From a virus: 64,000 nt of DNA. The stretch is taken from IMG/VR virus record IMGVR_UViG_3300049846_002076, positions 1-64,000 of that record; one strand, given 5' to 3'. This document shows, one piece after another, positions 1 through 64,000 of this stretch (the stretch's first letter is position 1; each line of letters opens with the position of its first letter). The position numbers were made by a program, and so were the translations under genes. The notes beneath the pieces are model-generated. The model was not told the origin of the DNA, did not search any database, and saw only the letters and a list, made by a program, of their open reading frames with translations.

Positions 1-186
1 ATCTTCGGATTCCTCCGGTTCGGGGTTGATGTGGGGAAGCTCATGCACCTGTTTCCAGGGCGACTTGTGGGCTCCGATCGAGCCCTCGTGCAGCCACAGA
101 GTCCCATCGTCAGCCAACGCGATCATGGCCCCGTTGTGGGCATTGACCTGCACGTTGACGAAGCGACGCGGTGTTCCTTTTTTCAT
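1..186 (-). CDS. Small hypothetical protein, C-terminus outside window
   Basis: Open reading frame starting with ATG at 186 and still open at the left edge (62 residues visible, beginning MKKGTPRRFVNV). Its ATG overlaps the TGA of the upstream DNA polymerase gene as ATGA, so it is translationally coupled to it. The visible part has a short stretch of the form ALADDGTLWLHEG...W, which resembles the beta-blade pattern of small phage proteins made of single RCC1/Kelch-like strands. The C-terminus is acidic (PEPEESED). No function can be assigned. Confidence 0.6.
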   Translation of the reverse strand, partial: MKKGTPRRFVNVQVNAHNGAMIALADDGTLWLHEGSIGAHKSPWKQVHELPHINPEPEESED

Positions 187-3100
187 GGCATGAGACTCGC
201 GACCTGTTCGCAGACCTGTTGCAGAATGACCGCCTTCTTGTCGTCGAACAGGACTTGCAGCGGGTTGATCCCGATCACGATCGAGGCGTCGAGGTCGGGG
301 TTGTAGACCACCTTCCCGGCGAAGTCATTCATGGATCCCTTGATCGACGGAAGCAGGTGGCGCATGGTGTTCGACCCAAGCACCAGGATCACCGGGGGCT
401 TGAGAATCTCGATCTCCTTCGCAAGATACGGAGAGCACCCGAGAATCTGCTCGTTCGAGATGCCTTTGCCGATCTTCGGGGACTTGATCAGGGAAGTATA
501 GTAACCGTCGTTCGGCGTGAGCCCCGCTTCCTTCAAGGCTTCTTTGAGGAACAGGGCACCGTCGCCTTCCAGCATCTTGCCCGCCCGCTCTTCCTGGTAG
601 GTGGGGGCGTCGAAGATCGCCATGAACTTCGGGGTGTGTCCGAGCCTGGGCATGACGTGAACGCCGCCCTTGAGGCTGCACTTGTCACAGGTGCGCGTCT
701 GCCCGATCGTCTCCAGCAGCTTGAGGGTGACGGCACGCTCTGTCGGGATTCCCCGGGACGCCTTGACGCTCTCGACGGTGTAGCCGGGCATCAGCTCGAG
801 GCGATCCTTGAGACGAGTCGGGTCGAGAGGGGGCTTGCCACCGAGAACCGTGTAGAAGGCGCCCACCTTGTCGAGCTTCTCCCGATGCGCCGAGTTCACC
901 ACGGCCCGGGGCAGTCCCGCGGCCTTCTGCGCTTCGCCTTCGAGTTGCTTGGGAAGGTCGGTGAAGGTGCCGCCCACGAATTCTCGGGTCTTGACGATCG
1001 CGTTGGCGACGTTCTCGCTGATCCCCTTGATCGCCTGAAAGGGAGCGAGAAGCTCCTTGTCCGAACGGATCACGATGCGTTCGAGGGAGCCATTGACGTC
1101 GGGCGGCAGCACGTTGATGCCCTTGTTGCGGGCGTCCATGACGAGCGGCGCGAGACGGTCGTTGTCGTCCTGAATGGACATGCTGGCCGCGTAGAACTCG
1201 GCAGGGTAGTGAACCTTCACCCACATGGTCAGGAACGAAATCAGCGAATACTCGACGGAGTGCGAGAGGTTGAAGGCGTAGCCCGCGAACACTTCGATCT
1301 TGTCCCACAGCGCGGTTGCCTGATGCTCGGGCATCGAGGAAATCGCCTCGCAGCCCTTGACGAATTTCTCCCGCATCTCCTTCATCTTGTCGGCGTCTTT
1401 CTTGCCCATCGCTTTCCGCAGATGGTCGGCTTCTGCCATCGTGAAGCCGGCGACGTCCCGGGCGATCTGCATCACCTGTTCCTGGTAGACGATCACGCCG
1501 AAGGTCTTCTTGAGGGCGGGCTCCATGTTCGGGTGCTCATACCATGGAGACTTCGCGCCCTGCTTGATCTGGACGTATTCGTCGCACAGACCCGCATCGA
1601 GAGGGCCGGGGCGAAACAGGGCGACAACCGCCACGAGGTCGTCGAAGGTCAGGGCGCCACCGAGGGCAAGATCCTTCAGGAGTTTCCGCATCCCGCTCGA
1701 CTCGAACTGGAAGACCCCGGTCGTGTCGGCGTGAGCGAAGGCGTCAAGCACCTTCGGGTCGGTCAGATCGACCGTCAGGTAGTCGATGTCCTTCCCATGG
1801 CGATCCTTGATGTAGTCGCGGGCGCGGGCCAGCATGTCCAGCGTCGTCAGGCCCAGAATGTCGATCTTGATGAGGCCCCAGTCCTCGACATACTTCTTGT
1901 CCCAGTTGGCGACCCGACCCTTGGCCCGCGTCTCGACGACGGCGCGGTTCGAGACCGGCTGGTCGGCGATGATCACGCCCGCGGCGTGCTGTCCCAGGCC
2001 GCGCATGCAGCCCTCCAGACGCAAGGCGTGATCCCAGATCACCGGACGCTCGTTCTTGAATTTCTCGATGTCCGGCACCTTCGCTGCGCTTTCCTCGAGC
2101 CCGAGGGAGACGCCGTGCTCTTTCTCCATCAGCTTCGAGCAGGAGTATTCGTAGGGCGCCATCCCATGAATGCGGGCAACGTCCCGAATCGACGATGCGG
2201 CACCCATGGTGGTGAAGTTGGAAATGCCCGCGACCTGTTCCTCACCGAACTGTTCGATGATATGGTCAATGACCTCGTGCCGACGGGCGGACATGAAGTC
2301 GAGGTCGGCGTCAGGCAAGTCGATACGCTCCGGGTTGATGAAGCGCTCGAACAGGAGGTCGAAGCGAATGGGGTCGACGTCCGTGATCCCGATCAGGTAA
2401 GCCACAAGCGACCCACCCACTGAACCCCGGCCCGGCCCGACGATGATGCCTTGGGACTTCGACCAGTTGACGATCTGCCGCACGAGCAGGAAGTAGCCCG
2501 AGAAGCCCATCTTCTTGAGGACGTCCAGCTCGTATTTGAGACGCTCGACGTAGACCGGCAGTTTCTCCTTCGGGGGCTGGTAGGCGAGAATGGGCTTGAG
2601 CAGACGCTCCTTGAATCCTGCGGTGCAGAGATCCTTGAGCGCTGCCCACTCCCCGTCCTTACCGCCGGCGGCCATCATCGGCAGCGCCAGGGGCATCTTC
2701 TTGAATTCGTAGGTGCAGAGGTCAGCCACCTTCCCCATGCTCTTGATCGCTTCCGCGATCTTCACGACCGTATCGGGAGGGTTGAGTCCGGGATGGTGGG
2801 CCTGCAGACGCTTCGACAGGGCGACCGCATCTTCGGCGATCTCCACACCCTTACGCATGTGGAACCCCCTGAACCAGTGCTTCGGGAGCCAGGGGGCGCT
2901 GATGTCCGCGTTCTGCTGGATCGCTCCGCGCACGTCGAGACTCTTCGCGTCCTCGGGGTTTGCATAGAGGAAGGGGTGCCCGATGATCGTCGGCAGGTTC
3001 ATGTATGCCGCAAGGTCGATGGCCCGGGCATTCATTGTGTCCCACAGGGGCGTGTTGATCGGCACGATCTCCACGAGCACATCCAGGTGCAGCCCCCGCC

Positions 3101-3566
3101 ATTCCTCGATCTTCTCCCGGTAGTCGGGGTGCGAGAAGACCGACTGGAAGTCTCCAGTCGTGATCACGCAGCCCTGAAGGCCCTTCACGTCGTCCCAGGA
3201 CACCCGGGCGTTGTAGTAGAAGCGCTCGGGGGTATTGGCGTTCGACAGCACCCGGATCAGGTTCTTGAGCCCGTCCTCGTTCATCACGAACGCCTTGATA
3301 CGAACCTCGCGGTTCTCGACCGCGTCCTTGACCTTCTCGGTCGGCTTGTCGTAGACCCGCAGAGTCACACCGACGATCGGCTTGATCCCCGCCTTCTTGC
3401 ACTGGTTGGTGAACTCGACCATGCCCGAGATTGTCATGGTGTCCGCGAGGGCGAGGGACTCGTAGCCGAGCTCCTTCGCCTTCGCGATCATGGGCTTCAT
3501 CTGCAGGATCGACTCCCCGAGTGAGAAGTCGCTGCGAACACCGATGGAATGGGCAAATGCGGTCAT
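183..3566 (-). CDS. dnaE: DNA polymerase III alpha subunit (C family) with a C-terminal uracil-DNA-glycosylase-like domain
   Basis: Phage replicative polymerase, 1127 aa. An N-terminal PHP-like domain (about 1-230) is followed by the C-family palm and fingers: GPGRGSVGG near 377-385, catalytic aspartates in PDADLDF (D419, D421) and in KIDILGL (D569), then GVFQFES and VIVYQEQVM motifs. The PHP metal ligands look eroded: H6 is present, but the second His is R11 and the later LxDH position reads ADT. Residues about 950-1127 are not the usual C-terminus. They resemble family 4 uracil-DNA glycosylases: CDKC at 960-963, DAPTYQEERAG in place of the GEAPG motif, and C1044 in GCSPYL. The third iron-sulfur Cys is S1029. 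It is the second gene of the unit led by the RNA ligase, with only a short gap before it. Polymerase identity is very secure; the tail domain is inferred from motif order. Confidence 0.95.
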   Translation of the reverse strand: MTAFAHSIGVRSDFSLGESILQMKPMIAKAKELGYESLALADTMTISGMVEFTNQCKKAGIKPIVGVTLRVYDKPTEKVKDAVENREVRIKAFVMNEDGLKNLIRVLSNANTPERFYYNARVSWDDVKGLQGCVITTGDFQSVFSHPDYREKIEEWRGLHLDVLVEIVPINTPLWDTMNARAIDLAAYMNLPTIIGHPFLYANPEDAKSLDVRGAIQQNADISAPWLPKHWFRGFHMRKGVEIAEDAVALSKRLQAHHPGLNPPDTVVKIAEAIKSMGKVADLCTYEFKKMPLALPMMAAGGKDGEWAALKDLCTAGFKERLLKPILAYQPPKEKLPVYVERLKYELDVLKKMGFSGYFLLVRQIVNWSKSQGIIVGPGRGSVGGSLVAYLIGITDVDPIRFDLLFERFINPERIDLPDADLDFMSARRHEVIDHIIEQFGEEQVAGISNFTTMGAASSIRDVARIHGMAPYEYSCSKLMEKEHGVSLGLEESAAKVPDIEKFKNERPVIWDHALRLEGCMRGLGQHAAGVIIADQPVSNRAVVETRAKGRVANWDKKYVEDWGLIKIDILGLTTLDMLARARDYIKDRHGKDIDYLTVDLTDPKVLDAFAHADTTGVFQFESSGMRKLLKDLALGGALTFDDLVAVVALFRPGPLDAGLCDEYVQIKQGAKSPWYEHPNMEPALKKTFGVIVYQEQVMQIARDVAGFTMAEADHLRKAMGKKDADKMKEMREKFVKGCEAISSMPEHQATALWDKIEVFAGYAFNLSHSVEYSLISFLTMWVKVHYPAEFYAASMSIQDDNDRLAPLVMDARNKGINVLPPDVNGSLERIVIRSDKELLAPFQAIKGISENVANAIVKTREFVGGTFTDLPKQLEGEAQKAAGLPRAVVNSAHREKLDKVGAFYTVLGGKPPLDPTRLKDRLELMPGYTVESVKASRGIPTERAVTLKLLETIGQTRTCDKCSLKGGVHVMPRLGHTPKFMAIFDAPTYQEERAGKMLEGDGALFLKEALKEAGLTPNDGYYTSLIKSPKIGKGISNEQILGCSPYLAKEIEILKPPVILVLGSNTMRHLLPSIKGSMNDFAGKVVYNPDLDASIVIGINPLQVLFDDKKAVILQQVCEQVASLMP

Positions 3567-3599
3567 GCGTTCACTTTACGGGCGCGGGGTTGGCAAGTC

Positions 3600-4205
3600 T
3601 CAGGCAGCTTTCTTCTGGGCGACGCTCTTGGGAACCTCGTCGTCCTTGATCGTCTTCTTGAAGCCGACGTTGGCTGCGGTGTGGAAGACCACGATGCCCT
3701 CGGGGTTCATGAAACCGGGAGCAGCACGACTTCCACTTGCTTCCAGCCGCAGCAGGGCCGTGTTCACGTGGATCGTGTCGAAGTCGCCACGATAGAGCAC
3801 CGGCACGACCGAGCAGCACGCCGGCCGCAGGGCTTCGTCCTTCCCACCTTCGCCCCACCGATGGACGTTGAAGAGCGAGAACCGGCGTTCGGACAGACCG
3901 TAGTTGCGCTGGATCCCCTTGCCCCACCACTCGCCGAAGTGGTGCCCTTCCCCGAGACTCGCCAGGGCTTCGGCATTTTCCTTGACCCACAGCGCGAAGG
4001 CGAAGTTGTCGTCGCCCGGCTTGATGATGCGGGTGCGGCTCTGGGCATAGAGCGCGAAGCCGTCCACGACCGCTGTGACACTCTCCAGCGGAGCTTCGTT
4101 GCCGAGCGCTTCGATAACGACCGCGGCATTGGTGCCGTCGATCTTCTCGGTGATGATCACTTCCCGGGAAAGCCGGGGCATCTTGGGAAATTCGCGGAAT
4201 TCCAT
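3600..4205 (-). CDS. RNA ligase (Rnl2-like nucleotidyltransferase)
   Basis: Protein of 201 aa with the ordered motifs of covalent nucleotidyltransferases: motif I EKIDGTN with the predicted adenylated lysine K21, motif III in HFGEWWG, motif IV PEGIVVF and the motif V lysines in GFKKTIK. Length and motif spacing match small RNA ligases of the Rnl2/DRB0094 type, which repair nicked RNA and, in phages, reseal tRNAs cut by host defences. No polynucleotide kinase partner is visible in the window. It is first in a unit preceded by a TATAAT -10 (4232-4237) and a palindromic operator copy, and is followed by the polymerase gene. RNA rather than DNA ligation is inferred from the family. Confidence 0.85.
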   Translation of the reverse strand: MEFREFPKMPRLSREVIITEKIDGTNAAVVIEALGNEAPLESVTAVVDGFALYAQSRTRIIKPGDDNFAFALWVKENAEALASLGEGHHFGEWWGKGIQRNYGLSERRFSLFNVHRWGEGGKDEALRPACCSVVPVLYRGDFDTIHVNTALLRLEASGSRAAPGFMNPEGIVVFHTAANVGFKKTIKDDEVPKSVAQKKAA

Positions 4206-4216
4206 GTCTACTCCCT

Positions 4217-4237
4217 CGTCAGTAATGATTGATTATA
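4217..4237 (-). promoter_or_regulatory. Promoter -10 with operator copy (RNA ligase/polymerase unit)
   Basis: The minus strand has TATAAT (4232-4237) followed one base later by AATCA-TTAC-TGACG (4217-4230), two mismatches from the AGTCA-N4-TGACT palindrome found at other units. No good -35 lies 17 bp upstream. The expected mRNA leader to the ATG at 4205 is about 20 nt. Confidence 0.6.
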
Positions 4238-4243
4238 GCGAAG

Positions 4244-4540
4244 TCAGAAGGTGCCCACACCTTCGCCTGTAGACGGTTTGTCGCTTGGCGGCGGCAGCGG
4301 CGGCGACCGCCAAATCGCTATCAGGATGTGTGAGTAGTTGTCGTTCTTGCTGTGCGACGTCACGAGTCCGGGCTGTGACATCGGATTTGCGATGTTCTCG
4401 GTCTTGTAGATCGAATTCGGAACGACCTTCGTCTCCACCAGTTCCCATTCTTGATGCGCCGCACTCGGCGGAACAAGAAGCGGCCCGCTCGAGTTGCCTG
4501 ACAAGTGCATCGAGGTATAGGCATACGTGAATTGGGTCAT
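4244..4540 (-). CDS. Small hypothetical protein
   Basis: 98 aa; not recognised. It starts at 4540 with an ATGA overlap onto the end of the upstream gene (4537), the arrangement used throughout this unit. The sequence has a Trp-Glu-rich segment (EWELVETKVVP), an aliphatic stretch (LIAIW) near the end and a Pro/Ser-rich tail. Another leftward frame is open over the same DNA (4233-4580), but it lacks the coupled start. It is the last gene of the unit led by the CobS-like ATPase. Confidence 0.65.
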   Translation of the reverse strand: MTQFTYAYTSMHLSGNSSGPLLVPPSAAHQEWELVETKVVPNSIYKTENIANPMSQPGLVTSHSKNDNYSHILIAIWRSPPLPPPSDKPSTGEGVGTF

Positions 4541-5181
4541 TTGCCACCCTTGAACATGAGAGTGTGTCCGTCGTCGTCAACCACCCCGAACTCCACGAGA
4601 ATGCGACTGACGACAGCCACCCTGGCAGCGGCAGTCCCGTCGCTCCACTTGAAGCGCTCCATGTAGAGCACCTTGAGCTCCGACTTTCCGACCATCCCGG
4701 TCGAGAGCAGGCGCTCGACCGCGGAGTGCAGGTAGGGCATCGCGTCGACCGGGAAGGGGTTTTGGGCCGACTTGAGGGCGTCCCTGATTTCCCGGAACCT
4801 TCCCCGCTTGAGCATCGGGCGCATCCGGTCGCCTACCTTCTTGGGCAGGGCGTCGAGAAAGGCTTCTTCCTCTTCGAGGAGCTCTCGACGCACGATGGGG
4901 TCGTGCGTCCGGGTGGGCGGGCGCACCGTAAGCTGCACACTCGCCTCGGGCAGGGGGTAAGGGTCAGACCCAACCTCGCCCGCAGGAATCACTGCCGCCC
5001 TTCTAAGCTCGCTTTCGAGGTATTCCGCGAGGTCGTTCAGGGGTTCGGTTCGCGCATACGCCCGCACTTTGGCAAGGGACACGACACCGCATTCCTTGAA
5101 GTCGACGCACCCACGACACCAGGCGTCAGGCTTCGGGTTGAACGAAGTCGGGGAACCGAAGCAGCGGAGCTTGGGCATCAA
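4537..5181 (-). CDS. Hypothetical protein with N-terminal Cys cluster
   Basis: 214 aa; function unknown. Four cysteines near the N-terminus (C7, C22, C25, C31, in the order C, then CRGC, then C) look like a zinc knuckle. The middle is charged and acidic (RRELLEEEEAFLDAL), and the C-terminal third looks like a compact helical domain (VGKSELKVLYMERFKW). The gene overlaps the sigma-like gene upstream by ATGA and the next gene downstream by ATGA, so it is made together with them. A nucleic-acid-binding accessory of the sigma-like protein is possible but only a guess from position. Confidence 0.7.
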   Translation of the reverse strand: MMPKLRCFGSPTSFNPKPDAWCRGCVDFKECGVVSLAKVRAYARTEPLNDLAEYLESELRRAAVIPAGEVGSDPYPLPEASVQLTVRPPTRTHDPIVRRELLEEEEAFLDALPKKVGDRMRPMLKRGRFREIRDALKSAQNPFPVDAMPYLHSAVERLLSTGMVGKSELKVLYMERFKWSDGTAAARVAVVSRILVEFGVVDDDGHTLMFKGGK

Positions 5182-5852
5182 CGAAACTTGGCCGCATTGA
5201 GTGAGGGAATGTCGACCCGGAACTTGCGGTCGATTTGGTTACGCAGCGCGAGCGCCTCTTTCGGGGTGAAGTTGAGGCTCTTGCAGATGAAGTCGATCCC
5301 GAGACGAGTGGGCGCCTGATGCCCCTGCGCCCGCAGAGCTTCCTGGTGCTCGGCGAATTTCTTGAGCAACTCGGGGGACGGGCCATGCACCAGGATCGCG
5401 ATCACCTGCCTGAACCGTGGGGGCATGGCAGCGATGCGACTCGCCATGACCTTCTGCACTTGCCGGCGCTCGAGCACTTCCGGGGGCGCGTCGCATTCGC
5501 TGGCGATGAAGTCGAAGGCGCTGCGAACCTCGCCATGTTCGTCTTCGATCATGCCCTGCACTGAGGTCGCCGAGACCACCCGACGTTGCCGTTCCATCTT
5601 GTCGGCCCAACGGTTGAATTCGTGGAAGCAGGCGGTGTGCATGTAGGTGCTGAATTTCGCGCCCTTGGTGGCGTCGAACCGGCTCACGCAGGTGCAGTAG
5701 ACCTCGGTGAAGAACGAGACGAGATCCTCGTAGCTTGTGGTCGGGTCGATCGCCTGTGCCCGGGTGAGCGCCTTGCTGGCGATCTGCATCACCAGGCGCT
5801 CGTGTTGCTTCCAGTGCTCGACAGGGCTTACCGCAGGGACGCTCATGTCCAT
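5178..5852 (-). CDS. Sigma-70-family-like factor
   Basis: 224 aa. Residues about 38-85 carry a sigma-70 region 2 signature: SYEDLVSFF, then SRFDATKGAKFSTYMHT and FNRWADK, as in the -10-binding helices of sigma factors. A second half (about 130-215) containing RIAAMPPRFRQVI and a later helix pair could be a divergent region 4. Such proteins redirect host RNA polymerase to phage promoters. The gene sits between the CobS-like ATPase (1-bp gap) and the Cys-cluster protein (ATGA overlap). It is short for a primary sigma factor and resembles alternative or phage sigma factors. The family call is good; the promoters it recognises are not known. Confidence 0.75.
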   Translation of the reverse strand: MDMSVPAVSPVEHWKQHERLVMQIASKALTRAQAIDPTTSYEDLVSFFTEVYCTCVSRFDATKGAKFSTYMHTACFHEFNRWADKMERQRRVVSATSVQGMIEDEHGEVRSAFDFIASECDAPPEVLERRQVQKVMASRIAAMPPRFRQVIAILVHGPSPELLKKFAEHQEALRAQGHQAPTRLGIDFICKSLNFTPKEALALRNQIDRKFRVDIPSLNAAKFR

Positions 5853-5853
5853 G

Positions 5854-7050
5854 TCAGACTCCCGTTCCGAAGATGCGCTGTGCGACAGCGACCACCGCCT
5901 CCCGATCGACCTTGCCGAGACGATTGATGAAGGCGAGATTCAGGCCCATGAGGTAGCTGCCGCGCTTCATCCCGATCGACGCGGCGCGAATCAGGGCACG
6001 CGGCGACACGGTCGTGCTGATCGTGCCTTTGTCGAAGGTCTCGCGGACGCGGTTCGCGAAGTCCACGAGCTTCTCAGCGTCCTTGCGAGAGGTCTTCGCC
6101 TGGTTCATGACGACGAGCGTTTCCAGCTCGGGCTTCATGTAGCGGACTTGCACCGTGATCCCGAAGCGGTCGTAGTTGGCCGCGTTCTGGAGCTGAGTGC
6201 CCTGATAGAGGCCGGTCTCGTCCCCGGAACCGTTCGTGTTCCCGGTCGCGCAGAACCGGAAGTTGGGGTGCGGCTTCACGACCCGCATTTCGGGCGGGGC
6301 GTCCTTGATGAAGAGCGCGTTGCCTTCGAGAACCGGCTGGTAGACCGCCAGCACCGAGGGCAGGGCGAAGTCGTATTCGTCGGCGATGTAGACCCACCCG
6401 TGAAGCATCGCCAGGGCGAGCGGCCCGTATTGAAACACGGTCTCGCCCTTCTTCACGATCCACTGCCCGATCACGTGCGCCTCTTCGGTGTTGATCGTGT
6501 GCTGGATGCGAATCGCGGGACGCTGCGTCCGGGCGCAAATCTGGAGCAGCGTGGTGGTCTTGCCCGTGCCAGCGTGACCCCAGGCGAGCACTGGCACGTT
6601 CATTTCGATCCCCATGACGAGGTTCTTGAGGAGCTCGACGTCATAGACGTGATTCGGATCGACCGCGGGCACCAGATCCTTGTCGGCCGGCGTGATGTAG
6701 TGGGCCGGCGTCAGCACCTCCACCGGGATCGGCCCGCCCTTCGCGTTGAGGGCGGCAGCGACGCTGCCGAGGTCGAAAAGCTCGTGGAACGGCTTTGTCA
6801 CCTTGCTCACGACACCTCCGACGACGTGCAACGGGGCGGGGGCAGCCGACATTTCGGTCGTCGGGCTGGCACCCTCACGCTGCTTGCGCTGTTCCTCGAG
6901 CTTCGACTTTGCCAGCTCGGAGAGGATCGGAGCGTCGGGATACTTGCTCTGATATTCCTCGAGCGTAACCTCGGGGTGGCTGTCGCGCAGGTGAATCTGG
7001 ATCGAATGCACCTGCGCGTTGCACAGTTGGCAGCGAATCTTTTCCGTCAC
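5854..7050 (-). CDS. cobS: CobS-like AAA+ ATPase with N-terminal C2H2 finger
   Basis: 398 aa. An N-terminal C2H2-type element (C7, C10, H20, H25) is followed by a MoxR/CobS-class AAA+ module. Walker A is GHAGTGKTT (158-166), Walker B lies in VYIADEYD (219-226), and sensor 1 is CATGNTN. MoxR/CobS ATPases remodel partners that carry a VWA domain, and exactly such a protein is encoded next upstream (7132-9375). In cobalamin synthesis the CobS-CobT pair loads cobalt, but phage homologues occur without the corrin pathway, so a chelatase role should not be assumed. It is first in its unit, behind a promoter with an operator copy at 7071-7095. Confidence 0.88.
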   Translation of the reverse strand: MTEKIRCQLCNAQVHSIQIHLRDSHPEVTLEEYQSKYPDAPILSELAKSKLEEQRKQREGASPTTEMSAAPAPLHVVGGVVSKVTKPFHELFDLGSVAAALNAKGGPIPVEVLTPAHYITPADKDLVPAVDPNHVYDVELLKNLVMGIEMNVPVLAWGHAGTGKTTTLLQICARTQRPAIRIQHTINTEEAHVIGQWIVKKGETVFQYGPLALAMLHGWVYIADEYDFALPSVLAVYQPVLEGNALFIKDAPPEMRVVKPHPNFRFCATGNTNGSGDETGLYQGTQLQNAANYDRFGITVQVRYMKPELETLVVMNQAKTSRKDAEKLVDFANRVRETFDKGTISTTVSPRALIRAASIGMKRGSYLMGLNLAFINRLGKVDREAVVAVAQRIFGTGV

Positions 7051-7070
7051 GTGGAAGTCCCCTCTAAAAA

Positions 7071-7118
7071 TGTCAGTGCTGATTGTTGAATCATAGCGTA
7101 GCGAACTTGGCGGGTCGA
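7071..7118 (-). promoter_or_regulatory. Promoter with operator copy (cobS-like/sigma unit)
   Basis: On the minus strand: a weak -35 TCGACC (7113-7118), 17-bp spacer, -10 TATGAT (7090-7095), then AATCA-GCAC-TGACA (7071-7084), two mismatches from the consensus palindrome, five bases downstream of the -10. It lies in the 81-bp gap between the CobT-like and CobS-like genes. Confidence 0.6.
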
Positions 7119-7131
7119 GTCAATGCTTGGA

Positions 7132-9375
7132 TCAGCAGTGCGCGTCCGGCATCAGCATCGCCTTCAGCCGACGCAGCACTTCGCCCGGGAGATCCTCGAC
7201 GTTACTGAGGATCACATGCTTCTTGTAGAAACGCTTGACCGAGTCGTCCTGAATCCCGATTCCGACGACGTTGGTGCCGCTGCGTTCGATCTCCTTCACG
7301 ACCGATTTCAGGTGGTGTTCCAGGGCGTGCATGTCTCCTGCAGCAGCCGGGCGACCGTCAGACAGCACGATCATGATCTTCCGCGACTCGCGACGCCGGA
7401 TCAGTCGGGAATACGCCATGAGAACGCTCTCCCCGTCCACGTTCGACTGCAGAAGTCCGTGGGCGAAGTGAGCCAGGGTCGCGAAGCGCTCCCGAACGAT
7501 CGGGGTGAGCCTCTCGTCGAACTCCTTGAGAATGGGCATCACGATCGCCTCATGACGAGAGTAAGAGCCGACCTTCTTGATGTCCTCATGCAGACGCTTC
7601 GCAGCTTCGCCCGGGAAGCCTTTGGTGCTGAAGGCGACGACCTCGTTCACGATCTGCAGGCGGTCGAGAACGCTCGACAGGGCGTATGCCGCGTAGGACG
7701 CAATGTCGATCTTTCCATACATCGAGCCCGAGGCGTCGACGACCAGCTCGACCGCGACGTCCTTGGTGCGGTTTTCCTGCTTGCGACGAAACAGGTCGTC
7801 CCGGCCCGCGGTGATGCGGTGCAGCGAGGGGCCGTGCAGCTTCCCACTGCGAAAGCCGCTGGTGTAGACCGCCGCAGAGCGGGCGGCGACCGCCCGCTCG
7901 ATGTCCTTCTGCATCGGCCCGACCATGTGGTCGACCTTGTCCGTCATGTTCTTGAGCGCCCGCTGGCACTCGTAGTCGGTCGCGAAGTCATCCTTCACTG
8001 CCAGGGTCTTGATCACGTCGTAATCCGTCGACCAGACCTTATAGGGCGTATCCTTCATTTCCGACTCGGCCTCTTTCCCGATCACTCGGGCTGCCATGTC
8101 GTCGAAGTCTTCCTTGATGCGTTCGATCGCTCCGAGCATTTGCTCGGCACTGGTGTCTTTTTCCTGGGCGACACCCGAGTCAGCGTCCCCGGGCGCTCCG
8201 GTGAAATCGTCGGTGTGGTGCGTGTCCTGCTCGAAGACTTCCGGCGGAGAGTCGTCGTCCATCTCCTGATCGTTCTTCTTCGCCGCGGGCTTGCTCGACT
8301 TACCCGACTCACCCTTTTCCGCACCTTCGTCCTTCTCGCCGTCAGCACCGTCGCCGTCGCTGCCGGCCTCACCCGCTTCTTCGCCTTCTTCGCCCTCTTC
8401 GCTCGAGCCAGGGCTTTCGCCCTCGTCCGTGCCGCTCTCACCTTCGTCTTCGGCGTCGCCTTCAGCCCCCTTCTCGCTACCGTCGCCGCCCTTTTCTTCC
8501 TTCTCGTCTTTGCCTTCCTTCTCCTCTTTCTCGCCCTTCGACTTGCCTTTCTCTTCCTTCTCGCTCTCTTTGTCGCCTTCTTCCTCGCTGTCTGTCTCGG
8601 GCGAACCCTTGCCCGACTCGCCCTTCTTCTTGTCCTTCTTCTCCTCGCTTCCCTTCTTGGACTTCGAGGACGACTCGCCCTTTTCGCCCTTCTCGGAGTC
8701 GGGGGTAGGGCAAGACGAAGCTGCCGACTTGAGGCGCTTCATGAATTCTTCGGCGACGTTGACTGAATCCTTCGTGGATTCGATTGCGTTCAGGAGCTTC
8801 GGGAAGTCGGGGCCGAGGGCAGCGATCACGCCGGCCATCGGGGCACCGTATTCCTTCATGAAGTCGCGAAACAACGCCTGGTCTGCCATCGCCCGAAACA
8901 TCGGCATCAGCAGAATTTCCATCATGCGGTTGTTGTCGCCCTTCGCCCGGGCTTCCTCGATCGCGGGCCTAAGATGCTTCTCGATCAGGAAAGAGAGAAC
9001 CGAGGACAGGTTCGCAGCGGTTCCGGTGAAGCGCTCCCGCATCTTGCGCTCGACGTAGGTGTCCTCGACGATGTTGACGAGCGTCTGGAACTTGCGGTCG
9101 CCCCGGGCACACACGACATTGAGGTCGGTGAAGTCAGAAAAGAGCAAGTGACCGACTTCGTGATCCAGAAAGCCCTGCGTCGCCTCGATCAGGGCGTCGG
9201 TGGCGTCGTCGGGCAGGTAGGGAATGTTGACCTGGATGGGCTTGGCAGTCACCGGGTCGTGACGCACATAAGCAGTCACCCCTTGTTGAGTGACGCGGAT
9301 CTTGCGAATCGCCAGCATTTCGACAATCTTCGAGATCGCCTGTCTGACGATGATCACCCGCGGATTGATGTTCAA
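7132..9375 (-). CDS. cobT: CobT-like VWA-domain protein with HExxH motif
   Basis: 747 aa in three parts. The N-terminal helical domain contains HEVGH (72-76), a zinc-metalloprotease-type HExxH motif in a place typical of phage CobT-like proteins. A long low-complexity linker (about 225-400) is almost entirely Glu, Lys, Ser, Gly and Asp. The C-terminal von Willebrand A domain begins with a MIDAS DASGS (547-551) and contains VLSDGRP. It is the likely partner of the CobS-like ATPase encoded next in the same direction. SD-like GGAGCAGGA precedes the ATG. Its promoter probably overlaps the hairpin at 9406-9441. Family assignment is firm; the biological role in phages is not settled. Confidence 0.88.
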   Translation of the reverse strand: MNINPRVIIVRQAISKIVEMLAIRKIRVTQQGVTAYVRHDPVTAKPIQVNIPYLPDDATDALIEATQGFLDHEVGHLLFSDFTDLNVVCARGDRKFQTLVNIVEDTYVERKMRERFTGTAANLSSVLSFLIEKHLRPAIEEARAKGDNNRMMEILLMPMFRAMADQALFRDFMKEYGAPMAGVIAALGPDFPKLLNAIESTKDSVNVAEEFMKRLKSAASSCPTPDSEKGEKGESSSKSKKGSEEKKDKKKGESGKGSPETDSEEEGDKESEKEEKGKSKGEKEEKEGKDEKEEKGGDGSEKGAEGDAEDEGESGTDEGESPGSSEEGEEGEEAGEAGSDGDGADGEKDEGAEKGESGKSSKPAAKKNDQEMDDDSPPEVFEQDTHHTDDFTGAPGDADSGVAQEKDTSAEQMLGAIERIKEDFDDMAARVIGKEAESEMKDTPYKVWSTDYDVIKTLAVKDDFATDYECQRALKNMTDKVDHMVGPMQKDIERAVAARSAAVYTSGFRSGKLHGPSLHRITAGRDDLFRRKQENRTKDVAVELVVDASGSMYGKIDIASYAAYALSSVLDRLQIVNEVVAFSTKGFPGEAAKRLHEDIKKVGSYSRHEAIVMPILKEFDERLTPIVRERFATLAHFAHGLLQSNVDGESVLMAYSRLIRRRESRKIMIVLSDGRPAAAGDMHALEHHLKSVVKEIERSGTNVVGIGIQDDSVKRFYKKHVILSNVEDLPGEVLRRLKAMLMPDAHC

Positions 9376-9399
9376 GTCCTGCTCCCGTTGAATTGTGCA

Positions 9400-9441
9400 A
9401 TGCTAGAATGATGCACCGTCACAGTTGGCGGTGCATCATTC
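9400..9441 (-). promoter_or_regulatory. 13-bp inverted repeat overlapping a candidate promoter of the CobT-like gene
   Basis: A perfect 13-bp stem (9406-9418 and 9429-9441, arms GAATGATGCACCG and its complement) with a 10-base loop. On the minus strand it ends directly before TAGCAT (9400-9405), a plausible -10 for the gene starting at 9375. No T-run follows, so it is not a classical terminator. The loop region holds CGTCA-CAGT-TGGCG (9417-9430), a poor match to the genome-wide palindrome. Confidence 0.5.
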
Positions 9442-9450
9442 CTTGTTCGG

Positions 9451-9675
9451 CTATCTTATCGCGCAGGCGCACCCGAACTTTCCGGCCATGGTCGCGAACA
9501 ACGTCACCGCGAATCCCGCCCTGTTGATGCCAACCCTGACGACGACCTCGCCGAAATCGCGCTCGACAACTTCGGTGAGGCCCTCGAGAATTTCTTCGTG
9601 TTCGTCTCCTTCAATCTCGACCAAGGAACTTGACACGAGAACTGGCTGCTGCGTTGTGGAGCTGGCTTCTCTCAA
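9451..9675 (-). CDS. Small acidic protein, TTG start
   Basis: 74 aa, not recognised. The start is TTG at 9675 with a strong upstream GGAGG at suitable spacing; no ATG start fits. The first half is very acidic (EIEGDEHEEILEGLTEVVERD); the end is hydrophobic with two cysteines (CACAIR). It has its own TATAAT at 9715-9720 on the minus strand and is divergent from the HTH gene at 9809. Being small, acidic and next to the regulator, it might be an anti-regulator, but there is no direct evidence. Confidence 0.6.
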   Translation of the reverse strand: MREASSTTQQPVLVSSSLVEIEGDEHEEILEGLTEVVERDFGEVVVRVGINRAGFAVTLFATMAGKFGCACAIR

Positions 9676-9808
9676 AGATCCTCCGTTCTTGGTTGTTGGT
9701 CAACTCGCGCTGAGATTATAGCACTTAGGCACTATTGACGACACGCTGGCGACTGTTTGTCTATAATGACTGTTACGGGGATTCCCGTTTAGCTTCTGGA
9801 GGTAGACA
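9676..9808. promoter_or_regulatory. Divergent promoter region of the HTH regulator and the small acidic gene
   Basis: A leftward TATAAT lies at 9715-9720 and a rightward TATAAT at 9762-9767, 41 bases before the HTH start codon with GGAGGT as its SD. TTGACG at 9735-9740 is rightward but 21 bp from the -10. No good AGTCA-N4-TGACT copy is present, although AGTC/GACT-like fragments occur. This looks like the control switch of the phage, analogous in layout to an immunity region. Confidence 0.55.
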
Positions 9809-10279
9809 ATGAAACCCACCACCGTAGCCCAATACATCACGGCGCAGATCGAAGCCTCGGGTCTCACGAACTCCGAGATCGCTACCGCACTCGGCTACAC
9901 TCCCGACCGCGCTAACATGATCTCCATGATCCGCACCGGGCGCTCGAAGCTGCCGATCAACAAGGTCGCGTCGATGGCGAAGGCACTTCACATCGACCCG
10001 GCCCATCTCCTGCGCTTTGTGCTTCGGGAGTATTCTCCCGACACACTGGTCGCCCTCGAGGAGGCGATCGGCACTGGCCTTCTGACCGAAGGTGAGCAGG
10101 AGGTTGTCTCCCTGCTCCGTCGTGAGGCGGGCGAGCTGCCGATTCACCTGGCCGACGATCAACTCGTCACGATTCAGCAGTGGGCCCGGAAGGCCGCGCA
10201 GCATGCCCACGTTGAGCAGAATCGTCGGTTCAAGGAGGGGGCGAAGCATCGGCACTCCGAGGTCGCGCTGCAGCACTAG
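9809..10279 (+). CDS. XRE/Cro-CI-like helix-turn-helix regulator
   Basis: 156 aa and the only convincing rightward gene. Residues about 5-70 form an XRE-type HTH domain (SEIATALGYTPDRANMISMI, then GRSKLPINKVASMAKAL and HIDPAHLLRFVL), followed by a helical tail rich in charged residues that could dimerise. It has its own TATAAT and a strong SD (GGAGG). It converges on the guanylate-kinase-like gene with a 4-bp tail-to-tail overlap. It is the best candidate in the window for the protein that binds the repeated palindrome near the leftward promoters, but no direct link can be read. There is no LexA-like protease domain, so SOS-type cleavage is not expected. Confidence 0.85.
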   Translation: MKPTTVAQYITAQIEASGLTNSEIATALGYTPDRANMISMIRTGRSKLPINKVASMAKALHIDPAHLLRFVLREYSPDTLVALEEAIGTGLLTEGEQEVVSLLRREAGELPIHLADDQLVTIQQWARKAAQHAHVEQNRRFKEGAKHRHSEVALQH

Positions 10280-10953
10280 CGCTTCCAGAACATCCCATCG
10301 TTGACAGTCCCGCGAACCGTGCGGGACTTCGCGACGCCTTCGAGCCAGTCCCCCACGGCGCCGGCGTTCTGTTCGTCGTAGCGCTCCACGTAGAGGTCGT
10401 AGAGTTGCCAAAGGGTGCTGATGTCCAGCACCGCCTCTGCCTGCCACATGCGTTCGGTGGTTGCCATCTGTGCAAGCCGCCGAGCAGCCGCCTTGACCTT
10501 GCCGGCCGTCACGAAGGTGCCCTCGGGCATCGTGCGGGTCATGAAGCGCTCCATGAGCACGTTGGGGTCGCCGTCGACGAACACCGAGTAGAGCTGCGGC
10601 AGCGGGCGCGTCTCGGTCGTCCGATGCCACTTCTTGACCTGCTTGAGGCCCGTCGGCTCGATCACCCAGACCGCGAACCCGCCCCCACGGGCCAGGGCGT
10701 CGAGAATGTCGTCCTGGGTGTTCCCGTAGAAGTTGCCAGAGAACTCCACGTGCTCGACGAGCTCGCCGCGGGAGAGCTTCTCCTCGAACCAGGAACGGTT
10801 CCTGAAGTGGTAATCCCGGCCATCGACCTCGCCGGGCCGGGGTTCCCGGGACGTGTTGGAGATCACTCGGGCGGCGCCCCGCTTGATCAGGGCTTCCTCG
10901 AGGGTGGTCTTGCCCGCGCAAGACGGGCCGGTGAGTGTGATGAGGACGTTCAT
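10276..10953 (-). CDS. Guanylate-kinase-like P-loop protein
   Basis: 225 aa. The N-terminus carries a P-loop, GPSCAGKTT (9-17), followed by the guanylate kinase signature: SREPRPGEVDGRDYHF, then WFEEKLSRGELVEH and FSGNFYG. These correspond to the GMP-binding TxRxPRPGE and YG elements. It probably phosphorylates (d)GMP or a modified nucleotide, or is a diverged family member. The C-terminal third is longer and less conserved than in cellular Gmk. It is the last gene of the ligase unit, overlapping the upstream gene by 4 bp, and its end overlaps the HTH gene tail-to-tail. Confidence 0.82.
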   Translation of the reverse strand: MNVLITLTGPSCAGKTTLEEALIKRGAARVISNTSREPRPGEVDGRDYHFRNRSWFEEKLSRGELVEHVEFSGNFYGNTQDDILDALARGGGFAVWVIEPTGLKQVKKWHRTTETRPLPQLYSVFVDGDPNVLMERFMTRTMPEGTFVTAGKVKAAARRLAQMATTERMWQAEAVLDISTLWQLYDLYVERYDEQNAGAVGDWLEGVAKSRTVRGTVNDGMFWKR

Positions 10954-11156
10954 GAGGGTGCCTTTTCGGGTGTCGGGGGTTGGGATGCCAGGCGCTCGGT
11001 GATGTTGGTCACGAACTCCAGCATGACGAACATCGGCACTTCCTGACCTTTTGCGTCCATCAGGGCGACCCTGTTGGGCGGGAAGATCATGGTCTTCCAG
11101 GGCATCGGGTGGATCGCCCGAAGCTCCTCGACGGTCAGGGGGCGCGGAGCGTTCAC
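10950..11156 (-). CDS. Small hypothetical protein
   Basis: 68 aa, no recognised family. Pro-rich at both ends (NAPRPLTVEEL and QPPTPEKAPS) with a short hydrophobic segment (MFVMLEFVTNI) in the middle. It overlaps both neighbours by 4 bp in ATGA arrangements, which is the main evidence that it is a real gene of the ligase-to-Gmk unit. Confidence 0.6.
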   Translation of the reverse strand: MNAPRPLTVEELRAIHPMPWKTMIFPPNRVALMDAKGQEVPMFVMLEFVTNITERLASQPPTPEKAPS

Positions 11157-11512
11157 CGGGCGCCCTGCTCGCGCAGCGTGGCCCGGGTCTGCCCGACCGT
11201 CAGGGTGCGGCGGTTGATGCCCGAGGGAAGCTCGAAGACCGGCAGCGAGGGCTCGTCGAGGGCGTCCTCGATCTCCTTCGCAATCCCGGCGTTGATCGTG
11301 CCGTCCGGGTTCGCCCGGAACGCGAGGGCGTCGCAGTCGCGGATCATCGCGGTGAAGTAGTCCATGCCCATGCGCTTGTAGCCGGCTTCGTGCTCCGGGG
11401 CGTTGGGGTTCACGACCTCGAAGCCGAGCTTCGTGAGGGTGTCGATGTCCCGAGCTTCCTGGGGCGTGTTGTAGATGGCGATGGAGTGCGCGTAGTAGAC
11501 CTTCTTCATCAT
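11153..11512 (-). CDS. Nucleoside 2-deoxyribosyltransferase-like protein (DUF4406-like)
   Basis: 119 aa. The start is ATG at 11512, overlapping the upstream TGA; a second ATG follows directly. The fold pattern is that of the nucleoside 2-deoxyribosyltransferase/DUF4406 group: a first strand VYYAHSI, a G-F-E-V-VNP strand, DYFTAMIRDCDALAF, and a C-terminal INAGIAKEIEDAL helix holding the usual Gly and Glu. Such enzymes swap bases on deoxynucleosides or cleave nucleotides. Together with the neighbouring Gmk-like gene it suggests nucleotide metabolism. The substrate is unknown. Confidence 0.6.
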   Translation of the reverse strand: MMKKVYYAHSIAIYNTPQEARDIDTLTKLGFEVVNPNAPEHEAGYKRMGMDYFTAMIRDCDALAFRANPDGTINAGIAKEIEDALDEPSLPVFELPSGINRRTLTVGQTRATLREQGAR

Positions 11513-11748
11513 GTCCTCACGAACTTGTCGGGGTAGTTGGTCTGCAGGCCCGGCCCTTCGACCTTGACCTGTTCGATCATCGACGGCGAATACCAGATCA
11601 ACTGGCCGCGGTCGTTGCGCCGGCGGTAGCCGTTCGCGGTGATCGCCGCGAAGTGGGTCATGGCCTGATCCTTGGTGCCCACCCGATACTGGTAGGAACC
11701 CGGGAAACCCTTGACGAAGATCGACAGCTTGTATTTGCCGCTGGTCAT
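11509..11748 (-). CDS. Small hypothetical protein
   Basis: 79 aa, not recognised. A beta-rich first half (KYKLSIFVKGFPGSYQYRVGT) precedes a helix (KDQAMTHFAAITANGYRRR) and a hydrophobic strand (GQLIWYSP). It overlaps the ligase stop by ATGA and the next gene start by ATGA. It is likely a small modifier domain made together with the ligase; no function can be assigned. Confidence 0.65.
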   Translation of the reverse strand: MTSGKYKLSIFVKGFPGSYQYRVGTKDQAMTHFAAITANGYRRRNDRGQLIWYSPSMIEQVKVEGPGLQTNYPDKFVRT

Positions 11749-13205
11749 GCTGAAACCTCCTTCTTGTCGTCACGAAAGCGCACGAACCGGGGGTGCCGCA
11801 GCGAACCGTCCGGCGTGACTTCGTGGTATTGGACTTCGATCAGGCGACCCACTACAGGATCGGGATCGGCAAGGTGTTCCTTGATCGTCCCGAACGATGC
11901 TCCGATGGGATCGCTCAAGTGCCCGATCCAAAGGTCTTGACGCTGCTCGTCGGTGAATCCACCCCCGACGTTCACGCTAACCCCCTTATAGTCGACGATC
12001 AGGCCACCAAGCATCCCGGCATACTTGCCTTCGCCCTCGAAGGCGCCGATAACCTTGAGGTCGAGCGTCTCCTCCGCCTTGATCTTCGACCATGCGTGGT
12101 GGCGCTTGCGGTAGTAGAGCGCCTTGGGATCCTTGACGATCAGACCCTCGAGTCCTCGAGCCCTGCACGCCTCGTAGTGCTCGTGAATTTCCTCTTCGGA
12201 GTTCACGACTTTGGAGGGCAGCAGAACGATCGGGGCGCCGGCGGGGGCGCACTTCACGAACTCCTCGAGCCGAGCACGACGCTGTTCGTAGGTCTCCTCA
12301 CCGACCTCGTCCTTCGGGCCGGGCTCGTTGAAGTCGTCCTGAAAGAGCAGGTCGAACACGCAGAGCTTCGCGTCGATCGCCTGGGCGTCCTTGCGACGCA
12401 CATCGCCGACCGTCTTGTTGAAGCCACCCGAAACGACCTCTGCCTCGAGGACGAGGTAGCAGGCTTCGTCAGCCCGAAACTCTGCGTAGCAGGCGTCCAT
12501 GTGACCGCAGTCGATCCCCGAACCATCTTCGCCACCCTCGGGGCCGCCCTCCTTGTCGTAGAGGTCGCACGCCTTCCGCATGAGCTCGCCGCGGTAGACT
12601 GCAGCCGCGTCGATCAGGGGAGCCTTCAGATGGTCGAAGGTGGTGAACTCCTTGCCCGAGCGGGAGAAGAAGCGCACCTCCTGGTCGTCCAGGTTGATGA
12701 AGGTCAGCACCCGCACGCCGTCGATCTTCGGTTCGGCCCGCAGCGGGAACGCGAGCTTGTGCTTGTGCTCCTTGTAGGGGTGGGCCAGCATGCAGTCGAA
12801 CACCGTGATCGTCCCCGGCTTGGCCCGGTTGATCGTGCCCTCGGTGAAGCCCGCCCGCATGTCCTTGCTGATGATCCTCCAGAGCAACTCCTCGCTCTTG
12901 GGCGACAGGTCTTCCATGTGATCGACGAGCCAGTCGATCGCCGCATTCCCGGTCAGCCGTCGGGCGGCCAGGTCTTTCAGACCAGCCCACGTCGCGGCGG
13001 TGAACTGGTAGTCGGTGTTCTTCTTCGCCGGGTCGATCTTGGGGCGCTTGGCGATCCCGTAGGTCACGAAGGGGTCGTAGCACGCCACGAGCACGTCGGT
13101 GCCGAGGTCGTCCCCGAGCAGGGCGGCCACGAGAGCTTCCTTGTCCTTCTTGCCCGGGGTTGCGGCGATCTGTTCGATTGCGTCGAAAACTTGATCGGAA
13201 TTCAT
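11745..13205 (-). CDS. ATP-dependent DNA ligase
   Basis: 486 aa from ATG 13205. Motif I is EPKIDGVR with the predicted AMP-lysine K160, followed by motif III-like and IV elements (LEGLIVKDP) and an OB-fold end (LIEVQYHEVTPDG, then LRHPRFVRFR). Length and layout match phage ligases of the T7/T4-like ATP-dependent class; it seals Okazaki fragments with the phage polymerase and helicase. Two starts compete: ATG 13205 with SD GGGAGA, or ATG 13217 lying exactly six bases after the TATAAT, which would be a leaderless start adding four residues. It leads a five-gene unit under a promoter carrying a perfect operator copy. Confidence 0.92.
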   Translation of the reverse strand: MNSDQVFDAIEQIAATPGKKDKEALVAALLGDDLGTDVLVACYDPFVTYGIAKRPKIDPAKKNTDYQFTAATWAGLKDLAARRLTGNAAIDWLVDHMEDLSPKSEELLWRIISKDMRAGFTEGTINRAKPGTITVFDCMLAHPYKEHKHKLAFPLRAEPKIDGVRVLTFINLDDQEVRFFSRSGKEFTTFDHLKAPLIDAAAVYRGELMRKACDLYDKEGGPEGGEDGSGIDCGHMDACYAEFRADEACYLVLEAEVVSGGFNKTVGDVRRKDAQAIDAKLCVFDLLFQDDFNEPGPKDEVGEETYEQRRARLEEFVKCAPAGAPIVLLPSKVVNSEEEIHEHYEACRARGLEGLIVKDPKALYYRKRHHAWSKIKAEETLDLKVIGAFEGEGKYAGMLGGLIVDYKGVSVNVGGGFTDEQRQDLWIGHLSDPIGASFGTIKEHLADPDPVVGRLIEVQYHEVTPDGSLRHPRFVRFRDDKKEVSA

Positions 13206-13223
13206 TGTCTCTCCCATCGTCAC

Positions 13224-13242
13224 ATTATAGTCAGTTTTGACT
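13224..13242 (-). promoter_or_regulatory. Promoter with perfect operator copy (ligase unit)
   Basis: AGTCA-GTTT-TGACT at 13229-13242 on the plus strand, an exact copy, directly upstream of and sharing one base with the minus-strand -10 TATAAT (13224-13229). There is no recognisable -35. The palindrome also covers the stop codon of the upstream gene. An ATG lies six bases past the -10. Confidence 0.75.
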
Positions 13243-13794
13243 GGCGCGAGTAGCCAGCATTCGTTTCGCCGCTTCGAGCATCGACTCGCCCGGAAGCACG
13301 TGCAGCGGCCCATTCACGACCGCTGAACGCCGCTCCCCGCCGAGCTGTTCCTTCTCGATCTGGGCCTGGTGATCCTTCATCGCGCTGTTCAGGGCAGCCG
13401 CCATGTAGTCATCCCCGATGGGAGCCGGGCTGTTACCCAACGATTTCTCGTTCTGTTGGGTAACGGGAGCCTTGGTGGGCATGAACAGCTCCTTCGCCTT
13501 GTCGACGAGAGCCGAGAGTCCGGTGAAGCGCACCCTTTCCTTGAAGTAGATCGCCCTGCCCTTCGCGAGCTCCTCACCACGCATCGTAGCCGCCACACAC
13601 GCGGTCGTGTCGAGGTTCTTGATGCAGTTCCGGTCGACGAGCGCCAGGGCTTTGCCGTCTGCGTTCTTGAGGCGATGCAGGCAGAGGGCGTAGTGGTTGG
13701 GGCGTCCGATCGCCTCGCAGAACAGGGTGTATGCGTTGCGCTTGCCATCCGAGCTCGCCTCGAGCGGGATGATGGGTGTCGTTTCAGTTGCCAT
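13231..13794 (-). CDS. Hypothetical protein
   Basis: 187 aa, no recognised domain. The first 90 residues look like a compact fold (NAYTLFCEAIGRPNHYALCLHRL, then RVRFTGLSALVDKAKELFM). The rest is Gln/Lys-rich and probably helical, ending in LEAAKRMLATRAS. It overlaps the upstream Cys-rich gene by 11 bp, and its stop codon lies inside the operator of the ligase promoter. It is the last gene of the long replication unit. A replication accessory role is only suggested by context. Confidence 0.65.
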   Translation of the reverse strand: MATETTPIIPLEASSDGKRNAYTLFCEAIGRPNHYALCLHRLKNADGKALALVDRNCIKNLDTTACVAATMRGEELAKGRAIYFKERVRFTGLSALVDKAKELFMPTKAPVTQQNEKSLGNSPAPIGDDYMAAALNSAMKDHQAQIEKEQLGGERRSAVVNGPLHVLPGESMLEAAKRMLATRASQN

Positions 13795-13981
13795 CGAGCT
13801 TCACCATTTCCTGTTGATCATTCGGTCTGTATTGTTCCACCACGATTGGGCAGTCGTCGCAAGTCCAGGGATAGTTGTGGCGACAGTCGAACTCGCCCCA
13901 ATAATCCCGGTAGCCGCCACAGCCCGCCTCGAGCACCTTGATGTAGCGCCTGGTTCCATGTTGGGGCGCCCTGTCGCTCAC
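13784..13981 (-). CDS. Small Cys-rich, possibly zinc-binding protein
   Basis: About 65 aa. An ATG at 13993 is in frame, but GTG at 13981 gives the GTGA overlap with the upstream stop that is typical here, and has GGGGG five bases before it, so I prefer GTG. Four cysteines (CGGY, FDC, then CDDC) with aromatic residues between them form a plausible zinc ribbon. It sits between the WGR protein and an unknown gene in the replication unit. No specific function is recognised. Confidence 0.55.
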   Translation of the reverse strand: MSDRAPQHGTRRYIKVLEAGCGGYRDYWGEFDCRHNYPWTCDDCPIVVEQYRPNDQQEMVKLDGN

Positions 13982-14451
13982 CACGTCCCCCATCCTTCAG
14001 GGCGGGGGCCGTCGTCGACGGGCTTCGGTTGCTTTTTCAGCTTGGGCGGTTCAGGTTCGTCCTCGAAAACCGGGACGTCAGTTCCATCGCCGAAGGTTGT
14101 GCGAATCTGGGCCGCGTTGGTTCTTCCGAAGAGCTTCTCGATTCGCTCGAAGAACTCATCCTCGTTGACCAACTCTTGTTCCTGGGCCTCGAAATTGTAG
14201 CCACGACCTCTCTTCTTCTTCACCATGCTGTTGAAATCGAGATCGGCAGCGCGTTCGGTCATGTGTTTTGTGACCTTAATCTCGCCACCTCGCCCGATGT
14301 GCTCCAGCACAGCCGTGCTCTTGCCCCACTGGTGAACCGTGACCCATCCGAGGTCGTTGTTCCCGAGCTTCCAGAGCTGATACGCCTTCGTCCCTTCCTC
14401 ATGGGAGGCGAAGGAGTGCGAAATCATCGCTTTCTTTTTGATTGCGGGCAT
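13978..14451 (-). CDS. WGR-domain-like protein
   Basis: 157 aa. Residues about 10-95 follow the WGR pattern: KAYQLWKLG, then a hydrophobic strand WVTVHQWGKS in place of V-x-WGR-x-G, and an end of the form F-x2-MVKKKRGRGY that matches the closing F-K-K-GY segment of WGR domains. WGR domains bind nucleic acid ends in PARP and related proteins. The C-terminal tail is acidic and proline-rich (EDEPEPPKL, KPVDDGP). It is encoded downstream of the primase with a 22-bp gap. The domain call is moderately sure; a role at DNA ends during replication is inferred. Confidence 0.55.
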   Translation of the reverse strand: MPAIKKKAMISHSFASHEEGTKAYQLWKLGNNDLGWVTVHQWGKSTAVLEHIGRGGEIKVTKHMTERAADLDFNSMVKKKRGRGYNFEAQEQELVNEDEFFERIEKLFGRTNAAQIRTTFGDGTDVPVFEDEPEPPKLKKQPKPVDDGPRPEGWGTW

Positions 14452-14473
14452 GGTCTAAATTTACCAGTGTGTT

Positions 14474-15604
14474 CTAGGCGTGCGAAGCTGCCGCATTCAT
14501 TTGCCGACGCTCGATGGCGATGGCTGCGCCCGAGAGCTTGTCGAGCAGGGTCGCCCGGTAGAATGCTTCCCGCACCGTCGCCGCGGGCACTTCGTTGGGA
14601 TCCTTCAGGGGCGGGAGCATCGCGATACGCACCCGCAGCCCGATACTACGCAGCAGATCGCCTGACTCGATAGCCTGGTCGGTCGCGGGAATCTCGCCAT
14701 CCCACATGATCGTCACTTCCTCGAGCCCACGCTCATCCTTCAGACGTCGAAATTTCTCAAGCTGACTATCCTCAGTGCCGAACGACAGGTGCTTACCGAA
14801 GCTGCCGATGGGCACAACGTCACGCAGGGCCGGGTCACCGTCCAGGGCAGCCTTGGTTGCCGCGACGTCGAATGCGCCCTCGCCCATGACGACACGCCTG
14901 GTGCCGACGACGTTGTGTCCGTTGTAAAGGTGGGCGCCGGTGACAGCGTAGCCGACGGGGAACAGGTATTTGGGATCCTGAGTGCCGAGGATGTCACGCC
15001 CTTGGAAGCTCACCAGCGTGCCATCAAGGTCGAACACCGGGATGATGATCCGGTTGCTGAACCACTGAAACTGCCACAACCCGCTATCGTTGCGGTAACG
15101 GTGGTATCCGTTCAGACAGAAGCGCCAGTTGAAGTAGTGCGCGAGCGCCGCGTCGATCCCCCGGTTCTCCAGGTAAGCCAGGTTGCGCCCCTTGATCGGG
15201 ATCGCGTAAGAAGCGGGGAGCTCCGGGCTGCCTTTCTCGACCTTGGTCTCCACCGAGGTCACACGCCGGGACTTCCAGCCGGTCTCCCGAGCAAGCCTCT
15301 TGATGAACTCCTTGACCGCATGAGCATGCACTCCTTCGCCCAAGTAGGCACGAATGAACGACCACTTGTTGTAGCCCTTCCTGTCCTGGGGGTGGTCGCC
15401 GGCGAAGCAGTTGCCGAGCCCAGTCTCCCGGTTGATGTAGACCTTCCAGCGATCGTCGCCGCAGACCGGGCATTCCCGCACGTTGTATTGCGGGCCACGG
15501 GAGCCCATTGTGGGCCGGTAGGTGATCCCCTCGCGGTCGAGAAAGACACCAATGTCGATCGCCTCGAGAAGCTCCTTGAGCTCCTGGTCTTCGTGCTGTT
15601 TCAC
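14474..15604 (-). CDS. DNA primase (DnaG-type, zinc finger and Toprim)
   Basis: 376 aa. An N-terminal zinc-binding motif (C45, C48, C66, H71) precedes a catalytic region with RIIIPVFDLDGTLVSFQGRDI and a Toprim core, VVMGEGAFDVAATKAAL with the invariant Glu, followed by the Asp strand VTIMWDG. It synthesises RNA primers for the phage polymerase. It is shorter than bacterial DnaG, with no clear helicase-binding C-terminal domain; the helicase is a separate gene upstream at 16563-17927. It overlaps the HicA-like gene by 4 bp. Confidence 0.85.
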   Translation of the reverse strand: MKQHEDQELKELLEAIDIGVFLDREGITYRPTMGSRGPQYNVRECPVCGDDRWKVYINRETGLGNCFAGDHPQDRKGYNKWSFIRAYLGEGVHAHAVKEFIKRLARETGWKSRRVTSVETKVEKGSPELPASYAIPIKGRNLAYLENRGIDAALAHYFNWRFCLNGYHRYRNDSGLWQFQWFSNRIIIPVFDLDGTLVSFQGRDILGTQDPKYLFPVGYAVTGAHLYNGHNVVGTRRVVMGEGAFDVAATKAALDGDPALRDVVPIGSFGKHLSFGTEDSQLEKFRRLKDERGLEEVTIMWDGEIPATDQAIESGDLLRSIGLRVRIAMLPPLKDPNEVPAATVREAFYRATLLDKLSGAAIAIERRQMNAAASHA

Positions 15605-15819
15605 AGGTCAGCTCCGAGTCGTCGCAGCACCGAGCGTATGTTCTTGATCGCCCGGGGATCCGTGCTGCCGCTGATTAGGGCGAATTCGGTGCCAGATGGC
15701 GGGTATGCCTTGATGTGCCCGCGCCCGGTCTCGACGATGTTCCACCCGAGATCCTTCAACTGCTTGAGTATCTTGCGAAGATCCTTGTCGCGGTGGACGT
15801 AGGGTGACTTTGCTTTCAT
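15601..15819 (-). CDS. hicA: HicA-like small RNA-binding protein
   Basis: 72 aa. The start is ATG 15819, overlapping the upstream stop by ATGA. It has the HicA/YcfA double-stranded-RNA-binding-like fold signature: LRKILKQLKDLGWNIV, then ETGRGHIKAYPP with the catalytic-type His, and a closing DPRAIKNIRSVLRRLG helix. HicA toxins cut mRNA and are neutralised by HicB. No HicB-like gene is next to it, so this is an orphan, as is seen in other phages. A longer leftward ORF in the same frame exists, but this start fits the operon spacing. Confidence 0.7.
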   Translation of the reverse strand: MKAKSPYVHRDKDLRKILKQLKDLGWNIVETGRGHIKAYPPSGTEFALISGSTDPRAIKNIRSVLRRLGADL

Positions 15820-16106
15820 TCTTCGATTGTCCCCTTGCGGGCGCGGCGAGTCTTTGGATGCGAGAAGTGATGCTTGTGAACCCACATCGCCGACATGATC
15901 GCCAGCGGCCCGCTCACCAAGAAAACCACGATCTCCAGGGTTTCGGTAGCCTGGGGAATGATCTTCAAGATGCCGAGGTTCGCGAACCCGATCACCAGCG
16001 AGTTGAATCCTGCAAGCAGGTATTGTCCCGAATTGACCGTTCGGGACTGAAAGCCGAGCGCGAACACGAACACGAAGTTCGCCACCAGAATGAGCAGGGC
16101 GGTCAT
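15816..16106 (-). CDS. Small membrane protein
   Basis: 96 aa with three hydrophobic segments: residues about 2-18 (ALLILVANFVFVFALGF), a weaker one about 30-48 and a third about 57-76 (EIVVFLVSGPLAIMSAMWV). The tail is basic and His-rich. It is the third of three consecutive small membrane proteins between the helicase and the HicA-like gene, with ATGA overlaps on both sides. No family is recognised; a membrane anchor or superinfection-related role is possible but unsupported. Confidence 0.65.
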   Translation of the reverse strand: MTALLILVANFVFVFALGFQSRTVNSGQYLLAGFNSLVIGFANLGILKIIPQATETLEIVVFLVSGPLAIMSAMWVHKHHFSHPKTRRARKGTIEE

Positions 16107-16357
16107 TTCTTCTCCGGCAGATCCGTGAGACTGTAGACGTCGCCGTTAGGACAGGTGAAGACCACTTCGGGTGGCGATCCCATGTAGCCGGTGCGTCGAC
16201 ATCCATGGTCTTTCGCCCACTCCATCTTGCGGCCCTTTCGGTCCTCCCTCATCTCCTCGCTTTTCGCGATGAGCCAGGTTCCAAGACCCATCGACCCGAA
16301 TGCGACCAGCAGAACCAATGCCACATGAACTGCTCCATGATTCAGGTCGATTTTCAT
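16103..16357 (-). CDS. Small single-pass membrane protein
   Basis: 84 aa. One N-terminal transmembrane segment (about 9-30, VHVALVLLVAFGSMGLGTWLIA) is followed by a charged helix (KSEEMREDRKGRKME) and a small domain with two cysteines (C53, C69). The C-terminus GDVYSLTDLPEKK is soluble. It overlaps the genes on both sides by ATGA. No family is recognised. Confidence 0.65.
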   Translation of the reverse strand: MKIDLNHGAVHVALVLLVAFGSMGLGTWLIAKSEEMREDRKGRKMEWAKDHGCRRTGYMGSPPEVVFTCPNGDVYSLTDLPEKK

Positions 16358-16566
16358 CCTCTGTCCCTCCCGAGCACGATTTCCGCGGCGTCCCAGAACA
16401 CGAACACGATGATCGCGACTATCATGCCGATCTGCAGCCTGGTTTCACCGATTTGTCCGAGAAACTCCAGTGCGAGCATGACGATGATGATCGAGCCGAG
16501 CCCGATCACCAGCGCCACGATCGCGGTGAGAACGATCAACAGGAAGTGCTTGGGGCCTTCCATCAC
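16354..16566 (-). CDS. Small two-pass membrane protein
   Basis: About 70 aa with two long hydrophobic helices (FLLIVLTAIVALVIGLGSIIIVML and LQIGMIVAIIVFVFW) separated by a short polar turn. The start may be GTG 16566, giving a GTGA overlap with the helicase stop, or the adjacent ATG 16563, which has GGAGGA better spaced. It is the first of three membrane genes behind the helicase. It could resemble a holin, but it is far from the lysis cassette. Confidence 0.65.
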   Translation of the reverse strand: MMEGPKHFLLIVLTAIVALVIGLGSIIIVMLALEFLGQIGETRLQIGMIVAIIVFVFWDAAEIVLGRDRG

Positions 16567-17927
16567 TCCTCCCCGAGAACGCGCTTGATGAACTTCATCC
16601 GTTCGCGATCCTGTTCGATGCGGATCGAGAACCCGGCCGCCTGGTTGCGGGACGCTGCGAAGTAGAGCCGGGCGTAGCCCTCTTTGACTTCCTCTTCGGT
16701 CGCGTTGATGCTGATGATCACGTCAGCGATCCGCACCTTGTTGAAGTCGTCCGCGACGTGCTCGGCCTTCGCGACGGCAGCGGTGAAGCCCTGCCGGTTG
16801 GTCTGCGTGGCGGTGAGCAGGGCGAAGCCCTCCTGCATCGCGAGCCCACGCAGTCCGACGTAGACGCTCTTGGAGTTCTCGGTGGTGCTCTCCACGAAGC
16901 GTTCGGGCTGCATGATGTCCGCGTAGTCGACCACGACCATATCGAACATGACGCCTTGCGACTTGTAGTGTTCGATCAGCCGGCGCAGGTCGGAGACCCG
17001 CATCGAGCCGGTGGGGTATTCGACGATCTTGAGCTCGCCTGCTTTCTCGCCCCACTTGCGAACCTTGTCCATCACCGTGATGATGTGCGAGGTCAGCTCC
17101 TTGAAGGGCGTGTCCGAGATGTTCGCGTCCATGCGGGACGACAGGATCGAAGCCGAGACCTCCAGGGTCGCGTAGAGGACGTTGTGGCCGTTGCCCACTG
17201 CCTTGACGGCGAAGTCGAGCAGCGCGGTCGTCTTGCCGGATTTCGCCCCGCCCATGATCACGGACAGTTCGCGCTTGCCCCATCCCTTGTGATAGAGCTT
17301 GTCGTCGATCGCCGCGTAACCAGTGCTGATGCCGGTGGGGGAGCGCTTCCCGGCTGCGATCTCCTTGCGGTCGAAGGTGCGGGAGTCGATTGACCGCTTG
17401 AAGTCATAGACGCCTTGCTCGGGAGTGGCGCCGACTGCGAGTGCCTTCGACAGCTTCTCTTGGATGGCCGGGAAGTCGCCCTTGTCCAGCTTCTTGATTG
17501 ACTCGCGAATCGCGTCGGTGACCGCCTGGTGTTTCGCGAAGGTAGCCACCTGGTCGATCACGAAGTCACGATCGCCGATGTCGTGATCCCACAGCTCCTT
17601 GAGCGTGAGAATCACCGAGGGTGCGTCATCCTTCCGAAGCAGACCCTTCGCCAGGTTCTCCTTGATCACCTGCGCGAAGATGTTCTTGTCCGCGGGAAGG
17701 CGCTTGTAGGTCTTGAAGTAGTCGATCGCGATCGCCACGAGTTGAGCCACGGGAAGGCTCTCGAAATACTCGGGCAGCACGAGTCCGTCGGTGCGCTGAA
17801 CGAACTTCACGTCCCTCACCGTGAGGGCCGCGATTTTCTTCTGGAACGACAGGTCGTAGTCAAACTTGTGAACGACGTGCGTCGTTTCCTCGTCGACCGG
17901 GGCGGTTGCCAGGGCGGTTTCGGTCAT
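16563..17927 (-). CDS. dnaB: Replicative DNA helicase (DnaB-type)
   Basis: 454 aa. An N-terminal helical part (about 1-170) precedes a RecA-type helicase core. Walker A is GGAKSGKT (226-233), Walker B lies in DMVVVDYAD (329-337), and an H4-like segment with TATQTNRQG follows. It unwinds DNA at the fork and works with the primase encoded three small genes plus the HicA-like gene downstream. It overlaps the Hfq-like gene upstream by ATGA. The N-terminal domain is diverged from bacterial DnaB. Confidence 0.9.
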   Translation of the reverse strand: MTETALATAPVDEETTHVVHKFDYDLSFQKKIAALTVRDVKFVQRTDGLVLPEYFESLPVAQLVAIAIDYFKTYKRLPADKNIFAQVIKENLAKGLLRKDDAPSVILTLKELWDHDIGDRDFVIDQVATFAKHQAVTDAIRESIKKLDKGDFPAIQEKLSKALAVGATPEQGVYDFKRSIDSRTFDRKEIAAGKRSPTGISTGYAAIDDKLYHKGWGKRELSVIMGGAKSGKTTALLDFAVKAVGNGHNVLYATLEVSASILSSRMDANISDTPFKELTSHIITVMDKVRKWGEKAGELKIVEYPTGSMRVSDLRRLIEHYKSQGVMFDMVVVDYADIMQPERFVESTTENSKSVYVGLRGLAMQEGFALLTATQTNRQGFTAAVAKAEHVADDFNKVRIADVIISINATEEEVKEGYARLYFAASRNQAAGFSIRIEQDRERMKFIKRVLGEE

Positions 17928-18286
17928 TGCGCTGCCCTCGAGCCGAAGCTCTCGATGCCGTGCTTGTAGAAGGTGAGTTGGATCGGCGGGTCGAAGTTTT
18001 CGACCTTGCCCTGATCGTCCGTCGTCTTGACCATCATCGTGATGGTGAACTTGTCGCGAGTGACGATCGTGCCGATGTATCCCACGCCCGAGATTGCCAT
18101 GAGCGCGACCTCGGCTTTGGCGTCTTGCAGCCTGGCGAGAATCGCGTCGTGACCCTTGGGCATGAACTTCCGGGGCTTGTCGCCGCGGTATCCGGGCTTC
18201 GCGTGCAGGGTGGTATCGCCTTGGGAGCGGCCGAAACGCTGCTGGTCGGCGCGAATGTCTTCCGGGTTACGCTGTTGCTCGTTCAT
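17924..18286 (-). CDS. Hfq-like (Sm-fold) RNA-binding protein
   Basis: 120 aa. Residues about 43-112 follow the Hfq pattern: a helix GHDAILARLQDAK, Sm1 strands VALMAISGVGYIGTIVTRDKFTITMM (with the usual G and D-x-F), and an Sm2 motif LTFYKHGIESF in which KHGI (108-111) matches the YKHAI of Hfq. The N-terminal 40 residues are extra, polar and basic. Hfq pairs small RNAs with mRNA. It is made with the DnaB-type helicase (ATGA overlap), so it may act on phage RNA or on the fork. Similarity is clear by motif; activity is inferred. Confidence 0.75.
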   Translation of the reverse strand: MNEQQRNPEDIRADQQRFGRSQGDTTLHAKPGYRGDKPRKFMPKGHDAILARLQDAKAEVALMAISGVGYIGTIVTRDKFTITMMVKTTDDQGKVENFDPPIQLTFYKHGIESFGSRAAQ

Positions 18287-18314
18287 TCCAATAGATCCTT
18301 TCTAGGTTCAAATC

Positions 18315-18340
18315 AAAAATACGCACCCATTATTGGGTGC
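18315..18340 (-). terminator. Intrinsic terminator or attenuator
   Basis: GCACCCA (18323-18329) and TGGGTGC (18334-18340) form a 7-bp stem with a TTAT loop. On the minus strand it is followed by TATTTTTG. It sits between the gene ending at 18350 and the Hfq-like gene, so it would reduce transcription into the helicase and primase genes. Confidence 0.65.
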
Positions 18341-18349
18341 CTGGCTTGG

Positions 18350-19042
18350 CTACAAACTGGCAGTTCTGACTGCTTCCGCAATCACTTCCTTCGAAAAGTG
18401 TCCGTTCGCGTAGACGCTGTTCAGATGTCCTTCGCGAAAACACCGGGACAACGCCGCCTGGGGCCGCTGCCTCGAGTTGCACCGCTCGACGAGCCACGCT
18501 CGATACGCAACCTGATGTGCCTCGCCGCGATCGTTGCTCAACAGATAGTCCTCGTGTTTAGCAACGTCGAAGATGTGCCGAAGGTGCTCCTCCCAGGCAG
18601 TCTTCACGTCCCGAATGAGCGTTTCCTCGTAGATTTGGTTGGGGCGCGGGAACATCGTCCAGCCCCGGTCTGCCGCACGGTTCATCGCGAAGCGAAGGGC
18701 GAAGTCATAGCGCACGCCGACGCGATCGCAGAACTGCCGGGCCCGCCACAGCGAGATGGTGTCGAGCGCCCGGTGAAAGATGTCCTTCTCGCCCTTCCAG
18801 ACCTCGATGCGAAGTGCCTCATCAAGATCCTTGGTCTTGGCGTAAATGTCACGCACCGCTTTCTCGTATTCGTCCGCGAACAGGTAGGTCGCGAGAGCGG
18901 GGTGCATGGGCCGATAGTCCCACCACCGCGTCGTGTAGAGCTGTGCTTCCTGGGTGCGGGCAGCCTGTGGGATGCGAGTCAGCGCTCGCAGCTCCAGGTC
19001 ATCCGAACTCAGGTCGATTCCGAAGAAGGTCTTGTTCCGCAT
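18350..19042 (-). CDS. Hypothetical protein
   Basis: About 230 aa, not recognised. The frame is open from a TTG at 19060, but I prefer the ATG at 19042 because the operator copy lies at 19061-19074 and the predicted RNA starts near 19073. The sequence is rich in Trp, Tyr and Arg (LYTTRWWDYRP, ISLWRARQFCDRV) and looks like a globular helical protein; it has no transmembrane segments or obvious catalytic motif. It is the first gene of the replication unit and is separated from the Hfq-like gene by a hairpin. Confidence 0.65.
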   Translation of the reverse strand: MRNKTFFGIDLSSDDLELRALTRIPQAARTQEAQLYTTRWWDYRPMHPALATYLFADEYEKAVRDIYAKTKDLDEALRIEVWKGEKDIFHRALDTISLWRARQFCDRVGVRYDFALRFAMNRAADRGWTMFPRPNQIYEETLIRDVKTAWEEHLRHIFDVAKHEDYLLSNDRGEAHQVAYRAWLVERCNSRQRPQAALSRCFREGHLNSVYANGHFSKEVIAEAVRTASL

Positions 19043-19060
19043 CCCCGTATGGATTCCCAA

Positions 19061-19108
19061 AATCAGTGCTTACTGACACATTATAGCGTCTGCGCTTGGA
19101 TTCGTTAA
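19061..19108 (-). promoter_or_regulatory. Promoter with operator copy (replication unit)
   Basis: On the minus strand: -35 TTAACG (19103-19108), exact 17-bp spacer, -10 TATAAT (19080-19085), then AGTAA-GCAC-TGATT (19061-19074), two mismatches from the palindrome, five bases downstream of the -10, where it would cover the transcription start. Confidence 0.75.
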
Positions 19109-19177
19109 GTCCTTGAATTTGAATTTGAAATGGGCTATTTAGAGGGCGAACTTTCCAGGCCCCAACACTTTTTGGCT

Positions 19178-19939
19178 TCAGACGCCCTCGATTCCGATCT
19201 CGGGGATCGCGACCTCGTATGCCTGCACGATCTCCTGCACCAGACCCGAGCGCACGATGTCCTTGCGCGTGAACTCAACGATCTTGACCGAAGGGATGTG
19301 ACGGAGCCGATGCACTGCGTCGATCAGCCCGTTCGTTGGATGGTTGTGGTTGTCGTAGCAGTTGATGTCGCTCTGCATCGGGTCGCCATCGACGACACAC
19401 TTCGATCCTTCCCCGAGACGGGACAGAAAGAGCTTCATCTGCCTGGGCGTGGTGTTCTGGGCCTCATCGAGGATGACGAAGGAGTTCTTGAAGGTGCGGC
19501 CCCTCATGTAGGCAAGAGGTGCAGCTTCGATGCGCCCCGACTTCAGCAGGTATTCGACCGCGCTCGAGCCGAGTCGCTCCTCGAGCACCTCCCTGAAGGG
19601 CGCGATGAAGGGCTCGTATTTCTCCTCCAGCTCGCCTGGTAGAAATCCGAGCGATTCACCCGACTCGACCGCGGGCCTGGTGACGATGATCCGCTCGACC
19701 GTCTTGTTGGTGAGCAACTGGGCCGCCAACACACCTGCGATGTAGGTCTTGCCTGTGCCGGCGGGCCCCAGTCCGAACGCGAGGGGAAAGGACTTGATGG
19801 CGTTGATGTAGCGTTTCTGGGCTTCGGTGCGGGCGTGAAGAGGCTCAGTATTCTTGACTCTGGAAGGAGGAGGGAACTCGGACTCGATCTGTTGGGGCTG
19901 GTCGTTTTTCGCGAACTTCTTCTTGTCCGGTTTTCTCAT
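19178..19939 (-). CDS. phoH: PhoH-like ATPase
   Basis: 253 aa. A basic N-terminus (1-35) is followed by the PhoH P-loop domain: GPAGTGKT (58-65), TRPAVESGESLGFLPG, Walker B FVILDEAQN (154-162) and DGDPMQSD. PhoH-type ATPases are frequent in phages and relate to the helicase domain of RNA-processing proteins; their phage role is unclear. It overlaps the repeat protein gene upstream by ATGA and is the last gene of the unit starting at 23221. A 92-bp gap with a possible long-range GAGGGCG/CGCCCTC stem follows. Confidence 0.9.
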   Translation of the reverse strand: MRKPDKKKFAKNDQPQQIESEFPPPSRVKNTEPLHARTEAQKRYINAIKSFPLAFGLGPAGTGKTYIAGVLAAQLLTNKTVERIIVTRPAVESGESLGFLPGELEEKYEPFIAPFREVLEERLGSSAVEYLLKSGRIEAAPLAYMRGRTFKNSFVILDEAQNTTPRQMKLFLSRLGEGSKCVVDGDPMQSDINCYDNHNHPTNGLIDAVHRLRHIPSVKIVEFTRKDIVRSGLVQEIVQAYEVAIPEIGIEGV

Positions 19940-21750
19940 GCGGCTTTCTTTCCTTTGAGAGTGGCGATGACGGTATCGGGGAGCTCGTTGACTGAAATCG
20001 AGTCAGAGGGGTTCCTTGCACTGCCAGTGATTGCAGCCATGTCGACGACAATTCCAGGTCTGGTGGGCGTGATCGTGTCGGGAGCAGGGGGAGAGACCGA
20101 AGCGGAGACAGTCGGAAGAGGAGTGATGGTGATTTGTTCGGGGGACAGCACCACGATGTCGCCGACTGCAGTCGCTTGCACCACCGTGACGGTGATTGCC
20201 GGGATCGTGGAAACAGCGCCGCCGGCACCTGTCGCTTGGGCCGTCGGGGACTGAATGAAGAACGTGCCGAGCTCCCCAGATGCCGTCGCATCGACGACTG
20301 CGATCGCCTGGGGTGCCGAGATGTAGATCGTGCCCAGTGCCGAGCTCGCTGCAGCGGTTCCGGTCGCGGACGCTTGGGGCGTAGACACCGTGACTGTGGG
20401 CAGGGAACCAGTCGCCAGACCATTGACGTAGGCGATGCCCGAAACCGGGCTGACCGTGATCGTGGGCAGGGATCCAGAAGCCTCTCCGACCTGACCGCCG
20501 CTCCCGAATCCGACGGGTGCCGAAACTGTGATCGTGGGCAGGGAACCGCCGGTGCTCGCTGTGCCGGTGCTCGAGCCGGTGGGCGCAGAAACCGTAATGG
20601 TAGCCAGTGCCCCGGTTGCATTCGCCGCCACCCCCGCAGATCCAGTCGGGGCGCTGACTGTGACCGTGACCAGGGATCCTGTCGCGGTGACGTTGCCTTC
20701 TCCGACGGCCGAACCAGCGATAGCTCCGATCGTAACCGTGCCGATCGAGCCCGCAGCTCCAGCTCCGCCGGTTGCGGAAACGCTTGGGGCTGTGACGCTG
20801 ACCGTCGAAAGGGCGCCCGTTGCCCCCGCGGCTCCGCTTCCTGTGCCTGCAGGAGCACTGATGGTGACCGTAGACAGACTGCCAGATGTGCTTGCCGCAC
20901 CTGTAGCCGATCCCGCCGGGGCGCTGACGGTGACTGTCGGAAGACTGCCAACCGCGAATGCCATGCTCGCGGCGGAACCCGAGATCGGACTGACGGTGAC
21001 GGTTTCGATCGTAGCCGATGCACCTGCAGCTCCGGTCGCAGTCGCCGCCGGCGAACTGACCGTGACGGTCGGGAGAGCTCCTGTCGCAATGACTTCTGCC
21101 GCAGCCGAGCCGCTGATCGGGCTGACGGTGATGGTTGCCAGGGATCCACTCGTCGAAGCCGCACCCGAGCCCGTAGCGGTCGGCGAACTGACTGTGACCG
21201 TGCCGACGGTCGCGGTTGCCTGGGCTGCGCCTGTCGCACTTCCCGAGGGGGTCGTGACCGTGACAGTAGACACCGCCCCGGACGCGCTAGCCGCCCCTGT
21301 GGCACTCCCAGAGGGCGCGGTGAGGGTGATTGTCGGGAGCGCCCCGGTAGCGCCCGCATCGCCCGTTGCGGAGGCCCCAAGGGGAGAAATGGTGACGGTC
21401 GCCAGGGCTCCGGTCGCATCCCCGCTGGTGCCTGCCGAACCCGCCGGGGAACTGACCGTAACGGTTCCGATCGCACCCGAGGTGCTCGCCGCACCCGATC
21501 CCGTGCCTGCGGGTGCTGTGACCGTGACCGTGGTGAGAGCTGCCGTGCCGGTGGCATCCCCGGTTGCCGAACCTGCCGGAGAGGTCAGGGTGACGGTGCC
21601 AATCGCAGCAGAAGCGCCCGCGGCACCTGTGGCAGAACCCGCAGGGGTCGTTACGGTGACGGTGACGAGGGCGGCAGAAGCCCCGGCGTCCCCTGTAGCG
21701 GAACCCGAGATTGCGGTGACTGTGACAGTGCCGATTGCACCGCTGGCATT
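19936..21750 (-). repeat. About 24 coding tandem repeats of about 66 bp
   Basis: Degenerate direct repeats inside the gene, visible as the recurring nucleotides for T-V-T-V every about 66 bases. The units are not identical and stay in frame, so they arose by duplication and drift rather than as a CRISPR-type array. Confidence 0.8.
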
Positions 21751-21870
21751 CGCGTCGCCACCGGCGCTATCAGTGTATCCGTCGGTGTCGAACCATCCAA
21801 CACTCTTCTGCGTCTCGTCGAACCAGGACGAGACCGCGAGACTCGGATCAAATTGTCCGAGGTTTGCCAC
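19936..21870 (-). CDS. Tandem-repeat, Ala/Thr/Gly/Ser-rich virion-like protein
   Basis: 644 aa. After a 40-residue N-terminus (MANLGQFDPSLAVSSWFDE) it consists of about 24 tandem units of mostly 22 residues, of the form GSATGAAxASGAxxTVTVxxP, i.e. one turn-strand unit each, ending in a 65-residue tail with IVVLSPEQITITPLPTV. The pattern predicts a long beta-solenoid or fibrous decoration. It contains no catalytic motif. It lies directly downstream of two virion-like genes and upstream of phoH, with an ATGA overlap. The long rightward frames over this region are mirror images of the repeat. Confidence 0.75.
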   Translation of the reverse strand: MANLGQFDPSLAVSSWFDETQKSVGWFDTDGYTDSAGGDANASGAIGTVTVTAISGSATGDAGASAALVTVTVTTPAGSATGAAGASAAIGTVTLTSPAGSATGDATGTAALTTVTVTAPAGTGSGAASTSGAIGTVTVSSPAGSAGTSGDATGALATVTISPLGASATGDAGATGALPTITLTAPSGSATGAASASGAVSTVTVTTPSGSATGAAQATATVGTVTVSSPTATGSGAASTSGSLATITVSPISGSAAAEVIATGALPTVTVSSPAATATGAAGASATIETVTVSPISGSAASMAFAVGSLPTVTVSAPAGSATGAASTSGSLSTVTISAPAGTGSGAAGATGALSTVSVTAPSVSATGGAGAAGSIGTVTIGAIAGSAVGEGNVTATGSLVTVTVSAPTGSAGVAANATGALATITVSAPTGSSTGTASTGGSLPTITVSAPVGFGSGGQVGEASGSLPTITVSPVSGIAYVNGLATGSLPTVTVSTPQASATGTAAASSALGTIYISAPQAIAVVDATASGELGTFFIQSPTAQATGAGGAVSTIPAITVTVVQATAVGDIVVLSPEQITITPLPTVSASVSPPAPDTITPTRPGIVVDMAAITGSARNPSDSISVNELPDTVIATLKGKKAA

Positions 21871-21873
21871 GGC

Positions 21874-22785
21874 TTAACTCACCGCGGCATACATCGAGGC
21901 AGTGCTGGAGGTCAGTGCGGCAGCGGGGTTGGGCAGTGCGGTCGTGAGACCCGTGGAGCTCGTTCCCGAGATGATCGGGGCCGTGCCCGCGAGCTGACCG
22001 CCGGTGCGGGCTGTGCCGCCCTTCATCGTGATGATCGTCGTGGCGGTCATGTAGAAGCCGATGTAGTAGAGGCCCGAAGTCGGCACACGGAACGCGGCCG
22101 TCAGCGGGATCGTCTTTACGGTGTTCGCCGCCCAGGCAGTCGTCGTCTGGTTCGCCGTGTTCGCGAGCAGGTTCCGGGTCGTGCCGTCGAAGATGCCCGC
22201 CGCGTAGTTCGTGGGCGTGCCAGCGGCGGTCGTCCCACTCGACAAGATGATGTTGTTGATGACCTGACCCGCCGTCAGGTAGATCGCCTGCATGAAGAGC
22301 GTGCCGCTGGCCGAGGGCACAGTGCTGTTCACTTCGGGGCACAGTTCGCGGGGCATGGTTTCCGCGATCGTGCCGGTGATGCCGAGGTTCGGGCGAGCAG
22401 GCACCGTGTAAGAATATTCCCCACCCTGCGCGTCATGGTGAGTCCAGCTACCTTCCGCATCGAGAACGAGGTTTTCCCCCGGAAGCAGCGTCACACTCAT
22501 CAGGTCTTCCGAGGTCGTTCCGTCGAAGTGCTGCACGGTCACCTGCGTGGCAACCGTGGCATGAGCGTTCGTGATGTTCAGGTGCTTGACGTTGCGCTGC
22601 GTGCTCGCCGCCGGGCTGCCGACGACCGTAGTCGTCGTATTGGTCGTGATCGCCGCGGTGTTCGTGCGCCCCGGAGTGATCGTGCCCGCATTGTTGTCCA
22701 CCCAGGAAGCGTGAACCTGGATCGAAGATCCAGTCGTGCCAGTGACAACACGAATGATGTCACTGGTGCCGGTGAGCAGCAGCAT
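21874..22785 (-). CDS. Putative virion structural protein
   Basis: 303 aa. Thr/Ala/Asn-rich and beta-strand-rich, with GTTGSSIQVHASWVD near the N-terminus and a C-terminal half (SGLYYIGFYMTATT, then GGTARTGGQLAGT) typical of phage tail or decoration proteins. It lies 13 bp behind another virion-like gene and 3 bp before the repeat protein. The name is based on composition and position; no motif proves it. Confidence 0.65.
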   Translation of the reverse strand: MLLLTGTSDIIRVVTGTTGSSIQVHASWVDNNAGTITPGRTNTAAITTNTTTTVVGSPAASTQRNVKHLNITNAHATVATQVTVQHFDGTTSEDLMSVTLLPGENLVLDAEGSWTHHDAQGGEYSYTVPARPNLGITGTIAETMPRELCPEVNSTVPSASGTLFMQAIYLTAGQVINNIILSSGTTAAGTPTNYAAGIFDGTTRNLLANTANQTTTAWAANTVKTIPLTAAFRVPTSGLYYIGFYMTATTIITMKGGTARTGGQLAGTAPIISGTSSTGLTTALPNPAAALTSSTASMYAAVS

Positions 22786-22798
22786 TCAGGACTCCCGA

Positions 22799-23221
22799 TT
22801 AGTTCTGGAAGCGCAGGGGCGAGGACAGCGTGACCGAGAACGTGCCGTTGGTCGCGGTCACGTCGGCGCCGAAGTCGACGTAGGCGACCAGTTCGTCGGC
22901 AGTCGAAGCGCCGCCGCGGGACTTGTAGATCACGCCAGCGCGTGCCGTGAAAGTCGATGCCGGCCAGGACGGGTTCGAGAACGTCACGTCGAGACGGTCG
23001 TTCGCGGTGTCCTTGCTCACCGTCGCGGTGACTGTGGCGCCCCCGGTCGTGTAACCGTTGCCGTTGGCGACCTCGCTGGTCACGGCAGAGCGCTTGAGGT
23101 CGGTGTCCTTGTTGGGCGTGTAGGCCGCCGTCACCAGCATCATCTTGAAGGTGTCGGTGTCGAAGTCGATCGCGCCGCGGGCGAGGTCTTCGAGGCACGA
23201 GTTGTAGACGAGGGAAGCCAT
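22799..23221 (-). CDS. Putative virion structural protein
   Basis: 140 aa, with the layout of a widespread family of small phage structural proteins: an N-terminal YNSCLEDLARGAIDFDTDTFKMML, a middle GGATVTATVSKDTANDRLDVTF and a C-terminal VDFGADVTATNGTFSVTL. It is first in a four-gene unit behind a strong promoter (TTGACT, 17 bp, CATAAT) that carries a perfect operator copy, with an SD AAGGA. Its exact place in the virion is unknown. Confidence 0.7.
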   Translation of the reverse strand: MASLVYNSCLEDLARGAIDFDTDTFKMMLVTAAYTPNKDTDLKRSAVTSEVANGNGYTTGGATVTATVSKDTANDRLDVTFSNPSWPASTFTARAGVIYKSRGGASTADELVAYVDFGADVTATNGTFSVTLSSPLRFQN

Positions 23222-23250
23222 GGCAAATCCTTTCCGGGATGGGTCAGTGG

Positions 23251-23287
23251 ATTATGGTCGATTTCGCCTAGTTAGTCAATGCTGACT
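23251..23287 (-). promoter_or_regulatory. Promoter with perfect operator copy on its -35
   Basis: Minus strand: -35 TTGACT (23274-23279), exact 17-bp spacer, -10 CATAAT (23251-23256). The exact palindrome AGTCA-ATGC-TGACT (23274-23287) contains the -35 itself. It also covers the stop codon of the phosphoesterase gene. Confidence 0.8.
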
Positions 23288-24506
23288 ATTTCACCGCGAG
23301 AGGCGAAATCAGGGGGCGGTTCACGAACTCATGGGGCTCTCGGACATAGAGCTTGCCCCCGACGACCGCATGGTCGGCGATCGGGACGTATTCGATCACC
23401 TGGCTGCGCGTATGGGTGTCGACGTGGACGAGGGCGAACCCCATGTGCCACTTCTCCCCGACGCAGTAGGAGGCATCCCGGCGGTGCCCGCAGCCCATCT
23501 GGTGCCACTCGTAGGCCCCGTAGACGGGGCTGAAGTTGGGCCAGACGATGTGCGAGTGGTGGTGGCCGTTCACCCCCGGCATGCCCCAGGAGCGGCCGTC
23601 CGGGTAGTGATATGCGAGGAATGAATCCCAGTAAATTCGATAATTGTTACGAAGCTCCTTCTGCACGTCCTTCTCGGTGTAGGCCGCCAGGTCAGCCTTG
23701 CCGACCCAGTTGACGTTGAACTCGTCCAGCTTGAAGAGCTTGCGAACGTCCATGTCGTGCAGTTCGGCGAGCACCGCCCGCAGCGCCGGCGTCTCGTCAG
23801 CGAAATGCCGCAGGATCCGGTATTCGTGGTTGCCTTCGATCAGGTCGATTTGGGCCTCCGGGGCAGCTTCCCGGGCGGGGCGAACGATCTGGTCGCGGAA
23901 GAACTTGATGCGACGCACCGGCCCCCACTGCCGCGGGTCGACCGTGTATTTGCCGAACTCGGGCAAGTCCATGCCGTCGCCCACGATGCTGAAGACTTCC
24001 GGCTGTGCCCGCTTCAGGGTATCGAGCATGACCCGCCTGAAGAACGGGTCGATCTCCTCGTCGTGCAGATCGGAGACGAACATCCCCATCTGCCAACGCT
24101 TCTTGTTGGGGCGAAGGTAGCGCTCGCCCCACTCCGACCGTTCTGCTGCCACCGCCCGGTAGTGGTCGACCGAGGCATGCTTCGCGATCTGCCGCTCGAG
24201 GTTGTGCTGCTGCCTGGTGAGGATGATGCCGGCCTGGCGCTTGAACTCCTCGAAGGTGCCGAAGTGCGCGTTCCAGACCGACTCGGTGATGGGGCTCTTG
24301 TTGCGGAAGTAGTTGCGGGTGATGACCTTCTCGGGTTCCGCGAGCGCGATTGCCTTGAGGATCTCGATGCACGCTTCCGCGGTGCGTGGGGTCGGATCCT
24401 TGTGCAGAACGGTTTCAGAGAGCGGCGCCTTGCCGGCGTTCGCGGGTTTCTTGGGGACAGGTGCCTTCTTGGGTGCGACTGACGCTCTCGTTGTGCGAGA
24501 CGGCAT
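23286..24506 (-). CDS. Calcineurin-like metallophosphoesterase
   Basis: 406 aa from ATG 24506; the frame is open further upstream, but this start follows the spanin gene. A basic Ala/Lys/Pro-rich N-terminus (1-40) and a helical segment with RNYFRNKSPI (64-73) precede the phosphoesterase core: SDLHDEE (145-151), GDGMD (176-180), GNHE (225-228) and GHHHS (314-318), the metal ligands in the usual order. Substrates of phage homologues include nucleic acid ends and phosphoproteins. The N-terminal region resembles a DNA-binding domain. It is probably co-transcribed with the lysis genes. Confidence 0.82.
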   Translation of the reverse strand: MPSRTTRASVAPKKAPVPKKPANAGKAPLSETVLHKDPTPRTAEACIEILKAIALAEPEKVITRNYFRNKSPITESVWNAHFGTFEEFKRQAGIILTRQQHNLERQIAKHASVDHYRAVAAERSEWGERYLRPNKKRWQMGMFVSDLHDEEIDPFFRRVMLDTLKRAQPEVFSIVGDGMDLPEFGKYTVDPRQWGPVRRIKFFRDQIVRPAREAAPEAQIDLIEGNHEYRILRHFADETPALRAVLAELHDMDVRKLFKLDEFNVNWVGKADLAAYTEKDVQKELRNNYRIYWDSFLAYHYPDGRSWGMPGVNGHHHSHIVWPNFSPVYGAYEWHQMGCGHRRDASYCVGEKWHMGFALVHVDTHTRSQVIEYVPIADHAVVGGKLYVREPHEFVNRPLISPLAVK

Positions 24507-24529
24507 TGCGACTCCTGGTTGTTGAGGGG

Positions 24530-25129
24530 CTACTGCCGTTGCTGCTGGATCTTCTTCTGGTAGGCCGCGACGTCGTCTACGAGCGCGTCGTGGCGCTTCC
24601 CGAGCTCCCGGCACTGCCCGGCGATGAGGGCGAGGTGGTCGGACACTTCGCGCAGTCCATTCTCGGAAGGGGTGCGCTTTTCTCCATCGCTCCATCCCGC
24701 GGGATCAGGAGCGGTGCCGTCGAGGGCGCGGTTGAGCAGGCCCACAGCACCGACGCTGAGAGTAGAAGGCACGCAGTTGCACAGTTGCGGAGCAGTTGTT
24801 GAGCAGAGCGCATTGGGGTCTTCCTTCACGGAGTTCAGAGGCGTGGGAGGGATCGCGTCGGCGAGCTGACGCCGCAGACGGTCGTTCTCGGTTTTGATGG
24901 CGCGGTTCTCTTTCTGCAGCTTCTCGCCATCTTCCCTGGCTTTCACGGGAGCCGCGGCATCTTCCCTGGCGGTCTGCTGTGCCTGCTCGAGCTTCGCAGC
25001 GTCGGTTTTCCAGGCGTGAATCTTCCAACCAGCGACCCCGCCGAACACACCGCCGGCCACAAGGCCGATCAAAAGTGCGACGAGGAAGTTGCGAACCTCG
25101 GTGACGATGCCGAGACCGGGGATGTTCAT
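24530..25129 (-). CDS. Rz: i-spanin (Rz-like)
   Basis: 199 aa from ATG 25129. One N-terminal transmembrane helix (about 14-36, RNFLVALLIGLVAGGVFGGVAG) is followed by a long periplasmic coiled coil (about 45-90, KLEQAQQTAREDAAAPVKAR) and a C-terminal helix with NHxxK-like charged residues. Rz proteins join inner and outer membranes in the last step of lysis by pairing with Rz1. A lipoprotein gene is nested in another frame (24577-24813). It is the last gene of the lysis cassette, 2 bp behind the holin-like gene. Confidence 0.8.
   Translation of the reverse strand: MNIPGLGIVTEVRNFLVALLIGLVAGGVFGGVAGWKIHAWKTDAAKLEQAQQTAREDAAAPVKAREDGEKLQKENRAIKTENDRLRRQLADAIPPTPLNSVKEDPNALCSTTAPQLCNCVPSTLSVGAVGLLNRALDGTAPDPAGWSDGEKRTPSENGLREVSDHLALIAGQCRELGKRHDALVDDVAAYQKKIQQQRQ
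24577..24813 (-). CDS. Rz1: o-spanin lipoprotein (Rz1-like), nested in Rz
   Basis: 78 aa in a different frame wholly inside the Rz-like gene, the classical nested arrangement. The N-terminus is a lipoprotein signal (LRNCATACLLLSASVLWAC), with the lipobox cysteine at residue 26. The mature part is Pro/Ser-rich (STAPSTAPLLIP, then PTTSPSSPGSAG), as in Rz1 proteins, and contains a further CAKC. It would sit in the outer membrane and bind the Rz C-terminus. Confidence 0.72.
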   Translation of the reverse strand: MRSAQQLLRNCATACLLLSASVLWACSTAPSTAPLLIPRDGAMEKSAPLPRMDCAKCPTTSPSSPGSAGSSGSATTRS

Positions 25130-25131
25130 GG

Positions 25132-25389
25132 TTACTCCTCCTTCTTGCTCGCTTCGGCCTGGCGCCGAATGCGATCGGGCAGCAAAGCGCCGAGCAGACC
25201 CACGACCAGCATGCCGATCGTGAGAATCGCCTCGAGGTTCTTGGGGCTCGCCCAGACGCCGATCGACGTGAGCGCCATGACGATGCCGCGCAGCGTCGAG
25301 GGCTCGGACATGCGGTCGAGCAGGTAGACGTAGACGCGAATGCACCCCATACGGAATTTCTCGCCGAATGTCACCTTTTTCGCGTTCAT
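25132..25389 (-). CDS. Holin-like membrane protein
   Basis: 85 aa from ATG 25389, overlapping the endolysin stop by ATGA. Two hydrophobic segments (TLRGIVMALTSIGVWA and ILTIGMLVVGLLGALLP) are separated by a short SPKNLEA turn, with a charged C-terminal tail (DRIRRQAEASKKEE), the layout of class II holins. It lies between the endolysin and the Rz/Rz1 pair. It is the better holin candidate; the single-TM protein at 25904-26254 may be an antiholin. Confidence 0.72.
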   Translation of the reverse strand: MNAKKVTFGEKFRMGCIRVYVYLLDRMSEPSTLRGIVMALTSIGVWASPKNLEAILTIGMLVVGLLGALLPDRIRRQAEASKKEE

Positions 25390-25904
25390 GTGATGTCCTT
25401 CAATCCAACCAGGTATTCGGTCTTCATCTTGCCGGGGCGCTTCGGATCGGGGCGTTTCACCGCAGTGATGATTTCGCGACGACCCTTCTTGCCTTCCTTC
25501 GAAATGCTGACATGCACCCAGGAACCGAATTCGAGGATGATCTGATCGAAGTCGAGGTTGTAGACAGCGCACATGCGAACGATTTCGGTCGCCAGCACGA
25601 ACGGTCGAACCCCGGCTACAGTCAGATCACCCGCGAGAGCCTCGGTGTGTGCCGACGGGGGAGAAACTGCCCCGCCTGCCTTGACGTTGAGGACTGGGCA
25701 CCGATACCCCGAACTCACGTAGATGCCTTGCTTGAACAAACCCAGGCAGCCCGCGTTGAGCTCACCCAGGAACCACGACAGTCGCCGCGCATTCGGCAGC
25801 AGATCGGGCGGGATCGAGTTGTCGATGCCTTCGCGTGCCGCGATCTGACTGTGTTCCAGCACATCCCTGCCGAACAGGGGATGAAAATTTACGGGAGAAG
25901 GCAT
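25386..25904 (-). CDS. Endolysin, M15-type L-Ala-D-Glu or D-Ala peptidase
   Basis: 172 aa from ATG 25904. A Peptidase_M15_3 zinc site is visible: SSGYRCP (64-70), then SAHTEALAGD with H86 and D93, and WVHVS with H131. This family cleaves the peptide part of peptidoglycan. The first 55 residues (NSIPPDLLPNARRLSWFL) form the typical helical lead. There is no signal peptide, so it needs a holin, which follows with an ATGA overlap. The start shares one base (TGATG) with the upstream stop. Confidence 0.85.
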   Translation of the reverse strand: MPSPVNFHPLFGRDVLEHSQIAAREGIDNSIPPDLLPNARRLSWFLGELNAGCLGLFKQGIYVSSGYRCPVLNVKAGGAVSPPSAHTEALAGDLTVAGVRPFVLATEIVRMCAVYNLDFDQIILEFGSWVHVSISKEGKKGRREIITAVKRPDPKRPGKMKTEYLVGLKDIT

Positions 25905-26254
25905 CAGTGTCCGAAGACCTTGCCGGCGATGGCGAACAGCGCTACGCCGATGACGCCTACGATGAGGATCACGACGAAGACCTTGGCGAACAGTGAGCCC
26001 ATGGTCTCGTCGAACCACTTCAAACCTCGACGCAGCCGATCGTGGTGAATGATGTGGTCGCTCGGATCCATCCTGCCGAGGATCGCGATACGGTTCTGCA
26101 TGATTTCTTCGCGCAGGGATTCGCGCAGTCCTTCGAACTGTTCGGCGATCTCTGCGCGTGTCTCGACTACGATCTCCTGCGCTGCCTTCTGGGCCGCGGC
26201 GCCGGCGATGATTTCAAGAACTTCTCTTTCCATCGTGATGGTTCCTGTTGTCAT
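25904..26254 (-). CDS. Single-TM membrane protein of the lysis cassette
   Basis: 116 aa. The first 70 residues are helical and charged, probably coiled coil (AQKAAQEIVVETRAEIAEQFEGL), then HIIHHDRLRRGLKWFDETMG, and a C-terminal transmembrane helix (about 91-112). Only a weak SD precedes ATG 26254; the in-frame ATG at 26233 has AGGA nine bases before it and may be the true start. It is the first gene behind the lysis promoter. By position it may be a second holin or an antiholin, but it could also be a structural anchor. Confidence 0.65.
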   Translation of the reverse strand: MTTGTITMEREVLEIIAGAAAQKAAQEIVVETRAEIAEQFEGLRESLREEIMQNRIAILGRMDPSDHIIHHDRLRRGLKWFDETMGSLFAKVFVVILIVGVIGVALFAIAGKVFGH

Positions 26255-26286
26255 AGGGGCCTGCGCTCGCTTGCAGGATCAGAAGA

Positions 26287-26315
26287 ATTATAGCAGTCAG
26301 CGTTGACTAACTCAA
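26287..26315 (-). promoter_or_regulatory. Lysis promoter with perfect operator copy in the spacer
   Basis: Minus strand: -35 TTGAGT (26310-26315), exact 17-bp spacer, -10 TATAAT (26287-26292). The exact palindrome AGTCA-GCGT-TGACT (26295-26308) fills the spacer, which would block RNA polymerase when bound. Confidence 0.8.
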
Positions 26316-26581
26316 TCCCCGATCATTTTCAGCTTGGCGTTGCGCTTGATCGTGCCGACGCTTGCCATGCCTCCACGCGGGATACGGGAGCGAAGTTCGG
26401 GGGTCAGTGAGTGCTTGCGACGGTAACCGAGCTTCGCCATGACCGTCTCCGCACGCGCCAGGGTGATGATGCGGTTGCCCCGCTTGCCCTGCATCGCGTC
26501 GAAGCTCGGCTGCTCGATCTTGACCGTCACCACGATCAGCCCGCCCTTCTTGTCGTCCTTGTAGAACTTGACCGAATTCAC
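26312..26581 (-). CDS. Small basic hypothetical protein
   Basis: 89 aa, not recognised. Basic and beta-rich (VKFYKDDKKGGLIVVTVKIEQP), then a helical part (ARAETVMAKLGYRRKHSL) and a basic end (TIKRNAKLKMIGD). The 12-bp palindrome CCTTATATAAGG at 26590-26601 directly precedes it and contains its SD (AAGG). It is the last gene of a three-gene unit with two larger genes upstream. Confidence 0.6.
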   Translation of the reverse strand: MNSVKFYKDDKKGGLIVVTVKIEQPSFDAMQGKRGNRIITLARAETVMAKLGYRRKHSLTPELRSRIPRGGMASVGTIKRNAKLKMIGD

Positions 26582-26622
26582 TTGCGTCTCCTTATATAAG
26601 GTTTAAGGTGCCACTTGAAGGT

Positions 26623-27099
26623 TCACTTGCCACCATCATTCCAGCCCTGTGCCTGGCCGGGGTTGGGGAAGTCCATGCCGCGGGCCGCGCTCTCGTCGCC
26701 CTGAATCCGAAAGGCAACCGCGAAGCGACCGTTGAGTTTCCAGCCCACGTGCGTCTGCAGGTAGCTCCTACGCTTGTTGCCAGCCCATCGGATCTGGACT
26801 CCGATGAAGAACGGCAGCATCAGGCGAATGAAGAGCACACCGTTGTAGTAGAGGCTGTTCTTGTGGCCGTTGTTCTTGTAGGTGACCAGCGTGGGCATCG
26901 TCCCGGTGCGAATCGTTTGAGCCCCAAGCAGGCAGACCCGCAAATTTCGGAAGTTCGGCTTCTCGAGCTTGGTCGGATCAGCCCATCCCCACTGCAGGGA
27001 GAAGACGGGCTTGATCCAGGTCAAGGGAATAGTGGAAAGCTCACCGACCCAGTCGATGAGCTTCCACATGAACTTCAGCTTCGCAAACGGGCGGGCCAC
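26623..27099 (-). CDS. Hypothetical phage protein
   Basis: 158 aa. Rich in Trp, Lys and Gly; the central part (KNSLYYNGVLFIRLMLPFFIGVQIRW) is hydrophobic but interrupted. The C-terminus (GWKLNGRFAVAFRIQGDESAARG) recurs in small phage proteins of unknown role. It could be membrane-associated. It lies 10 bp behind the lipoprotein gene in the same unit. Confidence 0.6.
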   Translation of the reverse strand: MARPFAKLKFMWKLIDWVGELSTIPLTWIKPVFSLQWGWADPTKLEKPNFRNLRVCLLGAQTIRTGTMPTLVTYKNNGHKNSLYYNGVLFIRLMLPFFIGVQIRWAGNKRRSYLQTHVGWKLNGRFAVAFRIQGDESAARGMDFPNPGQAQGWNDGGK

Positions 27100-27109
27100 G
27101 TTCAGCCCA

Positions 27110-27811
27110 TCAGCAGGTGGTAGCGGGCGGCACCGGCCGGCAGGTTGCGTTGTTGCGGTTGTCGCCGGCGTTGTTCACGCTGTTGTTCGGGTTGTCGCGG
27201 TTGTCGCCGGAGCTCTGGCCGTAGTTGCCAGCCGAGTTGTCGCGCTGGTTGCCCGATCCCTGGCCCTGGTTGTCGCCGGTGTTGTAGGAGTTGTTGTAGG
27301 TGTAGGAATTGGGCGTCGGACGGGCGCTCACGCCGAGGATGATGTCACGCCACATGGAGTTCGTGCTCTCAGCCTGCTTGGTGTGTTCCTTGGACTGAAC
27401 CACGTTGCCCCACATCATGATGCCGGGCGCGAGACCCTTGTCGATCGCGAGCAGGGCTGCCTTCTCGAGGAAGGACGGCTGCTCGACGTAGGCGGGCACG
27501 TTCGATGCCATCTTGTCGTAGGAGACCTCCGCGGTGCCGCCCTTCTCGAAGAGCTCCACGGGCAGGTTCACGGTGATCTCGGACACGCCGGACATGATCA
27601 TGGGCTGGCCGTCTTTCCCCTTGATCGAGAGCACCTGGACGGTCTTGACCGCCTTGGCTTTCTCGATGTCGGCGGCCTTCTTCGCCTCGATCGCGGTCTT
27701 CACGACGTCCATCTGGGTCGCGTAGTTGGGGTCGGGCTTCTTGTCGAACAGACCGCATGCCGACAGCGTGAATGCTATCAGCAAAGCGAGGACGATCTTG
27801 AACACGTTCAT
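27110..27811 (-). CDS. Lipoprotein with Asn/Gly/Ser-rich C-terminus
   Basis: 233 aa. A lipoprotein signal peptide (VFKIVLALLIAFTLSAC) has its lipobox LSAC at residues 16-19. A charged helical middle (about 40-95) carries KKAADIEKAKAVKT and a beta part. The last 65 residues are a low-complexity tail of repeated N-x-N-N-S, GDNR and QGQGSG elements with two final cysteines. It is probably inserted in the host envelope during infection. It has its own promoter, with a one-mismatch operator copy, and an SD GAAGGAG. Confidence 0.75.
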   Translation of the reverse strand: MNVFKIVLALLIAFTLSACGLFDKKPDPNYATQMDVVKTAIEAKKAADIEKAKAVKTVQVLSIKGKDGQPMIMSGVSEITVNLPVELFEKGGTAEVSYDKMASNVPAYVEQPSFLEKAALLAIDKGLAPGIMMWGNVVQSKEHTKQAESTNSMWRDIILGVSARPTPNSYTYNNSYNTGDNQGQGSGNQRDNSAGNYGQSSGDNRDNPNNSVNNAGDNRNNATCRPVPPATTC

Positions 27812-27831
27812 GGCTCTCTCCTTCTCGGGTC

Positions 27832-27875
27832 AGTCACAGGTGATTGATTCTGCCAGGATTTTTCGCCCCTGGCAA
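27832..27875 (-). promoter_or_regulatory. Promoter with operator copy (lipoprotein unit)
   Basis: Minus strand: -35 TTGCCA (27870-27875), exact 17-bp spacer, -10 CAGAAT (27847-27852), then AATCA-CCTG-TGACT (27832-27845), one mismatch, one base after the -10. The palindrome also includes the stop codon (27834-27836) of the upstream gene. Confidence 0.72.
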
Positions 27876-28346
27876 GGAGGCGTAGGGCTCTCCGTCATAG
27901 ACGGTCAACAGCGGGGAGTCGAGAAGCATCTGCGGCGTCACGCGATTCACGCGGGTGCGCCGGTTGATCAAGGGAACTCCCGCCTGCAGGGCAGCCTTCG
28001 CCACCAGCTCGGAGCAGAACCACTTGTCGTCTTCCTCCCAGTCACGGTGGACGGCGATTCCGAGACAGCCAAGCCAGTCGTATTTCTTGCCGATCTGGCT
28101 CTCGGCATAGGCCCAGACGCGCTTGGGATCGGCATCGAATTCGCAGATCATCCAGCGCGTCGAGTGGTCGATGCGATCCTCGATCGCACGGTGGCTGACC
28201 CCGTGCCAGGGGGTTGCCCCCAAGATCAGCCCGGACTCGCGGTCGGGGCTGATGATGTCGACATGGGAATAGTCGCTCCACGTGCCTACCCGGATCAGAA
28301 CCGACCCGGGCAGGTTGTTCGTGCTGAAGAGGATCTGCGTCTTCAT
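27834..28346 (-). CDS. NlpC/P60-like (YiiX/permuted papain fold) protein
   Basis: 170 aa from ATG 28346. A His-containing motif YSHVDIISPD near residues 25-35 and a later CSELVAKAAL motif hold the likely catalytic His and Cys in reversed order, as in permuted papain-like hydrolases related to YiiX and LRAT. The middle (WAYAESQIGKKYDWLG) is typical of this family. The substrate is unknown; peptidoglycan, a lipid or an acylated protein are possible. It lies two bases from the coiled-coil gene upstream. Confidence 0.68.
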   Translation of the reverse strand: MKTQILFSTNNLPGSVLIRVGTWSDYSHVDIISPDRESGLILGATPWHGVSHRAIEDRIDHSTRWMICEFDADPKRVWAYAESQIGKKYDWLGCLGIAVHRDWEEDDKWFCSELVAKAALQAGVPLINRRTRVNRVTPQMLLDSPLLTVYDGEPYASLPGAKNPGRINHL

Positions 28347-28348
28347 GC

Positions 28349-28678
28349 TCAGTCGTCGGTGCCGCCGTAGGGCAGCTCGGCCGGCGCGGGGGCAGGCACG
28401 GGCTCGAAGACCTTCGGAGCGGAGTCGCCGATCGGGGTCGCATCCTTGTTGACGACCTGGCTCTCTTCCTTCTCCTTCTTCATCTTCTCGATGGTCGCGG
28501 TGAGGTCGTTGATGTGCCGGGACATGCCCTCGATCTGCAGCTTGAGGCCGGCGGCGTCGCCGGCGAGATGGGCGCAGCGGGTGTTTGCCAGGTCGCGCTG
28601 CGTCTCGAGCTCCTTGATGACGGCGTTGTTCAGGGCCGAGGCAACGTGCGGCGGGACTTGCTGGACTTCTTGGTTCAT
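28349..28678 (-). CDS. Small coiled-coil protein
   Basis: 109 aa. A central helix of about 55 residues with heptad-like spacing (ALNNAVIKELETQRDLANT, then LKLQIEGMSRHINDLTATI) is followed by a Pro/Ala-rich disordered tail (PVPAPAPAELP). There is no enzyme motif. It lies 9 bp behind the fibre gene at 28688 and before the papain-like gene; perhaps a fibre or tail accessory. Confidence 0.65.
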   Translation of the reverse strand: MNQEVQQVPPHVASALNNAVIKELETQRDLANTRCAHLAGDAAGLKLQIEGMSRHINDLTATIEKMKKEKEESQVVNKDATPIGDSAPKVFEPVPAPAPAELPYGGTDD

Positions 28679-28687
28679 GCGGTCTCC

Positions 28688-29368
28688 TTACGGAAGGTTG
28701 GTGAATTCGCGCTTCGCAAGCCAGTTCGTGCCGTTGTCGAAGCTGATGAGCAGCACGCCATCGGCACGGTTGGCGGTGGTTGTCCACGCAGGGGTGGCAT
28801 TGTTGTTCTCGAACTTGACGCTCGCCGGGAATGTCGGGGTTCTGCCCCCGGTGGCGTCCTGCCTGAGAATGACTCGCATCACGATCATCTGCGGCGTCTG
28901 GGTCGGCACGTTCGAGATCACGAACGTCGTGTTTGCCTGCAGCGTGACGTGGAAATTCCCGCTCTGGCTCATGTCGAGCCCGGTGGTCGCTCCGGTCGCC
29001 GTGACTGACTGGAAGTGACGCTCGCGGTTCAGGATCGTCTGGATGACCTGCATTGCCTGGCTGAAGATCGTGGCGGTGTTGACGTCTCCCGCGGCGATCA
29101 GGGGGATTTCGTCGGGGGTCGTGAAGTCGACCACGAAGACGCCATTGGCTGCCAGGTTCGTCGCGCCCTGGTAGGCGCCCGTGAGCACCACGGTCGTCTC
29201 GGCGTTGAGCGAGGAGTAGGTCGGATCGGATGCCAGGAAATAGGGGGTCAGCTCGCCATGCACCATGAAAATCTGGCCGGCAAAGACCTGCCCGACGAGG
29301 TTCTCGTTCGGAACGATCACGGTCGTCGAGTTGTTCGTGACCTCGACTGGGAGTTTGAGCTGTGCCAT
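28688..29368 (-). CDS. Tail-fibre-like protein sharing the giant fibre's N-terminus
   Basis: 226 aa. The first about 115 residues align with the start of the 2356-aa fibre at 42777: shared MAQL, VPNE, an AG...V-x-GE segment, LTGAYQG against LTAPYAG, and PDEIPLIAAGDV against PDGIPLIYPGDV. The remainder is a beta-rich tip domain. The common part is probably the tail-attachment or trimerisation module, which would let this protein use the same virion site or stand in for it. The -10 TATAAT ends six bases before the ATG and no SD is present, predicting a leaderless mRNA. Confidence 0.8.
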   Translation of the reverse strand: MAQLKLPVEVTNNSTTVIVPNENLVGQVFAGQIFMVHGELTPYFLASDPTYSSLNAETTVVLTGAYQGATNLAANGVFVVDFTTPDEIPLIAAGDVNTATIFSQAMQVIQTILNRERHFQSVTATGATTGLDMSQSGNFHVTLQANTTFVISNVPTQTPQMIVMRVILRQDATGGRTPTFPASVKFENNNATPAWTTTANRADGVLLISFDNGTNWLAKREFTNLP

Positions 29369-29374
29369 ATCGGT

Positions 29375-29398
29375 ATTATAGCATAGTCACCAATGACT
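29375..29398 (-). promoter_or_regulatory. Promoter with perfect operator copy; leaderless start
   Basis: Exact palindrome AGTCA-CCAA-TGACT (29385-29398) four bases upstream of TATAAT (29375-29380) on the minus strand. The -35 is poor. The ATG at 29368 follows the -10 after six bases, so RNA should start at or next to it. Confidence 0.75.
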
Positions 29399-29408
29399 AA
29401 GCAGGAAC

Positions 29409-31988
29409 TTACTGTCCGTTCTCCTGGTTGAGTTCGACCGACCCATCGGCTGTGCAGGTCGCATTCCCGTTTCCGGTATCGGTCACGGTCAGTCTGATCG
29501 TTCCTGTGTAGGTGACGACCGCGTTCTGGGCGGTCGTGAACCTCACTGTGACAGCCGAGGTTGTCCCGTTGAGGATGTCGATGCCAGATCCGCCCGAGAG
29601 CCACGCCCAGGAATAGGTGAACGGCCCCACGCCACCACTGACCGTCGCGGTCGAAGAAGCCTGGGGCTTCGTCGGATACATCGCGAAGCCCTGAAGGAAC
29701 GTAGGCGAGATACTCACCGTTGCGGCCGGCGCCTGCGGCATCACGTTACCCGATGCCGACGAATAGGCACTGTTACCCGAGCTGTTGTAGTAACCGTTGT
29801 AGGCCGCCACGATGAAGTTGTAGTTGTTGCCATTCGTCAGTCCGGTGACAACCGTCGAAAGGCCGCTGACCGTCTTGTTGTAGTTCCATGCCCCGCCATT
29901 GACGGACATGTAGACGTCGTAACTGACGATACCACTCGGGCTGCCGCCATCGTTGCCAGAAGCCGGCCAGGACAGACTGACCTGTGCATTGCCCGCGGTC
30001 GCCGAGCAGCTTGCCGGCGGCGACGGGTAGTTGATCACGCGCACCGTGTTGCTGTTTGCGGACGCCGAGCTCGAACCATAGGCATTACGGGCGGTGACCC
30101 AGAAGTAGTAGCCGATGCCCTGCCCTGCCGAGAACCAGGCAGGCGAACCCGAAACCACCTGACTACCTCCGCCAGACGAGTAGACCGTGTAGTCGAGCAC
30201 CGGGCCGCCGCCTTGATCGGCGGGCGCTCCGAAGTAAACGTAGATGCCACCCGAAGCCCCGGGCTGACCACCACCGCTCGCGCTCGCGGAAACGCTCGTA
30301 GGGGCGCTCGGAGGCGTCGGGGAGGTCGTTGTGACGTTGTTCGAGACCGCACCCGCCCCGGTGCCCACCGCATTCGTGGCAGTCACCGTGAAGTTGTAGG
30401 TCGTGCCGCCCGACAGCCCGCTCATGTAGATCGGTGAGCCCGCAGAGCTCGCCTGAATCCCTCCAGGAGACGAGGTCGCGGTGTAGCTCGTGATCGGGCT
30501 GCCACCGTTCGATGCGGGTGCGGAAAAGGTCACGGTCGCTGTCGTAATGCCGGTTGCGGTTGCGCTGACGCTTTGCGGGGCACCCGGGACGTTGAAAGTC
30601 GTCACCGCTGCGCTCGCCGCTGAAGCTGCACTGGTTCCAACCCCGTTGGTTGCGGTCACGGTAAAGGTGTAGCTGGTGTTGTTCGCCAGGCCCGAGACGG
30701 TGATCGGAGATGCAGAACCCGTCCCAACGAATCCGCCAGGGCTCGAGGTCACCGTGTAGCCGGTAATCGCGCTGCCGTTGTTCGCGCCCGGGGTGAATGC
30801 CACCGAGCAGCTTCGCACGCCCGGAGTTGCTGTAACCGCCGTAGGAGCTGCGGGGACGTTGTGCGTCGTGATCTGGTTCGACGCGACCGATGCTGTCCCC
30901 GTTCCCACCGCGTTCGTCGCGGTCACGGTGAAGGTGTAGTTTGTGCCATTGGCGAGCCCGGTCACATTGATCGGCGATGCCGAGCCCGTTCCCGTGAAGC
31001 CACCGGGAGACGAAGTGACGGTATAGCCCGTGATCGCAGATCCACCGTTCGATGCAGGAGCGGTAAAGGCAACCGAGGCACTTGCGATCCCCGCGGTCGC
31101 GGTAGCCGCGGTGGGTGCGCCAGGCACATCGAGCGTGGAGGTCGAGTTCGAAGCTGCGGATTCTGCACCCGTCCCGACGCCGTTCGTCGCCTTCACCTTG
31201 AAGGTGTAGGCGGTTCCGTTCGCGAGACCCGTCACCGTGATCGGGGATGTCGTTCCTGTGCCGGTGATATTGCCCGGAGTCGATGTCGCCGTGTAGCCGG
31301 TGATCGCGTTGCCGCCATCGCTGCCGGGCGGGGTGAAAGCGACCGTGGCTTGGCGAATTGCCGCGGTGGCGACACCGATTGTGGGTGCCCCGGGAACCGT
31401 TGCAGGGGTGACGCTGTTCGACGCAGCGCTCTCAGGCCCAGTGCCAACCGAGTTTGTCGCCTTCACCTTGAAGGTGTATGCAACGCCGTTCGTGAGACCC
31501 GAGACGACAATGGGAGAAGAAGCGCCCGTTCCGGTCAGGCCGCCAGGCGTTGCCGTGACCGTGTAGCCGGTGATGAGATCGCCGTTGTTGCCCGGGGGCG
31601 TGAAAGTCACCGTGGCTTGGGCGTTACCGCCAACTGCCGTAGGTGCAGCGGGCACGAACGGGACACCGGCGGGCGTTACCGAGTTCGAGGCGGGAGAGGA
31701 TGCCCCGAAGCCGGCAGAGTTGCCGGCGCGAACGCTGAAGGTGTATGCGACTCCGTTTGTCAGCCCCGTCACGACGACCGGGCTTGTCGCGTTCTGGGCG
31801 GCGATCCCTTCAGGCGAAGATGTGACGATGTAGCTGGTGACCTGGGCGCCGCCGTCAAATGCCGGCGGAGTGAAGGTCACGGTCGCAGACTGATCGCCCC
31901 GGGTCGCGGTTCCGATCGTGGGCGCATCAGGCGGGACGGCAATGAAGGGGCTCGAGTTTCCTTTCCCGAACCGCAATGCCTTATGCAC
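29409..31988 (-). CDS. Multi-FN3-domain tail/surface protein
   Basis: 859 aa. After about 20 residues come eight fibronectin type III domains of about 88-95 residues, each with the sequence order P-x-A-P-T, then TVTFTPP, ITGYTVTSSPGG, GLTNGxAYTFTVTATN and VGTG. The last about 110 residues form a PKD/Ig-like domain (SVSGGVGPFTYSW-type pattern) instead. FN3 arrays in tailed phages bind cell-surface carbohydrates or stiffen tail appendages. It is the last gene of the unit starting at 34205 and overlaps the preceding gene by 8 bp. Confidence 0.82.
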   Translation of the reverse strand: MHKALRFGKGNSSPFIAVPPDAPTIGTATRGDQSATVTFTPPAFDGGAQVTSYIVTSSPEGIAAQNATSPVVVTGLTNGVAYTFSVRAGNSAGFGASSPASNSVTPAGVPFVPAAPTAVGGNAQATVTFTPPGNNGDLITGYTVTATPGGLTGTGASSPIVVSGLTNGVAYTFKVKATNSVGTGPESAASNSVTPATVPGAPTIGVATAAIRQATVAFTPPGSDGGNAITGYTATSTPGNITGTGTTSPITVTGLANGTAYTFKVKATNGVGTGAESAASNSTSTLDVPGAPTAATATAGIASASVAFTAPASNGGSAITGYTVTSSPGGFTGTGSASPINVTGLANGTNYTFTVTATNAVGTGTASVASNQITTHNVPAAPTAVTATPGVRSCSVAFTPGANNGSAITGYTVTSSPGGFVGTGSASPITVSGLANNTSYTFTVTATNGVGTSAASAASAAVTTFNVPGAPQSVSATATGITTATVTFSAPASNGGSPITSYTATSSPGGIQASSAGSPIYMSGLSGGTTYNFTVTATNAVGTGAGAVSNNVTTTSPTPPSAPTSVSASASGGGQPGASGGIYVYFGAPADQGGGPVLDYTVYSSGGGSQVVSGSPAWFSAGQGIGYYFWVTARNAYGSSSASANSNTVRVINYPSPPASCSATAGNAQVSLSWPASGNDGGSPSGIVSYDVYMSVNGGAWNYNKTVSGLSTVVTGLTNGNNYNFIVAAYNGYYNSSGNSAYSSASGNVMPQAPAATVSISPTFLQGFAMYPTKPQASSTATVSGGVGPFTYSWAWLSGGSGIDILNGTTSAVTVRFTTAQNAVVTYTGTIRLTVTDTGNGNATCTADGSVELNQENGQ

Positions 31989-32397
31989 TGCCGCGCTCCT
32001 CGCAGAATTCCCACTCGTTCTTTCCCGCTACCTGGATCTTGTGCATGATGTAGTCGGTATCGGACAAGCGGGTGATGTAGTGAAACCGATTGTCGAGCAG
32101 CCAATCGCCGTCTTCGACCGTTGCGACCAGGATCGCATGGTATTCCCGGGACTTTTCGTTCTTCGGCTCGAGCGGCTCGGTAAAGCAGGTCGCCAGACGC
32201 AGGTTCTCGACCGGAAATCCCTGTTCCATCAGCATTCTCGCCTTCGCGAGCGCGTAGTCTTCGCAGTCGCCCGCGACAGCAGTCCACGACCAGAACTCGG
32301 GCATCTTGTAGAGCTCGATGTCCGTCTTGTATTCGACCCGGGAATTGACCCTCCCGTTGACCATGCGAATCATGTCCTTGAGAGGTGTGGCGCTCAC
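31981..32397 (-). CDS. Transglutaminase-like cysteine peptidase (BTLCP-type)
   Basis: 138 aa from GTG 32397, with GGGAGG seven bases earlier and a GTGA overlap with the lipoprotein stop; an earlier in-frame ATG exists but lacks these features. The motifs of bacterial transglutaminase-like cysteine proteinases are present: GDCEDYALAKA with C45, EYHAILV with H87 and WLLDNR with D102. Such enzymes process or cross-link peptides and can attack peptidoglycan-linked proteins. Phage copies beside tail genes may help penetration or fibre maturation; that is inference. Confidence 0.8.
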   Translation of the reverse strand: MSATPLKDMIRMVNGRVNSRVEYKTDIELYKMPEFWSWTAVAGDCEDYALAKARMLMEQGFPVENLRLATCFTEPLEPKNEKSREYHAILVATVEDGDWLLDNRFHYITRLSDTDYIMHKIQVAGKNEWEFCEERGSA

Positions 32398-32564
32398 TGG
32401 AACCTCCCGAAGCAAAGAGGCGCACTCGGATCGCGCTGACACATCTCTTCGTAACCGATCGGGGGCGGTGCTGACTTGCCGGTTCCCTTGATGACCTCGT
32501 AGGTCGCGGACGCACAACCCGCGAGACCCAGAACGACAAGCATCACCAGGTCACGGAATTTCAC
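32394..32564 (-). CDS. Small lipoprotein
   Basis: 56 aa. The start is GTG 32564, overlapping the upstream TGA as GTGA; its own TGA overlaps the next GTG. The N-terminal signal (MKFRDLVMLVVLGLAGC) ends in a lipobox LAGC at residue 17. The mature part is short (ATYEVIKGTGKSAPPPIGYEE, plus two cysteines) and Pro-rich. It resembles o-spanin or entry-exclusion lipoproteins, but it sits among tail genes, so a role in the envelope at adsorption or superinfection exclusion is only possible. Confidence 0.65.
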   Translation of the reverse strand: MKFRDLVMLVVLGLAGCASATYEVIKGTGKSAPPPIGYEEMCQRDPSAPLCFGRFQ

Positions 32565-32962
32565 GCGAGCACCTCCGCAGCACGCCCCGTGCCGATCAGC
32601 CCGGCGCTCTCGAGTGCGTTCACCATCGCGATCGTGTCGGCACGGTTGAGGTCGACGTAGGTGGCGATCTCGAGCATGTGCATCATGTCTTCGACGTCCT
32701 GGTTGTTCTTCGAAGCGTTGCGAATCGTCTTGCGCTCGGCGAGCGTGAAGCGCTGCATGAACTCGAGGCGCGTGAGATGGGGCTTCGCTTTCTGGGGAAA
32801 CCCATGGGTCAGAGTTTCGCCATCCCAGGTATGGCCGATTCCCGCGGTGTCCGATGCCAGATAGAGGTCGGCTTCTCCCTCGTTCACGAGAGTCTGGGCG
32901 AAACCTTCATCCGACTCGATGACGTTGACGACCACCCCACCCTTAATCAGTGCAATTCTCAT
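32561..32962 (-). CDS. Phage tail-associated hypothetical protein
   Basis: 133 aa from ATG 32962, which shares one base with the stop of the upstream gene (TAATG). The N-terminal 40 residues (ALIKGGVVVNVIESDEGFA) form a small beta domain found at the start of many phage fibre-related proteins. The middle (GIGHTWDGETLTHGF) carries a W-D-G-x-T element, and the end is helical (RKTIRNASKNNQDVEDMMHML). This layout resembles tail-fibre assembly or tip-associated proteins. Confidence 0.65.
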   Translation of the reverse strand: MRIALIKGGVVVNVIESDEGFAQTLVNEGEADLYLASDTAGIGHTWDGETLTHGFPQKAKPHLTRLEFMQRFTLAERKTIRNASKNNQDVEDMMHMLEIATYVDLNRADTIAMVNALESAGLIGTGRAAEVLA

Positions 32963-33624
32963 TAGAACCACTCCACAAGAACGAATCCAGGGCCACCGTT
33001 ACCACCGTTACCGTCGGTGGCATTGCCACCGTGTCCACCTACGCCGAAATCGGTTGCATGGGTCAATGTTCCCGATGCTGTCATTCCGTTCCCGAAGAAT
33101 GAATGTCCGCCCTGACCCGCGGCGACCGGGCCCATATTGAATTGGGCATACACGAAGGAGTGCCCCGCCGCGTTCGTGGAACCCGCAACACCAGGAAAGA
33201 CGTGCGGATAGACCCAGACAGGCCTTACGGTTGACGTGCCGCCTGTGCTCCACACTCCGCCACCGTCAGTCGCGCCGGCAGAAGACGGGCCGCCCGTCCC
33301 CCCTCCGGCGATGATCATGTTGGGGGCTGTCCCAAACGAGGAATTCCCTCCATTTCCGCCGGCCACTCGGGATGTGGCACCAAGACCGCCAGCGCCGACT
33401 GTCACGAGACTTCTTGAAGCTCCATTGCGGTAGAAGGGGATGCGAACGAGCAGCTCCCCTGCTGCGCCACCCCCTCCATTGCTCGCAGAACGTCCCCCGC
33501 CACCCCCTCCCGATTGGATGGTCAGGAAGACCATCTCGACGCCCGGCGGCCAATAGAAGTAACCGCTCTGTGTGAAGAGCTGGAACTTGTTGGCGATCGC
33601 CTGCGACATCTTGGAGGGGAACAT
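32962..33624 (-). CDS. Glycine-rich adhesin-like protein
   Basis: 220 aa from ATG 33624 (TAATG overlap). Apart from a 30-residue N-terminus (FQLFTQSGYFYWPPGVEMVF) it is dominated by glycine runs (SGGGGGGRSASNGGGGAAG, GGNGGN, GGTGGPSS, GGHGGN, GNGGNGG) ending in GPGFVLVEWF. Glycine-rich segments of this kind form polyglycine-II bundles in receptor-binding tips of phage fibres and also occur in Gly-rich fibre proteins with a W-x-x-PxG start. A receptor-binding tip is a reasonable call; binding specificity is unknown. Confidence 0.7.
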   Translation of the reverse strand: MFPSKMSQAIANKFQLFTQSGYFYWPPGVEMVFLTIQSGGGGGGRSASNGGGGAAGELLVRIPFYRNGASRSLVTVGAGGLGATSRVAGGNGGNSSFGTAPNMIIAGGGTGGPSSAGATDGGGVWSTGGTSTVRPVWVYPHVFPGVAGSTNAAGHSFVYAQFNMGPVAAGQGGHSFFGNGMTASGTLTHATDFGVGGHGGNATDGNGGNGGPGFVLVEWF

Positions 33625-34034
33625 TAGTAGTCTCCCGCCCAGGCAAAGACGTTGAAGTCCTGGTCGACCGTCACGCTGCAGTAGAGCTTGTGGCCCGGCG
33701 GCAAGATCAGGGTTGTGTAGTCCTTGCTGGTTCTCCAGCCAAGCGCAGTGTTGCCGGGAGTCACCGCATCGACCTTGAACTCGTCGAACAAGTAGGACTT
33801 CGTGCCGTCGTAGACCCAGATCCAGACCAGGCCCGCGACGGTCGTCTCCTTCGCGATGATCTCGATACGGTCGACTTGACGGCCATCGTCGTAGGTCGTG
33901 TCGGCGAAGACGATCTCGGTCAATCCGGTCGTGCCGGTGATGGTCGCCCGCGAAGTGAGGGCGGTAGGGGAAACCAGACTCGCGAAGCCGACGACAGGCT
34001 GGCGAGGAAAGATCGGGTCGATGTTGGCAGCCAT
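33624..34034 (-). CDS. Phage virion/tail-associated protein
   Basis: 136 aa, beta-rich: SRATITGTTGLTEIVFAD, then VDRIEIIAKETTVAGLVWIWVYDG, and an end with KLYCSVTVDQDFNVFAWAGDY. This pattern is frequent in small virion proteins encoded beside fibre tips. It has TAATG with the glycine-rich gene and lies directly behind the 56-aa gene. It is probably part of the tail-fibre or baseplate periphery; there is no catalytic motif. Confidence 0.68.
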   Translation of the reverse strand: MAANIDPIFPRQPVVGFASLVSPTALTSRATITGTTGLTEIVFADTTYDDGRQVDRIEIIAKETTVAGLVWIWVYDGTKSYLFDEFKVDAVTPGNTALGWRTSKDYTTLILPPGHKLYCSVTVDQDFNVFAWAGDY

Positions 34035-34205
34035 TTACAGACCTCCGAATGTCCTGTGCATGTAGAGACGCGCAGCCGCCGAACGCGCTGCTTGTTGAAC
34101 GGGCGTTTTCACCTTCCAGACCGTGCCATCGAACACCCATGTGGTATTGCCCACCGTGAAGGTGTCATTCACAGCCGGCGATGAAGGAAAATTGAGAGCG
34201 GCCAT
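34035..34205 (-). CDS. Small fibre-related protein (56 aa)
   Basis: Starts at ATG 34205 and ends TAA 34035-34037. The N-terminus MAALNFPSSPA, then TFTVGNTTWVFDGTVWKV, is the same small domain that starts the 371-aa fibre protein at 35707 (MAAINFPSSPA, then WRFNGTTWENV). It is thus a stand-alone copy of a fibre N-terminal domain. The next gene begins directly after its stop codon. It is first in a seven-gene unit behind a promoter with an operator copy in the leader. Confidence 0.7.
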   Translation of the reverse strand: MAALNFPSSPAVNDTFTVGNTTWVFDGTVWKVKTPVQQAARSAAARLYMHRTFGGL

Positions 34206-34215
34206 AATCGGACTC

Positions 34216-34238
34216 GGTCAGTAGTGACTGTTATTCTA
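34216..34238 (-). promoter_or_regulatory. Promoter -10 with operator copy (fibre-tip unit)
   Basis: Minus strand: -10 TAGAAT (34233-34238), then AGTCA-CTAC-TGACC (34216-34229), one mismatch, three bases downstream. No clear -35 is visible. The leader to ATG 34205 is about 20 nt. Confidence 0.65.
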
Positions 34239-34240
34239 CG

Positions 34241-34576
34241 CTAAATGCGCCGCGCAAGCACGCAGATGACCTTTGCCATGGTCTTGAGCAGCGCTTTCGC
34301 ATCAGCCAGGTTGTTCACGTTGTTCTCGACGTAGGTCGCAGCCTGCGCGGGCGTCATCCCCCGAAGGGTCTGCACCGCTGTGTCTGCACTCGCGGCGGCG
34401 GCATCGACCGTGTCGGGATGCGGGGACGGTTCGGGATCAGCCTGGGCGACAGTGTTGCCGAGCAGAATCCAGTCCAGAACCGCTTGATAGTCGCGGTTGC
34501 CCGGGTCGACGGGGATGTTCGCGCCATCCGAAAGTCTGATGATGATGCCTGGGGTGCGAGAAAACTTGTAGCTCAT
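34241..34576 (-). CDS. Small tail-fibre-associated protein
   Basis: 111 aa. The N-terminal half (GIIIRLSDGANIPVDPGNRDY, then QAVLDWILLGNTVAQADPEP) is a well-known short domain in phage genes beside tail fibres (XkdW/DUF4376-like), and the C-terminal half is helical and Ala-rich with VENNVNNLADAKALLKTM. Such proteins are thought to be fibre chaperones or caps. It lies 15 bp behind the 371-aa fibre gene and is the last gene of the giant-fibre unit. Confidence 0.72.
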   Translation of the reverse strand: MSYKFSRTPGIIIRLSDGANIPVDPGNRDYQAVLDWILLGNTVAQADPEPSPHPDTVDAAAASADTAVQTLRGMTPAQAATYVENNVNNLADAKALLKTMAKVICVLARRI

Positions 34577-34591
34577 GATTTCGTCCTTTGG

Positions 34592-35707
34592 TTAGATTTC
34601 GGCGTCGAGTTTCGCGCCCCGCCCATAGGCGTAGTAAGTGCCTGCCGAACCTGCGCCCCATTGAATGCCCGTCTCGGACTTGGTTCCCGAAACGATACCG
34701 TTGTCAGTTCCAGGCAAGCTCGAGTTGCCGGCGTCGCCCGCAGTGTAAGTAGGCAAGGCGCGCATTTCAGCACGATGCTGAAAGCTCACGCCAACATATC
34801 CATCGGACGTGTAGCACCGGAACGAAGCGTGTGCGTGGTAGTAGTAGCGCGAACACAGGTCGAACTCTTCATGCGCCGTTCTGTGCTCGAAGTCGGTCGC
34901 GGCATCGCCCAACTCAAGCTGCACCAACTGGATCTTGAAGTCGTTCGACACCGAATCCATCGCGTTGACTTGGTTCGAGGTCGCGAGCAGCACCGAGCCG
35001 CTCCAGGTATTCGCTGCGCCTTGATATGTGGTTCCGCACGCGAGCGTCCAGAAAATCGACAGACCATTTCCAGTGTCGTAGAGCCAGGTGCCGGTTGTAT
35101 CCACCGGGAAGGTCAGGACTTTTTTCTCCCACACGTTGCTCGCGTAGACCGTGTATTCCTTGATGTAGAAGCGGTTCGAGGCGCTGTTGCCGAGCGTGAC
35201 GCAGAAGATTCCGGTCTTGGTGGACTTCACCCAGAACTGCAACGTGATGTAGCGCGTGCCAGACTGTCCAAATCCCGCCCGGGCGATGTTCAGCCCTTCA
35301 ACCTTCGTGCCGACGTAATACCAGTCGGTCGCGGCAATCGAAGTGTCCGCTGTCGTCACATCGACGTGGAAACAGTGCGTGCTGTAGAAGCCGGCATCGG
35401 CGATCGACGGGGCGTCAGCCGTCTTGAGAATGCTCACCGCTCCGGCACTCTGCGAGTTGTTCACGAAAGCGAAGCGGTCGGCGGTGTAACCCCCAAGGGC
35501 AGCAGCCGCGATCGTGATAGAGGTTCCCCGTTGCCAGGGATTCGTCGAAAAGTCCCCACCGATGATCAGGTTCTTGCCCTTGATGATCGGGGCGACCGTT
35601 GTCGGGGCTACGTTCTCCCAGGTCGTGCCATTGAAGCGCCAAGTGCGGCCAGCCGAAGTGTGCGTCTGTCCGGCGGCGGGGGAGGAAGGAAAGTTGATCG
35701 CGGCCAT
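34592..35707 (-). CDS. Short tail fibre, paralogous to the giant fibre's C-terminus
   Basis: 371 aa. A 30-residue N-terminal MAAINFPSSPA domain is followed, from KNLIIGGDFSTNPWQRGTS on, by about 240 residues that closely match residues about 2020-2270 of the upstream giant fibre (GGDF, YTADR, YSTHCxHVDVTTAD, VKxTKTGxxC, WEKK, VDTTGTWLYDTG, TTYQG, NDFKIQLVQLE). This block resembles a carbohydrate-binding jelly-roll domain. The end is different (YTSDGYVGVSFQHRAEM and later). It overlaps the giant fibre stop by TAATG, so it is a duplicated, exchangeable tip. Confidence 0.82.
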   Translation of the reverse strand: MAAINFPSSPAAGQTHTSAGRTWRFNGTTWENVAPTTVAPIIKGKNLIIGGDFSTNPWQRGTSITIAAAALGGYTADRFAFVNNSQSAGAVSILKTADAPSIADAGFYSTHCFHVDVTTADTSIAATDWYYVGTKVEGLNIARAGFGQSGTRYITLQFWVKSTKTGIFCVTLGNSASNRFYIKEYTVYASNVWEKKVLTFPVDTTGTWLYDTGNGLSIFWTLACGTTYQGAANTWSGSVLLATSNQVNAMDSVSNDFKIQLVQLELGDAATDFEHRTAHEEFDLCSRYYYHAHASFRCYTSDGYVGVSFQHRAEMRALPTYTAGDAGNSSLPGTDNGIVSGTKSETGIQWGAGSAGTYYAYGRGAKLDAEI

Positions 35708-38700
35708 TAGAGTTCGGCGTCAGCCGTCCAGTAGTAGACAAGGTAGCCACCGGCAGCGGTTCCATTTGCCGTGGCATAGCAGCGCCAGGAACGCTTTGTT
35801 GTGACGTTGGCAGTTGGGGCCGACGCAGGAAAATGACCGCTGTTTCCGGTGTAGTAGTAGGTCATCGTAGGCGCAGCACGCTTCGCAACAAGGAAAAATC
35901 CAATGCTGTAATACTGTCCACCGTTTGTGACATCGCCAGAAATCAGACCGTCCGAGTTGGTGCCATCGTGCTGCTCGTAGTAACGCTGGCAGCGGGCGGT
36001 GACCATCTCCACGTCGACAACATCAAACGGGGTCGCAACCGGGCCTGCTTCGAGCTGCACAAGCTGGATCTTGAAGTCGTTGGCAGTCGAGTCGAGGGCG
36101 TTGACCTGGTTAGCGGTTGCCAAGATCGCATTCGCCGCCCATGTGTCGCCCGTTCCCTGATAGGTGGTTCCCGCCATGAGCGTCCAACCGAGCCACAGAC
36201 CGATGCCGGTGTCGTAGAGCCAAGTCCCCGTCGTGTCGACCGGAATCGTGACCGTCTTCTTTTCCCACACGTTGCTGCTGCTGACGGTGTATTCCTTGAC
36301 GATCGTCCGGTTGGCGGCACTGTTGCGGAAGAAGACGCAATACACCCCGGTCTTCGTCGCTTTGACCCAGAAGGACAACGTGATGTCTCGAGTGACAGAC
36401 TGCCCGAATCCCAGGAACGCGCTGTCCAGACCCTCGACCTTGTAGGACAGAAAAGCATAGTCACCAGCGGCGAGCGAAGCGTCGGCTGTCGTGACGTCGA
36501 CATGGAGACAGTGAGTCGAATAGACCCCCGCCTGAACGACAGTCGGTGCGTCCGCTGTTTTTGCAATCGTGACCGCACCCGCGTTCGATGCGCCAAACTG
36601 CCAGCGGTCAGCGGTATATGCGCCATTCGCGGCGGCGGCAAAGCTCGTCCCACGCTGCCAGGGGTTCGTGGTGAAGTCGCCGCCGATGATCAGGTTGCGA
36701 CCAGCAACAGGCTCGGGGCCCGGAGTTGCGGAGACCCACTGCGACGACGTTCCGTCGTTGTAGTAGATGTAGAGGTTTCCGTTCTCGCTGTTCCACCACA
36801 GGGCGCCCGCTGCGGGGTTTCCCGGGGCGGTTGCCGACACGATGACTGCGTCGACGGGCGGAGCAAGCGACGCTGCAACCCACTGGTTCGACGTGCCATC
36901 CGAATACCAGACGTAGAGGTTGCCCTCCTCACTGTTCCACCAGAGGTCACCGGCAGCGGGAGAGCCGGGCGGTGTGGTCGAGGTCGTGACCGTCGCACCG
37001 CCAGCCGTTCCGAAGGGGCCGACCGTGACGCCGTTGATGCGAGCATACATGCCCGCGGTCGTTGTCCAGATGTCTCCATCAGCGGGCGTTGTCGGAGCGA
37101 CACCGTGCGTGATACGCACCGGGGCCAGCGCAGTCGTTCCTGCGGGCAGTGTGAGCTGTGCGGACGACGAGGGGGCGATCCCAAGGCCAGTCGTGCCGGC
37201 ATACTGGAAGAAGGCCGTCTCGAGAGCCCATCCCCACCCGTTTTCGCCGACGATCGCAACGTAGTTGCCACCACCGCTCTTCCAGCCCACGTAGCCACGG
37301 CGAGTCGCGTCAGGAGTGAAGAAGCCGATGTAGCCAGGGCGCGTTGCATCGCCATACTGCATCGAAATGCTGCCGTTCGAAGCAGAAATGATCGAGAGGT
37401 TGCCCGCAGTGACCGTTCCCGTAAACGTGGGCGATGCCAACGGGGCATAGGTCGCTGCCGCACTCGCAGATTTGAGGTAGCCCTGCCCGACCACATAGGC
37501 AGTCGTAGCGAGCTGCGTGGTGTTCGTGTCGACTGCGGCAGTCGGCGCAGCCGGGACACCAGTGAAAGTCGGGGAAGCGAGCAGCGCATACGAAGCGGCT
37601 GCAACACCGCCAAGCTGCGAAGCGTTCGACGCAGTGCCGGTGATTCCCCCGGTGACGATCAGCGCCCCGTCCGTCTTGAGCGTGCCCGCGGCACTCTGAT
37701 ACAGGTTCGCCGAAGTGCTCCCGAAGTAGATGCCGTTCGCTGCACCCGTCGCGGCGGGAAGCTGGATCTTGCCCGCGCTCGCGGTATCGGTCGTTGTGCC
37801 GACGAGCAGGTTGCCCGCGGCAGCCACGAGGTAGGAGGTGCCCGTTCCCGACAGGCGATTCTGGGCGGTTCCCGTGTTCGTCTTGACGTCGAAGTTGCCG
37901 AACAGGGCGTTGTTCGTCATGTATTTCGAGACGAACGGGAGCTCGAGTTCGGATGTCCAGCGGTCACACAGGTAGTTGAGCGCGGTGACCCAGACCAGGT
38001 TGGTGCCGTCGGTCTGGATCGTGAGTTCGATGTCGGTCAGGTAGTTGGCACCCGTGACCGCAAAGGCCATCACTTTGTAGCTGCCGATCGTCGAGATGTC
38101 GGTGGGCGCTGCCCAGGCAGTCCATGACCCGTTGTATTTGCCGCGGGCACTGATGGCGACGTAGGCGTTGTTCGTCGAGTAGAACGAGACGTAGAGCGTG
38201 CCCTGCGGATAGGTAATGCCCGCTGCAGGCACGCCCGACTGGTTCGCCATGCTGATGTTCATGACGTGCGTCGTGCTCGTCGTGAGCTGCACGGGGCCGT
38301 CGAACCCACCATCGAACAGTGCGGCGCTGCCCAGGTTGCCGGTCACGTTCGTAACCGTGAAGCGCTTGTCGGCGTGATAGAGGACGTCGCAGAGTTCGTT
38401 GAGACGAATCTGACGCTGCCCGAAGACCGGAATGATCGACGTGAAGTCGAGGTTGTTGATCTTGGTCGTGCCGGTAATCGTGGCACCGGCAGCCGTCAGG
38501 GTGCTCGATGCGGCAATCGTTGTTGCGCTGAGTCCGCCGACCAGGGTGAGGGCGCCTGCACCCGACAGGGTCGCAGCAAGCGTCGTGCCGCCATACCACC
38601 TGAACTGCGAAGCGGTCGTCGGGACAGAATTCCACAGTGTCGAGCCATCAATGCCGATCGCATAGTCGGCGCTCGAAGCGCCGATGTTCGGATACAACAT

Positions 38701-41700
38701 GACGCGAGTGCCGGCCGAACGGGTCGTAAACGACGGGGGCGCGACGCCGCTCGTCGTGTAGAGCAGGAACTTTCCACCACTGATGGTCTGGTCGTTCGTG
38801 AAGTTGTTCGCGCCTGCCAGGGTCGGGAAAGCCGTCGAGTCGAGACCATCGAGGAAGTCAGCATTGAGACCCGAACCAGAGCCACCCGTCAGGGAGTCGA
38901 GTTCGAATGCCGTCATCGAGGCAATCCACCACACCAGGTTCACGCCCGGGCTCGGGGCCGGCGAACCCGTCACGTAGATGTGACCGGAGCTCGAGAACGA
39001 GCCGCTATCGCCAGATTCGACCACCCGAATGTAGGTTTCCCACTTGCCTGTTCCTGCGTCGCTGGTAAGGAAGTAGTTCGCGCCGTTCGTGCCGACCGAG
39101 TTGCTGGCGTAGACGAACTTGTAACCCGCCGGGAGCTTCGCTCGGAACATCTGCACGAAGCGCTTGTTCAGGGCGGAGTTGACAATTTGCATCACTCCAC
39201 CGAACCCCGGGGTTGCCGTGTTGTCGGTGTGGCGCACCTCAAGGCAGTAGCCGGTCGAATTGGGCACTCCCGAGATCGCGTTCGTGCGCGTGACCGTAAC
39301 CACGCCGTTGCCAGCGTTGTTGTAGGCAGCGACCGAGTTGACGCCCGTGGCGAATTCTTCGTCGTTGAAGAGGCGCTTGCCCTGGCGCATGGCGTAGAAC
39401 ATCGGGTGCGGATTGCCAACCGCCGTGTTCGTCTCGTTCAGCCAGCCCATCCAGGCATAGATGTCGGGCGTGCCGATCGACCATTCCTGGCGAGCCCCAC
39501 CGTCCCGGATCGTCACGGTGAAGAAGTTGCGCCCGTTCGACTCGTAGAACTGGTCGGAGGGTTTCCCGCCCATGAACTGCGCCGCAGCGGGGAAGGTGAT
39601 CGTCTGCCCCTGCTGACGGAAGCCATTGATCATCTCGATGACGATCGTTTGGGTCTTTCCAGCCGCGGCGATTCCCGAGAGCGCGATCGTGAAGCTCGAA
39701 GACTGGGCCGGCGCCGTGAATGCGACGTGACCGTATTTGTCGACTTCGATCGTGACTGTGCCGCCACCGGCGACAGCCCCGTAGTCGTTGAAGCGCTCGA
39801 GCACGCGCCAACCATCGAGCACGCCAGCAGCGGTCACGCTCGTCGGGGTGATGTTGCCAAGCCCGAGGGTGATCTGCGGGGTCGTCGTGGGGTTGGCAAC
39901 GCTCTGCGTGATCCCGTTGTTCGCAGTGACGCCGACCGTCGTGACTGTGCCGCCACCCACCGTGACGTTGAGGGCGCCACCCGAGAACTGCAGCCCGGTT
40001 CCGAGCGTGATCGTTTCGACGTTGCCGGTGCCCGCGGTCGAGCGTCCGAGCAGCACGCCAGTCGCCACCTGGGCCATGTGCGAGAGCGCAACCGCGTTCG
40101 CGGTGATCGAGGTCGCATTGCCGACAGACGTCACGGGGCCAGTGAGGTTGGCGTTCGTCGTGACGGTCGCGGCATTGCCCGTGATGTTGCCCGTGAGCGT
40201 TCCGGTGACGTTCCCGACGAGGTTGCCAGTGAAGGTCGTCGCTGTGACCGCGGTGAGGCCGGCGAGGGACGTCGAGGTGCCACCCAGGGAGATCGCGGTC
40301 GTGCCGATCGTCACGTTGCTGTTGACGAGGGCCGCGTTCGGGATCGAGGTCAGCGCTGCACCGGAGCCTGAGAAGGCGCCCGAAAACGTGGTCGCTGTGA
40401 GCGTGCCGGTGCTCGGGACAAACGAGAGCTTGGTCGACGAAATCTTCTGGGCCTGGTTGCCGGATGCCCCCGCGGCCCACAGCGGGTAGACTGCAGTCGC
40501 GGTTGCGTTGTCGTCGGTGACCGGGTTCGTTCCCGTGACCGACACAGCCCCGCCAGAGATGCTCAGACCAGTTCCGAGCGTGAGCACCTCGATGTTGCCC
40601 GTCCCCGCAGTGGAGCGCCCCAGAAGCGTGCTGGTGGCGACCTGGAAGAGTTTTGCGGCCGTCAGGGAGTTCGCGGGAATGGTCGTCGCATTGCCGACCG
40701 AGGTCACATCCCCGGTAAGGTTCGAGACACCCGAGAACGCCCATTCCTGGCGCGTGCCGCCATCGCGGAAGGTCACCGTGAAGAAGTTGCGCCCGCTCGA
40801 GGCCAGGGCGTTGTTCGGCGGGGGCAGACCGCCCGCCATCCAGTAGGCGTTGACCGGGTAGTTGATCGTGCCGCTACCGGCCCGCTGGCCGTTGATCATC
40901 TCGATCAGGACGGTCTGCGACTTCCCGGAAGCGGGGATGCCACTCAGGGCGATTGTGAAGTTGGCGGTCGTGTCGACGGGGGCAGTGAAGGCAGCATGCC
41001 CATACTTGTCGACTTCGATGGTGACGATCCCGTTCGACGCCAGGGTGCCGTAGTCGTGGAACGCTTCGGTGATTCGGGAGGCGTCGATCTTGTCTGCGGT
41101 CACCGTCCCAGTGAAGGTGGGGCTCGCCGCACCCACGAACGCCGCCGGAGTCAACCCGCGCCACGTGTCTGCGTCGAGCCCCGAGCCAGTGCCATCGTTC
41201 TCGGAGTGCCAGATTTTCGATGCGGCGTTCGCCCCCATTGTCGTGAGGTCGAGATAGCCGCCACGGAATGTGCCCGCACCTTCCCAGAAGCGAACCCTGT
41301 TGTTATTGACGTCGAAGTAGACGTTTCCTGCGAGCGTCGTGCCCCCGTTGCTCGCCTTCTGAAGGATGATCTGTCCACCCTCACCAGTCGCAGCATTTTC
41401 CGCGTTGACGGTCAGGGCGTCGGTCGTCAGGGAGGTCGCAATCGAAGCCCCAAGCTCCGCGGTCGCGAAGTAGCCCTTGCGAACCCGCTTCGAGCTCGAG
41501 CCGACGTCGTAGGAATTGTCGACCCCGGGGATGAGCTGCCCAGTCGAGTCGACCGACCAGCGCAGAAGGGCATTGGTGAGGATCTCGAAGTCCGACAGCC
41601 CGGTCGTGCCGACCTTGAGCTTGCGGGTGGCGCCGGCGCCGGCCTGAGTGGTGTAGAGGTAGCCCTCGGTGTCGTTGGAACCAACCGAGATGCGTTCTTG

Positions 41701-42777
41701 GTCGACTCCACCCACCCCGTCGTAGCGGTTGTAGAGCCGAAACTCCTGGTTCACGTTGCCGTCGCGCTGCCCCAGAACGCCCGAAGACTCGTTGATCAGC
41801 TTGACGAGGCTATTGAGAATGATTCCGTTTGCGTCGATCTGCAGGCGGGTGTTCGCCCCGTCGATGAACCGCCACTTGTCGACCGTGCCGGCCGCCCTGA
41901 CGAAGTCCCAGGAGGTGTTCGCCTGGTTCAGGGCGATGTAGTCGGATGCGCCGGAGAGCTGCCATTTCGTGCCCCATTCGTCCGCCTGGATGATCTGGAC
42001 GCCCGTTTGCATCGTCAGCGGGCCGGTCATGACCGCGCCCGCCGGGTTCATCGGCGTGTAGCCCAAAGCGGACGTCACGTCGCCCGAGATGAGCGCCCGC
42101 CAGACATTCGTGCCGGTCAGGAAGGTTGCCGAAGTCGCTGTCCCCGACCCCAGGCGAGCGGTCGCGACAGTCCCGGCGTTCAGGTTCGAGGCGTTCTGGT
42201 AGTAGGCGCCCTGTTGGCCGTCGAGCAGGTCGGCATCGAGTGTCGATCCCGCCCCATCGTTCCCCACATGCCAGGGCGTGTATCCGAGCGCCGCGGTGAC
42301 GTCTCCCGAGGTCAGCTCTCCCCGGATCGTCGCCGAGCTCTTGTTTTCGACGTTGCCGATTCCGAGGTTCGTGCGGGCTGTCGCGGCGTTCTGCAGGTCG
42401 GACAGGTTCGAAGCCTTCTGGAGGGCATACCCCGCCCCGACCGAAGCGAGAAGCGCCTGGAGCTTCTTCAGGGCTTCGCTGACGATGCTCGCGGTGTGAA
42501 CGTCCCCGGGATAGATCAGCGGGATGCCATCGGGCACCGTGTAGTCGGAGACGACCGTGATGGTCTTGGTCGCGGTGGTGCCCGCATAGGGGGCGGTGAG
42601 GGTGATCGTGGTATCGGGGTAGAGGAACGTCGGGGTCGCCGCCACGTAATACGGCATCGACTCCCCTTCGACATAGAGCAGATACCCCGCGGAAATGTAA
42701 GTCCGCAGGTCTTCGTTCGGGACGACGACCTGGCTGGACGCATTTACGAGTGAAGCGGGGTAGACGAGCTGTGCCAT
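35707..42777 (-). CDS. Giant tail fibre protein
   Basis: 2356 aa. The N-terminal about 120 residues form the attachment module shared with the 226-aa protein at 29368. A collagen-less, beta-repeat shaft follows, with DGWxx, LDADLLDG and TFTGTV-type elements that occur in long tail fibres. Two copies of an EVDKYGH-containing module lie near 40745-41065 and 39478-39795, two WWNSExGNLY repeats near 36720-36990, and the tip block (LIIGGDF, TNPWQRG, YTADRW, VQLEAG) is paralogous to the next gene. It should bind the host surface. The start has no SD: the -10 TAAAAT ends six bases before ATG, predicting a leaderless mRNA. Confidence 0.88.
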   Translation of the reverse strand: MAQLVYPASLVNASSQVVVPNEDLRTYISAGYLLYVEGESMPYYVAATPTFLYPDTTITLTAPYAGTTATKTITVVSDYTVPDGIPLIYPGDVHTASIVSEALKKLQALLASVGAGYALQKASNLSDLQNAATARTNLGIGNVENKSSATIRGELTSGDVTAALGYTPWHVGNDGAGSTLDADLLDGQQGAYYQNASNLNAGTVATARLGSGTATSATFLTGTNVWRALISGDVTSALGYTPMNPAGAVMTGPLTMQTGVQIIQADEWGTKWQLSGASDYIALNQANTSWDFVRAAGTVDKWRFIDGANTRLQIDANGIILNSLVKLINESSGVLGQRDGNVNQEFRLYNRYDGVGGVDQERISVGSNDTEGYLYTTQAGAGATRKLKVGTTGLSDFEILTNALLRWSVDSTGQLIPGVDNSYDVGSSSKRVRKGYFATAELGASIATSLTTDALTVNAENAATGEGGQIILQKASNGGTTLAGNVYFDVNNNRVRFWEGAGTFRGGYLDLTTMGANAASKIWHSENDGTGSGLDADTWRGLTPAAFVGAASPTFTGTVTADKIDASRITEAFHDYGTLASNGIVTIEVDKYGHAAFTAPVDTTANFTIALSGIPASGKSQTVLIEMINGQRAGSGTINYPVNAYWMAGGLPPPNNALASSGRNFFTVTFRDGGTRQEWAFSGVSNLTGDVTSVGNATTIPANSLTAAKLFQVATSTLLGRSTAGTGNIEVLTLGTGLSISGGAVSVTGTNPVTDDNATATAVYPLWAAGASGNQAQKISSTKLSFVPSTGTLTATTFSGAFSGSGAALTSIPNAALVNSNVTIGTTAISLGGTSTSLAGLTAVTATTFTGNLVGNVTGTLTGNITGNAATVTTNANLTGPVTSVGNATSITANAVALSHMAQVATGVLLGRSTAGTGNVETITLGTGLQFSGGALNVTVGGGTVTTVGVTANNGITQSVANPTTTPQITLGLGNITPTSVTAAGVLDGWRVLERFNDYGAVAGGGTVTIEVDKYGHVAFTAPAQSSSFTIALSGIAAAGKTQTIVIEMINGFRQQGQTITFPAAAQFMGGKPSDQFYESNGRNFFTVTIRDGGARQEWSIGTPDIYAWMGWLNETNTAVGNPHPMFYAMRQGKRLFNDEEFATGVNSVAAYNNAGNGVVTVTRTNAISGVPNSTGYCLEVRHTDNTATPGFGGVMQIVNSALNKRFVQMFRAKLPAGYKFVYASNSVGTNGANYFLTSDAGTGKWETYIRVVESGDSGSFSSSGHIYVTGSPAPSPGVNLVWWIASMTAFELDSLTGGSGSGLNADFLDGLDSTAFPTLAGANNFTNDQTISGGKFLLYTTSGVAPPSFTTRSAGTRVMLYPNIGASSADYAIGIDGSTLWNSVPTTASQFRWYGGTTLAATLSGAGALTLVGGLSATTIAASSTLTAAGATITGTTKINNLDFTSIIPVFGQRQIRLNELCDVLYHADKRFTVTNVTGNLGSAALFDGGFDGPVQLTTSTTHVMNISMANQSGVPAAGITYPQGTLYVSFYSTNNAYVAISARGKYNGSWTAWAAPTDISTIGSYKVMAFAVTGANYLTDIELTIQTDGTNLVWVTALNYLCDRWTSELELPFVSKYMTNNALFGNFDVKTNTGTAQNRLSGTGTSYLVAAAGNLLVGTTTDTASAGKIQLPAATGAANGIYFGSTSANLYQSAAGTLKTDGALIVTGGITGTASNASQLGGVAAASYALLASPTFTGVPAAPTAAVDTNTTQLATTAYVVGQGYLKSASAAATYAPLASPTFTGTVTAGNLSIISASNGSISMQYGDATRPGYIGFFTPDATRRGYVGWKSGGGNYVAIVGENGWGWALETAFFQYAGTTGLGIAPSSSAQLTLPAGTTALAPVRITHGVAPTTPADGDIWTTTAGMYARINGVTVGPFGTAGGATVTTSTTPPGSPAAGDLWWNSEEGNLYVWYSDGTSNQWVAASLAPPVDAVIVSATAPGNPAAGALWWNSENGNLYIYYNDGTSSQWVSATPGPEPVAGRNLIIGGDFTTNPWQRGTSFAAAANGAYTADRWQFGASNAGAVTIAKTADAPTVVQAGVYSTHCLHVDVTTADASLAAGDYAFLSYKVEGLDSAFLGFGQSVTRDITLSFWVKATKTGVYCVFFRNSAANRTIVKEYTVSSSNVWEKKTVTIPVDTTGTWLYDTGIGLWLGWTLMAGTTYQGTGDTWAANAILATANQVNALDSTANDFKIQLVQLEAGPVATPFDVVDVEMVTARCQRYYEQHDGTNSDGLISGDVTNGGQYYSIGFFLVAKRAAPTMTYYYTGNSGHFPASAPTANVTTKRSWRCYATANGTAAGGYLVYYWTADAEL

Positions 42778-42783
42778 GCCGCG

Positions 42784-42812
42784 ATTTTACCTCAGTCAGT
42801 GGTGACTGCCTA
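42784..42812 (-). promoter_or_regulatory. Promoter with perfect operator copy; leaderless start
   Basis: Minus strand: -35 TAGGCA (42807-42812), exact 17-bp spacer, -10 TAAAAT (42784-42789). The exact palindrome AGTCA-GTGG-TGACT (42794-42807) lies in the spacer. The ATG at 42777 is six bases beyond the -10. Confidence 0.78.
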
Positions 42813-42817
42813 CTGTC

Positions 42818-43054
42818 CTAGAAAAGGGCGGGCTGAACGTCCTTCGTGTCGACGACTTCGCCGTTGATGAGATGGAAGTCCTTGAATCTCTTGCGCCATT
42901 CCCAGAATTGCTCGGCGGTCACCTCCACCAGGGTGTTGTTCGGGAAATTGGCGGCCACGAACCCCGCAAGGTCGGACTCGGGCAACTGCATCATCATGAC
43001 TGCCTCACCCGAGGGGTCGAAGGAGATCCATTGCTTCATCACGATAGTGGACAT
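42818..43054 (-). CDS. Small hypothetical tail-tip-associated protein
   Basis: 78 aa. A mixed alpha/beta protein (QWISFDPSGEAVMMMQLPE, then TLVEVTAEQFWEWRKRFKDF) ending in TKDVQPALF. It lies 2 bp after the J-like tail tip gene and before the fibre promoter, so it is the last gene of the tail-tip unit. No family is recognised. Confidence 0.62.
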   Translation of the reverse strand: MSTIVMKQWISFDPSGEAVMMMQLPESDLAGFVAANFPNNTLVEVTAEQFWEWRKRFKDFHLINGEVVDTKDVQPALF

Positions 43055-43056
43055 GG

Positions 43057-46000
43057 TCAGAACCAGTAGATGTCGACGTTGCCGCCGCTCGAGAAGTCGA
43101 GACGAACGGTGATGCCGGTTGAGGAAAGGGAGTTGATTGCGGCACTGCCGGCCGACGAGACGACCGTGACAACCGGCGCGGTGGTGCGGCTTTCACCCCA
43201 GTTGTGAGTCGCGGTGCCGTTGTTCGGGACATAGACCGTCGTCGATTTCCATCCACGAAGCACGAGCTTGTCGAATTCGGCGGTTCCGTTCTTCTGAATG
43301 CGCCATCCCGCGACACCGGCCTCGAAGTTGTCCGACTTGATTTCGTTCCCGATCTTGGCATTGGTGATCGTCGCATCCCCGATCAGCGCTCCATCGACGA
43401 CGATGCGGGCCAGGCCATTCACCATGCCGACCGTGAAGGGCTTCGCGGTCGGATAGCTCGGGAAGCGAATCGAGAACTTGTCGGCGAGCACCTCGAATTC
43501 AGACGAGAAGCGGAAGAGCCCCGTCGCGGGGTCTTGCACCCCAGTGCTCGCCAGGCCGAAGCCGGTGACGTAGCCGTTGTTGTCGATCTTGACCGTGTAT
43601 TGGCCCTCGATTCCGTCGATGGTGGTCTGCATCGTCTGAATCGAGGTCGTATGCGAGGTGATGCGGTCGTCGGCCGAAGCTACCCAGGCAGTTCCATTCC
43701 AGCGATATGCGCGGTTGCCATCGAGGGTGTCGAACCACAGATCGCTCACCCGCAGCGTGTAGGACGCATCGCTGGCGGGGGCGCTCGATTGATGGAACAC
43801 ACGGTTTCCCGAGAGCAGGGCATTTTCAGCCGTCGCAAGCCAGGTCGCGCCATTCCACATATAGCGCTTGTTGTTGTTGTCGGTCTCGATCCACACGTCG
43901 TTGACGACGAGCGTGTAATTCGAGTCGCTCACGGGCGCCGCGTTCTGGAAGAATGTCCGGTTCTTGAGGTCGACCTTGCTTGTCAGGGTCGTGATCGAGG
44001 TTGCCTGCGAAGTGTCCGCCGCAGCGCGAACGCTCTGTTCGGTCGAGATCGCCGCCTGGGCATTGGCGACCGAGACCGACAGCGAATCGAGAATCGAGGC
44101 AGTCCCACCTTGCGAGGTGAGGTTCGCCATGATCGCTTCTTGGGCCGCTGCCGAACCCACGCCCGCGAGCGCGGCATAGACCGTGTCGGTCTTGGCGGCC
44201 TGGGAACTGTCGGCATTCTGTCTCGCGGTCTGCTCCGAGAGCACCGCGGCCTGACGAGCGTTCGCCTCACCCAGAATGCGGGCGTTGACCGAGTTCGGCA
44301 TGTCGCCGTCGACGAGGTCAATGCGCGAGCGCAGCAGGGCATCGAGCTTGTCGACCCCGACGATACCGTCGGCGATCGCGTTGATGTCCATGAACGTCGT
44401 CTTGAAGCTGATCGGCTGCGTGAAGTTGAGACCCGTCTTGCCGAAGGTGTCGTAGGCCGCGGCCTTGACCCAGTAAACCGTGTCGGCACCGAGCTTGTTC
44501 AGGATGATCGACGTGTTGGGGCCGTCGTATGCGAGCGTCTCCGGGGTCTCGGGAATGTTCGAGTTCTGCGAGACATAGAGAAGCACGCCATCGAAGTCGG
44601 GATCGGTCGGGCGGTTGTAGATGACCTCCGCAGTCTCGAAGGAGACGTTCTTCACCTTCAGACCATAGAGCCAGGGCGGCGGATTGTAGGCGGTTGCAAA
44701 CGCGATCGGGCCAGGTGCCCCGATCTTCGGACGCACCCGCACCTCGAACTTGAGATGACGCTTCAGGCCGTCTGCCTGGTTCATCTCGTAGGTGTAGGTG
44801 AATGCGGGCCGTGTCGTGTATTCGGTGCGCTTGTAGACCCACGTTTGGGCGTTCGGCGATCCGACGTTGACGTTGTGGTAGACCTTGACCTCGTAGTCGA
44901 GGATCGACGGATCGAGCGAGCCCGAGTCGGCACCGTAGGGCTCGCTGCCGATCTCGTAGCTGTTGTTTCTCGAGTTGTAGCGCCAGTAGAGCTTGCAGTC
45001 GCGACCGCTCCAGATGATGTTCAGGCCGGTAACGGGCGGCGTCTGCGGGGGCGTTGTCGATGTCCCGGTGACGGTGTAGGTCAGTGTCGGCGCAGTGTCG
45101 AAGTTCGCACGCTTGTCGAACATATCGAAGGCGACGACCTTGAACTTGACGACGGAGCCGACGTCGGCATCCATCGAATAGCGCGGAGCTCCCACCGCCT
45201 CTGTCACCTTCTTCATCGGATCGTTGTTGACCGAGACGTAGACGTCGGCACCCTTGTAGATGCCGTATTGAGGCGGGCTCCAGGCGAGCGTGATGCGATT
45301 CTTCACCTGGGCGCCGGAGATGTAGACCTCCTCGTAGACCGAGAGGTTCTGCACATGCGACAGGGCGTAGCCGGGGTTCGTCGGGCCGCCCGGGGGAACG
45401 ATGCCGCCGGGGCCGGTATAGCCCGAGACGTTGTAGACCGCCTCGTCGTATTGGACGCAGGTGACGTGACGCTTCAGGTCGTCGGAGCCCGCGGTGATGT
45501 TCTTCACCCGGAACTTGCGCTTCACCTTCGTGACCGGGCCGATCATCCAGTGCGAGTATTCGGCAGGGGCTCCTGGGGCGAGGGGTGCGGTCAGGGTCAC
45601 GCTGCTCACAGTGGCGACCGGGTTGACCACATCGGCTTCGACAATGACGTCGGTATCGTAGAAGGTCGCAACCTGACCGTTCGAGATACCGCTGACGTCG
45701 TCCACCCAGATGTAGTTCGTGCTGGCGCTGCGCTGTGCGGCACGTTCGACACCGTTGATCGAGACGCGCTTGAAGTTGCCGGCGGGCAGCGAAGAGAAGC
45801 CGACGTATTTCTCGGTTGTGTTCACCGAGGTCACTGTCGCTGATCCGACCTGCACCGAGGGGTAAATCACCAGGGCCTTGTAGGATCCCGCGGGGAAGGT
45901 GATCGGGCGATCGAGCTGCAGCACCGAAGAGGTCGAGCCCGCAGCCAGGCGACCCGACCATTCCCAGTTCGGCATATCGTGTTGAATGTAGATCAGGGAG

Positions 46001-48060
46001 CCAACTGTGCAGGCGAGCGCTTCGATGTTGGTCTCGAACTCGCAGGTCTGCAGGATGTAGCGGTTCATGTTCAACAGCAGACCACCTTCCTTCGCGGCGA
46101 TGTTCTCGTCGGTGCAGCCGAAAAGGGTGATGGCGCTCGAGCGCTGCGGGCGACCCGAGTTGAGCACCGCAGGGTCGTAGACCTTCAGAGTCTCCTGCCT
46201 GTATTTGTTCGTGGCATTGAAGAAGGTGACCGCGATCTCGTTCGCTCGCTCAGTCATCGGGAGCCAGTTGATCTTGAACGAGCCTTTCGCGATGTTGCCC
46301 ATGCCGAACATCATCACGGGTGTATCGGCACGTTCGATCGCGACCGACCAGCGCGTGCCGACGTTTACGAGTTGGGCATGACCCAGTCGACAGACGTATT
46401 GCAGCGCATCCCAGAGTTGAAGCGCAGAATCGAAGACGCCATTGAACTCCAGGTTGTTGTCGTCGCAGTGTTTCGCCCAGTCCTTGAACGCCTCCATGTC
46501 GATGCGACTCTCGGCAAGCTGACCGCCATAGCGCATGTGCGTGAGCATGTCGAGCGCGATCCAGGCGGGATTCGAGTTGTTCCCGTATCCCCATTGCCGG
46601 GTGACTGGATCCCACATCTTGATGACGCGACCGTGATTGACGAAGGTCACGTTGGGGAGTCCGTTCAGTTGATCGGTGAGCTTGACCTTGATCCCGACGA
46701 GTGCCGAATGGTTATAGGCAACCTTCGAGGGCGTGATCTCGTTGATGTCGGAAAGGTAGACCTCGTCCGACACGTAGAGGTCAGTCGACTTCGGCGTGAT
46801 GCGCTTGATGCGAATGTCGTATCTGGCGTTCGCGGCGAGCTTGGGCGTCGAGAAGCTGCGACGCACCGCAGAACGGCTCTTGTCTGTGATGACAAGTTTG
46901 TTCTGGTAGGTGACGTTCTGAGTGGCTTGTGCGATAGCGTAGGTGACCGGACTGCCACCATTGGGGTCAGGGTCGGTGACGTTCTGGTTGTTCGTGGTCG
47001 TGTTCGAGCTTGTGATGTCGGAGATCGCCTGCAGCGGGATCCAGGTGCCGCTACCCATTTGCTTGTAGTCGATTGCGATCTCGACGCTGTAGCTCTGAAG
47101 TGATCCGTCGTCCTTGTTGACCTTGAAGAGTCCGCCAGGAAAGACGACATCGAAACGCAACTTCTCGCACGTCCCGGGTGTCGTGTAAGACCAGAATGTC
47201 CCGTCGTTCGGGATTTTCATCTGGACGTTGCGTGCCGTGAACGAGTCGTTGAACCAGTCGATGAGCTCCTGGTTCGCGGTGCCCATGCGAGTCTTCCACT
47301 CAGCGTTCTGGAAGTTCCCGATCGGCTGATCGTTCAACTCGATCTGGTCGATGTTGAGGATGGGCCCTTCACCCGCGTTGATGAGCATGTAGAGCATCTG
47401 CGTCGCTTCGACGTTCTCCACATAGAGGCCGATGATGTTACCGGCCATGCGGTGCGAGCCGTAGCAGACGGGAACCGCGATCCCTTCGGCAGACGAGTTC
47501 TTCGGGCCGTCGATGCCGTAGGTGTTCGTCTGGTCGCCCATGCCGTTATTCATGTTCGGCTGCACGGGCTTCACCGGAAGCAGGGAGTTCACCAGCATCG
47601 AGCCAGCGATCATGATCCCCGCTTGCGCGATTGCGGTGCCCGCCGCGAGAGACATATTGAAAGTCGACGACAGGTAAGAGCCAACGCCAGGGGCGAAATA
47701 GTTCGCAATCACTGTGACCGCGATCATCGCGACGATACGCAGGATGTTCTTGCCCCCTCCCCCGCCCTCGGGCACAGGGCACATGACGATGTGATCGTCG
47801 GGCTTGAGGAAGGTCTTGGTGTAGTTCTCGGGGTCGATGATTCCGCCGTTGACGCTGATGACGTATTCGGCATGCGCCATCACGGTCGGGACAAGGTCGA
47901 CGACGAGCATCCCGGGCATCCAGGGCTGCTGGTGGCGGGTGTGTTCCCTCGGATCGAACGGGTTTGTGATCGTGATGATCGTGAGCCCGGCGTCAGCCGA
48001 GATCAGTTCGCCTTCAAGCGCGGGACGATCAGCGATTTCCGACATAGCGGTAGTAGTCAT
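43057..48060 (-). CDS. Tail tip/host-specificity protein (J-like)
   Basis: About 1667 aa. I choose ATG 48060; the next in-frame ATG is 48045, and the frame is open further upstream inside the NlpC/P60 gene. The N-terminus carries a hydrophobic segment after VPEGGGGGKN that is shared with many siphophage J-like proteins. The rest has beta domains with PVCYGSHRMAG and FN3-like units (LPGVTFVNHG-type, VTGLNIIWSG, YELRYxx pattern), a helical part with NARILGEANARQAAVLSEQ, two RVFHQSSAPASDASY-type repeats and a C-terminal domain ending in NVDIYWF. J forms the tail tip, contacts the receptor and, with the L- and NlpC-type proteins, guides DNA entry. Confidence 0.85.
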   Translation of the reverse strand: MTTTAMSEIADRPALEGELISADAGLTIITITNPFDPREHTRHQQPWMPGMLVVDLVPTVMAHAEYVISVNGGIIDPENYTKTFLKPDDHIVMCPVPEGGGGGKNILRIVAMIAVTVIANYFAPGVGSYLSSTFNMSLAAGTAIAQAGIMIAGSMLVNSLLPVKPVQPNMNNGMGDQTNTYGIDGPKNSSAEGIAVPVCYGSHRMAGNIIGLYVENVEATQMLYMLINAGEGPILNIDQIELNDQPIGNFQNAEWKTRMGTANQELIDWFNDSFTARNVQMKIPNDGTFWSYTTPGTCEKLRFDVVFPGGLFKVNKDDGSLQSYSVEIAIDYKQMGSGTWIPLQAISDITSSNTTTNNQNVTDPDPNGGSPVTYAIAQATQNVTYQNKLVITDKSRSAVRRSFSTPKLAANARYDIRIKRITPKSTDLYVSDEVYLSDINEITPSKVAYNHSALVGIKVKLTDQLNGLPNVTFVNHGRVIKMWDPVTRQWGYGNNSNPAWIALDMLTHMRYGGQLAESRIDMEAFKDWAKHCDDNNLEFNGVFDSALQLWDALQYVCRLGHAQLVNVGTRWSVAIERADTPVMMFGMGNIAKGSFKINWLPMTERANEIAVTFFNATNKYRQETLKVYDPAVLNSGRPQRSSAITLFGCTDENIAAKEGGLLLNMNRYILQTCEFETNIEALACTVGSLIYIQHDMPNWEWSGRLAAGSTSSVLQLDRPITFPAGSYKALVIYPSVQVGSATVTSVNTTEKYVGFSSLPAGNFKRVSINGVERAAQRSASTNYIWVDDVSGISNGQVATFYDTDVIVEADVVNPVATVSSVTLTAPLAPGAPAEYSHWMIGPVTKVKRKFRVKNITAGSDDLKRHVTCVQYDEAVYNVSGYTGPGGIVPPGGPTNPGYALSHVQNLSVYEEVYISGAQVKNRITLAWSPPQYGIYKGADVYVSVNNDPMKKVTEAVGAPRYSMDADVGSVVKFKVVAFDMFDKRANFDTAPTLTYTVTGTSTTPPQTPPVTGLNIIWSGRDCKLYWRYNSRNNSYEIGSEPYGADSGSLDPSILDYEVKVYHNVNVGSPNAQTWVYKRTEYTTRPAFTYTYEMNQADGLKRHLKFEVRVRPKIGAPGPIAFATAYNPPPWLYGLKVKNVSFETAEVIYNRPTDPDFDGVLLYVSQNSNIPETPETLAYDGPNTSIILNKLGADTVYWVKAAAYDTFGKTGLNFTQPISFKTTFMDINAIADGIVGVDKLDALLRSRIDLVDGDMPNSVNARILGEANARQAAVLSEQTARQNADSSQAAKTDTVYAALAGVGSAAAQEAIMANLTSQGGTASILDSLSVSVANAQAAISTEQSVRAAADTSQATSITTLTSKVDLKNRTFFQNAAPVSDSNYTLVVNDVWIETDNNNKRYMWNGATWLATAENALLSGNRVFHQSSAPASDASYTLRVSDLWFDTLDGNRAYRWNGTAWVASADDRITSHTTSIQTMQTTIDGIEGQYTVKIDNNGYVTGFGLASTGVQDPATGLFRFSSEFEVLADKFSIRFPSYPTAKPFTVGMVNGLARIVVDGALIGDATITNAKIGNEIKSDNFEAGVAGWRIQKNGTAEFDKLVLRGWKSTTVYVPNNGTATHNWGESRTTAPVVTVVSSAGSAAINSLSSTGITVRLDFSSGGNVDIYWF

Positions 48061-48421
48061 GGATGCGTTGACTCCAGTCGGCCAGGCGTTCGACGACGAC
48101 CCCGCCCGATCCTTCCCAGGTGTGGATGAAGCGATCGGCCGGCAGCACGATCCCGCAATGGGCGATCCGCCCCAGGATCTTGATGACGACCACCGCACCG
48201 GGTTCGGGGCTGGTGGGCTCCCAGAGCTGAAGCTGGTTCATCATCAGTGCCGAAATGTGCGGGCGGTCGCTCGGGGAGCGATAGTCGGGCAGCAACACCC
48301 CCTGACGACGATGGAGCTCGCGCACGAGCCCGTAGCAGTCGAAGGTGTCGGGGCCCCGACCGCCGTAGGCGAACGGGGTTCCGACCAGGTCGGCAACCTC
48401 AGAAGTATCTGGAGCCCGCAT
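48029..48421 (-). CDS. NlpC/P60 tail-tip peptidase (lambda K-like)
   Basis: 130 aa. The catalytic Cys is C29 in FDCYGLVRELH, with H88 in RIAHCGIV and a further His (H100) in FIHTWEG, as in NlpC/P60 proteases of phage tail tips, which open peptidoglycan at entry. SD GGGGA precedes ATG 48421, which overlaps the L-like gene by 23 bp in another frame. Its 3' end overlaps the J-like gene. Its length equals the catalytic half of lambda K, without the JAB-type partner domain. Confidence 0.82.
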   Translation of the reverse strand: MRAPDTSEVADLVGTPFAYGGRGPDTFDCYGLVRELHRRQGVLLPDYRSPSDRPHISALMMNQLQLWEPTSPEPGAVVVIKILGRIAHCGIVLPADRFIHTWEGSGGVVVERLADWSQRIHDYYRYVGNR

Positions 48422-49049
48422 TGTTGATCCCCGGGAATGCCCCGAAGTTGGCTTCGTTGTTGTGGGCCTTGCAGCCGTTGGGGCCGGAAAGGGTGAAGTC
48501 GCAGCCGACGATGCCGCCGGCGTATTTGCATGTGGCCGGATCCTTATAGCGCCAGGCGCAGAAGTTCTTGACCTGCAGACGCCGCGGGAAGAGCTTCGTC
48601 AGGGGGTTTTCCGCCCCGAGCGTGAAGGAGCAGACGTATTCGGAGACCGACGCCCCGATGATCTCGAAGAAGAACTGCACCTCGGGCTTGAGGCTCGGAA
48701 GGGTGCCAGTCGTGCCATGCACGACCGAGACTGTGACCTTGAAGCCCACCCCGCCGCCGTAGCTCTCGAGGCGCTGCGCGATCGTCTTCGTGTAGTCGAC
48801 GACCGTCAGGTTGATCTCGGGCTGCGCTCCCGCCTCTTCCTTCAGCTCGACATCGAACTCGGCGGCGGTGTAGACGTTGCCGTTCCAGGTGACGTTTTCG
48901 CTGTTCTTGACCAGGCGGAGCGTCTCGACGTCGCTTTGTGTCGACGGGTCGACCACCGTGACGTCCAGGCACAGGAGGAAGGGGACGGCTGAAGCGACCT
49001 TGTTCTTCTCGAGAACGGTCGCGATCGAGAGGGATTTGTTGGCAGGCAT
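48399..49049 (-). CDS. Minor tail protein L-like, four-Cys
   Basis: 216 aa. An N-terminal beta domain (LLCLDVTVVDPSTQ, then TWNGNVYTAAEFDV) is followed by the C-terminal Cys motif C164-x9-C174-x8-C183-x9-C193 (in CAWRYKDP, CKYAGG, CDFTLSG and CKAH). Lambda gpL binds an iron-sulfur cluster through comparable cysteines at the tail tip. Its -10 CAAAAT ends six bases before the ATG without an SD, so the mRNA should be leaderless. It leads the tail-tip unit (L, NlpC, J, small gene). Confidence 0.82.
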   Translation of the reverse strand: MPANKSLSIATVLEKNKVASAVPFLLCLDVTVVDPSTQSDVETLRLVKNSENVTWNGNVYTAAEFDVELKEEAGAQPEINLTVVDYTKTIAQRLESYGGGVGFKVTVSVVHGTTGTLPSLKPEVQFFFEIIGASVSEYVCSFTLGAENPLTKLFPRRLQVKNFCAWRYKDPATCKYAGGIVGCDFTLSGPNGCKAHNNEANFGAFPGINNAGSRYF

Positions 49050-49055
49050 AGGCGT

Positions 49056-49084
49056 ATTTTGACAGTCAGTGCTGCCTGATGCAA
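49056..49084 (-). promoter_or_regulatory. Promoter with operator copy; leaderless start (tail-tip unit)
   Basis: Minus strand: -35 TTGCAT (49079-49084), exact 17-bp spacer, -10 CAAAAT (49056-49061). AGGCA-GCAC-TGACT (49064-49077), one mismatch, lies in the spacer. ATG 49049 follows the -10 after six bases. Confidence 0.75.
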
Positions 49085-49088
49085 GGGG

Positions 49089-49118
49089 AAACGAAAACGG
49101 GCGCCGAAGCGCCCGTTT
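49089..49118 (-). terminator. Intrinsic terminator
   Basis: AAACGGGCGC (49095-49104) and GCGCCCGTTT (49109-49118) form a 10-bp stem with a CGAA (minus: TTCG) loop. On the minus strand it is followed by TTCGTTTCC. It ends the one-gene unit of 49137-49844. Confidence 0.8.
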
Positions 49119-49136
49119 GCGGGGTCAGGAGACCTC

Positions 49137-49844
49137 TTAGGCGATCGTGCCGCCGTCGTTCAGGTCGACGCGCCACATGCTGCCGAGCCAGGTCAGGATC
49201 GCCGCCTTGTTCTGCGGGATGGTGATCTTCGTGCCGCCCTGGATCGTGCAGTAGACGACCACCGAGCCGGCGCCGATGTTGACCAGGTTCTTGTCCTGGC
49301 CTTCGTCGCCCGCCGCCAGGATGGCGTTGCCGCCCGTGGCGTTGTTGAAGATCGAGGTCTCGGTGTCGAGGGAGACCGCGTAGTTGGCCTTGCCGTTCGT
49401 CTGGCGGGTCACCACGACCGTGCTGTGGGTCGAGCCGAAGTCGGCCGTGGTCGTGTTGCCCAGATCGCCGGAGAGCGCCACCGGAGTCGCCGTGAGGGCG
49501 GTGTTGGTGTCGGTCTTGGTGAAGGTGAACGCGGCGACCGTCGGTTTGGCTGCCTTGGCGGCGTCGAGGGCGGTGATCAGGTTCGTGATCGAGGTCGACA
49601 GGTCGACCCCCACGTTCCACTGATACGCGGCGGCACCGGAGGCGACGGCGGTGAAGACCACGCCACCGACCGTGACGGTGTCACCGGCGATGTGGTTGCC
49701 CGTGAAGACGATCTTCGACGCGGAGGCATCGGCGCCGCCGGCATAGGCGAAGGTCTCGGGCTCGCCCGTCTTGCCCGCGGCGATCGCGGAAAGCGGGTTG
49801 GTCTTGTAGGCGGGGGTGACGTATTTCGGGCTGTGCATGGTCAT
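49137..49844 (-). CDS. Structural protein, single-gene unit, with inserted Ig-like module
   Basis: 235 aa. Beta-rich and Ala/Thr/Gly-rich, with no catalytic motif. Residues about 38-95 (KIVFTGNHIAGDTVTVGGVV, then FTAVASGAAAYQWNVG) resemble the ETIIINGVTITF...NNQTQVLIGASSA insert in the tail tube protein at 54861-55715, suggesting a shared surface module. It has its own good promoter and a strong terminator, so it is expressed alone, as expected for an abundant decoration or tail protein. Its location in the virion is unknown. Confidence 0.7.
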   Translation of the reverse strand: MTMHSPKYVTPAYKTNPLSAIAAGKTGEPETFAYAGGADASASKIVFTGNHIAGDTVTVGGVVFTAVASGAAAYQWNVGVDLSTSITNLITALDAAKAAKPTVAAFTFTKTDTNTALTATPVALSGDLGNTTTADFGSTHSTVVVTRQTNGKANYAVSLDTETSIFNNATGGNAILAAGDEGQDKNLVNIGAGSVVVYCTIQGGTKITIPQNKAAILTWLGSMWRVDLNDGGTIA

Positions 49845-49865
49845 TCCTTTCTAAGGAGAGTTGAA

Positions 49866-49905
49866 AGCGAGCGCTGACTATACTTGAAAATGAATTTCGT
49901 GTCTA
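49866..49905 (-). promoter_or_regulatory. Strong promoter with operator copy (single-gene unit)
   Basis: Minus strand: -35 TAGACA (49900-49905), exact 17-bp spacer, -10 TATAGT (49877-49882). AGTCA-GCGC-TCGCT (49866-49879), two mismatches, overlaps the -10 by three bases and extends downstream. It starts right after the stop codon of 49906-50268. Confidence 0.72.
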
Positions 49906-50268
49906 CTAGACCTGCTCGAGGCTCAAGGTGACGTCCCAGAGCTTCGTGTTGCCCATGCCGGCGTAGTCGAAGTTGATCGGCCCCTTGAACCGCACCGTGT
50001 AGACCGTGCTGGTGTCGGGTTCCGTCCAGGTGAATGAGTCGGATCCGCCGGCGACCGTGTCCCAGAAGGTCTCCAGGGTCAGCTTGTCGGCGTTGAGCAT
50101 GCTCTTCCAGCCGATCGTCCAGGTGCGACGGGCGGCCCGGGTATGCCGCGGGCGCGATGTCATGTAGCCGCCGTCCATCTCGGTGCGAATCGACTTGTCC
50201 TCCTTCGAGACCTTGTAGAGCTTCGAGTCCCACCCTTGGGAGTTGTGGTTCAGGGGGAAGGCGGCCAT
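49906..50268 (-). CDS. Distal tail protein (lambda M-like)
   Basis: 120 aa. The second half follows the minor tail protein pattern: LETFWDTVAGGSDSFTWTEP, then TVRFKGPINFDY and WDVTLSLEQV. These short proteins cap the distal tail after the tape measure. It shares one base (TAATG) with the tape measure stop and ends the tail unit; the promoter of the next gene follows directly. Confidence 0.75.
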   Translation of the reverse strand: MAAFPLNHNSQGWDSKLYKVSKEDKSIRTEMDGGYMTSRPRHTRAARRTWTIGWKSMLNADKLTLETFWDTVAGGSDSFTWTEPDTSTVYTVRFKGPINFDYAGMGNTKLWDVTLSLEQV

Positions 50269-53200
50269 TAGCGCAGCGCTCCTTTCATGCCGTCACGGAA
50301 GTTGCCGGGACGGGAGACCGCCGAGAGCACCACGTCGAGGATGAGCTTCTGGCCGTCGAAGCGGGGTTGACCCTGCTGCTCTGCCTCGACCTGCTGGCCG
50401 GTCTGGTTGATGACGTTCACGACGACGTTCGGGGCGCCGCCCTGCATGCTCACCGGGATCGACCGACCGTCAGGCAGGGGAACGTAGGCTTCGGGACGGG
50501 AACCCTCTCCGAACAAGGCGACCTGGGGCGACTTGGCGACACCACCGTAGGCATACTTGCGAAGCGGGAGCGGGCCTTCGGGGGTCATGATGCCGCCCTT
50601 CGCGAAGGTTCCGTCCGGCGAGGACATGTAGCCTGCCGGGGGCGTGGCACCAAGACCAAGCCCGTTCAGAATCCACCCACCAATCGAGGGGAGCAGTCCC
50701 GACAGCGGCTTCACGAGCGTCGCCTGAATCTGGATCTTCAGGATGTCCATGAGAATCGACGCAGCGAAGTCGGAGAAGTTGAATTTCCCCGTCTTCACGA
50801 AGTTGAGGACCTCGTTCACGCCGTTCTGCGCCCACTGCGCGGTGGCGTTGTCCATTTGGGTCGCGGTGTCTTTCCACGAGTCGAGCATCTTGTCGACCGC
50901 GGTCTTGTGCTGCCGGAAGAAGGCAGCTTCGTTCGCCGCCATGTTGTCCAGCATCATCTTGTGGGCATCGTTCACGAAGATCATCGCCCAGGCCCATTCC
51001 TCGGTGTAGGGCTGCAGCCCGGCAAGCGCCGCGGTCTTCATCGCGTCGAATTGCTTGACCAGACGCTCGTTCGACGCTTGCAACGATGCCCGGGCGCGTT
51101 CCATCGGGTTCTCGATCGCGTCCGCAGCAAGGGTTTGGGTCTTCGCACGCAAGTCGCTTGCGAAATTCATCAGGGCAGCGAGGCCCGTGTTCTGGGTGAT
51201 CTGCGCGGCTTTCTGGTCGAAGGTCTCAATCTCGCCCGTCAGACGAATGATGCCCTGGCGAATGTTCTCGATTTCCTCGGGCTTGAGCTTGCTCAGAATC
51301 TTCGGGTCGGAAAGCTGAGTCTCGAGCCCGGCCCGGGTGTCGATCAGGGTCGCCCGCATCTTCGCGAGACTCTGCTCGACCTTCATGACGGCCGACGACC
51401 GGCGCTCGGCGTTTTCAGGATCCCAGAAGCGCTCGGAAGACTGCGCCAGGTCTTCGATGCTCTTGGCGAGCTCCTTGTTGGCATTGCCGATGATCTGGTT
51501 ATTCTTCGTCGCGATTTCGGCGATCGTGAGATAGAAGCCCTCGAGGATCAGACGGGAGTCATCGGCGGCGGGGCGAATGAGCTTCTTCGGGTCAGCGGCG
51601 TCCGCGACGTCATAGCGCCCTTCCTTCAGCATGCCCTGAACGCGACGGGTCACGCGCTCGTAGACCTCGGAGACCGTCACCGTGCCATCTTCGATCTCGC
51701 CGAGCTTCGCGAGAGCCTCGTTCATCTTGATGCGGGCATCTTCGAGGGAGCGGGTGAGAGGCTCCTCGCGACGATCCTTCTTCTCCATCTTCATCTGGTT
51801 GTCGGCGAACTTGCGCGACTCGCTCACCAGATCCATCTGCTGAGAGATGAGACGCTTCACCGCGTTCAGGCGACCCTGCGCCTCGGGACTCAGGGGCCCC
51901 TTGTCGTATTCGGCTTCGAGACGCGAGCGAATCCCCTGCAGCGCCGCGAGTTCCGCCTCCGCCTGCTTCGCGCCGATCTCCCCGATCTGCTTCGCGAACA
52001 GGGTGAGCTTGTCCTTCTTCTTCTCCGGCGAGACGCTGGTGTCGAGCTCGAGCTCGTTGCGCTTTTCCTTCACCCGGTCGCGCTGCTCGTCGAACCCCTT
52101 CGCGATCGCGATCTTGGCGGCGTCGAATTCCTTCTCGATCGCACTGGCGCCGACCTTCGCGTTGTTGTCGGAGACCTGCTTCATCGCCTCGTTGCGATCT
52201 TTCGTCGCCGCGGCGAGCTCTTCCTTCCACTCGGCGAGCTCCTTCTCGAAGGCAGCACGCATCTTCGGGCGGTTGCGAAAGCGATAGTCCTTGTCGGTCG
52301 CCGGCAGGGACAGAATCTTCTCGCGCTCTTCGATCTTGCGCTTGAGCTCCTCGACCCGGGCGTCGGTCGAATCGAGGGTTTCCTTGTCCGCGGTGCCGCT
52401 CGCCAGGGCACGCTTGACCTTCTCGATCGCCTCTTTGCCGCGATTGCCCCACTCCATCCAGAGCGGGATGCCGATCGAGAGCACCGTGATGAGCACTCCA
52501 AACGGGCCGCCGAGCGCAGCCAGCAACCCGCGCAGACCCGCTGCAGCCAACCCCAGTGCCCCGAGCGACTTGCCGGCATTCGCGGCAGAGTCGGCTTGAC
52601 GACCGAGGACGGTGATTTGGTTGCGGTGCTCTTCCGAGGTCTTGGCGATCTCGGCACGGAGCTCCTGGTTCTTCTTCATCTGCTCGTCGGCGATACGGGC
52701 GGCAGTCTGGGACGCGGCGATCTGACCCGCGATTGCGGCCTGGTCGACGTAGCGGCCACCGACCTTGGTGCCGTCGATTGTCGTGCCCGCGGCATAGCGT
52801 CCGGCACGGGAGATTGCCTCGAGGTTCGCGATGCGGGCGAGGTGCTGCGCGTGCTGCGTCTCGAGCGCGGCGTATTCAGCACGCTTGCGTGCCATGATTT
52901 CAGCGGAAGCGGCCACCGCCATTTCCCGCTCGGTGATCTGCGCCCGCGCAACCGCGGCGATGCGTTCGTTCAGGGCTGCATTCGCCTGCTGCATTGTCAC
53001 CATTTGGGCCCGGAAGGGCGCCGCCAGGGCACCGGAGGCGGAAACCGCCCATTCCTTCAGCTTATTCGCCCCAAAGAACACCGCGGCGGCGATTGCGAGA
53101 TCCTTGATCAGCGTCGACATCTCGTAGAGCTGCTTGACGAACTGGGTGCCGTAGATGACCGCGGTCTTCAGTCCTTCACCCACCTCATACGCGAAGCGCT

Positions 53201-54095
53201 TCGCTTCGGGCCCCTTGAGCATTTCCATCAGCTCGCGGGTGCTTTCCTTGAGTGCCCCCATGAAGCCCTGACCTGCGGCGTTCTCGAGCAGACGCCAGGT
53301 CGTCTCCAACTGCTGCACGAGACCGACCCAGGTGTCCATCATCGCGGCAGCGGCGCCCCGGTTCTGAAGCTGCATCTGCACGAACATCCGGGCAAGACCT
53401 TCCCGGGCCTGCACTTCGCCCTTGGAAACGTGCTTGACGAACTGCGCCATGCTGTAGCCGGTGCCGTCCGCCATGAGCTGCATCGCGTTGGGGACAGCCT
53501 CGCCCAACTGCTGCCGCAGCTCTTCCATGGAGATGACACCCTTACCGGCCATCTGCTGAATCGCGATCGAGGCACGGTGCAGGGTTTGGGAGTCGCCGCC
53601 GAACTTCGCGACCGAGTTGATGAGTCCGTCGAAACCGCCCTTCATCGGGTCGACGCCGGCGCTCTTGAACTTCACGAAGGCGTCGGTGAGCGCCTTGATC
53701 TCGAACGGGGCGCGTTGAGCTGCGTCGATGATGAAGCCGAAACTCTGTGCGGCATCGGCTTTCTTGGCGGCCTCGCCCGTGGCACGGGACAGACCTTCCA
53801 TGAGCTTCGTCAGCCGTTCCATCTCGCCGGACGTCTTCACGATCGAGCGCGGCAGACCCAGGATGACGTCGTTGAAGTCCATCAGGGCGAAGCGTGCCGC
53901 CCCGAGCATGACGACGAAATGCCGGAACGAGGTCAGGAGACCCTGGTGATGCGCTTTGTGCTTCTCGAGCGCCGCGTCGGCCTGTTGAAGCTGGCGGGTG
54001 AACGTCGAAATGACGCTCCCCGCCTTCGTCGTGGTGACGGTGAATCCCCGATCCGTGAGGGTCAGGTCGACATTCAGTTCACCGACTGTTGCCAC
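50268..54095 (-). CDS. Tape measure protein
   Basis: 1275 aa. The N-terminus has the phage tape measure signature (FIIDAAQRAPFEIKALTDAFVKFKSAGVDP, only in part shared, then MAGKGVISMEELRQQLGEAVPNAM and GMNQ-like turns). Hydrophobic stretches near 340-360 and 550-580 and a long, highly charged helical middle follow, with a C-terminal part (GGIMTPEGPLPLRKYAYGGV, then GEGSRPEAYVPLPDG) matching lambda-type tail length proteins. It sets tail length and enters the host envelope. It follows the frameshifted chaperone gene by 15 bp. The long rightward frame over it is a shadow. Confidence 0.9.
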   Translation of the reverse strand: MATVGELNVDLTLTDRGFTVTTTKAGSVISTFTRQLQQADAALEKHKAHHQGLLTSFRHFVVMLGAARFALMDFNDVILGLPRSIVKTSGEMERLTKLMEGLSRATGEAAKKADAAQSFGFIIDAAQRAPFEIKALTDAFVKFKSAGVDPMKGGFDGLINSVAKFGGDSQTLHRASIAIQQMAGKGVISMEELRQQLGEAVPNAMQLMADGTGYSMAQFVKHVSKGEVQAREGLARMFVQMQLQNRGAAAAMMDTWVGLVQQLETTWRLLENAAGQGFMGALKESTRELMEMLKGPEAKRFAYEVGEGLKTAVIYGTQFVKQLYEMSTLIKDLAIAAAVFFGANKLKEWAVSASGALAAPFRAQMVTMQQANAALNERIAAVARAQITEREMAVAASAEIMARKRAEYAALETQHAQHLARIANLEAISRAGRYAAGTTIDGTKVGGRYVDQAAIAGQIAASQTAARIADEQMKKNQELRAEIAKTSEEHRNQITVLGRQADSAANAGKSLGALGLAAAGLRGLLAALGGPFGVLITVLSIGIPLWMEWGNRGKEAIEKVKRALASGTADKETLDSTDARVEELKRKIEEREKILSLPATDKDYRFRNRPKMRAAFEKELAEWKEELAAATKDRNEAMKQVSDNNAKVGASAIEKEFDAAKIAIAKGFDEQRDRVKEKRNELELDTSVSPEKKKDKLTLFAKQIGEIGAKQAEAELAALQGIRSRLEAEYDKGPLSPEAQGRLNAVKRLISQQMDLVSESRKFADNQMKMEKKDRREEPLTRSLEDARIKMNEALAKLGEIEDGTVTVSEVYERVTRRVQGMLKEGRYDVADAADPKKLIRPAADDSRLILEGFYLTIAEIATKNNQIIGNANKELAKSIEDLAQSSERFWDPENAERRSSAVMKVEQSLAKMRATLIDTRAGLETQLSDPKILSKLKPEEIENIRQGIIRLTGEIETFDQKAAQITQNTGLAALMNFASDLRAKTQTLAADAIENPMERARASLQASNERLVKQFDAMKTAALAGLQPYTEEWAWAMIFVNDAHKMMLDNMAANEAAFFRQHKTAVDKMLDSWKDTATQMDNATAQWAQNGVNEVLNFVKTGKFNFSDFAASILMDILKIQIQATLVKPLSGLLPSIGGWILNGLGLGATPPAGYMSSPDGTFAKGGIMTPEGPLPLRKYAYGGVAKSPQVALFGEGSRPEAYVPLPDGRSIPVSMQGGAPNVVVNVINQTGQQVEAEQQGQPRFDGQKLILDVVLSAVSRPGNFRDGMKGALR

Positions 54096-54110
54096 GACGT
54101 TTTCCTTTCG

Positions 54111-54374
54111 TTATTGAAGATTCCGCAGTTCGTCGAGTCCTGCTTGATCCAAGGGTTCTTCGCGAATGTCGGGCATCGCAACATCCCCGATGCCCAACAC
54201 CAGTTCTTCGGAGAGTTCGGTCGCCGCCTCACTGTTCTGCGCTGCGATCGCGATCCGAAGATTGCGAAGGCTATCCTGGGCACGCAGTCGATCGACGTTA
54301 CGAGAGAACACCCAGAAGGCGCGAATCGGCATCTTCATCACTTCCGCGTATCCCATGCAGTAGAACGAACTCAC
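54111..54374 (-). CDS. Tail assembly chaperone, frameshift extension (lambda T-like)
   Basis: 87 aa from its first ATG, but it is not likely made alone. It is the -1-frame continuation of the gene at 54413-54766, read through the slippery site at 54419-54425. In frame it is preceded by ...VLKEGSVDFSFLVCRVSS, then CMGYAEVMKMPIRAFWVFSRNVDR, the same Y/E-V-M-x-x-P-I-x-x-FW core as other G-T extensions. The fused product would be about 218 aa. It binds the tape measure during tail assembly. Confidence 0.75.
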   Translation of the reverse strand: MSSFYCMGYAEVMKMPIRAFWVFSRNVDRLRAQDSLRNLRIAIAAQNSEAATELSEELVLGIGDVAMPDIREEPLDQAGLDELRNLQ

Positions 54375-54412
54375 ACGGCATACGAGAAAGCTGAAGTCGA
54401 CCGAGCCCTCCT

Positions 54413-54766
54413 TCAGGACTTTGGGTCAGCGGCCTCCTCTGTGTTGGTGAGGACGCCGGGCGCTGCGCCCGCACCGTCGAACTCGCCGTTGATGTGGCTC
54501 ACCAGTGCGGTGAGCTGCGGAATCTTGAGACCCTGCAGCACGTCTTCCGGGCACTCCGGCATGGCGAGGCGGATCGTCGAGATCATCGAATGGATGTGGT
54601 CTGCCTCGGTGAGGCCGACCTGCTTCTGCTTCTCCTCGAGCTTCTTCACTTCCTGCGAATAGGCGATGAAGCCCTCGACGCTCATCTCCTCGATCTTGTA
54701 GGTGACTCCCTTGATCGTGACGGCGCGGGTGACTTTCGCGAGTTCGTCCAGGTTCAGAATTTGCAC
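54413..54766 (-). CDS. Tail assembly chaperone (lambda G-like)
   Basis: 117 aa. An N-terminal beta part (LDELAKVTRAVTIKGVTYKIE) and a helical middle (GFIAYSQEVKKLEEKQKQ, then PECPEDVLQGLKIPQLTALVSH) are typical of G-type chaperones, which coat the tape measure. Just before its stop, the sequence C-CCA-AAG in the 0 frame is a canonical X-XXY-YYZ slippery heptamer (54419-54425), and the -1 frame stays open to 54111. It lies behind a terminator that reduces read-through from the tail tube gene. Confidence 0.8.
   Translation of the reverse strand: MQILNLDELAKVTRAVTIKGVTYKIEEMSVEGFIAYSQEVKKLEEKQKQVGLTEADHIHSMISTIRLAMPECPEDVLQGLKIPQLTALVSHINGEFDGAGAAPGVLTNTEEAADPKS
54419..54425 (-). other. Programmed -1 frameshift slippery site
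   Basis: CCCAAAG on the minus strand, phased as C-CCA-AAG in the G-like gene, four bases before its TGA. Slipping back one base joins the G-like protein to the T-like frame, as in lambda-type tails. Confidence 0.75.
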
Positions 54767-54795
54767 GACATCTCCTTCAGGGGTTGGGGATCGAA

Positions 54796-54826
54796 AGCCG
54801 AAAGACCCCCGCTCATGGCGGGGGTC
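54796..54826 (-). terminator. Intrinsic terminator after tail tube gene
   Basis: GACCCCCGC (54804-54812) and GCGGGGGTC (54818-54826) form a perfect 9-bp stem with a 5-base loop. On the minus strand TTTCGGCTTTCG follows. It lies between the tail tube gene and the chaperone gene, so tail tube mRNA is probably made in excess. Confidence 0.72.
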
Positions 54827-54860
54827 ATCGGGCTATGTTTCACTGCGGGGTAGGGCTAGG

Positions 54861-55715
54861 TTACGAGTTGTCGCCCACGATGAAGAGGCGGCCGGTCGTC
54901 GGATCCGGGTAGCCCGTGAACTCGACGTTGAAGATCCGCTCCTGGTCGAGCTTGTAGGCGAAGTTCAGGGCGCCGCCCGTGTTCGCCAGCGGGATCACGA
55001 AGTCGTCGGACAGGTCGCCGGCGGCTTTCGCGGTCGGGTGCAGGCGCAGTTCCTTGGCGCTGGTCAGGAGATCCTGGCCGATGCCATGGTCGACGGAGAC
55101 GTATTTCTTCGTCGCGTCGACGCCACCCGTGAGGGTCGCGCCACCCATCGTCACCTTCGCCGCGGCAGTGCCGGTGACGGTGGTGAAGGTGTTGCCTTCC
55201 ACGCCGACGAACTCGTAGGTGAGCGTCACGACGTTGGTGGACGGCGAGGCGTCGACCAGCGAGAGCAGCGGGTTGGACGTCGCGTTGATGAAGTTCGACA
55301 GGTTCGTCGCGGTGGCAGCGGAGGACGCGCCGATGAGCACCTGGGTCTGGTTGTTGGCGACCGCGGTCTTGAACGTGATCGTGACGCCGTTGATGATGAT
55401 CGTCTCGCCGTCCGACGGGTTGGTCGTGATCGTGACCGTGCCCGACGCCTTGGTGCCGCCCGTCTGGGTCAGCGTGGCGCCCGGCATGATCTTGATCAGG
55501 TTCTCGACCGTGGTCTCGGCCATCGGCACCTTGACCGTGAGACTGCGGCCCATCACGTATTCGTTGATGGGGGTCTTGCCCATCTGGTCGACTTCGACCT
55601 TGTGGGTCTCGGACGTGACGTTCACCTCGACGCCACCCTGAGTCAGACCCAGGTCGTCGCCGTCGAAGTAGACCCGGCACACACCGAGTTTGACGTTGCG
55701 GGTATCGCTCTTCAT
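54861..55715 (-). CDS. Major tail (tube) protein
   Basis: 284 aa. Start and end fit the tail tube fold: RNVKLGVCRVYFDGDDLGLTQGG, then VEVNVTSETHKVEVDQMGKTPINEYVMG (two adjoining parts of the first sheet), VPMAETTVENLIKI, and DDFVIPLANTGGALNF with VEFTGYPDP near the end. An extra domain (about 95-195) with GETIIINGVTITFK and LIGASSAATATNL is an Ig-like insertion, which also resembles part of the gene at 49137. It has its own promoter and a strong terminator, as expected for an abundant tail subunit. Confidence 0.85.
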   Translation of the reverse strand: MKSDTRNVKLGVCRVYFDGDDLGLTQGGVEVNVTSETHKVEVDQMGKTPINEYVMGRSLTVKVPMAETTVENLIKIMPGATLTQTGGTKASGTVTITTNPSDGETIIINGVTITFKTAVANNQTQVLIGASSAATATNLSNFINATSNPLLSLVDASPSTNVVTLTYEFVGVEGNTFTTVTGTAAAKVTMGGATLTGGVDATKKYVSVDHGIGQDLLTSAKELRLHPTAKAAGDLSDDFVIPLANTGGALNFAYKLDQERIFNVEFTGYPDPTTGRLFIVGDNS

Positions 55716-55754
55716 TGCAGGTTCCTTTCCTAGCTAGGGAAATTGGGAGGGATC

Positions 55755-55798
55755 AGTCACGACTGCCTGATTGTGCCAGAAGTGGGCACTCGCGTCAA
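55755..55798 (-). promoter_or_regulatory. Tail tube promoter with operator copy
   Basis: Minus strand: -35 TTGACG (55793-55798), exact 17-bp spacer, -10 CACAAT (55770-55775), then AGGCA-GTCG-TGACT (55755-55768), one mismatch, one base downstream. Confidence 0.75.
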
Positions 55799-56190
55799 CC
55801 GACGACGTAACAGACATCAAAGTTCACAAGAAACTCGTTCAGCTTCGACGGAGCTTCCGGGAACGGGAAGGGTTCGGCACGCGGGCGCATGTATTTGATC
55901 CACAACGTCCCGACCTGCTGCTCGGTCTGGATCGTCAGGGCGGTGATGATGTTCTTCGCCAGGGTTTCGGCGACCGCGTAGGAGGGCGCCCGGGTGATCA
56001 CCTGGAAGGTCGTCTGACGCCAGCCCGGCTTCTCGTGGTCGTAGTCGACCCCGCCGAAGTAGTGACGCAGCATGACCCCCTCCCGGTTGTCTGCCGGCCA
56101 GCCGTTGATGAAAAGGTTCTGGGCCTTCACAAGGCCCAGAGCGGGGTTGGTGGTGGCCGCAAGCTTGTCGCGGACGGTTTCGAGGATCAT
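55795..56190 (-). CDS. Tail terminator-like (minor capsid/neck) protein
   Basis: 131 aa from ATG 56190. It has the layout of the small tail terminator proteins encoded just before the tail tube: a helical N-terminus (ETVRDKLAATTNPALGL), FINGWPADNREGVMLRHYFGG, and HEKPGWRQTTFQVITRAPSYA with an alternating beta pattern and FPEAPSKLNEFLVNFDVCYVV. It overlaps the upstream gene by 4 bp; its stop lies in the -35 of the tail tube promoter. Confidence 0.7.
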   Translation of the reverse strand: MILETVRDKLAATTNPALGLVKAQNLFINGWPADNREGVMLRHYFGGVDYDHEKPGWRQTTFQVITRAPSYAVAETLAKNIITALTIQTEQQVGTLWIKYMRPRAEPFPFPEAPSKLNEFLVNFDVCYVVG

Positions 56191-56714
56191 TTTCCGAACA
56201 CCTTTCTGGCGGCCTGCTCCGCCTTGCGCTTGATCTTGTCGGCATGCTCGCGATACGCCCGCTCGAGGAACTTGCCCCCGGCCTGGGCACCCTTTGCCAG
56301 GGTAGAGGGGCTCGCCTCGAACCCCGGGCCGCCCCATTCGCCGTGCGGGAGCAGCCCTTCGTGCATGAGCCAGGCATAGCGCCCGATCGGCCGGCCCTGG
56401 TCGTCGGTGCGTCGGCCATTGACCCAGACCGTGAGCTTGAGGGCACGCCCGCCCCCGGTATTCTCGTTCTTCACCTCGATTGCTTCCTGAAGGTGCTTGC
56501 GGGGGTTGCTGCTGCCGCCGTATTCGGGCGAAGCGTAGGGCGCCATGTCCTTCGCGGTTTCGGCGATCTTCTTCGCCCCGTCCCGCAGAATGTCGTTGAC
56601 GACCTTCGAGGCTTTGTCCCCCTCGTGGGAGATGATTGCCTTTACCCGGTTCGCGACGATCTCGCCATCGAAAAAATCAATGGGGACGCCATTCAGTCGG
56701 AGTTTCAGTCCCAT
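56187..56714 (-). CDS. Tail completion protein (HK97 gp10-like)
   Basis: 175 aa from ATG 56714. HK97 gp10-like pattern: an N-terminal strand (KLRLNGVPIDFFDG), a helical part VNDILRDGAKKIAETAKDMAP followed by Y/S residues, then HLQEAIEVKNENTGG and YAWLMHEGLLPHGEWGGPGF, and a basic C-terminal helix (AYREHADKIKRKAEQAARK). It joins head and tail. ATG 56714 overlaps the upstream gene by 10 bp. Confidence 0.75.
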   Translation of the reverse strand: MGLKLRLNGVPIDFFDGEIVANRVKAIISHEGDKASKVVNDILRDGAKKIAETAKDMAPYASPEYGGSSNPRKHLQEAIEVKNENTGGGRALKLTVWVNGRRTDDQGRPIGRYAWLMHEGLLPHGEWGGPGFEASPSTLAKGAQAGGKFLERAYREHADKIKRKAEQAARKVFGK

Positions 56715-57055
56715 GCCTCGCCCCGGACTTCGTAGTGGTCGAGCTGTCCCCAGATCGTGTAGCGGGGGTGCATGCTGATGATCCGCAGCGTCGCCCCGGA
56801 CACCTCGAGCTTGTCTCCCATGCGGGCGACCGTGCCCGGGATCAGGAGAATCTTGCTGCGGGCGGCGAAGTCTTCGCCGTAGCCGCGGGAAGCCGAGCTG
56901 TCGGCACGCACCGTGGTGTGCTGTGTGATCGTCTCGACGGTCACGATGGCACACTTCTCGGTGTAGGAGGTCGTCGAAAGCTGCGCCTCACCGTAGTCGT
57001 TCGAGCCCACCATGGGGGTGATGACGCAGGAATTCATGGGATTCAGTGTCGTCAT
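56705..57055 (-). CDS. Head-tail connector (head closure) protein
   Basis: 116 aa. A beta-barrel-like small protein: YGEAQLSTTSYTEKCAIVTVE, a loop RADSSASRGYGEDFAA, then SKILLIPGTVARMGDKLEVSGATLRIISMHPRY (two linked strands) and WGQLDHYEVRGEAWD. The position between the minor capsid-like gene and the tail completion gene and the fold pattern fit head closure/adaptor proteins. It overlaps the upstream gene by 4 bp. Confidence 0.65.
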   Translation of the reverse strand: MTTLNPMNSCVITPMVGSNDYGEAQLSTTSYTEKCAIVTVETITQHTTVRADSSASRGYGEDFAARSKILLIPGTVARMGDKLEVSGATLRIISMHPRYTIWGQLDHYEVRGEAWD

Positions 57056-57795
57056 GCGGGCTCCATCATCGCGGTCGAATTGGGGTGGAAGAGCTCGTCC
57101 CGGGCGTCCTTGTAAGTCGGGTATCCCGGGGTCTTGCCCGACAGCGAGATCGTCACAGACGGGCGTCCATCAGGCCAGGTGATCTTGGCGAGATCCTGTT
57201 TCTGGGAGATGGCGAAGGCAGCCGAATCCGCCTGAAGCTGCACGAGGTAGCCCCGCACCATGTTGCGAAGAAAGGTCGCGGTATCCCACCGGCGACCCGC
57301 TTTGTCGATCGTCTTGAACTGCAGGTTGGCGACCTTCTCGCGACGGGCGTAGATAGGGGCATTCTTCCCGTAGCGGGGGCGACCCAGGTGGGTCTCGATC
57401 GCGAACGTCCGAAACGCCCGCAAGGCGGCGTATTGGTCACGCATCGCCATCGCCAGGATCTCGCCGATGACTTCGTTGTAGCCCTCGATTGAAAGCAGCT
57501 CGAGTTGGGCGAAAATCTCGTGCTGCAGCGGTTCCGAAACCACCGAGACGCCCGCCTCCAGCGCTTGCTTGCGGGACTCTGAGAGCACACCCACGGCGGC
57601 GCCCTGGTTGCCCAGAAGACGATCGAAAGTCTCGTTTTCCAGCTTCACCCGAACCTGGGTGCTTTCCGGGTCGGGGTTCTCGAAGGCACGTGCGAGCAGC
57701 ACCTCGAGGTTCGCCAGGTAACCGCGGTAGGATCCCTCGATCAGGGCAGCCGGAGCCTCAAGCTGCCGGCCGGTCAGCCACGCCCGATGCGCCAT
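57052..57795 (-). CDS. Minor capsid protein (MuF/minor capsid 2-like)
   Basis: 247 aa from ATG 57795; the frame is open upstream, but this start gives a 22-bp overlap with the connector gene. The C-terminal half resembles minor capsid protein 2: TIDKAGRRWDTATFLRNMVRG, then ISQKQDLAKITWPDGRPS and a DELFHPNST element in place of the usual HPNC. The N-terminal half is helical (LIEGSYRGYLANLEVLLARAF). It is likely a portal-associated internal or head morphogenesis protein. Confidence 0.62.
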   Translation of the reverse strand: MAHRAWLTGRQLEAPAALIEGSYRGYLANLEVLLARAFENPDPESTQVRVKLENETFDRLLGNQGAAVGVLSESRKQALEAGVSVVSEPLQHEIFAQLELLSIEGYNEVIGEILAMAMRDQYAALRAFRTFAIETHLGRPRYGKNAPIYARREKVANLQFKTIDKAGRRWDTATFLRNMVRGYLVQLQADSAAFAISQKQDLAKITWPDGRPSVTISLSGKTPGYPTYKDARDELFHPNSTAMMEPA

Positions 57796-58583
57796 CTGGC
57801 AACCGTCGTGTAGCCGTGCAGGGCTTTCATCGCCCGCTTGCAAACCGGGAATTCGATCGGCTTCATCCCGGGCCGGAACATCTGCGAGCTCTCGCCCACA
57901 GTGCGGGAGAAGACGCCCGATTCGATCGCCTGCTGTTCGGGTTCCCCACCCAGAACATAGTTCGCCTGGTAGAGCTGCGCCTTCTTGAGGGACTCGAAGA
58001 ACTCGGGCGGCAGAAGGGCGAGTTTCGCGGCGTCGAGCTCGTCGAGGTCGCTTTCCGAGCCCGGGGTGTCGCCGTCCCAGGTGATCGTGCTCTGGTTCGC
58101 GGTGTCCTCGTCGTAGATGAACTGCATCCGGCAGATCGCCTCGTAGGCGGAGATGAGCGCCGTCCGACGGTTCTCGGAGGTCGCGGCACTCCATCCCGCC
58201 AAGTCGTGCATGTCGGTGGCGAGCAGCTCGGCCTCGAGCTCGTTCATGAAGCTGTTCTCGCCGACGATCAGCCCATCGCTGCGAACGATGTAGTTGATCG
58301 TCGCGGTGTAGACCGAGGTGTCCGAGAAGGTCATGGTGACCCGAATCTGCCGGATCGCCCTGGTTTCCCCGACCGCGAGGGTGTTGGTCGCCGCGTCCAG
58401 GTTCATCTGGATCCCGAACGGTGCCGCTGCGCTGGTCACCGTGCCGGCCGCCGACACCTGCTTCACCAGGCCGTTCTGGTCGATGACCTCGAAGACGAAG
58501 GCGGAAAGCGTCACCAGGGCGCCGACGGGCGCCGAGACGGTTGCCGAGTAGATCGCGCTGATGTTCGGGGCCAAGACCTTCAT
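57774..58583 (-). CDS. Head-tail adaptor with extra N-terminal beta domain
   Basis: 269 aa. The C-terminal about 150 residues look like a connector adaptor: an acidic helix NELEAELLATDMHDLAG, AATSENRRTALISAYEAI, then DLDELDAAKLALLPPEFFESL and QANYVLGG. The N-terminal about 110 residues (MKVLAPNISAIYSATVSAPV, then VRQIRVTMTFSDTSVYTATI) form an additional Ig-like beta domain. It lies 3 bp behind the next gene upstream. Confidence 0.65.
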   Translation of the reverse strand: MKVLAPNISAIYSATVSAPVGALVTLSAFVFEVIDQNGLVKQVSAAGTVTSAAAPFGIQMNLDAATNTLAVGETRAIRQIRVTMTFSDTSVYTATINYIVRSDGLIVGENSFMNELEAELLATDMHDLAGWSAATSENRRTALISAYEAICRMQFIYDEDTANQSTITWDGDTPGSESDLDELDAAKLALLPPEFFESLKKAQLYQANYVLGGEPEQQAIESGVFSRTVGESSQMFRPGMKPIEFPVCKRAMKALHGYTTVARWRIGRG

Positions 58584-58586
58584 GGA

Positions 58587-59192
58587 TCAGTCCTCTTCGA
58601 CGAATGCGACGGAGTCGTCTTGCACGGTTGCGACGCCCGCGGGCACGGGGGTCGGTTCAGCTTCCTTGGGCGCGGGAGCCTTGGTCAGAATGCGACCGTC
58701 GGAGACGCCGGCGCCCTTCTCGATCGTGGCGTCATCGCCGGCAATGCCCGCCGACTGCTGACCGGGATGCCGGGCACCCGTCTTGAGCAGCTTGTCGATC
58801 AACTCGACCCCGCTCTTCGCCTTGATCTCGAGCGGATCGGCGATCTCGCGCAGACCCTTGATGCCGACCGTGCCCAGGATCGTTTCGAGCTCCTCGCGCT
58901 CGTAGAGCTTGCCCAGGCCGTCGCCTTCTTCCCGAATCGCCCCTTGCTCGGAGACGTTCGTGATGTTGGTGGGCTCGAGCTTCGAGTCCATGGGAGTGTC
59001 GACGTTGTCGAGGATGATCTGCGACGGAGACGGATTGATCCCGGTGCCGACCTCCTCGATGGTGATCAGGGCTGCGAGCCGCTGGCACAGAACCGGCGAG
59101 ACATCGTCGACGCTCTCTCCATTGACGAAGTTGGCCCCACCGAGGTTGCCGTTGAAGGCTTCCCAACCAGGCTGCGTGATCTTCAGTTTCAC
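58587..59192 (-). CDS. Hypothetical virion-associated protein
   Basis: 201 aa. The N-terminus ITQPGWEAFNGNLGGANFVNG is a small domain found in proteins encoded after the capsid gene in several phages. The middle has REELETILGTVGIKGLREIADPL, which looks like a HeH/SAP-type helix pair, and the tail is Pro/Ala/Glu-rich. It may bind head-stabilising DNA or be a spacer protein between capsid and connector. The first gene after the capsid terminator. Confidence 0.62.
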   Translation of the reverse strand: MKLKITQPGWEAFNGNLGGANFVNGESVDDVSPVLCQRLAALITIEEVGTGINPSPSQIILDNVDTPMDSKLEPTNITNVSEQGAIREEGDGLGKLYEREELETILGTVGIKGLREIADPLEIKAKSGVELIDKLLKTGARHPGQQSAGIAGDDATIEKGAGVSDGRILTKAPAPKEAEPTPVPAGVATVQDDSVAFVEED

Positions 59193-59220
59193 TTTGTTCC
59201 CCTCAAAAGAGATTGCTGAT

Positions 59221-59253
59221 GTGAAACGGGGGCAGCATCGCTGCCGCCCCCGT
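59221..59253 (-). terminator. Hairpin after the capsid gene, probable terminator
   Basis: ACGGGGG with CAGC (59226-59236) pairs with GCTG, a three-base bulge, then CCCCCGT (59240-59253). On the minus strand TTTCAC follows. Next to it, CTAACCC-GA-GGGTTAG (59269-59284) is a second small hairpin that includes the capsid stop codon. Confidence 0.6.
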
Positions 59254-59267
59254 ATTCAGTCGTGACA
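59254..59267 (-). promoter_or_regulatory. Weak operator copy after the capsid gene
   Basis: ATTCA-GTCG-TGACA, two mismatches from the palindrome. No clear -10/-35 pair is visible. It could regulate a weak promoter for the connector genes, or be a relic. Confidence 0.4.
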
Positions 59268-59280
59268 GCTAACCCGAGGG

Positions 59281-60180
59281 TTAGATGTTGGTGACGCCCT
59301 TGAGACGAGCCACGGCCTTCGTGCTCTTCAGGGCGGCCCCGCAATACCACTTCACGCGGGTGCGGGTCGCGTCCTTGTTCTGCACGGTGCCGATCTCCTC
59401 GATCCGCCAGCCGGCCGAGTCGCCGCCGAACAGACCGTGGAAACCGTCGGCCTCGTTGAAGCGCACGGCGTAGATCGAGCAACAGGCCGAGGAGCCGCCC
59501 TGCACTTCGTTGCCGGGCAGCCACTCGTTCCGCAGGATCGCGAGACCGTTGTGGGCCGGCACCATGCCGAAGTTCTCGATCATGACCTGCTGCGGCTGCG
59601 CGCCGCCGAGGGCACGGAGCAGCGCCAGGTAGGCGCGGTAGGTGCCCGGGCGCATGATCAGCGCGTCGGCACCGAGCGGCACCTGGTCGGCCAGGTCGTC
59701 GAGCATCGACATCGTCAGCGCGGCGCCGTTGGCCCCCGCGGTGAGCGTCTGGCCCGCGACCGTCAGCTTCTTCAGGCCGTCGAACGACTTGGTGTCGCCC
59801 GTCACGTCGCCGTTCACGACCGTGTCGGCGAACTTGCGGGAGATCGCCTTGGCCTTGGCCGCGATCTGGATGGCCTTCTGGTTGTTGAGGTTCGACATCG
59901 TCTCCTGGAGGAACTTGTCGACGTCGACGTCGCCGGCGAGGATGCGGAGCTTCGCGGTGACTTCGTCGAAGTCCACGGCGCCCTCGTTGACGGTGTCGTT
60001 CGGATCCAGGAAGTCGACGGAAGCCAGCGACTTCTCACGGTGGTAGACCAGCGCCTTGCCGTCGACCTTCTGGAACGGCAGCATCGCCAGCATCTCGTCC
60101 TTCGTGAGGACTTCTTCGATCACGCCAGCGAGGACGTGGTCGGGGGAGAGGCGTTCGGCCTCGACTCGGAGCAGCGGCAT
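59281..60180 (-). CDS. Major capsid protein
   Basis: 299 aa. It has the length and outline of an HK97-fold coat protein without a long delta domain: N-terminal LSPDHVLAGVIEEVLTKDEM, a P-domain-like region (KFLQETMSNLNNQKAIQIAAKAKAIS), and an A-domain with LTMSMLDDLADQVPLGADAL, IMRPGTYRAYLALLRALGG, GLAILRNEWLP and VRFNEADGFHGLFGG. It follows the scaffold gene with a 176-bp gap holding a promoter, operator and hairpin. It is one of the most abundant products, consistent with its own promoter and terminator. Confidence 0.85.
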   Translation of the reverse strand: MPLLRVEAERLSPDHVLAGVIEEVLTKDEMLAMLPFQKVDGKALVYHREKSLASVDFLDPNDTVNEGAVDFDEVTAKLRILAGDVDVDKFLQETMSNLNNQKAIQIAAKAKAISRKFADTVVNGDVTGDTKSFDGLKKLTVAGQTLTAGANGAALTMSMLDDLADQVPLGADALIMRPGTYRAYLALLRALGGAQPQQVMIENFGMVPAHNGLAILRNEWLPGNEVQGGSSACCSIYAVRFNEADGFHGLFGGDSAGWRIEEIGTVQNKDATRTRVKWYCGAALKSTKAVARLKGVTNI

Positions 60181-60280
60181 AGTGATTCCTTTCCTGTCTG
60201 GGTTGAAATGCGACCTGCTATCCCGGGGCCTACGAAATGCGACTTGGCGCCACGTCTCTTAGGTCCGCCGAGCCCATCAG

Positions 60281-60303
60281 GATGTAAGTCAGCACTGACT
60301 GTA
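60281..60303 (-). promoter_or_regulatory. Capsid promoter region with perfect operator copy
   Basis: Exact palindrome AGTCA-GCAC-TGACT (60287-60300). Two -10 candidates on the minus strand flank it: TACAGT (60298-60303) upstream and TACATC (60281-60286) downstream; neither has a good -35, so the active promoter is uncertain. It lies about 100 bp before the capsid ATG. Confidence 0.62.
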
Positions 60304-60349
60304 GCACACTGGAACGAAAAAGGGAAGACCCCCATTCGTCCCAGTGTGC
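60304..60349 (-). other. Long inverted repeat between scaffold and capsid genes
   Basis: GCACACTGG plus ACGAA (60304-60318) pairs with TTCGT plus CCAGTGTGC (60335-60349), with a single mismatch. On the minus strand the loop contains GGGGGTCTTCCC followed by TTTTT. It may stop scaffold transcription or protect an mRNA end. Confidence 0.6.
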
Positions 60350-60356
60350 ATCCGTG

Positions 60357-61196
60357 TTACTTCTTCTTGCTGGCCGCCTCCAGGCCGGCCGCGATCTTCT
60401 CGATCGGGGTGAGCTTCTTCTCGTCCTTCTTGCCGCCGTCGGCTTCCTTCCCGCCGGGCTTGCCCGTCGAGGAAGCGGCGCCCTCGCCGATCTTGCTCTT
60501 CAGCAGCGAGTCCTTGTCGGGGTCGGCCTCGATGATCTTCTTGAACGCTTCGTCGAAGGACAGGGGTTCGCCCTTGCCGTCGACCAGCGGGGCGCGATCC
60601 TTCTGGCCCGCGGGCTTGTCGTAGCCGACGACCTTGCCGTCCTTGTATTCGAAGTGGGCGCCGTAGAGCGCACGCGCCTTGTTGGGCGTGAGCGCCAGGT
60701 CGTCGTGAACGAACTTCGAGCCCGTGAACGAAGAGCCGACCGTGATGTCCGCGATCGTCTTGTTCAGGTTGCCGATCTCGGTGTCCTTCTCGGCGAGCTT
60801 GCCGGCGACCGCGTTGAGCTCCTTCTGGTGGGCTTCGTTCATCTGGGCCTTCACCTTCTCCCACTCGCCCTTGCGAACGGCTTCGAGCTCCTCGGCGGCC
60901 TTCTGGTCGGCGATCAACTTCTTGATCGCGACCGGGTCGATGCCGTCGAATTCCTTGAGCTTCGCCTCGAGCGCCTCCTTCGCCTTGGTGGCGTTCTCGA
61001 GCGCTTCCTTCTTCTTCATGACGTCCTTGAGCAGAGCCGCTTCCTTGTCGGTCAGCTTGTTCTTGGCGTCTTCCTCTTCCTTCTTCTTCGCAGCTTCGGC
61101 TTCCTCCGCGGCCTTCTTCGCCGCAGCCTCTTCGGCAGCCTTCTTCGCAGCAGCTTCCTCCGCGGCTTTCTGGGCCGCCAGTTCTTCGGGGGTCAT
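60357..61196 (-). CDS. Capsid scaffold protein
   Basis: 279 aa. The first about 90 residues are a run of Ala/Lys/Glu helices (KKAAEEAAAKKAAEEAE), followed by charged coiled coil (EALEAKLKEFDGI) to about 160, then a small domain with VGSSFTGSKFVHDDLALTPNKAR and PLVDGKGEPLSFDEAFKKI at the C-terminus, which is typical of phage scaffolds that bind the inner face of the coat. It lies between portal and capsid genes as in most tailed phages. Confidence 0.82.
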   Translation of the reverse strand: MTPEELAAQKAAEEAAAKKAAEEAAAKKAAEEAEAAKKKEEEDAKNKLTDKEAALLKDVMKKKEALENATKAKEALEAKLKEFDGIDPVAIKKLIADQKAAEELEAVRKGEWEKVKAQMNEAHQKELNAVAGKLAEKDTEIGNLNKTIADITVGSSFTGSKFVHDDLALTPNKARALYGAHFEYKDGKVVGYDKPAGQKDRAPLVDGKGEPLSFDEAFKKIIEADPDKDSLLKSKIGEGAASSTGKPGGKEADGGKKDEKKLTPIEKIAAGLEAASKKK

Positions 61197-61255
61197 ACAC
61201 TACCTTTCTGCCCTATCTCTCGGGCGCTTGTGGCCGATCTCTTGGCCGGTTTGTG

Positions 61256-62842
61256 CTACGAGTTCACTACCTTGTTCGCGATTGCGTTCTTGCCTTCCTT
61301 CTTGATCGGGTCGCCCTTTGCCGCGCCGGCAGCACCGGCTTCGGCCATCTTGCGAGCCATCTCGACGGGATCGGGCGGCCACGACTTCACGCTTTCCTTC
61401 AGCGCTTCCATCACTTCTTCCTTCACCTGCGGGAACAGCTTCTCGATCAGGGTGTTCATCTGCTCCTGACGCACTTCGTCGGGAGCGTCGATCAGCGCCA
61501 GGCGGGCGGCGATCTCGAATTCGTCGTAGAGCGAGCGAACGTCGAAGTTGTCGGGGTATTCGACCAGCTCGTTCTCGAGCTCCTCGATCATTTTCTCTTC
61601 GCCATGCCACTTCGCGACGAGCCAGCAGAGCCGGTTCTCGATGCGCTCGAGCGAACCTGCCTTCGAGGCGAGCAGGGCGTTGACGCGCTCGAAGTCGTAG
61701 GCTTTCGCCACGCCCGAAGCGTTGTCGATGCCCTTGCCCGAGTCGTCCTTCGTGCGTTCGCCCGAGAGACCGACCGAGTGGTAGATTTCGTTGATGATCT
61801 TGCCGACGACCGCCAGGATGAGTTCTGCCTGCTTCACGTCGGGCGAGAGGTAGAAGGGTGCCGCGTTGCCCTCGCCGTTGTAGGTGAAGACGCGCTTCGT
61901 GCCCATCTGGATGAGCTTGTCGATGGTCGCGGTGTCGGTGTCGGTGCCCGGCATGAGACCCTGGGCCGGCATCGCAAGCTGGCTGAAGGTCTGATCCTGA
62001 ATGATCGCGTCCATGTTCGACAGATAGTTCGCGACCGCACGATCGAGGTAGGCGACATCGGCGATCATCGCCGGTGAAGTGTAGGGTTCGTCGGAGATCA
62101 CGTTGTCGGCGGCGAACACCGGCACGACGCCCAGGTTGTGCATGATCGGGGCGCGGGGGATCACCTTGACCTTCGTGGGATCCTTCGAATCTTCGCCCTT
62201 CGTCTCGAAAAGCTGGCTGAACGTGCGAGTCCACAGCCGGTAGCGGTATTTCACCTTGCCGGAACTGTCGATGGGGTCGGCATCGTCCCGCGTCGTCTCT
62301 CGAATGAGAATCCAGTTGAGGTCGCCGCGGTCGTCGTAGCTCATGTCGAGCGCGTCCTGCGGCAGCACCATGTAGGAGTAGACGCGAACGCCGGCCTTCT
62401 TCTCGTCGGCCTTCGTTCTGATCTTGCCGGTGCGGTTCGAGTCGACCACGACCCAGACGCGACCATTGGTCGAGCTGGCGCAGGAAATGCGCTTGGCGTA
62501 ATCCTCGATCTCGAGACCGTTGAGGGTGGAGTTCTCCCAGAACTTCTTCACGCTCTCCGGGGCGTCGCCTTCGCGGCGAACGATGAGCATCTTGAAGATG
62601 TGCTTGTCGACGAGGTCGACCACTTCCCGGGTGTGGTTGAAGCGATAGGCGCGACTGCGACGGGCACTGTATTCGTCGTCACCTTCCTTGTGATACTTGA
62701 AGATGTTGTTGACGAACCACTCCCGTCCACCGTTGTAGGTGTCCTGGAGAAACGCCCAGTGACTCTCCATCGCGTCGTATTCGGGGTGACGACGCTTGAT
62801 GAAGCTCCTGAGCCTGGTCTGTTCGGAAACGGGGTCGGCCAT
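61256..62842 (-). CDS. Portal protein
   Basis: 528 aa. Portal-like features include WAFLQDTYNGGREWFVNN, RSRAYRFNHTREVVDLVDKH, a domain with IKRISCA-type strands and the TYNGEGNAAPFYLSPDVKQAE region, then KIINEIYHSVGLSGERTKDDSGKGIDNASG (a clip-to-stem junction) and an acidic helical end. It forms the dodecameric channel in the capsid vertex for DNA packaging. Behind its own promoter (62866-62894) with a perfect operator copy; SD AGGAC. Confidence 0.85.
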   Translation of the reverse strand: MADPVSEQTRLRSFIKRRHPEYDAMESHWAFLQDTYNGGREWFVNNIFKYHKEGDDEYSARRSRAYRFNHTREVVDLVDKHIFKMLIVRREGDAPESVKKFWENSTLNGLEIEDYAKRISCASSTNGRVWVVVDSNRTGKIRTKADEKKAGVRVYSYMVLPQDALDMSYDDRGDLNWILIRETTRDDADPIDSSGKVKYRYRLWTRTFSQLFETKGEDSKDPTKVKVIPRAPIMHNLGVVPVFAADNVISDEPYTSPAMIADVAYLDRAVANYLSNMDAIIQDQTFSQLAMPAQGLMPGTDTDTATIDKLIQMGTKRVFTYNGEGNAAPFYLSPDVKQAELILAVVGKIINEIYHSVGLSGERTKDDSGKGIDNASGVAKAYDFERVNALLASKAGSLERIENRLCWLVAKWHGEEKMIEELENELVEYPDNFDVRSLYDEFEIAARLALIDAPDEVRQEQMNTLIEKLFPQVKEEVMEALKESVKSWPPDPVEMARKMAEAGAAGAAKGDPIKKEGKNAIANKVVNS

Positions 62843-62865
62843 GTCTGTCCTGTATAAGCTCCGGC

Positions 62866-62894
62866 AGTGTAGCAGTCAGTGGTGACTAACGCAA
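62866..62894 (-). promoter_or_regulatory. Portal promoter with perfect operator copy in the spacer
   Basis: Minus strand: -35 TTGCGT (62889-62894), exact 17-bp spacer, -10 TACACT (62866-62871). Exact palindrome AGTCA-GTGG-TGACT (62874-62887) fills the spacer. It begins five bases after the terminase stop. Confidence 0.75.
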
Positions 62895-62898
62895 GGGG

Positions 62899-64000
62899 TC
62901 AAATCGAGACCCCCGCAATCACGATCTTCCTGACCGGGAAGCGGAATTCGATCGGATAGCCCAGGGCGTCCGCCGAGTGCTCGACCGACTGCTCCTTGTC
63001 GATTTCGCGACCGCCCGGCTTGTAGATGGTCTGCTCGAGCGACTCGATCAGCTTCTTGCACTTGGGGTCGATCCAGAACCGAACCCGCCCGGTCGCATCC
63101 CGAAGCATCCGGTTGACCGCGTTAACCCGGTCGGCCACCGGCGGGTGCTTCTTGCGAAACTGGATCTTCTTGAACCCCCGATCCATGAGGATCTGAACGT
63201 CGGACTCCCCGCGGGCATGCTGGCGATAGGCGCCGGCGGGGTCAGGGTAGATGATGATCTTGTCCTGCCACCGGAAGTAGCGTCGCTCGAGCTCGTCGCA
63301 GACATCCTCAGTCGAGGCGCTTTTCAGGACGATCTCATCGACCGCCCAGACGTCGCCGGTGGGCTGTGGCTGCAGAATCACCGAGCTCATGGGGTCGATG
63401 TTGAAGTCCTGCCCCACCCAGATTTCGAGGTTCGGGTTGAACGGGCGGTCTGCCTGGGCGTGAACCTTCCGGTCGAACGGGTAGTAGACGCGCCCGCTCA
63501 TGGTCTCGAAGCTCGCCTCGAATTCCTGGGCGAAGCTCTTGGGATCCATGTCGAGCCGAGCCTCCTCGATTTCCTTCTCCGCGATGAACGGGGAGGTCAG
63601 GGTGGGGAATTGCCAGCTCTTCCAGCGACCCTTGTCCTGGCTTTCGACCTTCTGCCCCTTCATGTAGAGGTCGTAGAGGAAGTTGTAGCTCTTGGGGGTG
63701 CCGATGAACACCGCATGCCCGCCCGTCGACGCCAGGGTCGGGCGCAGCACCTTCTTCCAGGCTTCGGGGTCGATGTCCTGCACCTCGTCCATGACCAGGA
63801 AGTGAACCCCCACACCCCGCAGGGAGTCGGGATTGTCCGCGCCCTTCAGCTCGATGCGCGTGCCGTTGATGAGCAGGATCGAGAGCGTCGTCTCGTTGAT
63901 CTTCTTGATCCAGCGACGGGGGATCGACTCCATGAGCTCGGGCCACATGATCTGCTTCGCCATGCGGTAGCTCGGGGCGACATACCAGATCAGGCGCTTG
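62899..64000 (-). CDS. terL: Terminase large subunit, N-terminus outside window
   Basis: 367 residues visible; the frame continues beyond the right edge (KRLIWYVAPSYR precedes the first internal Met). Walker B is in HFLVMDEVQDIDP. The nuclease domain starts with WVGQDFNIDPMSS, holding its first acidic residue, and has a later acid in HSADALGYP. The ATPase Walker A lies outside the window. The protein cuts concatemeric DNA and pumps it into the capsid through the portal encoded next. Confidence 0.92.
   Translation of the reverse strand, partial: KRLIWYVAPSYRMAKQIMWPELMESIPRRWIKKINETTLSILLINGTRIELKGADNPDSLRGVGVHFLVMDEVQDIDPEAWKKVLRPTLASTGGHAVFIGTPKSYNFLYDLYMKGQKVESQDKGRWKSWQFPTLTSPFIAEKEIEEARLDMDPKSFAQEFEASFETMSGRVYYPFDRKVHAQADRPFNPNLEIWVGQDFNIDPMSSVILQPQPTGDVWAVDEIVLKSASTEDVCDELERRYFRWQDKIIIYPDPAGAYRQHARGESDVQILMDRGFKKIQFRKKHPPVADRVNAVNRMLRDATGRVRFWIDPKCKKLIESLEQTIYKPGGREIDKEQSVEHSADALGYPIEFRFPVRKIVIAGVSI

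Follow-up and report, generated by a model that had tools for sequence, protein, structure and literature searches.

What binds the palindrome AGTCA-N4-TGACT that recurs along this viral DNA, and does a single regulator act through it? The window, a stretch of 64,000 nt, lies within an incomplete virus record of 73,643 bp. Motif statistics, promoter positions and comparison with relatives make it very probable that the phage's own XRE lysogeny (immunity) repressor, encoded at 9809–10279, uses the palindromes as its operators, through which it would block most phage promoters.

A palindrome concentrated at promoters

AGTCA-N4-TGACT occurs in eight exact copies in the 73.6-kb record against 0.08 expected under a Markov-3 sequence null, and in eight copies with one mismatch against 1.0 expected. 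The seven exact and four one-mismatch sites listed in a preliminary description were all recovered (Table 1), and an eighth exact copy lies past the window end, at 69360. Exact matches were enriched at a spacer of 4 bp only, and each of 59 other half-site permutations gave at most two exact copies. In this case the reversed-pattern control of the genome motif search cannot serve as a clean null, since TCAGT-N4-ACTGA is contained in extended sites as well.

Intergenic DNA makes up 3.7% of the record and holds 12 of the 16 sites with ≤1 mismatch (p ∼1e-14); three others overlap a gene end, leaving 7986, inside cobT, as the sole truly coding site. Equal frequency in coding DNA, which the preliminary description had named as a refuting outcome, was thus not seen. 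That description had also placed four two-mismatch sites correctly, but the total for this class is not above chance (all sites with ≤2 mismatches: 30 vs 20.2 ± 5.0). The intergenic two-mismatch sites are nevertheless credible as a group, since 8 of 20 are intergenic compared with ∼0.7 expected. Paired sites at the regulator's divergent promoters (9727 and 9758) were absent from the earlier list.

Table 1. Proposed repressor gene and operator sites in the window
Position	Feature	Strand	Context or basis
9809–10279	XRE/cI-type repressor gene, 156 aa, proposed master repressor	+	PHROG, Pfam, CYRAN_45 homology
13229–13242	Operator, exact	.	Adjoins −10 of DNA ligase unit 11745–13205 (ligase by PHROG)
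23274–23287	Operator, exact	.	Over −35 of unit with start 23221
26295–26308	Operator, exact	.	−35/−10 spacer of unit with start 26254
29385–29398	Operator, exact	.	−35/−10 spacer of tail-fibre unit with start 29368
42794–42807	Operator, exact	.	Spacer of giant tail-fibre gene 35707–42777
60287–60300	Operator, exact	.	At weak −10, upstream of major capsid gene 59281–60180
62874–62887	Operator, exact	.	Upstream of portal gene 61256–62842
27832–27845	Operator, 1 mismatch	.	Directly past −10 of unit with start 27811
34216–34229	Operator, 1 mismatch	.	Directly past −10 of unit with start 34172
49064–49077	Operator, 1 mismatch	.	Spacer of minor-tail-protein unit with start 49049
55755–55768	Operator, 1 mismatch	.	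Directly past −10 of Ig-domain tail-protein gene 54861–55715
4217–4230	Probable operator, 2 mismatches	.	Directly past perfect TATAAT, RNA ligase gene 3600–4205
7071–7084	Probable operator, 2 mismatches	.	Past −10 of gene 5854–7050 (cobS position)
19061–19074	Probable operator, 2 mismatches	.	Past perfect TATAAT, gene 18350–19042
49866–49879	Probable operator, 2 mismatches	.	Overlaps −10 of unit with start 49838
59254–59267	Doubtful operator, 2 mismatches	.	Intergenic; good promoter absent nearby
9727–9740	Probable operator, 2 mismatches	.	Upstream of TATAAT, leftward promoter divergent from repressor
9758–9771	Probable autoregulatory operator, 2 mismatches	.	Centred on −10 (TATAAT), repressor's own promoter

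In the promoter map of the record, sites fall in the −35/−10 spacer or shortly after the −10. When nine related sequences are pooled, the distances of operator centres from the centre of the −10 box show two peaks, at −10 and +11; these lie 21 bp apart, and a repressor at either would occlude RNA polymerase. Most sites stand at leftward units, as had been claimed, but two, 69360 and 71259, belong to rightward genes immediately outside the window. The reported −10 boxes with 17-bp spacers agree with this map, although the scoring favours 17 bp and their count is not independent evidence. The map also contains units that have no site of their own, among them the DnaB-like helicase unit 16563–17927.

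The candidate repressor and its relatives

The protein encoded at 9809–10279 matches a PHROG transcriptional regulator (8e-7) and Pfam HTH_3 (2e-4, slightly short of the cut-off), and is homologous to the "putative repressor" CYRAN_45 of Cyrano (tblastn, phage homologues: 30–39% identity, E 1e-7 to 1e-11). Its AF2 model (mean pLDDT 69) places an HTH at helices 21–27 and 32–43; a search of solved structures returned weak HTH matches only, so the placement of residue 34 in the structure depends on this moderate model. Homologues occur in 910 plasmid records (E down to 3e-16), many of them 100–120 kb and from Klebsiella, Escherichia, Acinetobacter, Enterobacter, and Salmonella.

The neighbourhood runs from a DNA polymerase gene (183–3566) through a sigma-like gene (5178–5852), a gene in the cobS position (5854–7050) and a cobT-like gene (7132–9375) to the repressor, an order shared with relatives (cobT-cobS-dnaE). 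In Rhizobium, Escherichia, Klebsiella, Cupriavidus, and Acinetobacter elements, a repressor homologue shares synteny with cobT/cobS/dnaE. Upstream of related repressor genes, a class-matched site with ≤2 mismatches is present in 16 of 17 cases. Judged by homology, the window's regulator belongs to the CYRAN_45-type repressor family of SSU5/AB_1-like phage-plasmids, and the window phage itself is distantly related to the SSU5/AB_1/RHEph10 phage-plasmid lineage. No close relative was confirmed by an IMG/VR search with the repressor alone, an alignment query was too diverse, and a near-identity phage search gave trivial matches only. Integrase, Rep3, ParA-type AAA_31, and TrfA queries had no match in the incomplete 73.6-kb record (relatives measure ∼105–120 kb); the TrfA query lacked a positive control, matching none of the control genomes.

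Repressor-bearing relatives carry matching palindromes at promoters, and in those examined the class-matched palindromes are largely intergenic (B1VFA, 16/16; X66, 15/15; AciA, 16/18; Cupriavidus, 14/16; RHEph10, 13/15). Matching palindromes are absent from nickie and BUCTxx99, which have long been without the repressor, and contig G001, with no repressor match, has site counts of 0 and 1. SSU5 lacks the repressor and has kept the operators; site and repressor can therefore part, and SSU5 fails as a clean control for the joint absence of both. One paper moved this phage from predicted lytic to temperate. A Cereibacter homologue was not counted as a phage-plasmid; it lies on a 43.9-kb plasmid with cas3 and without sites. 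The TAAGT motif did not exceed nulls in 50-kb dyad scans of the second half of Cyrano, pJN2-26, and PhiR41_1; it was clear in a 100-kb Cyrano scan and in one-mismatch intergenic counts.

A published transcriptome of an E. coli Cyrano lysogen (PMC9928086) shows the repressor orthologue expressed ∼10-fold over background. In the same data, operators head none of the 13 testable lysogen-expressed genes, compared with 21 of 99 others (p = 0.056).

Operator classes and the identity of the binding protein

Across the family, two main classes of site occur, AGTCA-N4-TGACT and AGTAA-N4-TTACT, with enteric members in the latter. Class follows one recognition-helix residue, which is Arg, Lys, Gln, or Ala with AGTCA and Asn with AGTAA, and five class predictions fixed before the search all fit. 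A tree test of residue against class was concordant, with only about three joint changes, too few for significance. We tentatively propose a family-wide recognition code, a reading slightly less likely than not, in which one residue where the recognition helix begins (Asn vs Arg/Lys/Gln/Ala) sets half-site bases −4 and −8 to A or C. The mixed-class sites of a Shinella element may mark a genome in transition.

This co-occurrence and helix–class matching lend weight to 9809–10279 as the regulator, as first suggested from the window, and to the idea of one phage-encoded regulator for most promoters; the accompanying suggestion that it times gene expression is unsupported. A repressor dimer would occupy one palindrome of 14–18 bp, located either within the −35/−10 spacer or across the start point, thereby blocking RNA polymerase at most phage promoters; the candidate target of the 9809–10279 protein is AGTCAGTGGTGACT. 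Units for nucleic-acid metabolism, tail, capsid, and portal would be silenced in this way, as would the repressor's own promoter, through an imperfect site. If the window phage forms lysogens, as we infer, loss of the repressor upon some induction trigger would release all units together.

Binding of the palindrome by a host regulator governing many phage promoters would suit sites that overlap sigma-70-like promoters, and 14–18 bp palindromes are commonly bound by such regulators, but we consider it extremely unlikely. The AGTCA class spans Methylobacterium, Cupriavidus, and Acinetobacter elements, and the palindrome is missing in relatives of the same kind that lack the repressor. Two A. baumannii phage-plasmids also differ in class, each following its own repressor (AGTCA/AGTA counts of 23/1 vs 0/12), which argues against a regulator supplied by their shared host species. 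The palindrome is unlike the known gamma- and alphaproteobacterial LexA boxes.

It is likewise highly improbable that the palindrome belongs to the promoter itself, serving the phage's sigma-like protein as an activator or sigma-factor site. The sites do adjoin −10 boxes, and the Rhizobium relatives share the sigma-like gene; yet the sites flank the −10 at the spacer or start point, an arrangement that fits neither a core element nor an upstream activator site, and palindromes occur in enteric and Acinetobacter elements that have no annotated sigma gene beside dnaE. In P1 and lambda, more than one protein acts at shared operators, and relatives share a small ORF between repressor and cobT, whose position is conserved and whose sequence is partly so. 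The palindrome might accordingly be bound chiefly by a second phage protein, such as a Cro-like partner or a partition protein, in place of the XRE repressor. We judge this very unlikely: Pfam gives no match for the small ORF of the window, which matches the relatives' ORF only weakly, and a partition site would be expected neither to lie at promoters nor to follow the XRE recognition helix in its class. Such a protein could bind in addition to the XRE repressor.

Known parallels and significance for phage-plasmids

In the Streptomyces phage phiC31, one repressor binds palindromic conserved inverted repeats beside many promoters, an arrangement like the one proposed here. P1 C1, a phage-plasmid lysogeny repressor, likewise has many dispersed operators, 22 in number, 17 bp long and asymmetric (PMC8546580), in contrast to the 14–18 bp palindromes, small XRE repressor (126–177 aa), and unrelated operator sequence found here. 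The L5 and Cluster A stoperators are up to ∼30 genome-wide repressor sites whose motifs drift with the repressor, as in this family; each is 13 bp long and asymmetric, most share one orientation, and most lie away from promoters (PMC6550527). The window's sites differ from stoperators in being palindromic and promoter-bound, as the preliminary description had noted, and because of these two features P1 C1 is the nearer functional parallel. SPBRE of SP-beta, again a repeated intergenic element with promoter sites, was predicted in silico long before MrpR, the repressor binding it, was found (PMC10516654). MrpR has a recombinase fold (tyrosine recombinase) and ∼10 promoter sites of 15 bp, whereas the window regulator is HTH_3/XRE-like.

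Closest are the CYRAN_45-type systems, with a homologous protein, the same gene neighbourhood, and matching promoter palindromes, although their enteric members are of the AGTAA class and the window of the AGTCA class. We found no description of the operators of these enteric members, or of how related phage-plasmids maintain dormancy, in the searchable literature. Genome-wide lysogeny operators are already known, as in P1, and the window's system is a new, widespread example.

The repressor-and-site system recurs in a large phage-plasmid family, many of whose members reside in hospital pathogens, and resistance genes are known from related phage-plasmids (PMC9600943). If our reading is correct, one protein and one short site would account for phage-plasmid dormancy, and the controlled gene set could be read from each element's sequence. 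Repressor–operator co-evolution would be open to study over alpha-, beta-, and gammaproteobacterial hosts. Should the recognition code hold, operator class, and perhaps immunity group, would be readable from the repressor sequence, and each class switch would require roughly 10–40 operators in a genome to change in concert, raising the question of how a genome alters dozens of operators when repressor specificity changes.

Palindromic sites at promoters

A motif scan of the 73,643-bp virus record, bases 1-64000 of which form the window, found AGTCA-N4-TGACT at every position where the preliminary description had placed it, and the excess over chance claimed there holds: under an order-3 Markov model of the whole record, 0.08 exact copies are expected and 8 are present, along with 8 one-mismatch copies (1.0 expected). 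When spacers of 0–15 bases were compared, exact-match enrichment was restricted to the 4-base spacer, and among the 60 permutations of the half-site only AGTCA gave more than two exact copies. The motif is not equally frequent in coding DNA: in a record that is about 96% coding (codon-usage gene caller), intergenic positions hold 12 of the 16 sites with ≤1 mismatch (p about 1e-14); of the remaining four, three overlap gene ends and one lies within a gene. Two-mismatch sites showed no total enrichment over expectation; 8 of 20 are intergenic, so that those located at promoters, taken together, are probably genuine.

Relative to the transcribed strand, two placements account for most sites (Table). 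Location at promoters stands, but not the proposed restriction to leftward ones, as the promoter map includes two rightward sites. When nine related sequences were pooled and operator centres were measured relative to the centre of the -10, the distances formed two peaks separated by 21 bp, at -10 and +11: the range +5 to +16 holds 33% of sites (null 18%) and the range -16 to -8 holds 27% (null 16%), against 7% in the interval between these ranges (null 20%). Neither placement is typical of an activator, and operator occupancy at either would prevent RNA polymerase from binding or starting. Among the genes predicted to be under this control are those for RNA ligase, DNA ligase, tail proteins, capsid, and portal.

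Coordinates of sites and genes (window record unless another is named)
Feature	Position	Strand or direction	Remarks
Sites in -35/-10 spacer	13229, 26295, 29385, 42794, 49064		promoter map
Site in -35/-10 spacer	62874		read by eye, contrary to the promoter map's own choice
Sites directly past -10	4217, 7071, 19061, 27832, 34216, 55755		over expected start point
Sites directly past -10	69360, 71259	rightward	over expected start point
Site on top of -35	23274		
Site at repressor's own promoter	9758		≤2 mismatches; centred on -10
Intragenic site	7986		in cobT; the only one with ≤1 mismatch
XRE/cI-type gene	9809-10279	+	156 aa; sole rightward gene within the window's leftward array
Sigma-like gene	5178-5852	-	
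Guanylate-kinase gene	10276-10953	-	
Hfq-like gene	17924-18286	-	weak
LexA-like S24 peptidase gene	39311-39700		CYRAN_98, in Cyrano
Region lacking repressor and integrase	42525-42761		in SSU5; both present there in relatives
Tandem repeats (~18 bp, with ATGCAT)	around 26486-26670		in G001, a ~108-kb related contig without recognisable repressor

A candidate repressor and its relatives

The XRE/cI-type gene adjoins a cobT-cobS-sigma-dnaE block, and homologues occupy the equivalent block in Rhizobium phages (RHEph10, B1VFA, X66, Y2_11, and N1_10), in Cyrano, PhiR41_1, and pJN2-26, which are elements of Escherichia and Klebsiella, and on plasmids from hosts that include Cupriavidus, Acinetobacter, Sinorhizobium, and Shinella. 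Published work on the Cyrano lysogen of E. coli LF82 lists the orthologue there, CYRAN_45, as the putative lysogeny repressor, with expression about 10 times the background level (PMC9928086). An AlphaFold2 model of moderate confidence, built with no alignment, is helical throughout, with helices 21–27 and 32–43 as the helix-turn-helix.

The proposal of one phage-encoded regulator, with this protein as candidate, agrees with the distribution of sites. An inverted-repeat over-representation scan run without a preset motif recovered palindromes built to the same plan in relatives that carry the repressor: AATCA/AGTCA in RHEph10, Y2_11, and N1_10, AGTCA in Cupriavidus and Acinetobacter, and TAAGT(AA) in B1VFA, X66, and a 100-kb Cyrano stretch. 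Whole records hold 23 (A. baumannii NZ_CP115646), 12 (Cupriavidus), and 28 (M. oryzae) exact copies of AGTCA-N4-TGACT, and 34 (B1VFA), 33 (X66), 36 (Sinorhizobium pLM21S1), and 12 (A. baumannii NZ_CP107617) of AGTA-N6-TACT; the Methylobacterium AMS5 element has 42 AGTMA-N4-TKACT sites, almost all AGTCA. Class-matched sites (class 1, AGTCA-N4-TGACT; class 2, AGTAA-N4-TTACT) are mostly intergenic by mechanical gene calls. No such palindromes were found in nickie and BUCTxx99, relatives without the repressor. SSU5 is an exception to strict co-occurrence: its record (JQ965645) passes from tRNA-Asn directly to cobT with no repressor match, and 8 intergenic sites are retained in the first 50 kb despite the absent repressor, as expected if the loss was recent. 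A second palindrome, AAACAA-N1-TTGTTT, occurs 9 times in 100 kb of Cyrano, and also in pJN2-26 and SSU5.

Of 17 genomes, 16 have a class-matched site with ≤2 mismatches in the region preceding the repressor gene (0.2–0.85 expected each). In Cyrano, 0 of 13 testable lysogen-expressed genes have an operator within 130 bp upstream, compared with 21 of the 99 other genes (p = 0.056), a difference that is no more than suggestive. DNA damage induces relatives (PMC9928086; PMC9600943), yet the small size of the repressor leaves no room for an evident self-cleavage domain; CYRAN_98, a separate LexA-like S24 peptidase gene of Cyrano, might link the two. The window's guanylate-kinase and Hfq-like genes are reminiscent of Acinetobacter and Cupriavidus phage-plasmids.

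Site class and recognition helix

Aligned on their centres, sites share an 18-bp frame, with half-sites (TC)AGTCA(GY) in class 1 and (TA)AGTAA(GT) in class 2; positions -8 and -4 switch jointly between C and A. The first variable recognition-helix residue is Arg, Lys, Gln, or Ala with class 1 (Arg34 in the window protein) and Asn with class 2. Once this pattern was seen, the expected class was written down for one doubtful plasmid and five further phage-plasmids before any of them was searched. All five phage-plasmids matched: AGTCA in Methylobacterium AMS5, M. oryzae, and Pararhizobium, and AGTAA in Rhizobium beringeri (26 to 0 over AGTCA) and Shinella NZ_CP132310 (9 to 1), R. beringeri and Pararhizobium being weak tests because they are close to B1VFA and RHEph10, respectively. 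No sites turned up on the doubtful plasmid (Cereibacter, 44 kb). In Shinella, 12 of 22 sites are mixed, pairing an AGTAA half with a TGACT half; this genome may be in passage from one specificity to another. The more distant contig G007 combines a Ser-Pro-Ser helix with a third operator-like palindrome, ATAAAYRTTTAT, in 12 copies. On the tree, class and residue change jointly about three times, always concordantly, which is too few for significance.

A host regulator could in principle bind the palindromes, but class differs within single host groups, between two A. baumannii elements and between two groups of Rhizobium phages, which speaks against it.

Comparison with known lysogeny systems

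Its relatives are the basis for inferring that the window phage can enter lysogeny or live as a phage-plasmid; integrase, Rep3, TrfA, and ParA-type searches gave no match in the probably incomplete record, the TrfA search having no working control. Operators of this type are not described for SSU5-/AB-type phage-plasmids in the literature searched, which included few subscription papers. In phage phiC31, one repressor likewise serves a genome-wide operator set. The putative genome-wide lysogeny operators for one repressor also liken the family to P1, with 22 asymmetric C1 operators (PMC8546580), to Cluster A mycobacteriophages, with asymmetric stoperators mostly distant from promoters (PMC6550527), and to SP-beta, where MrpR acts on SPBRE (PMC10516654). 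Unlike P1 and L5, the window family has a palindromic site, promoter placement, and matched classes. The palindromes are best read, from sequence comparison, as putative genome-wide lysogeny operators of one XRE repressor, in a family that differs from P1 and L5 in its particulars but belongs to the same kind of system.
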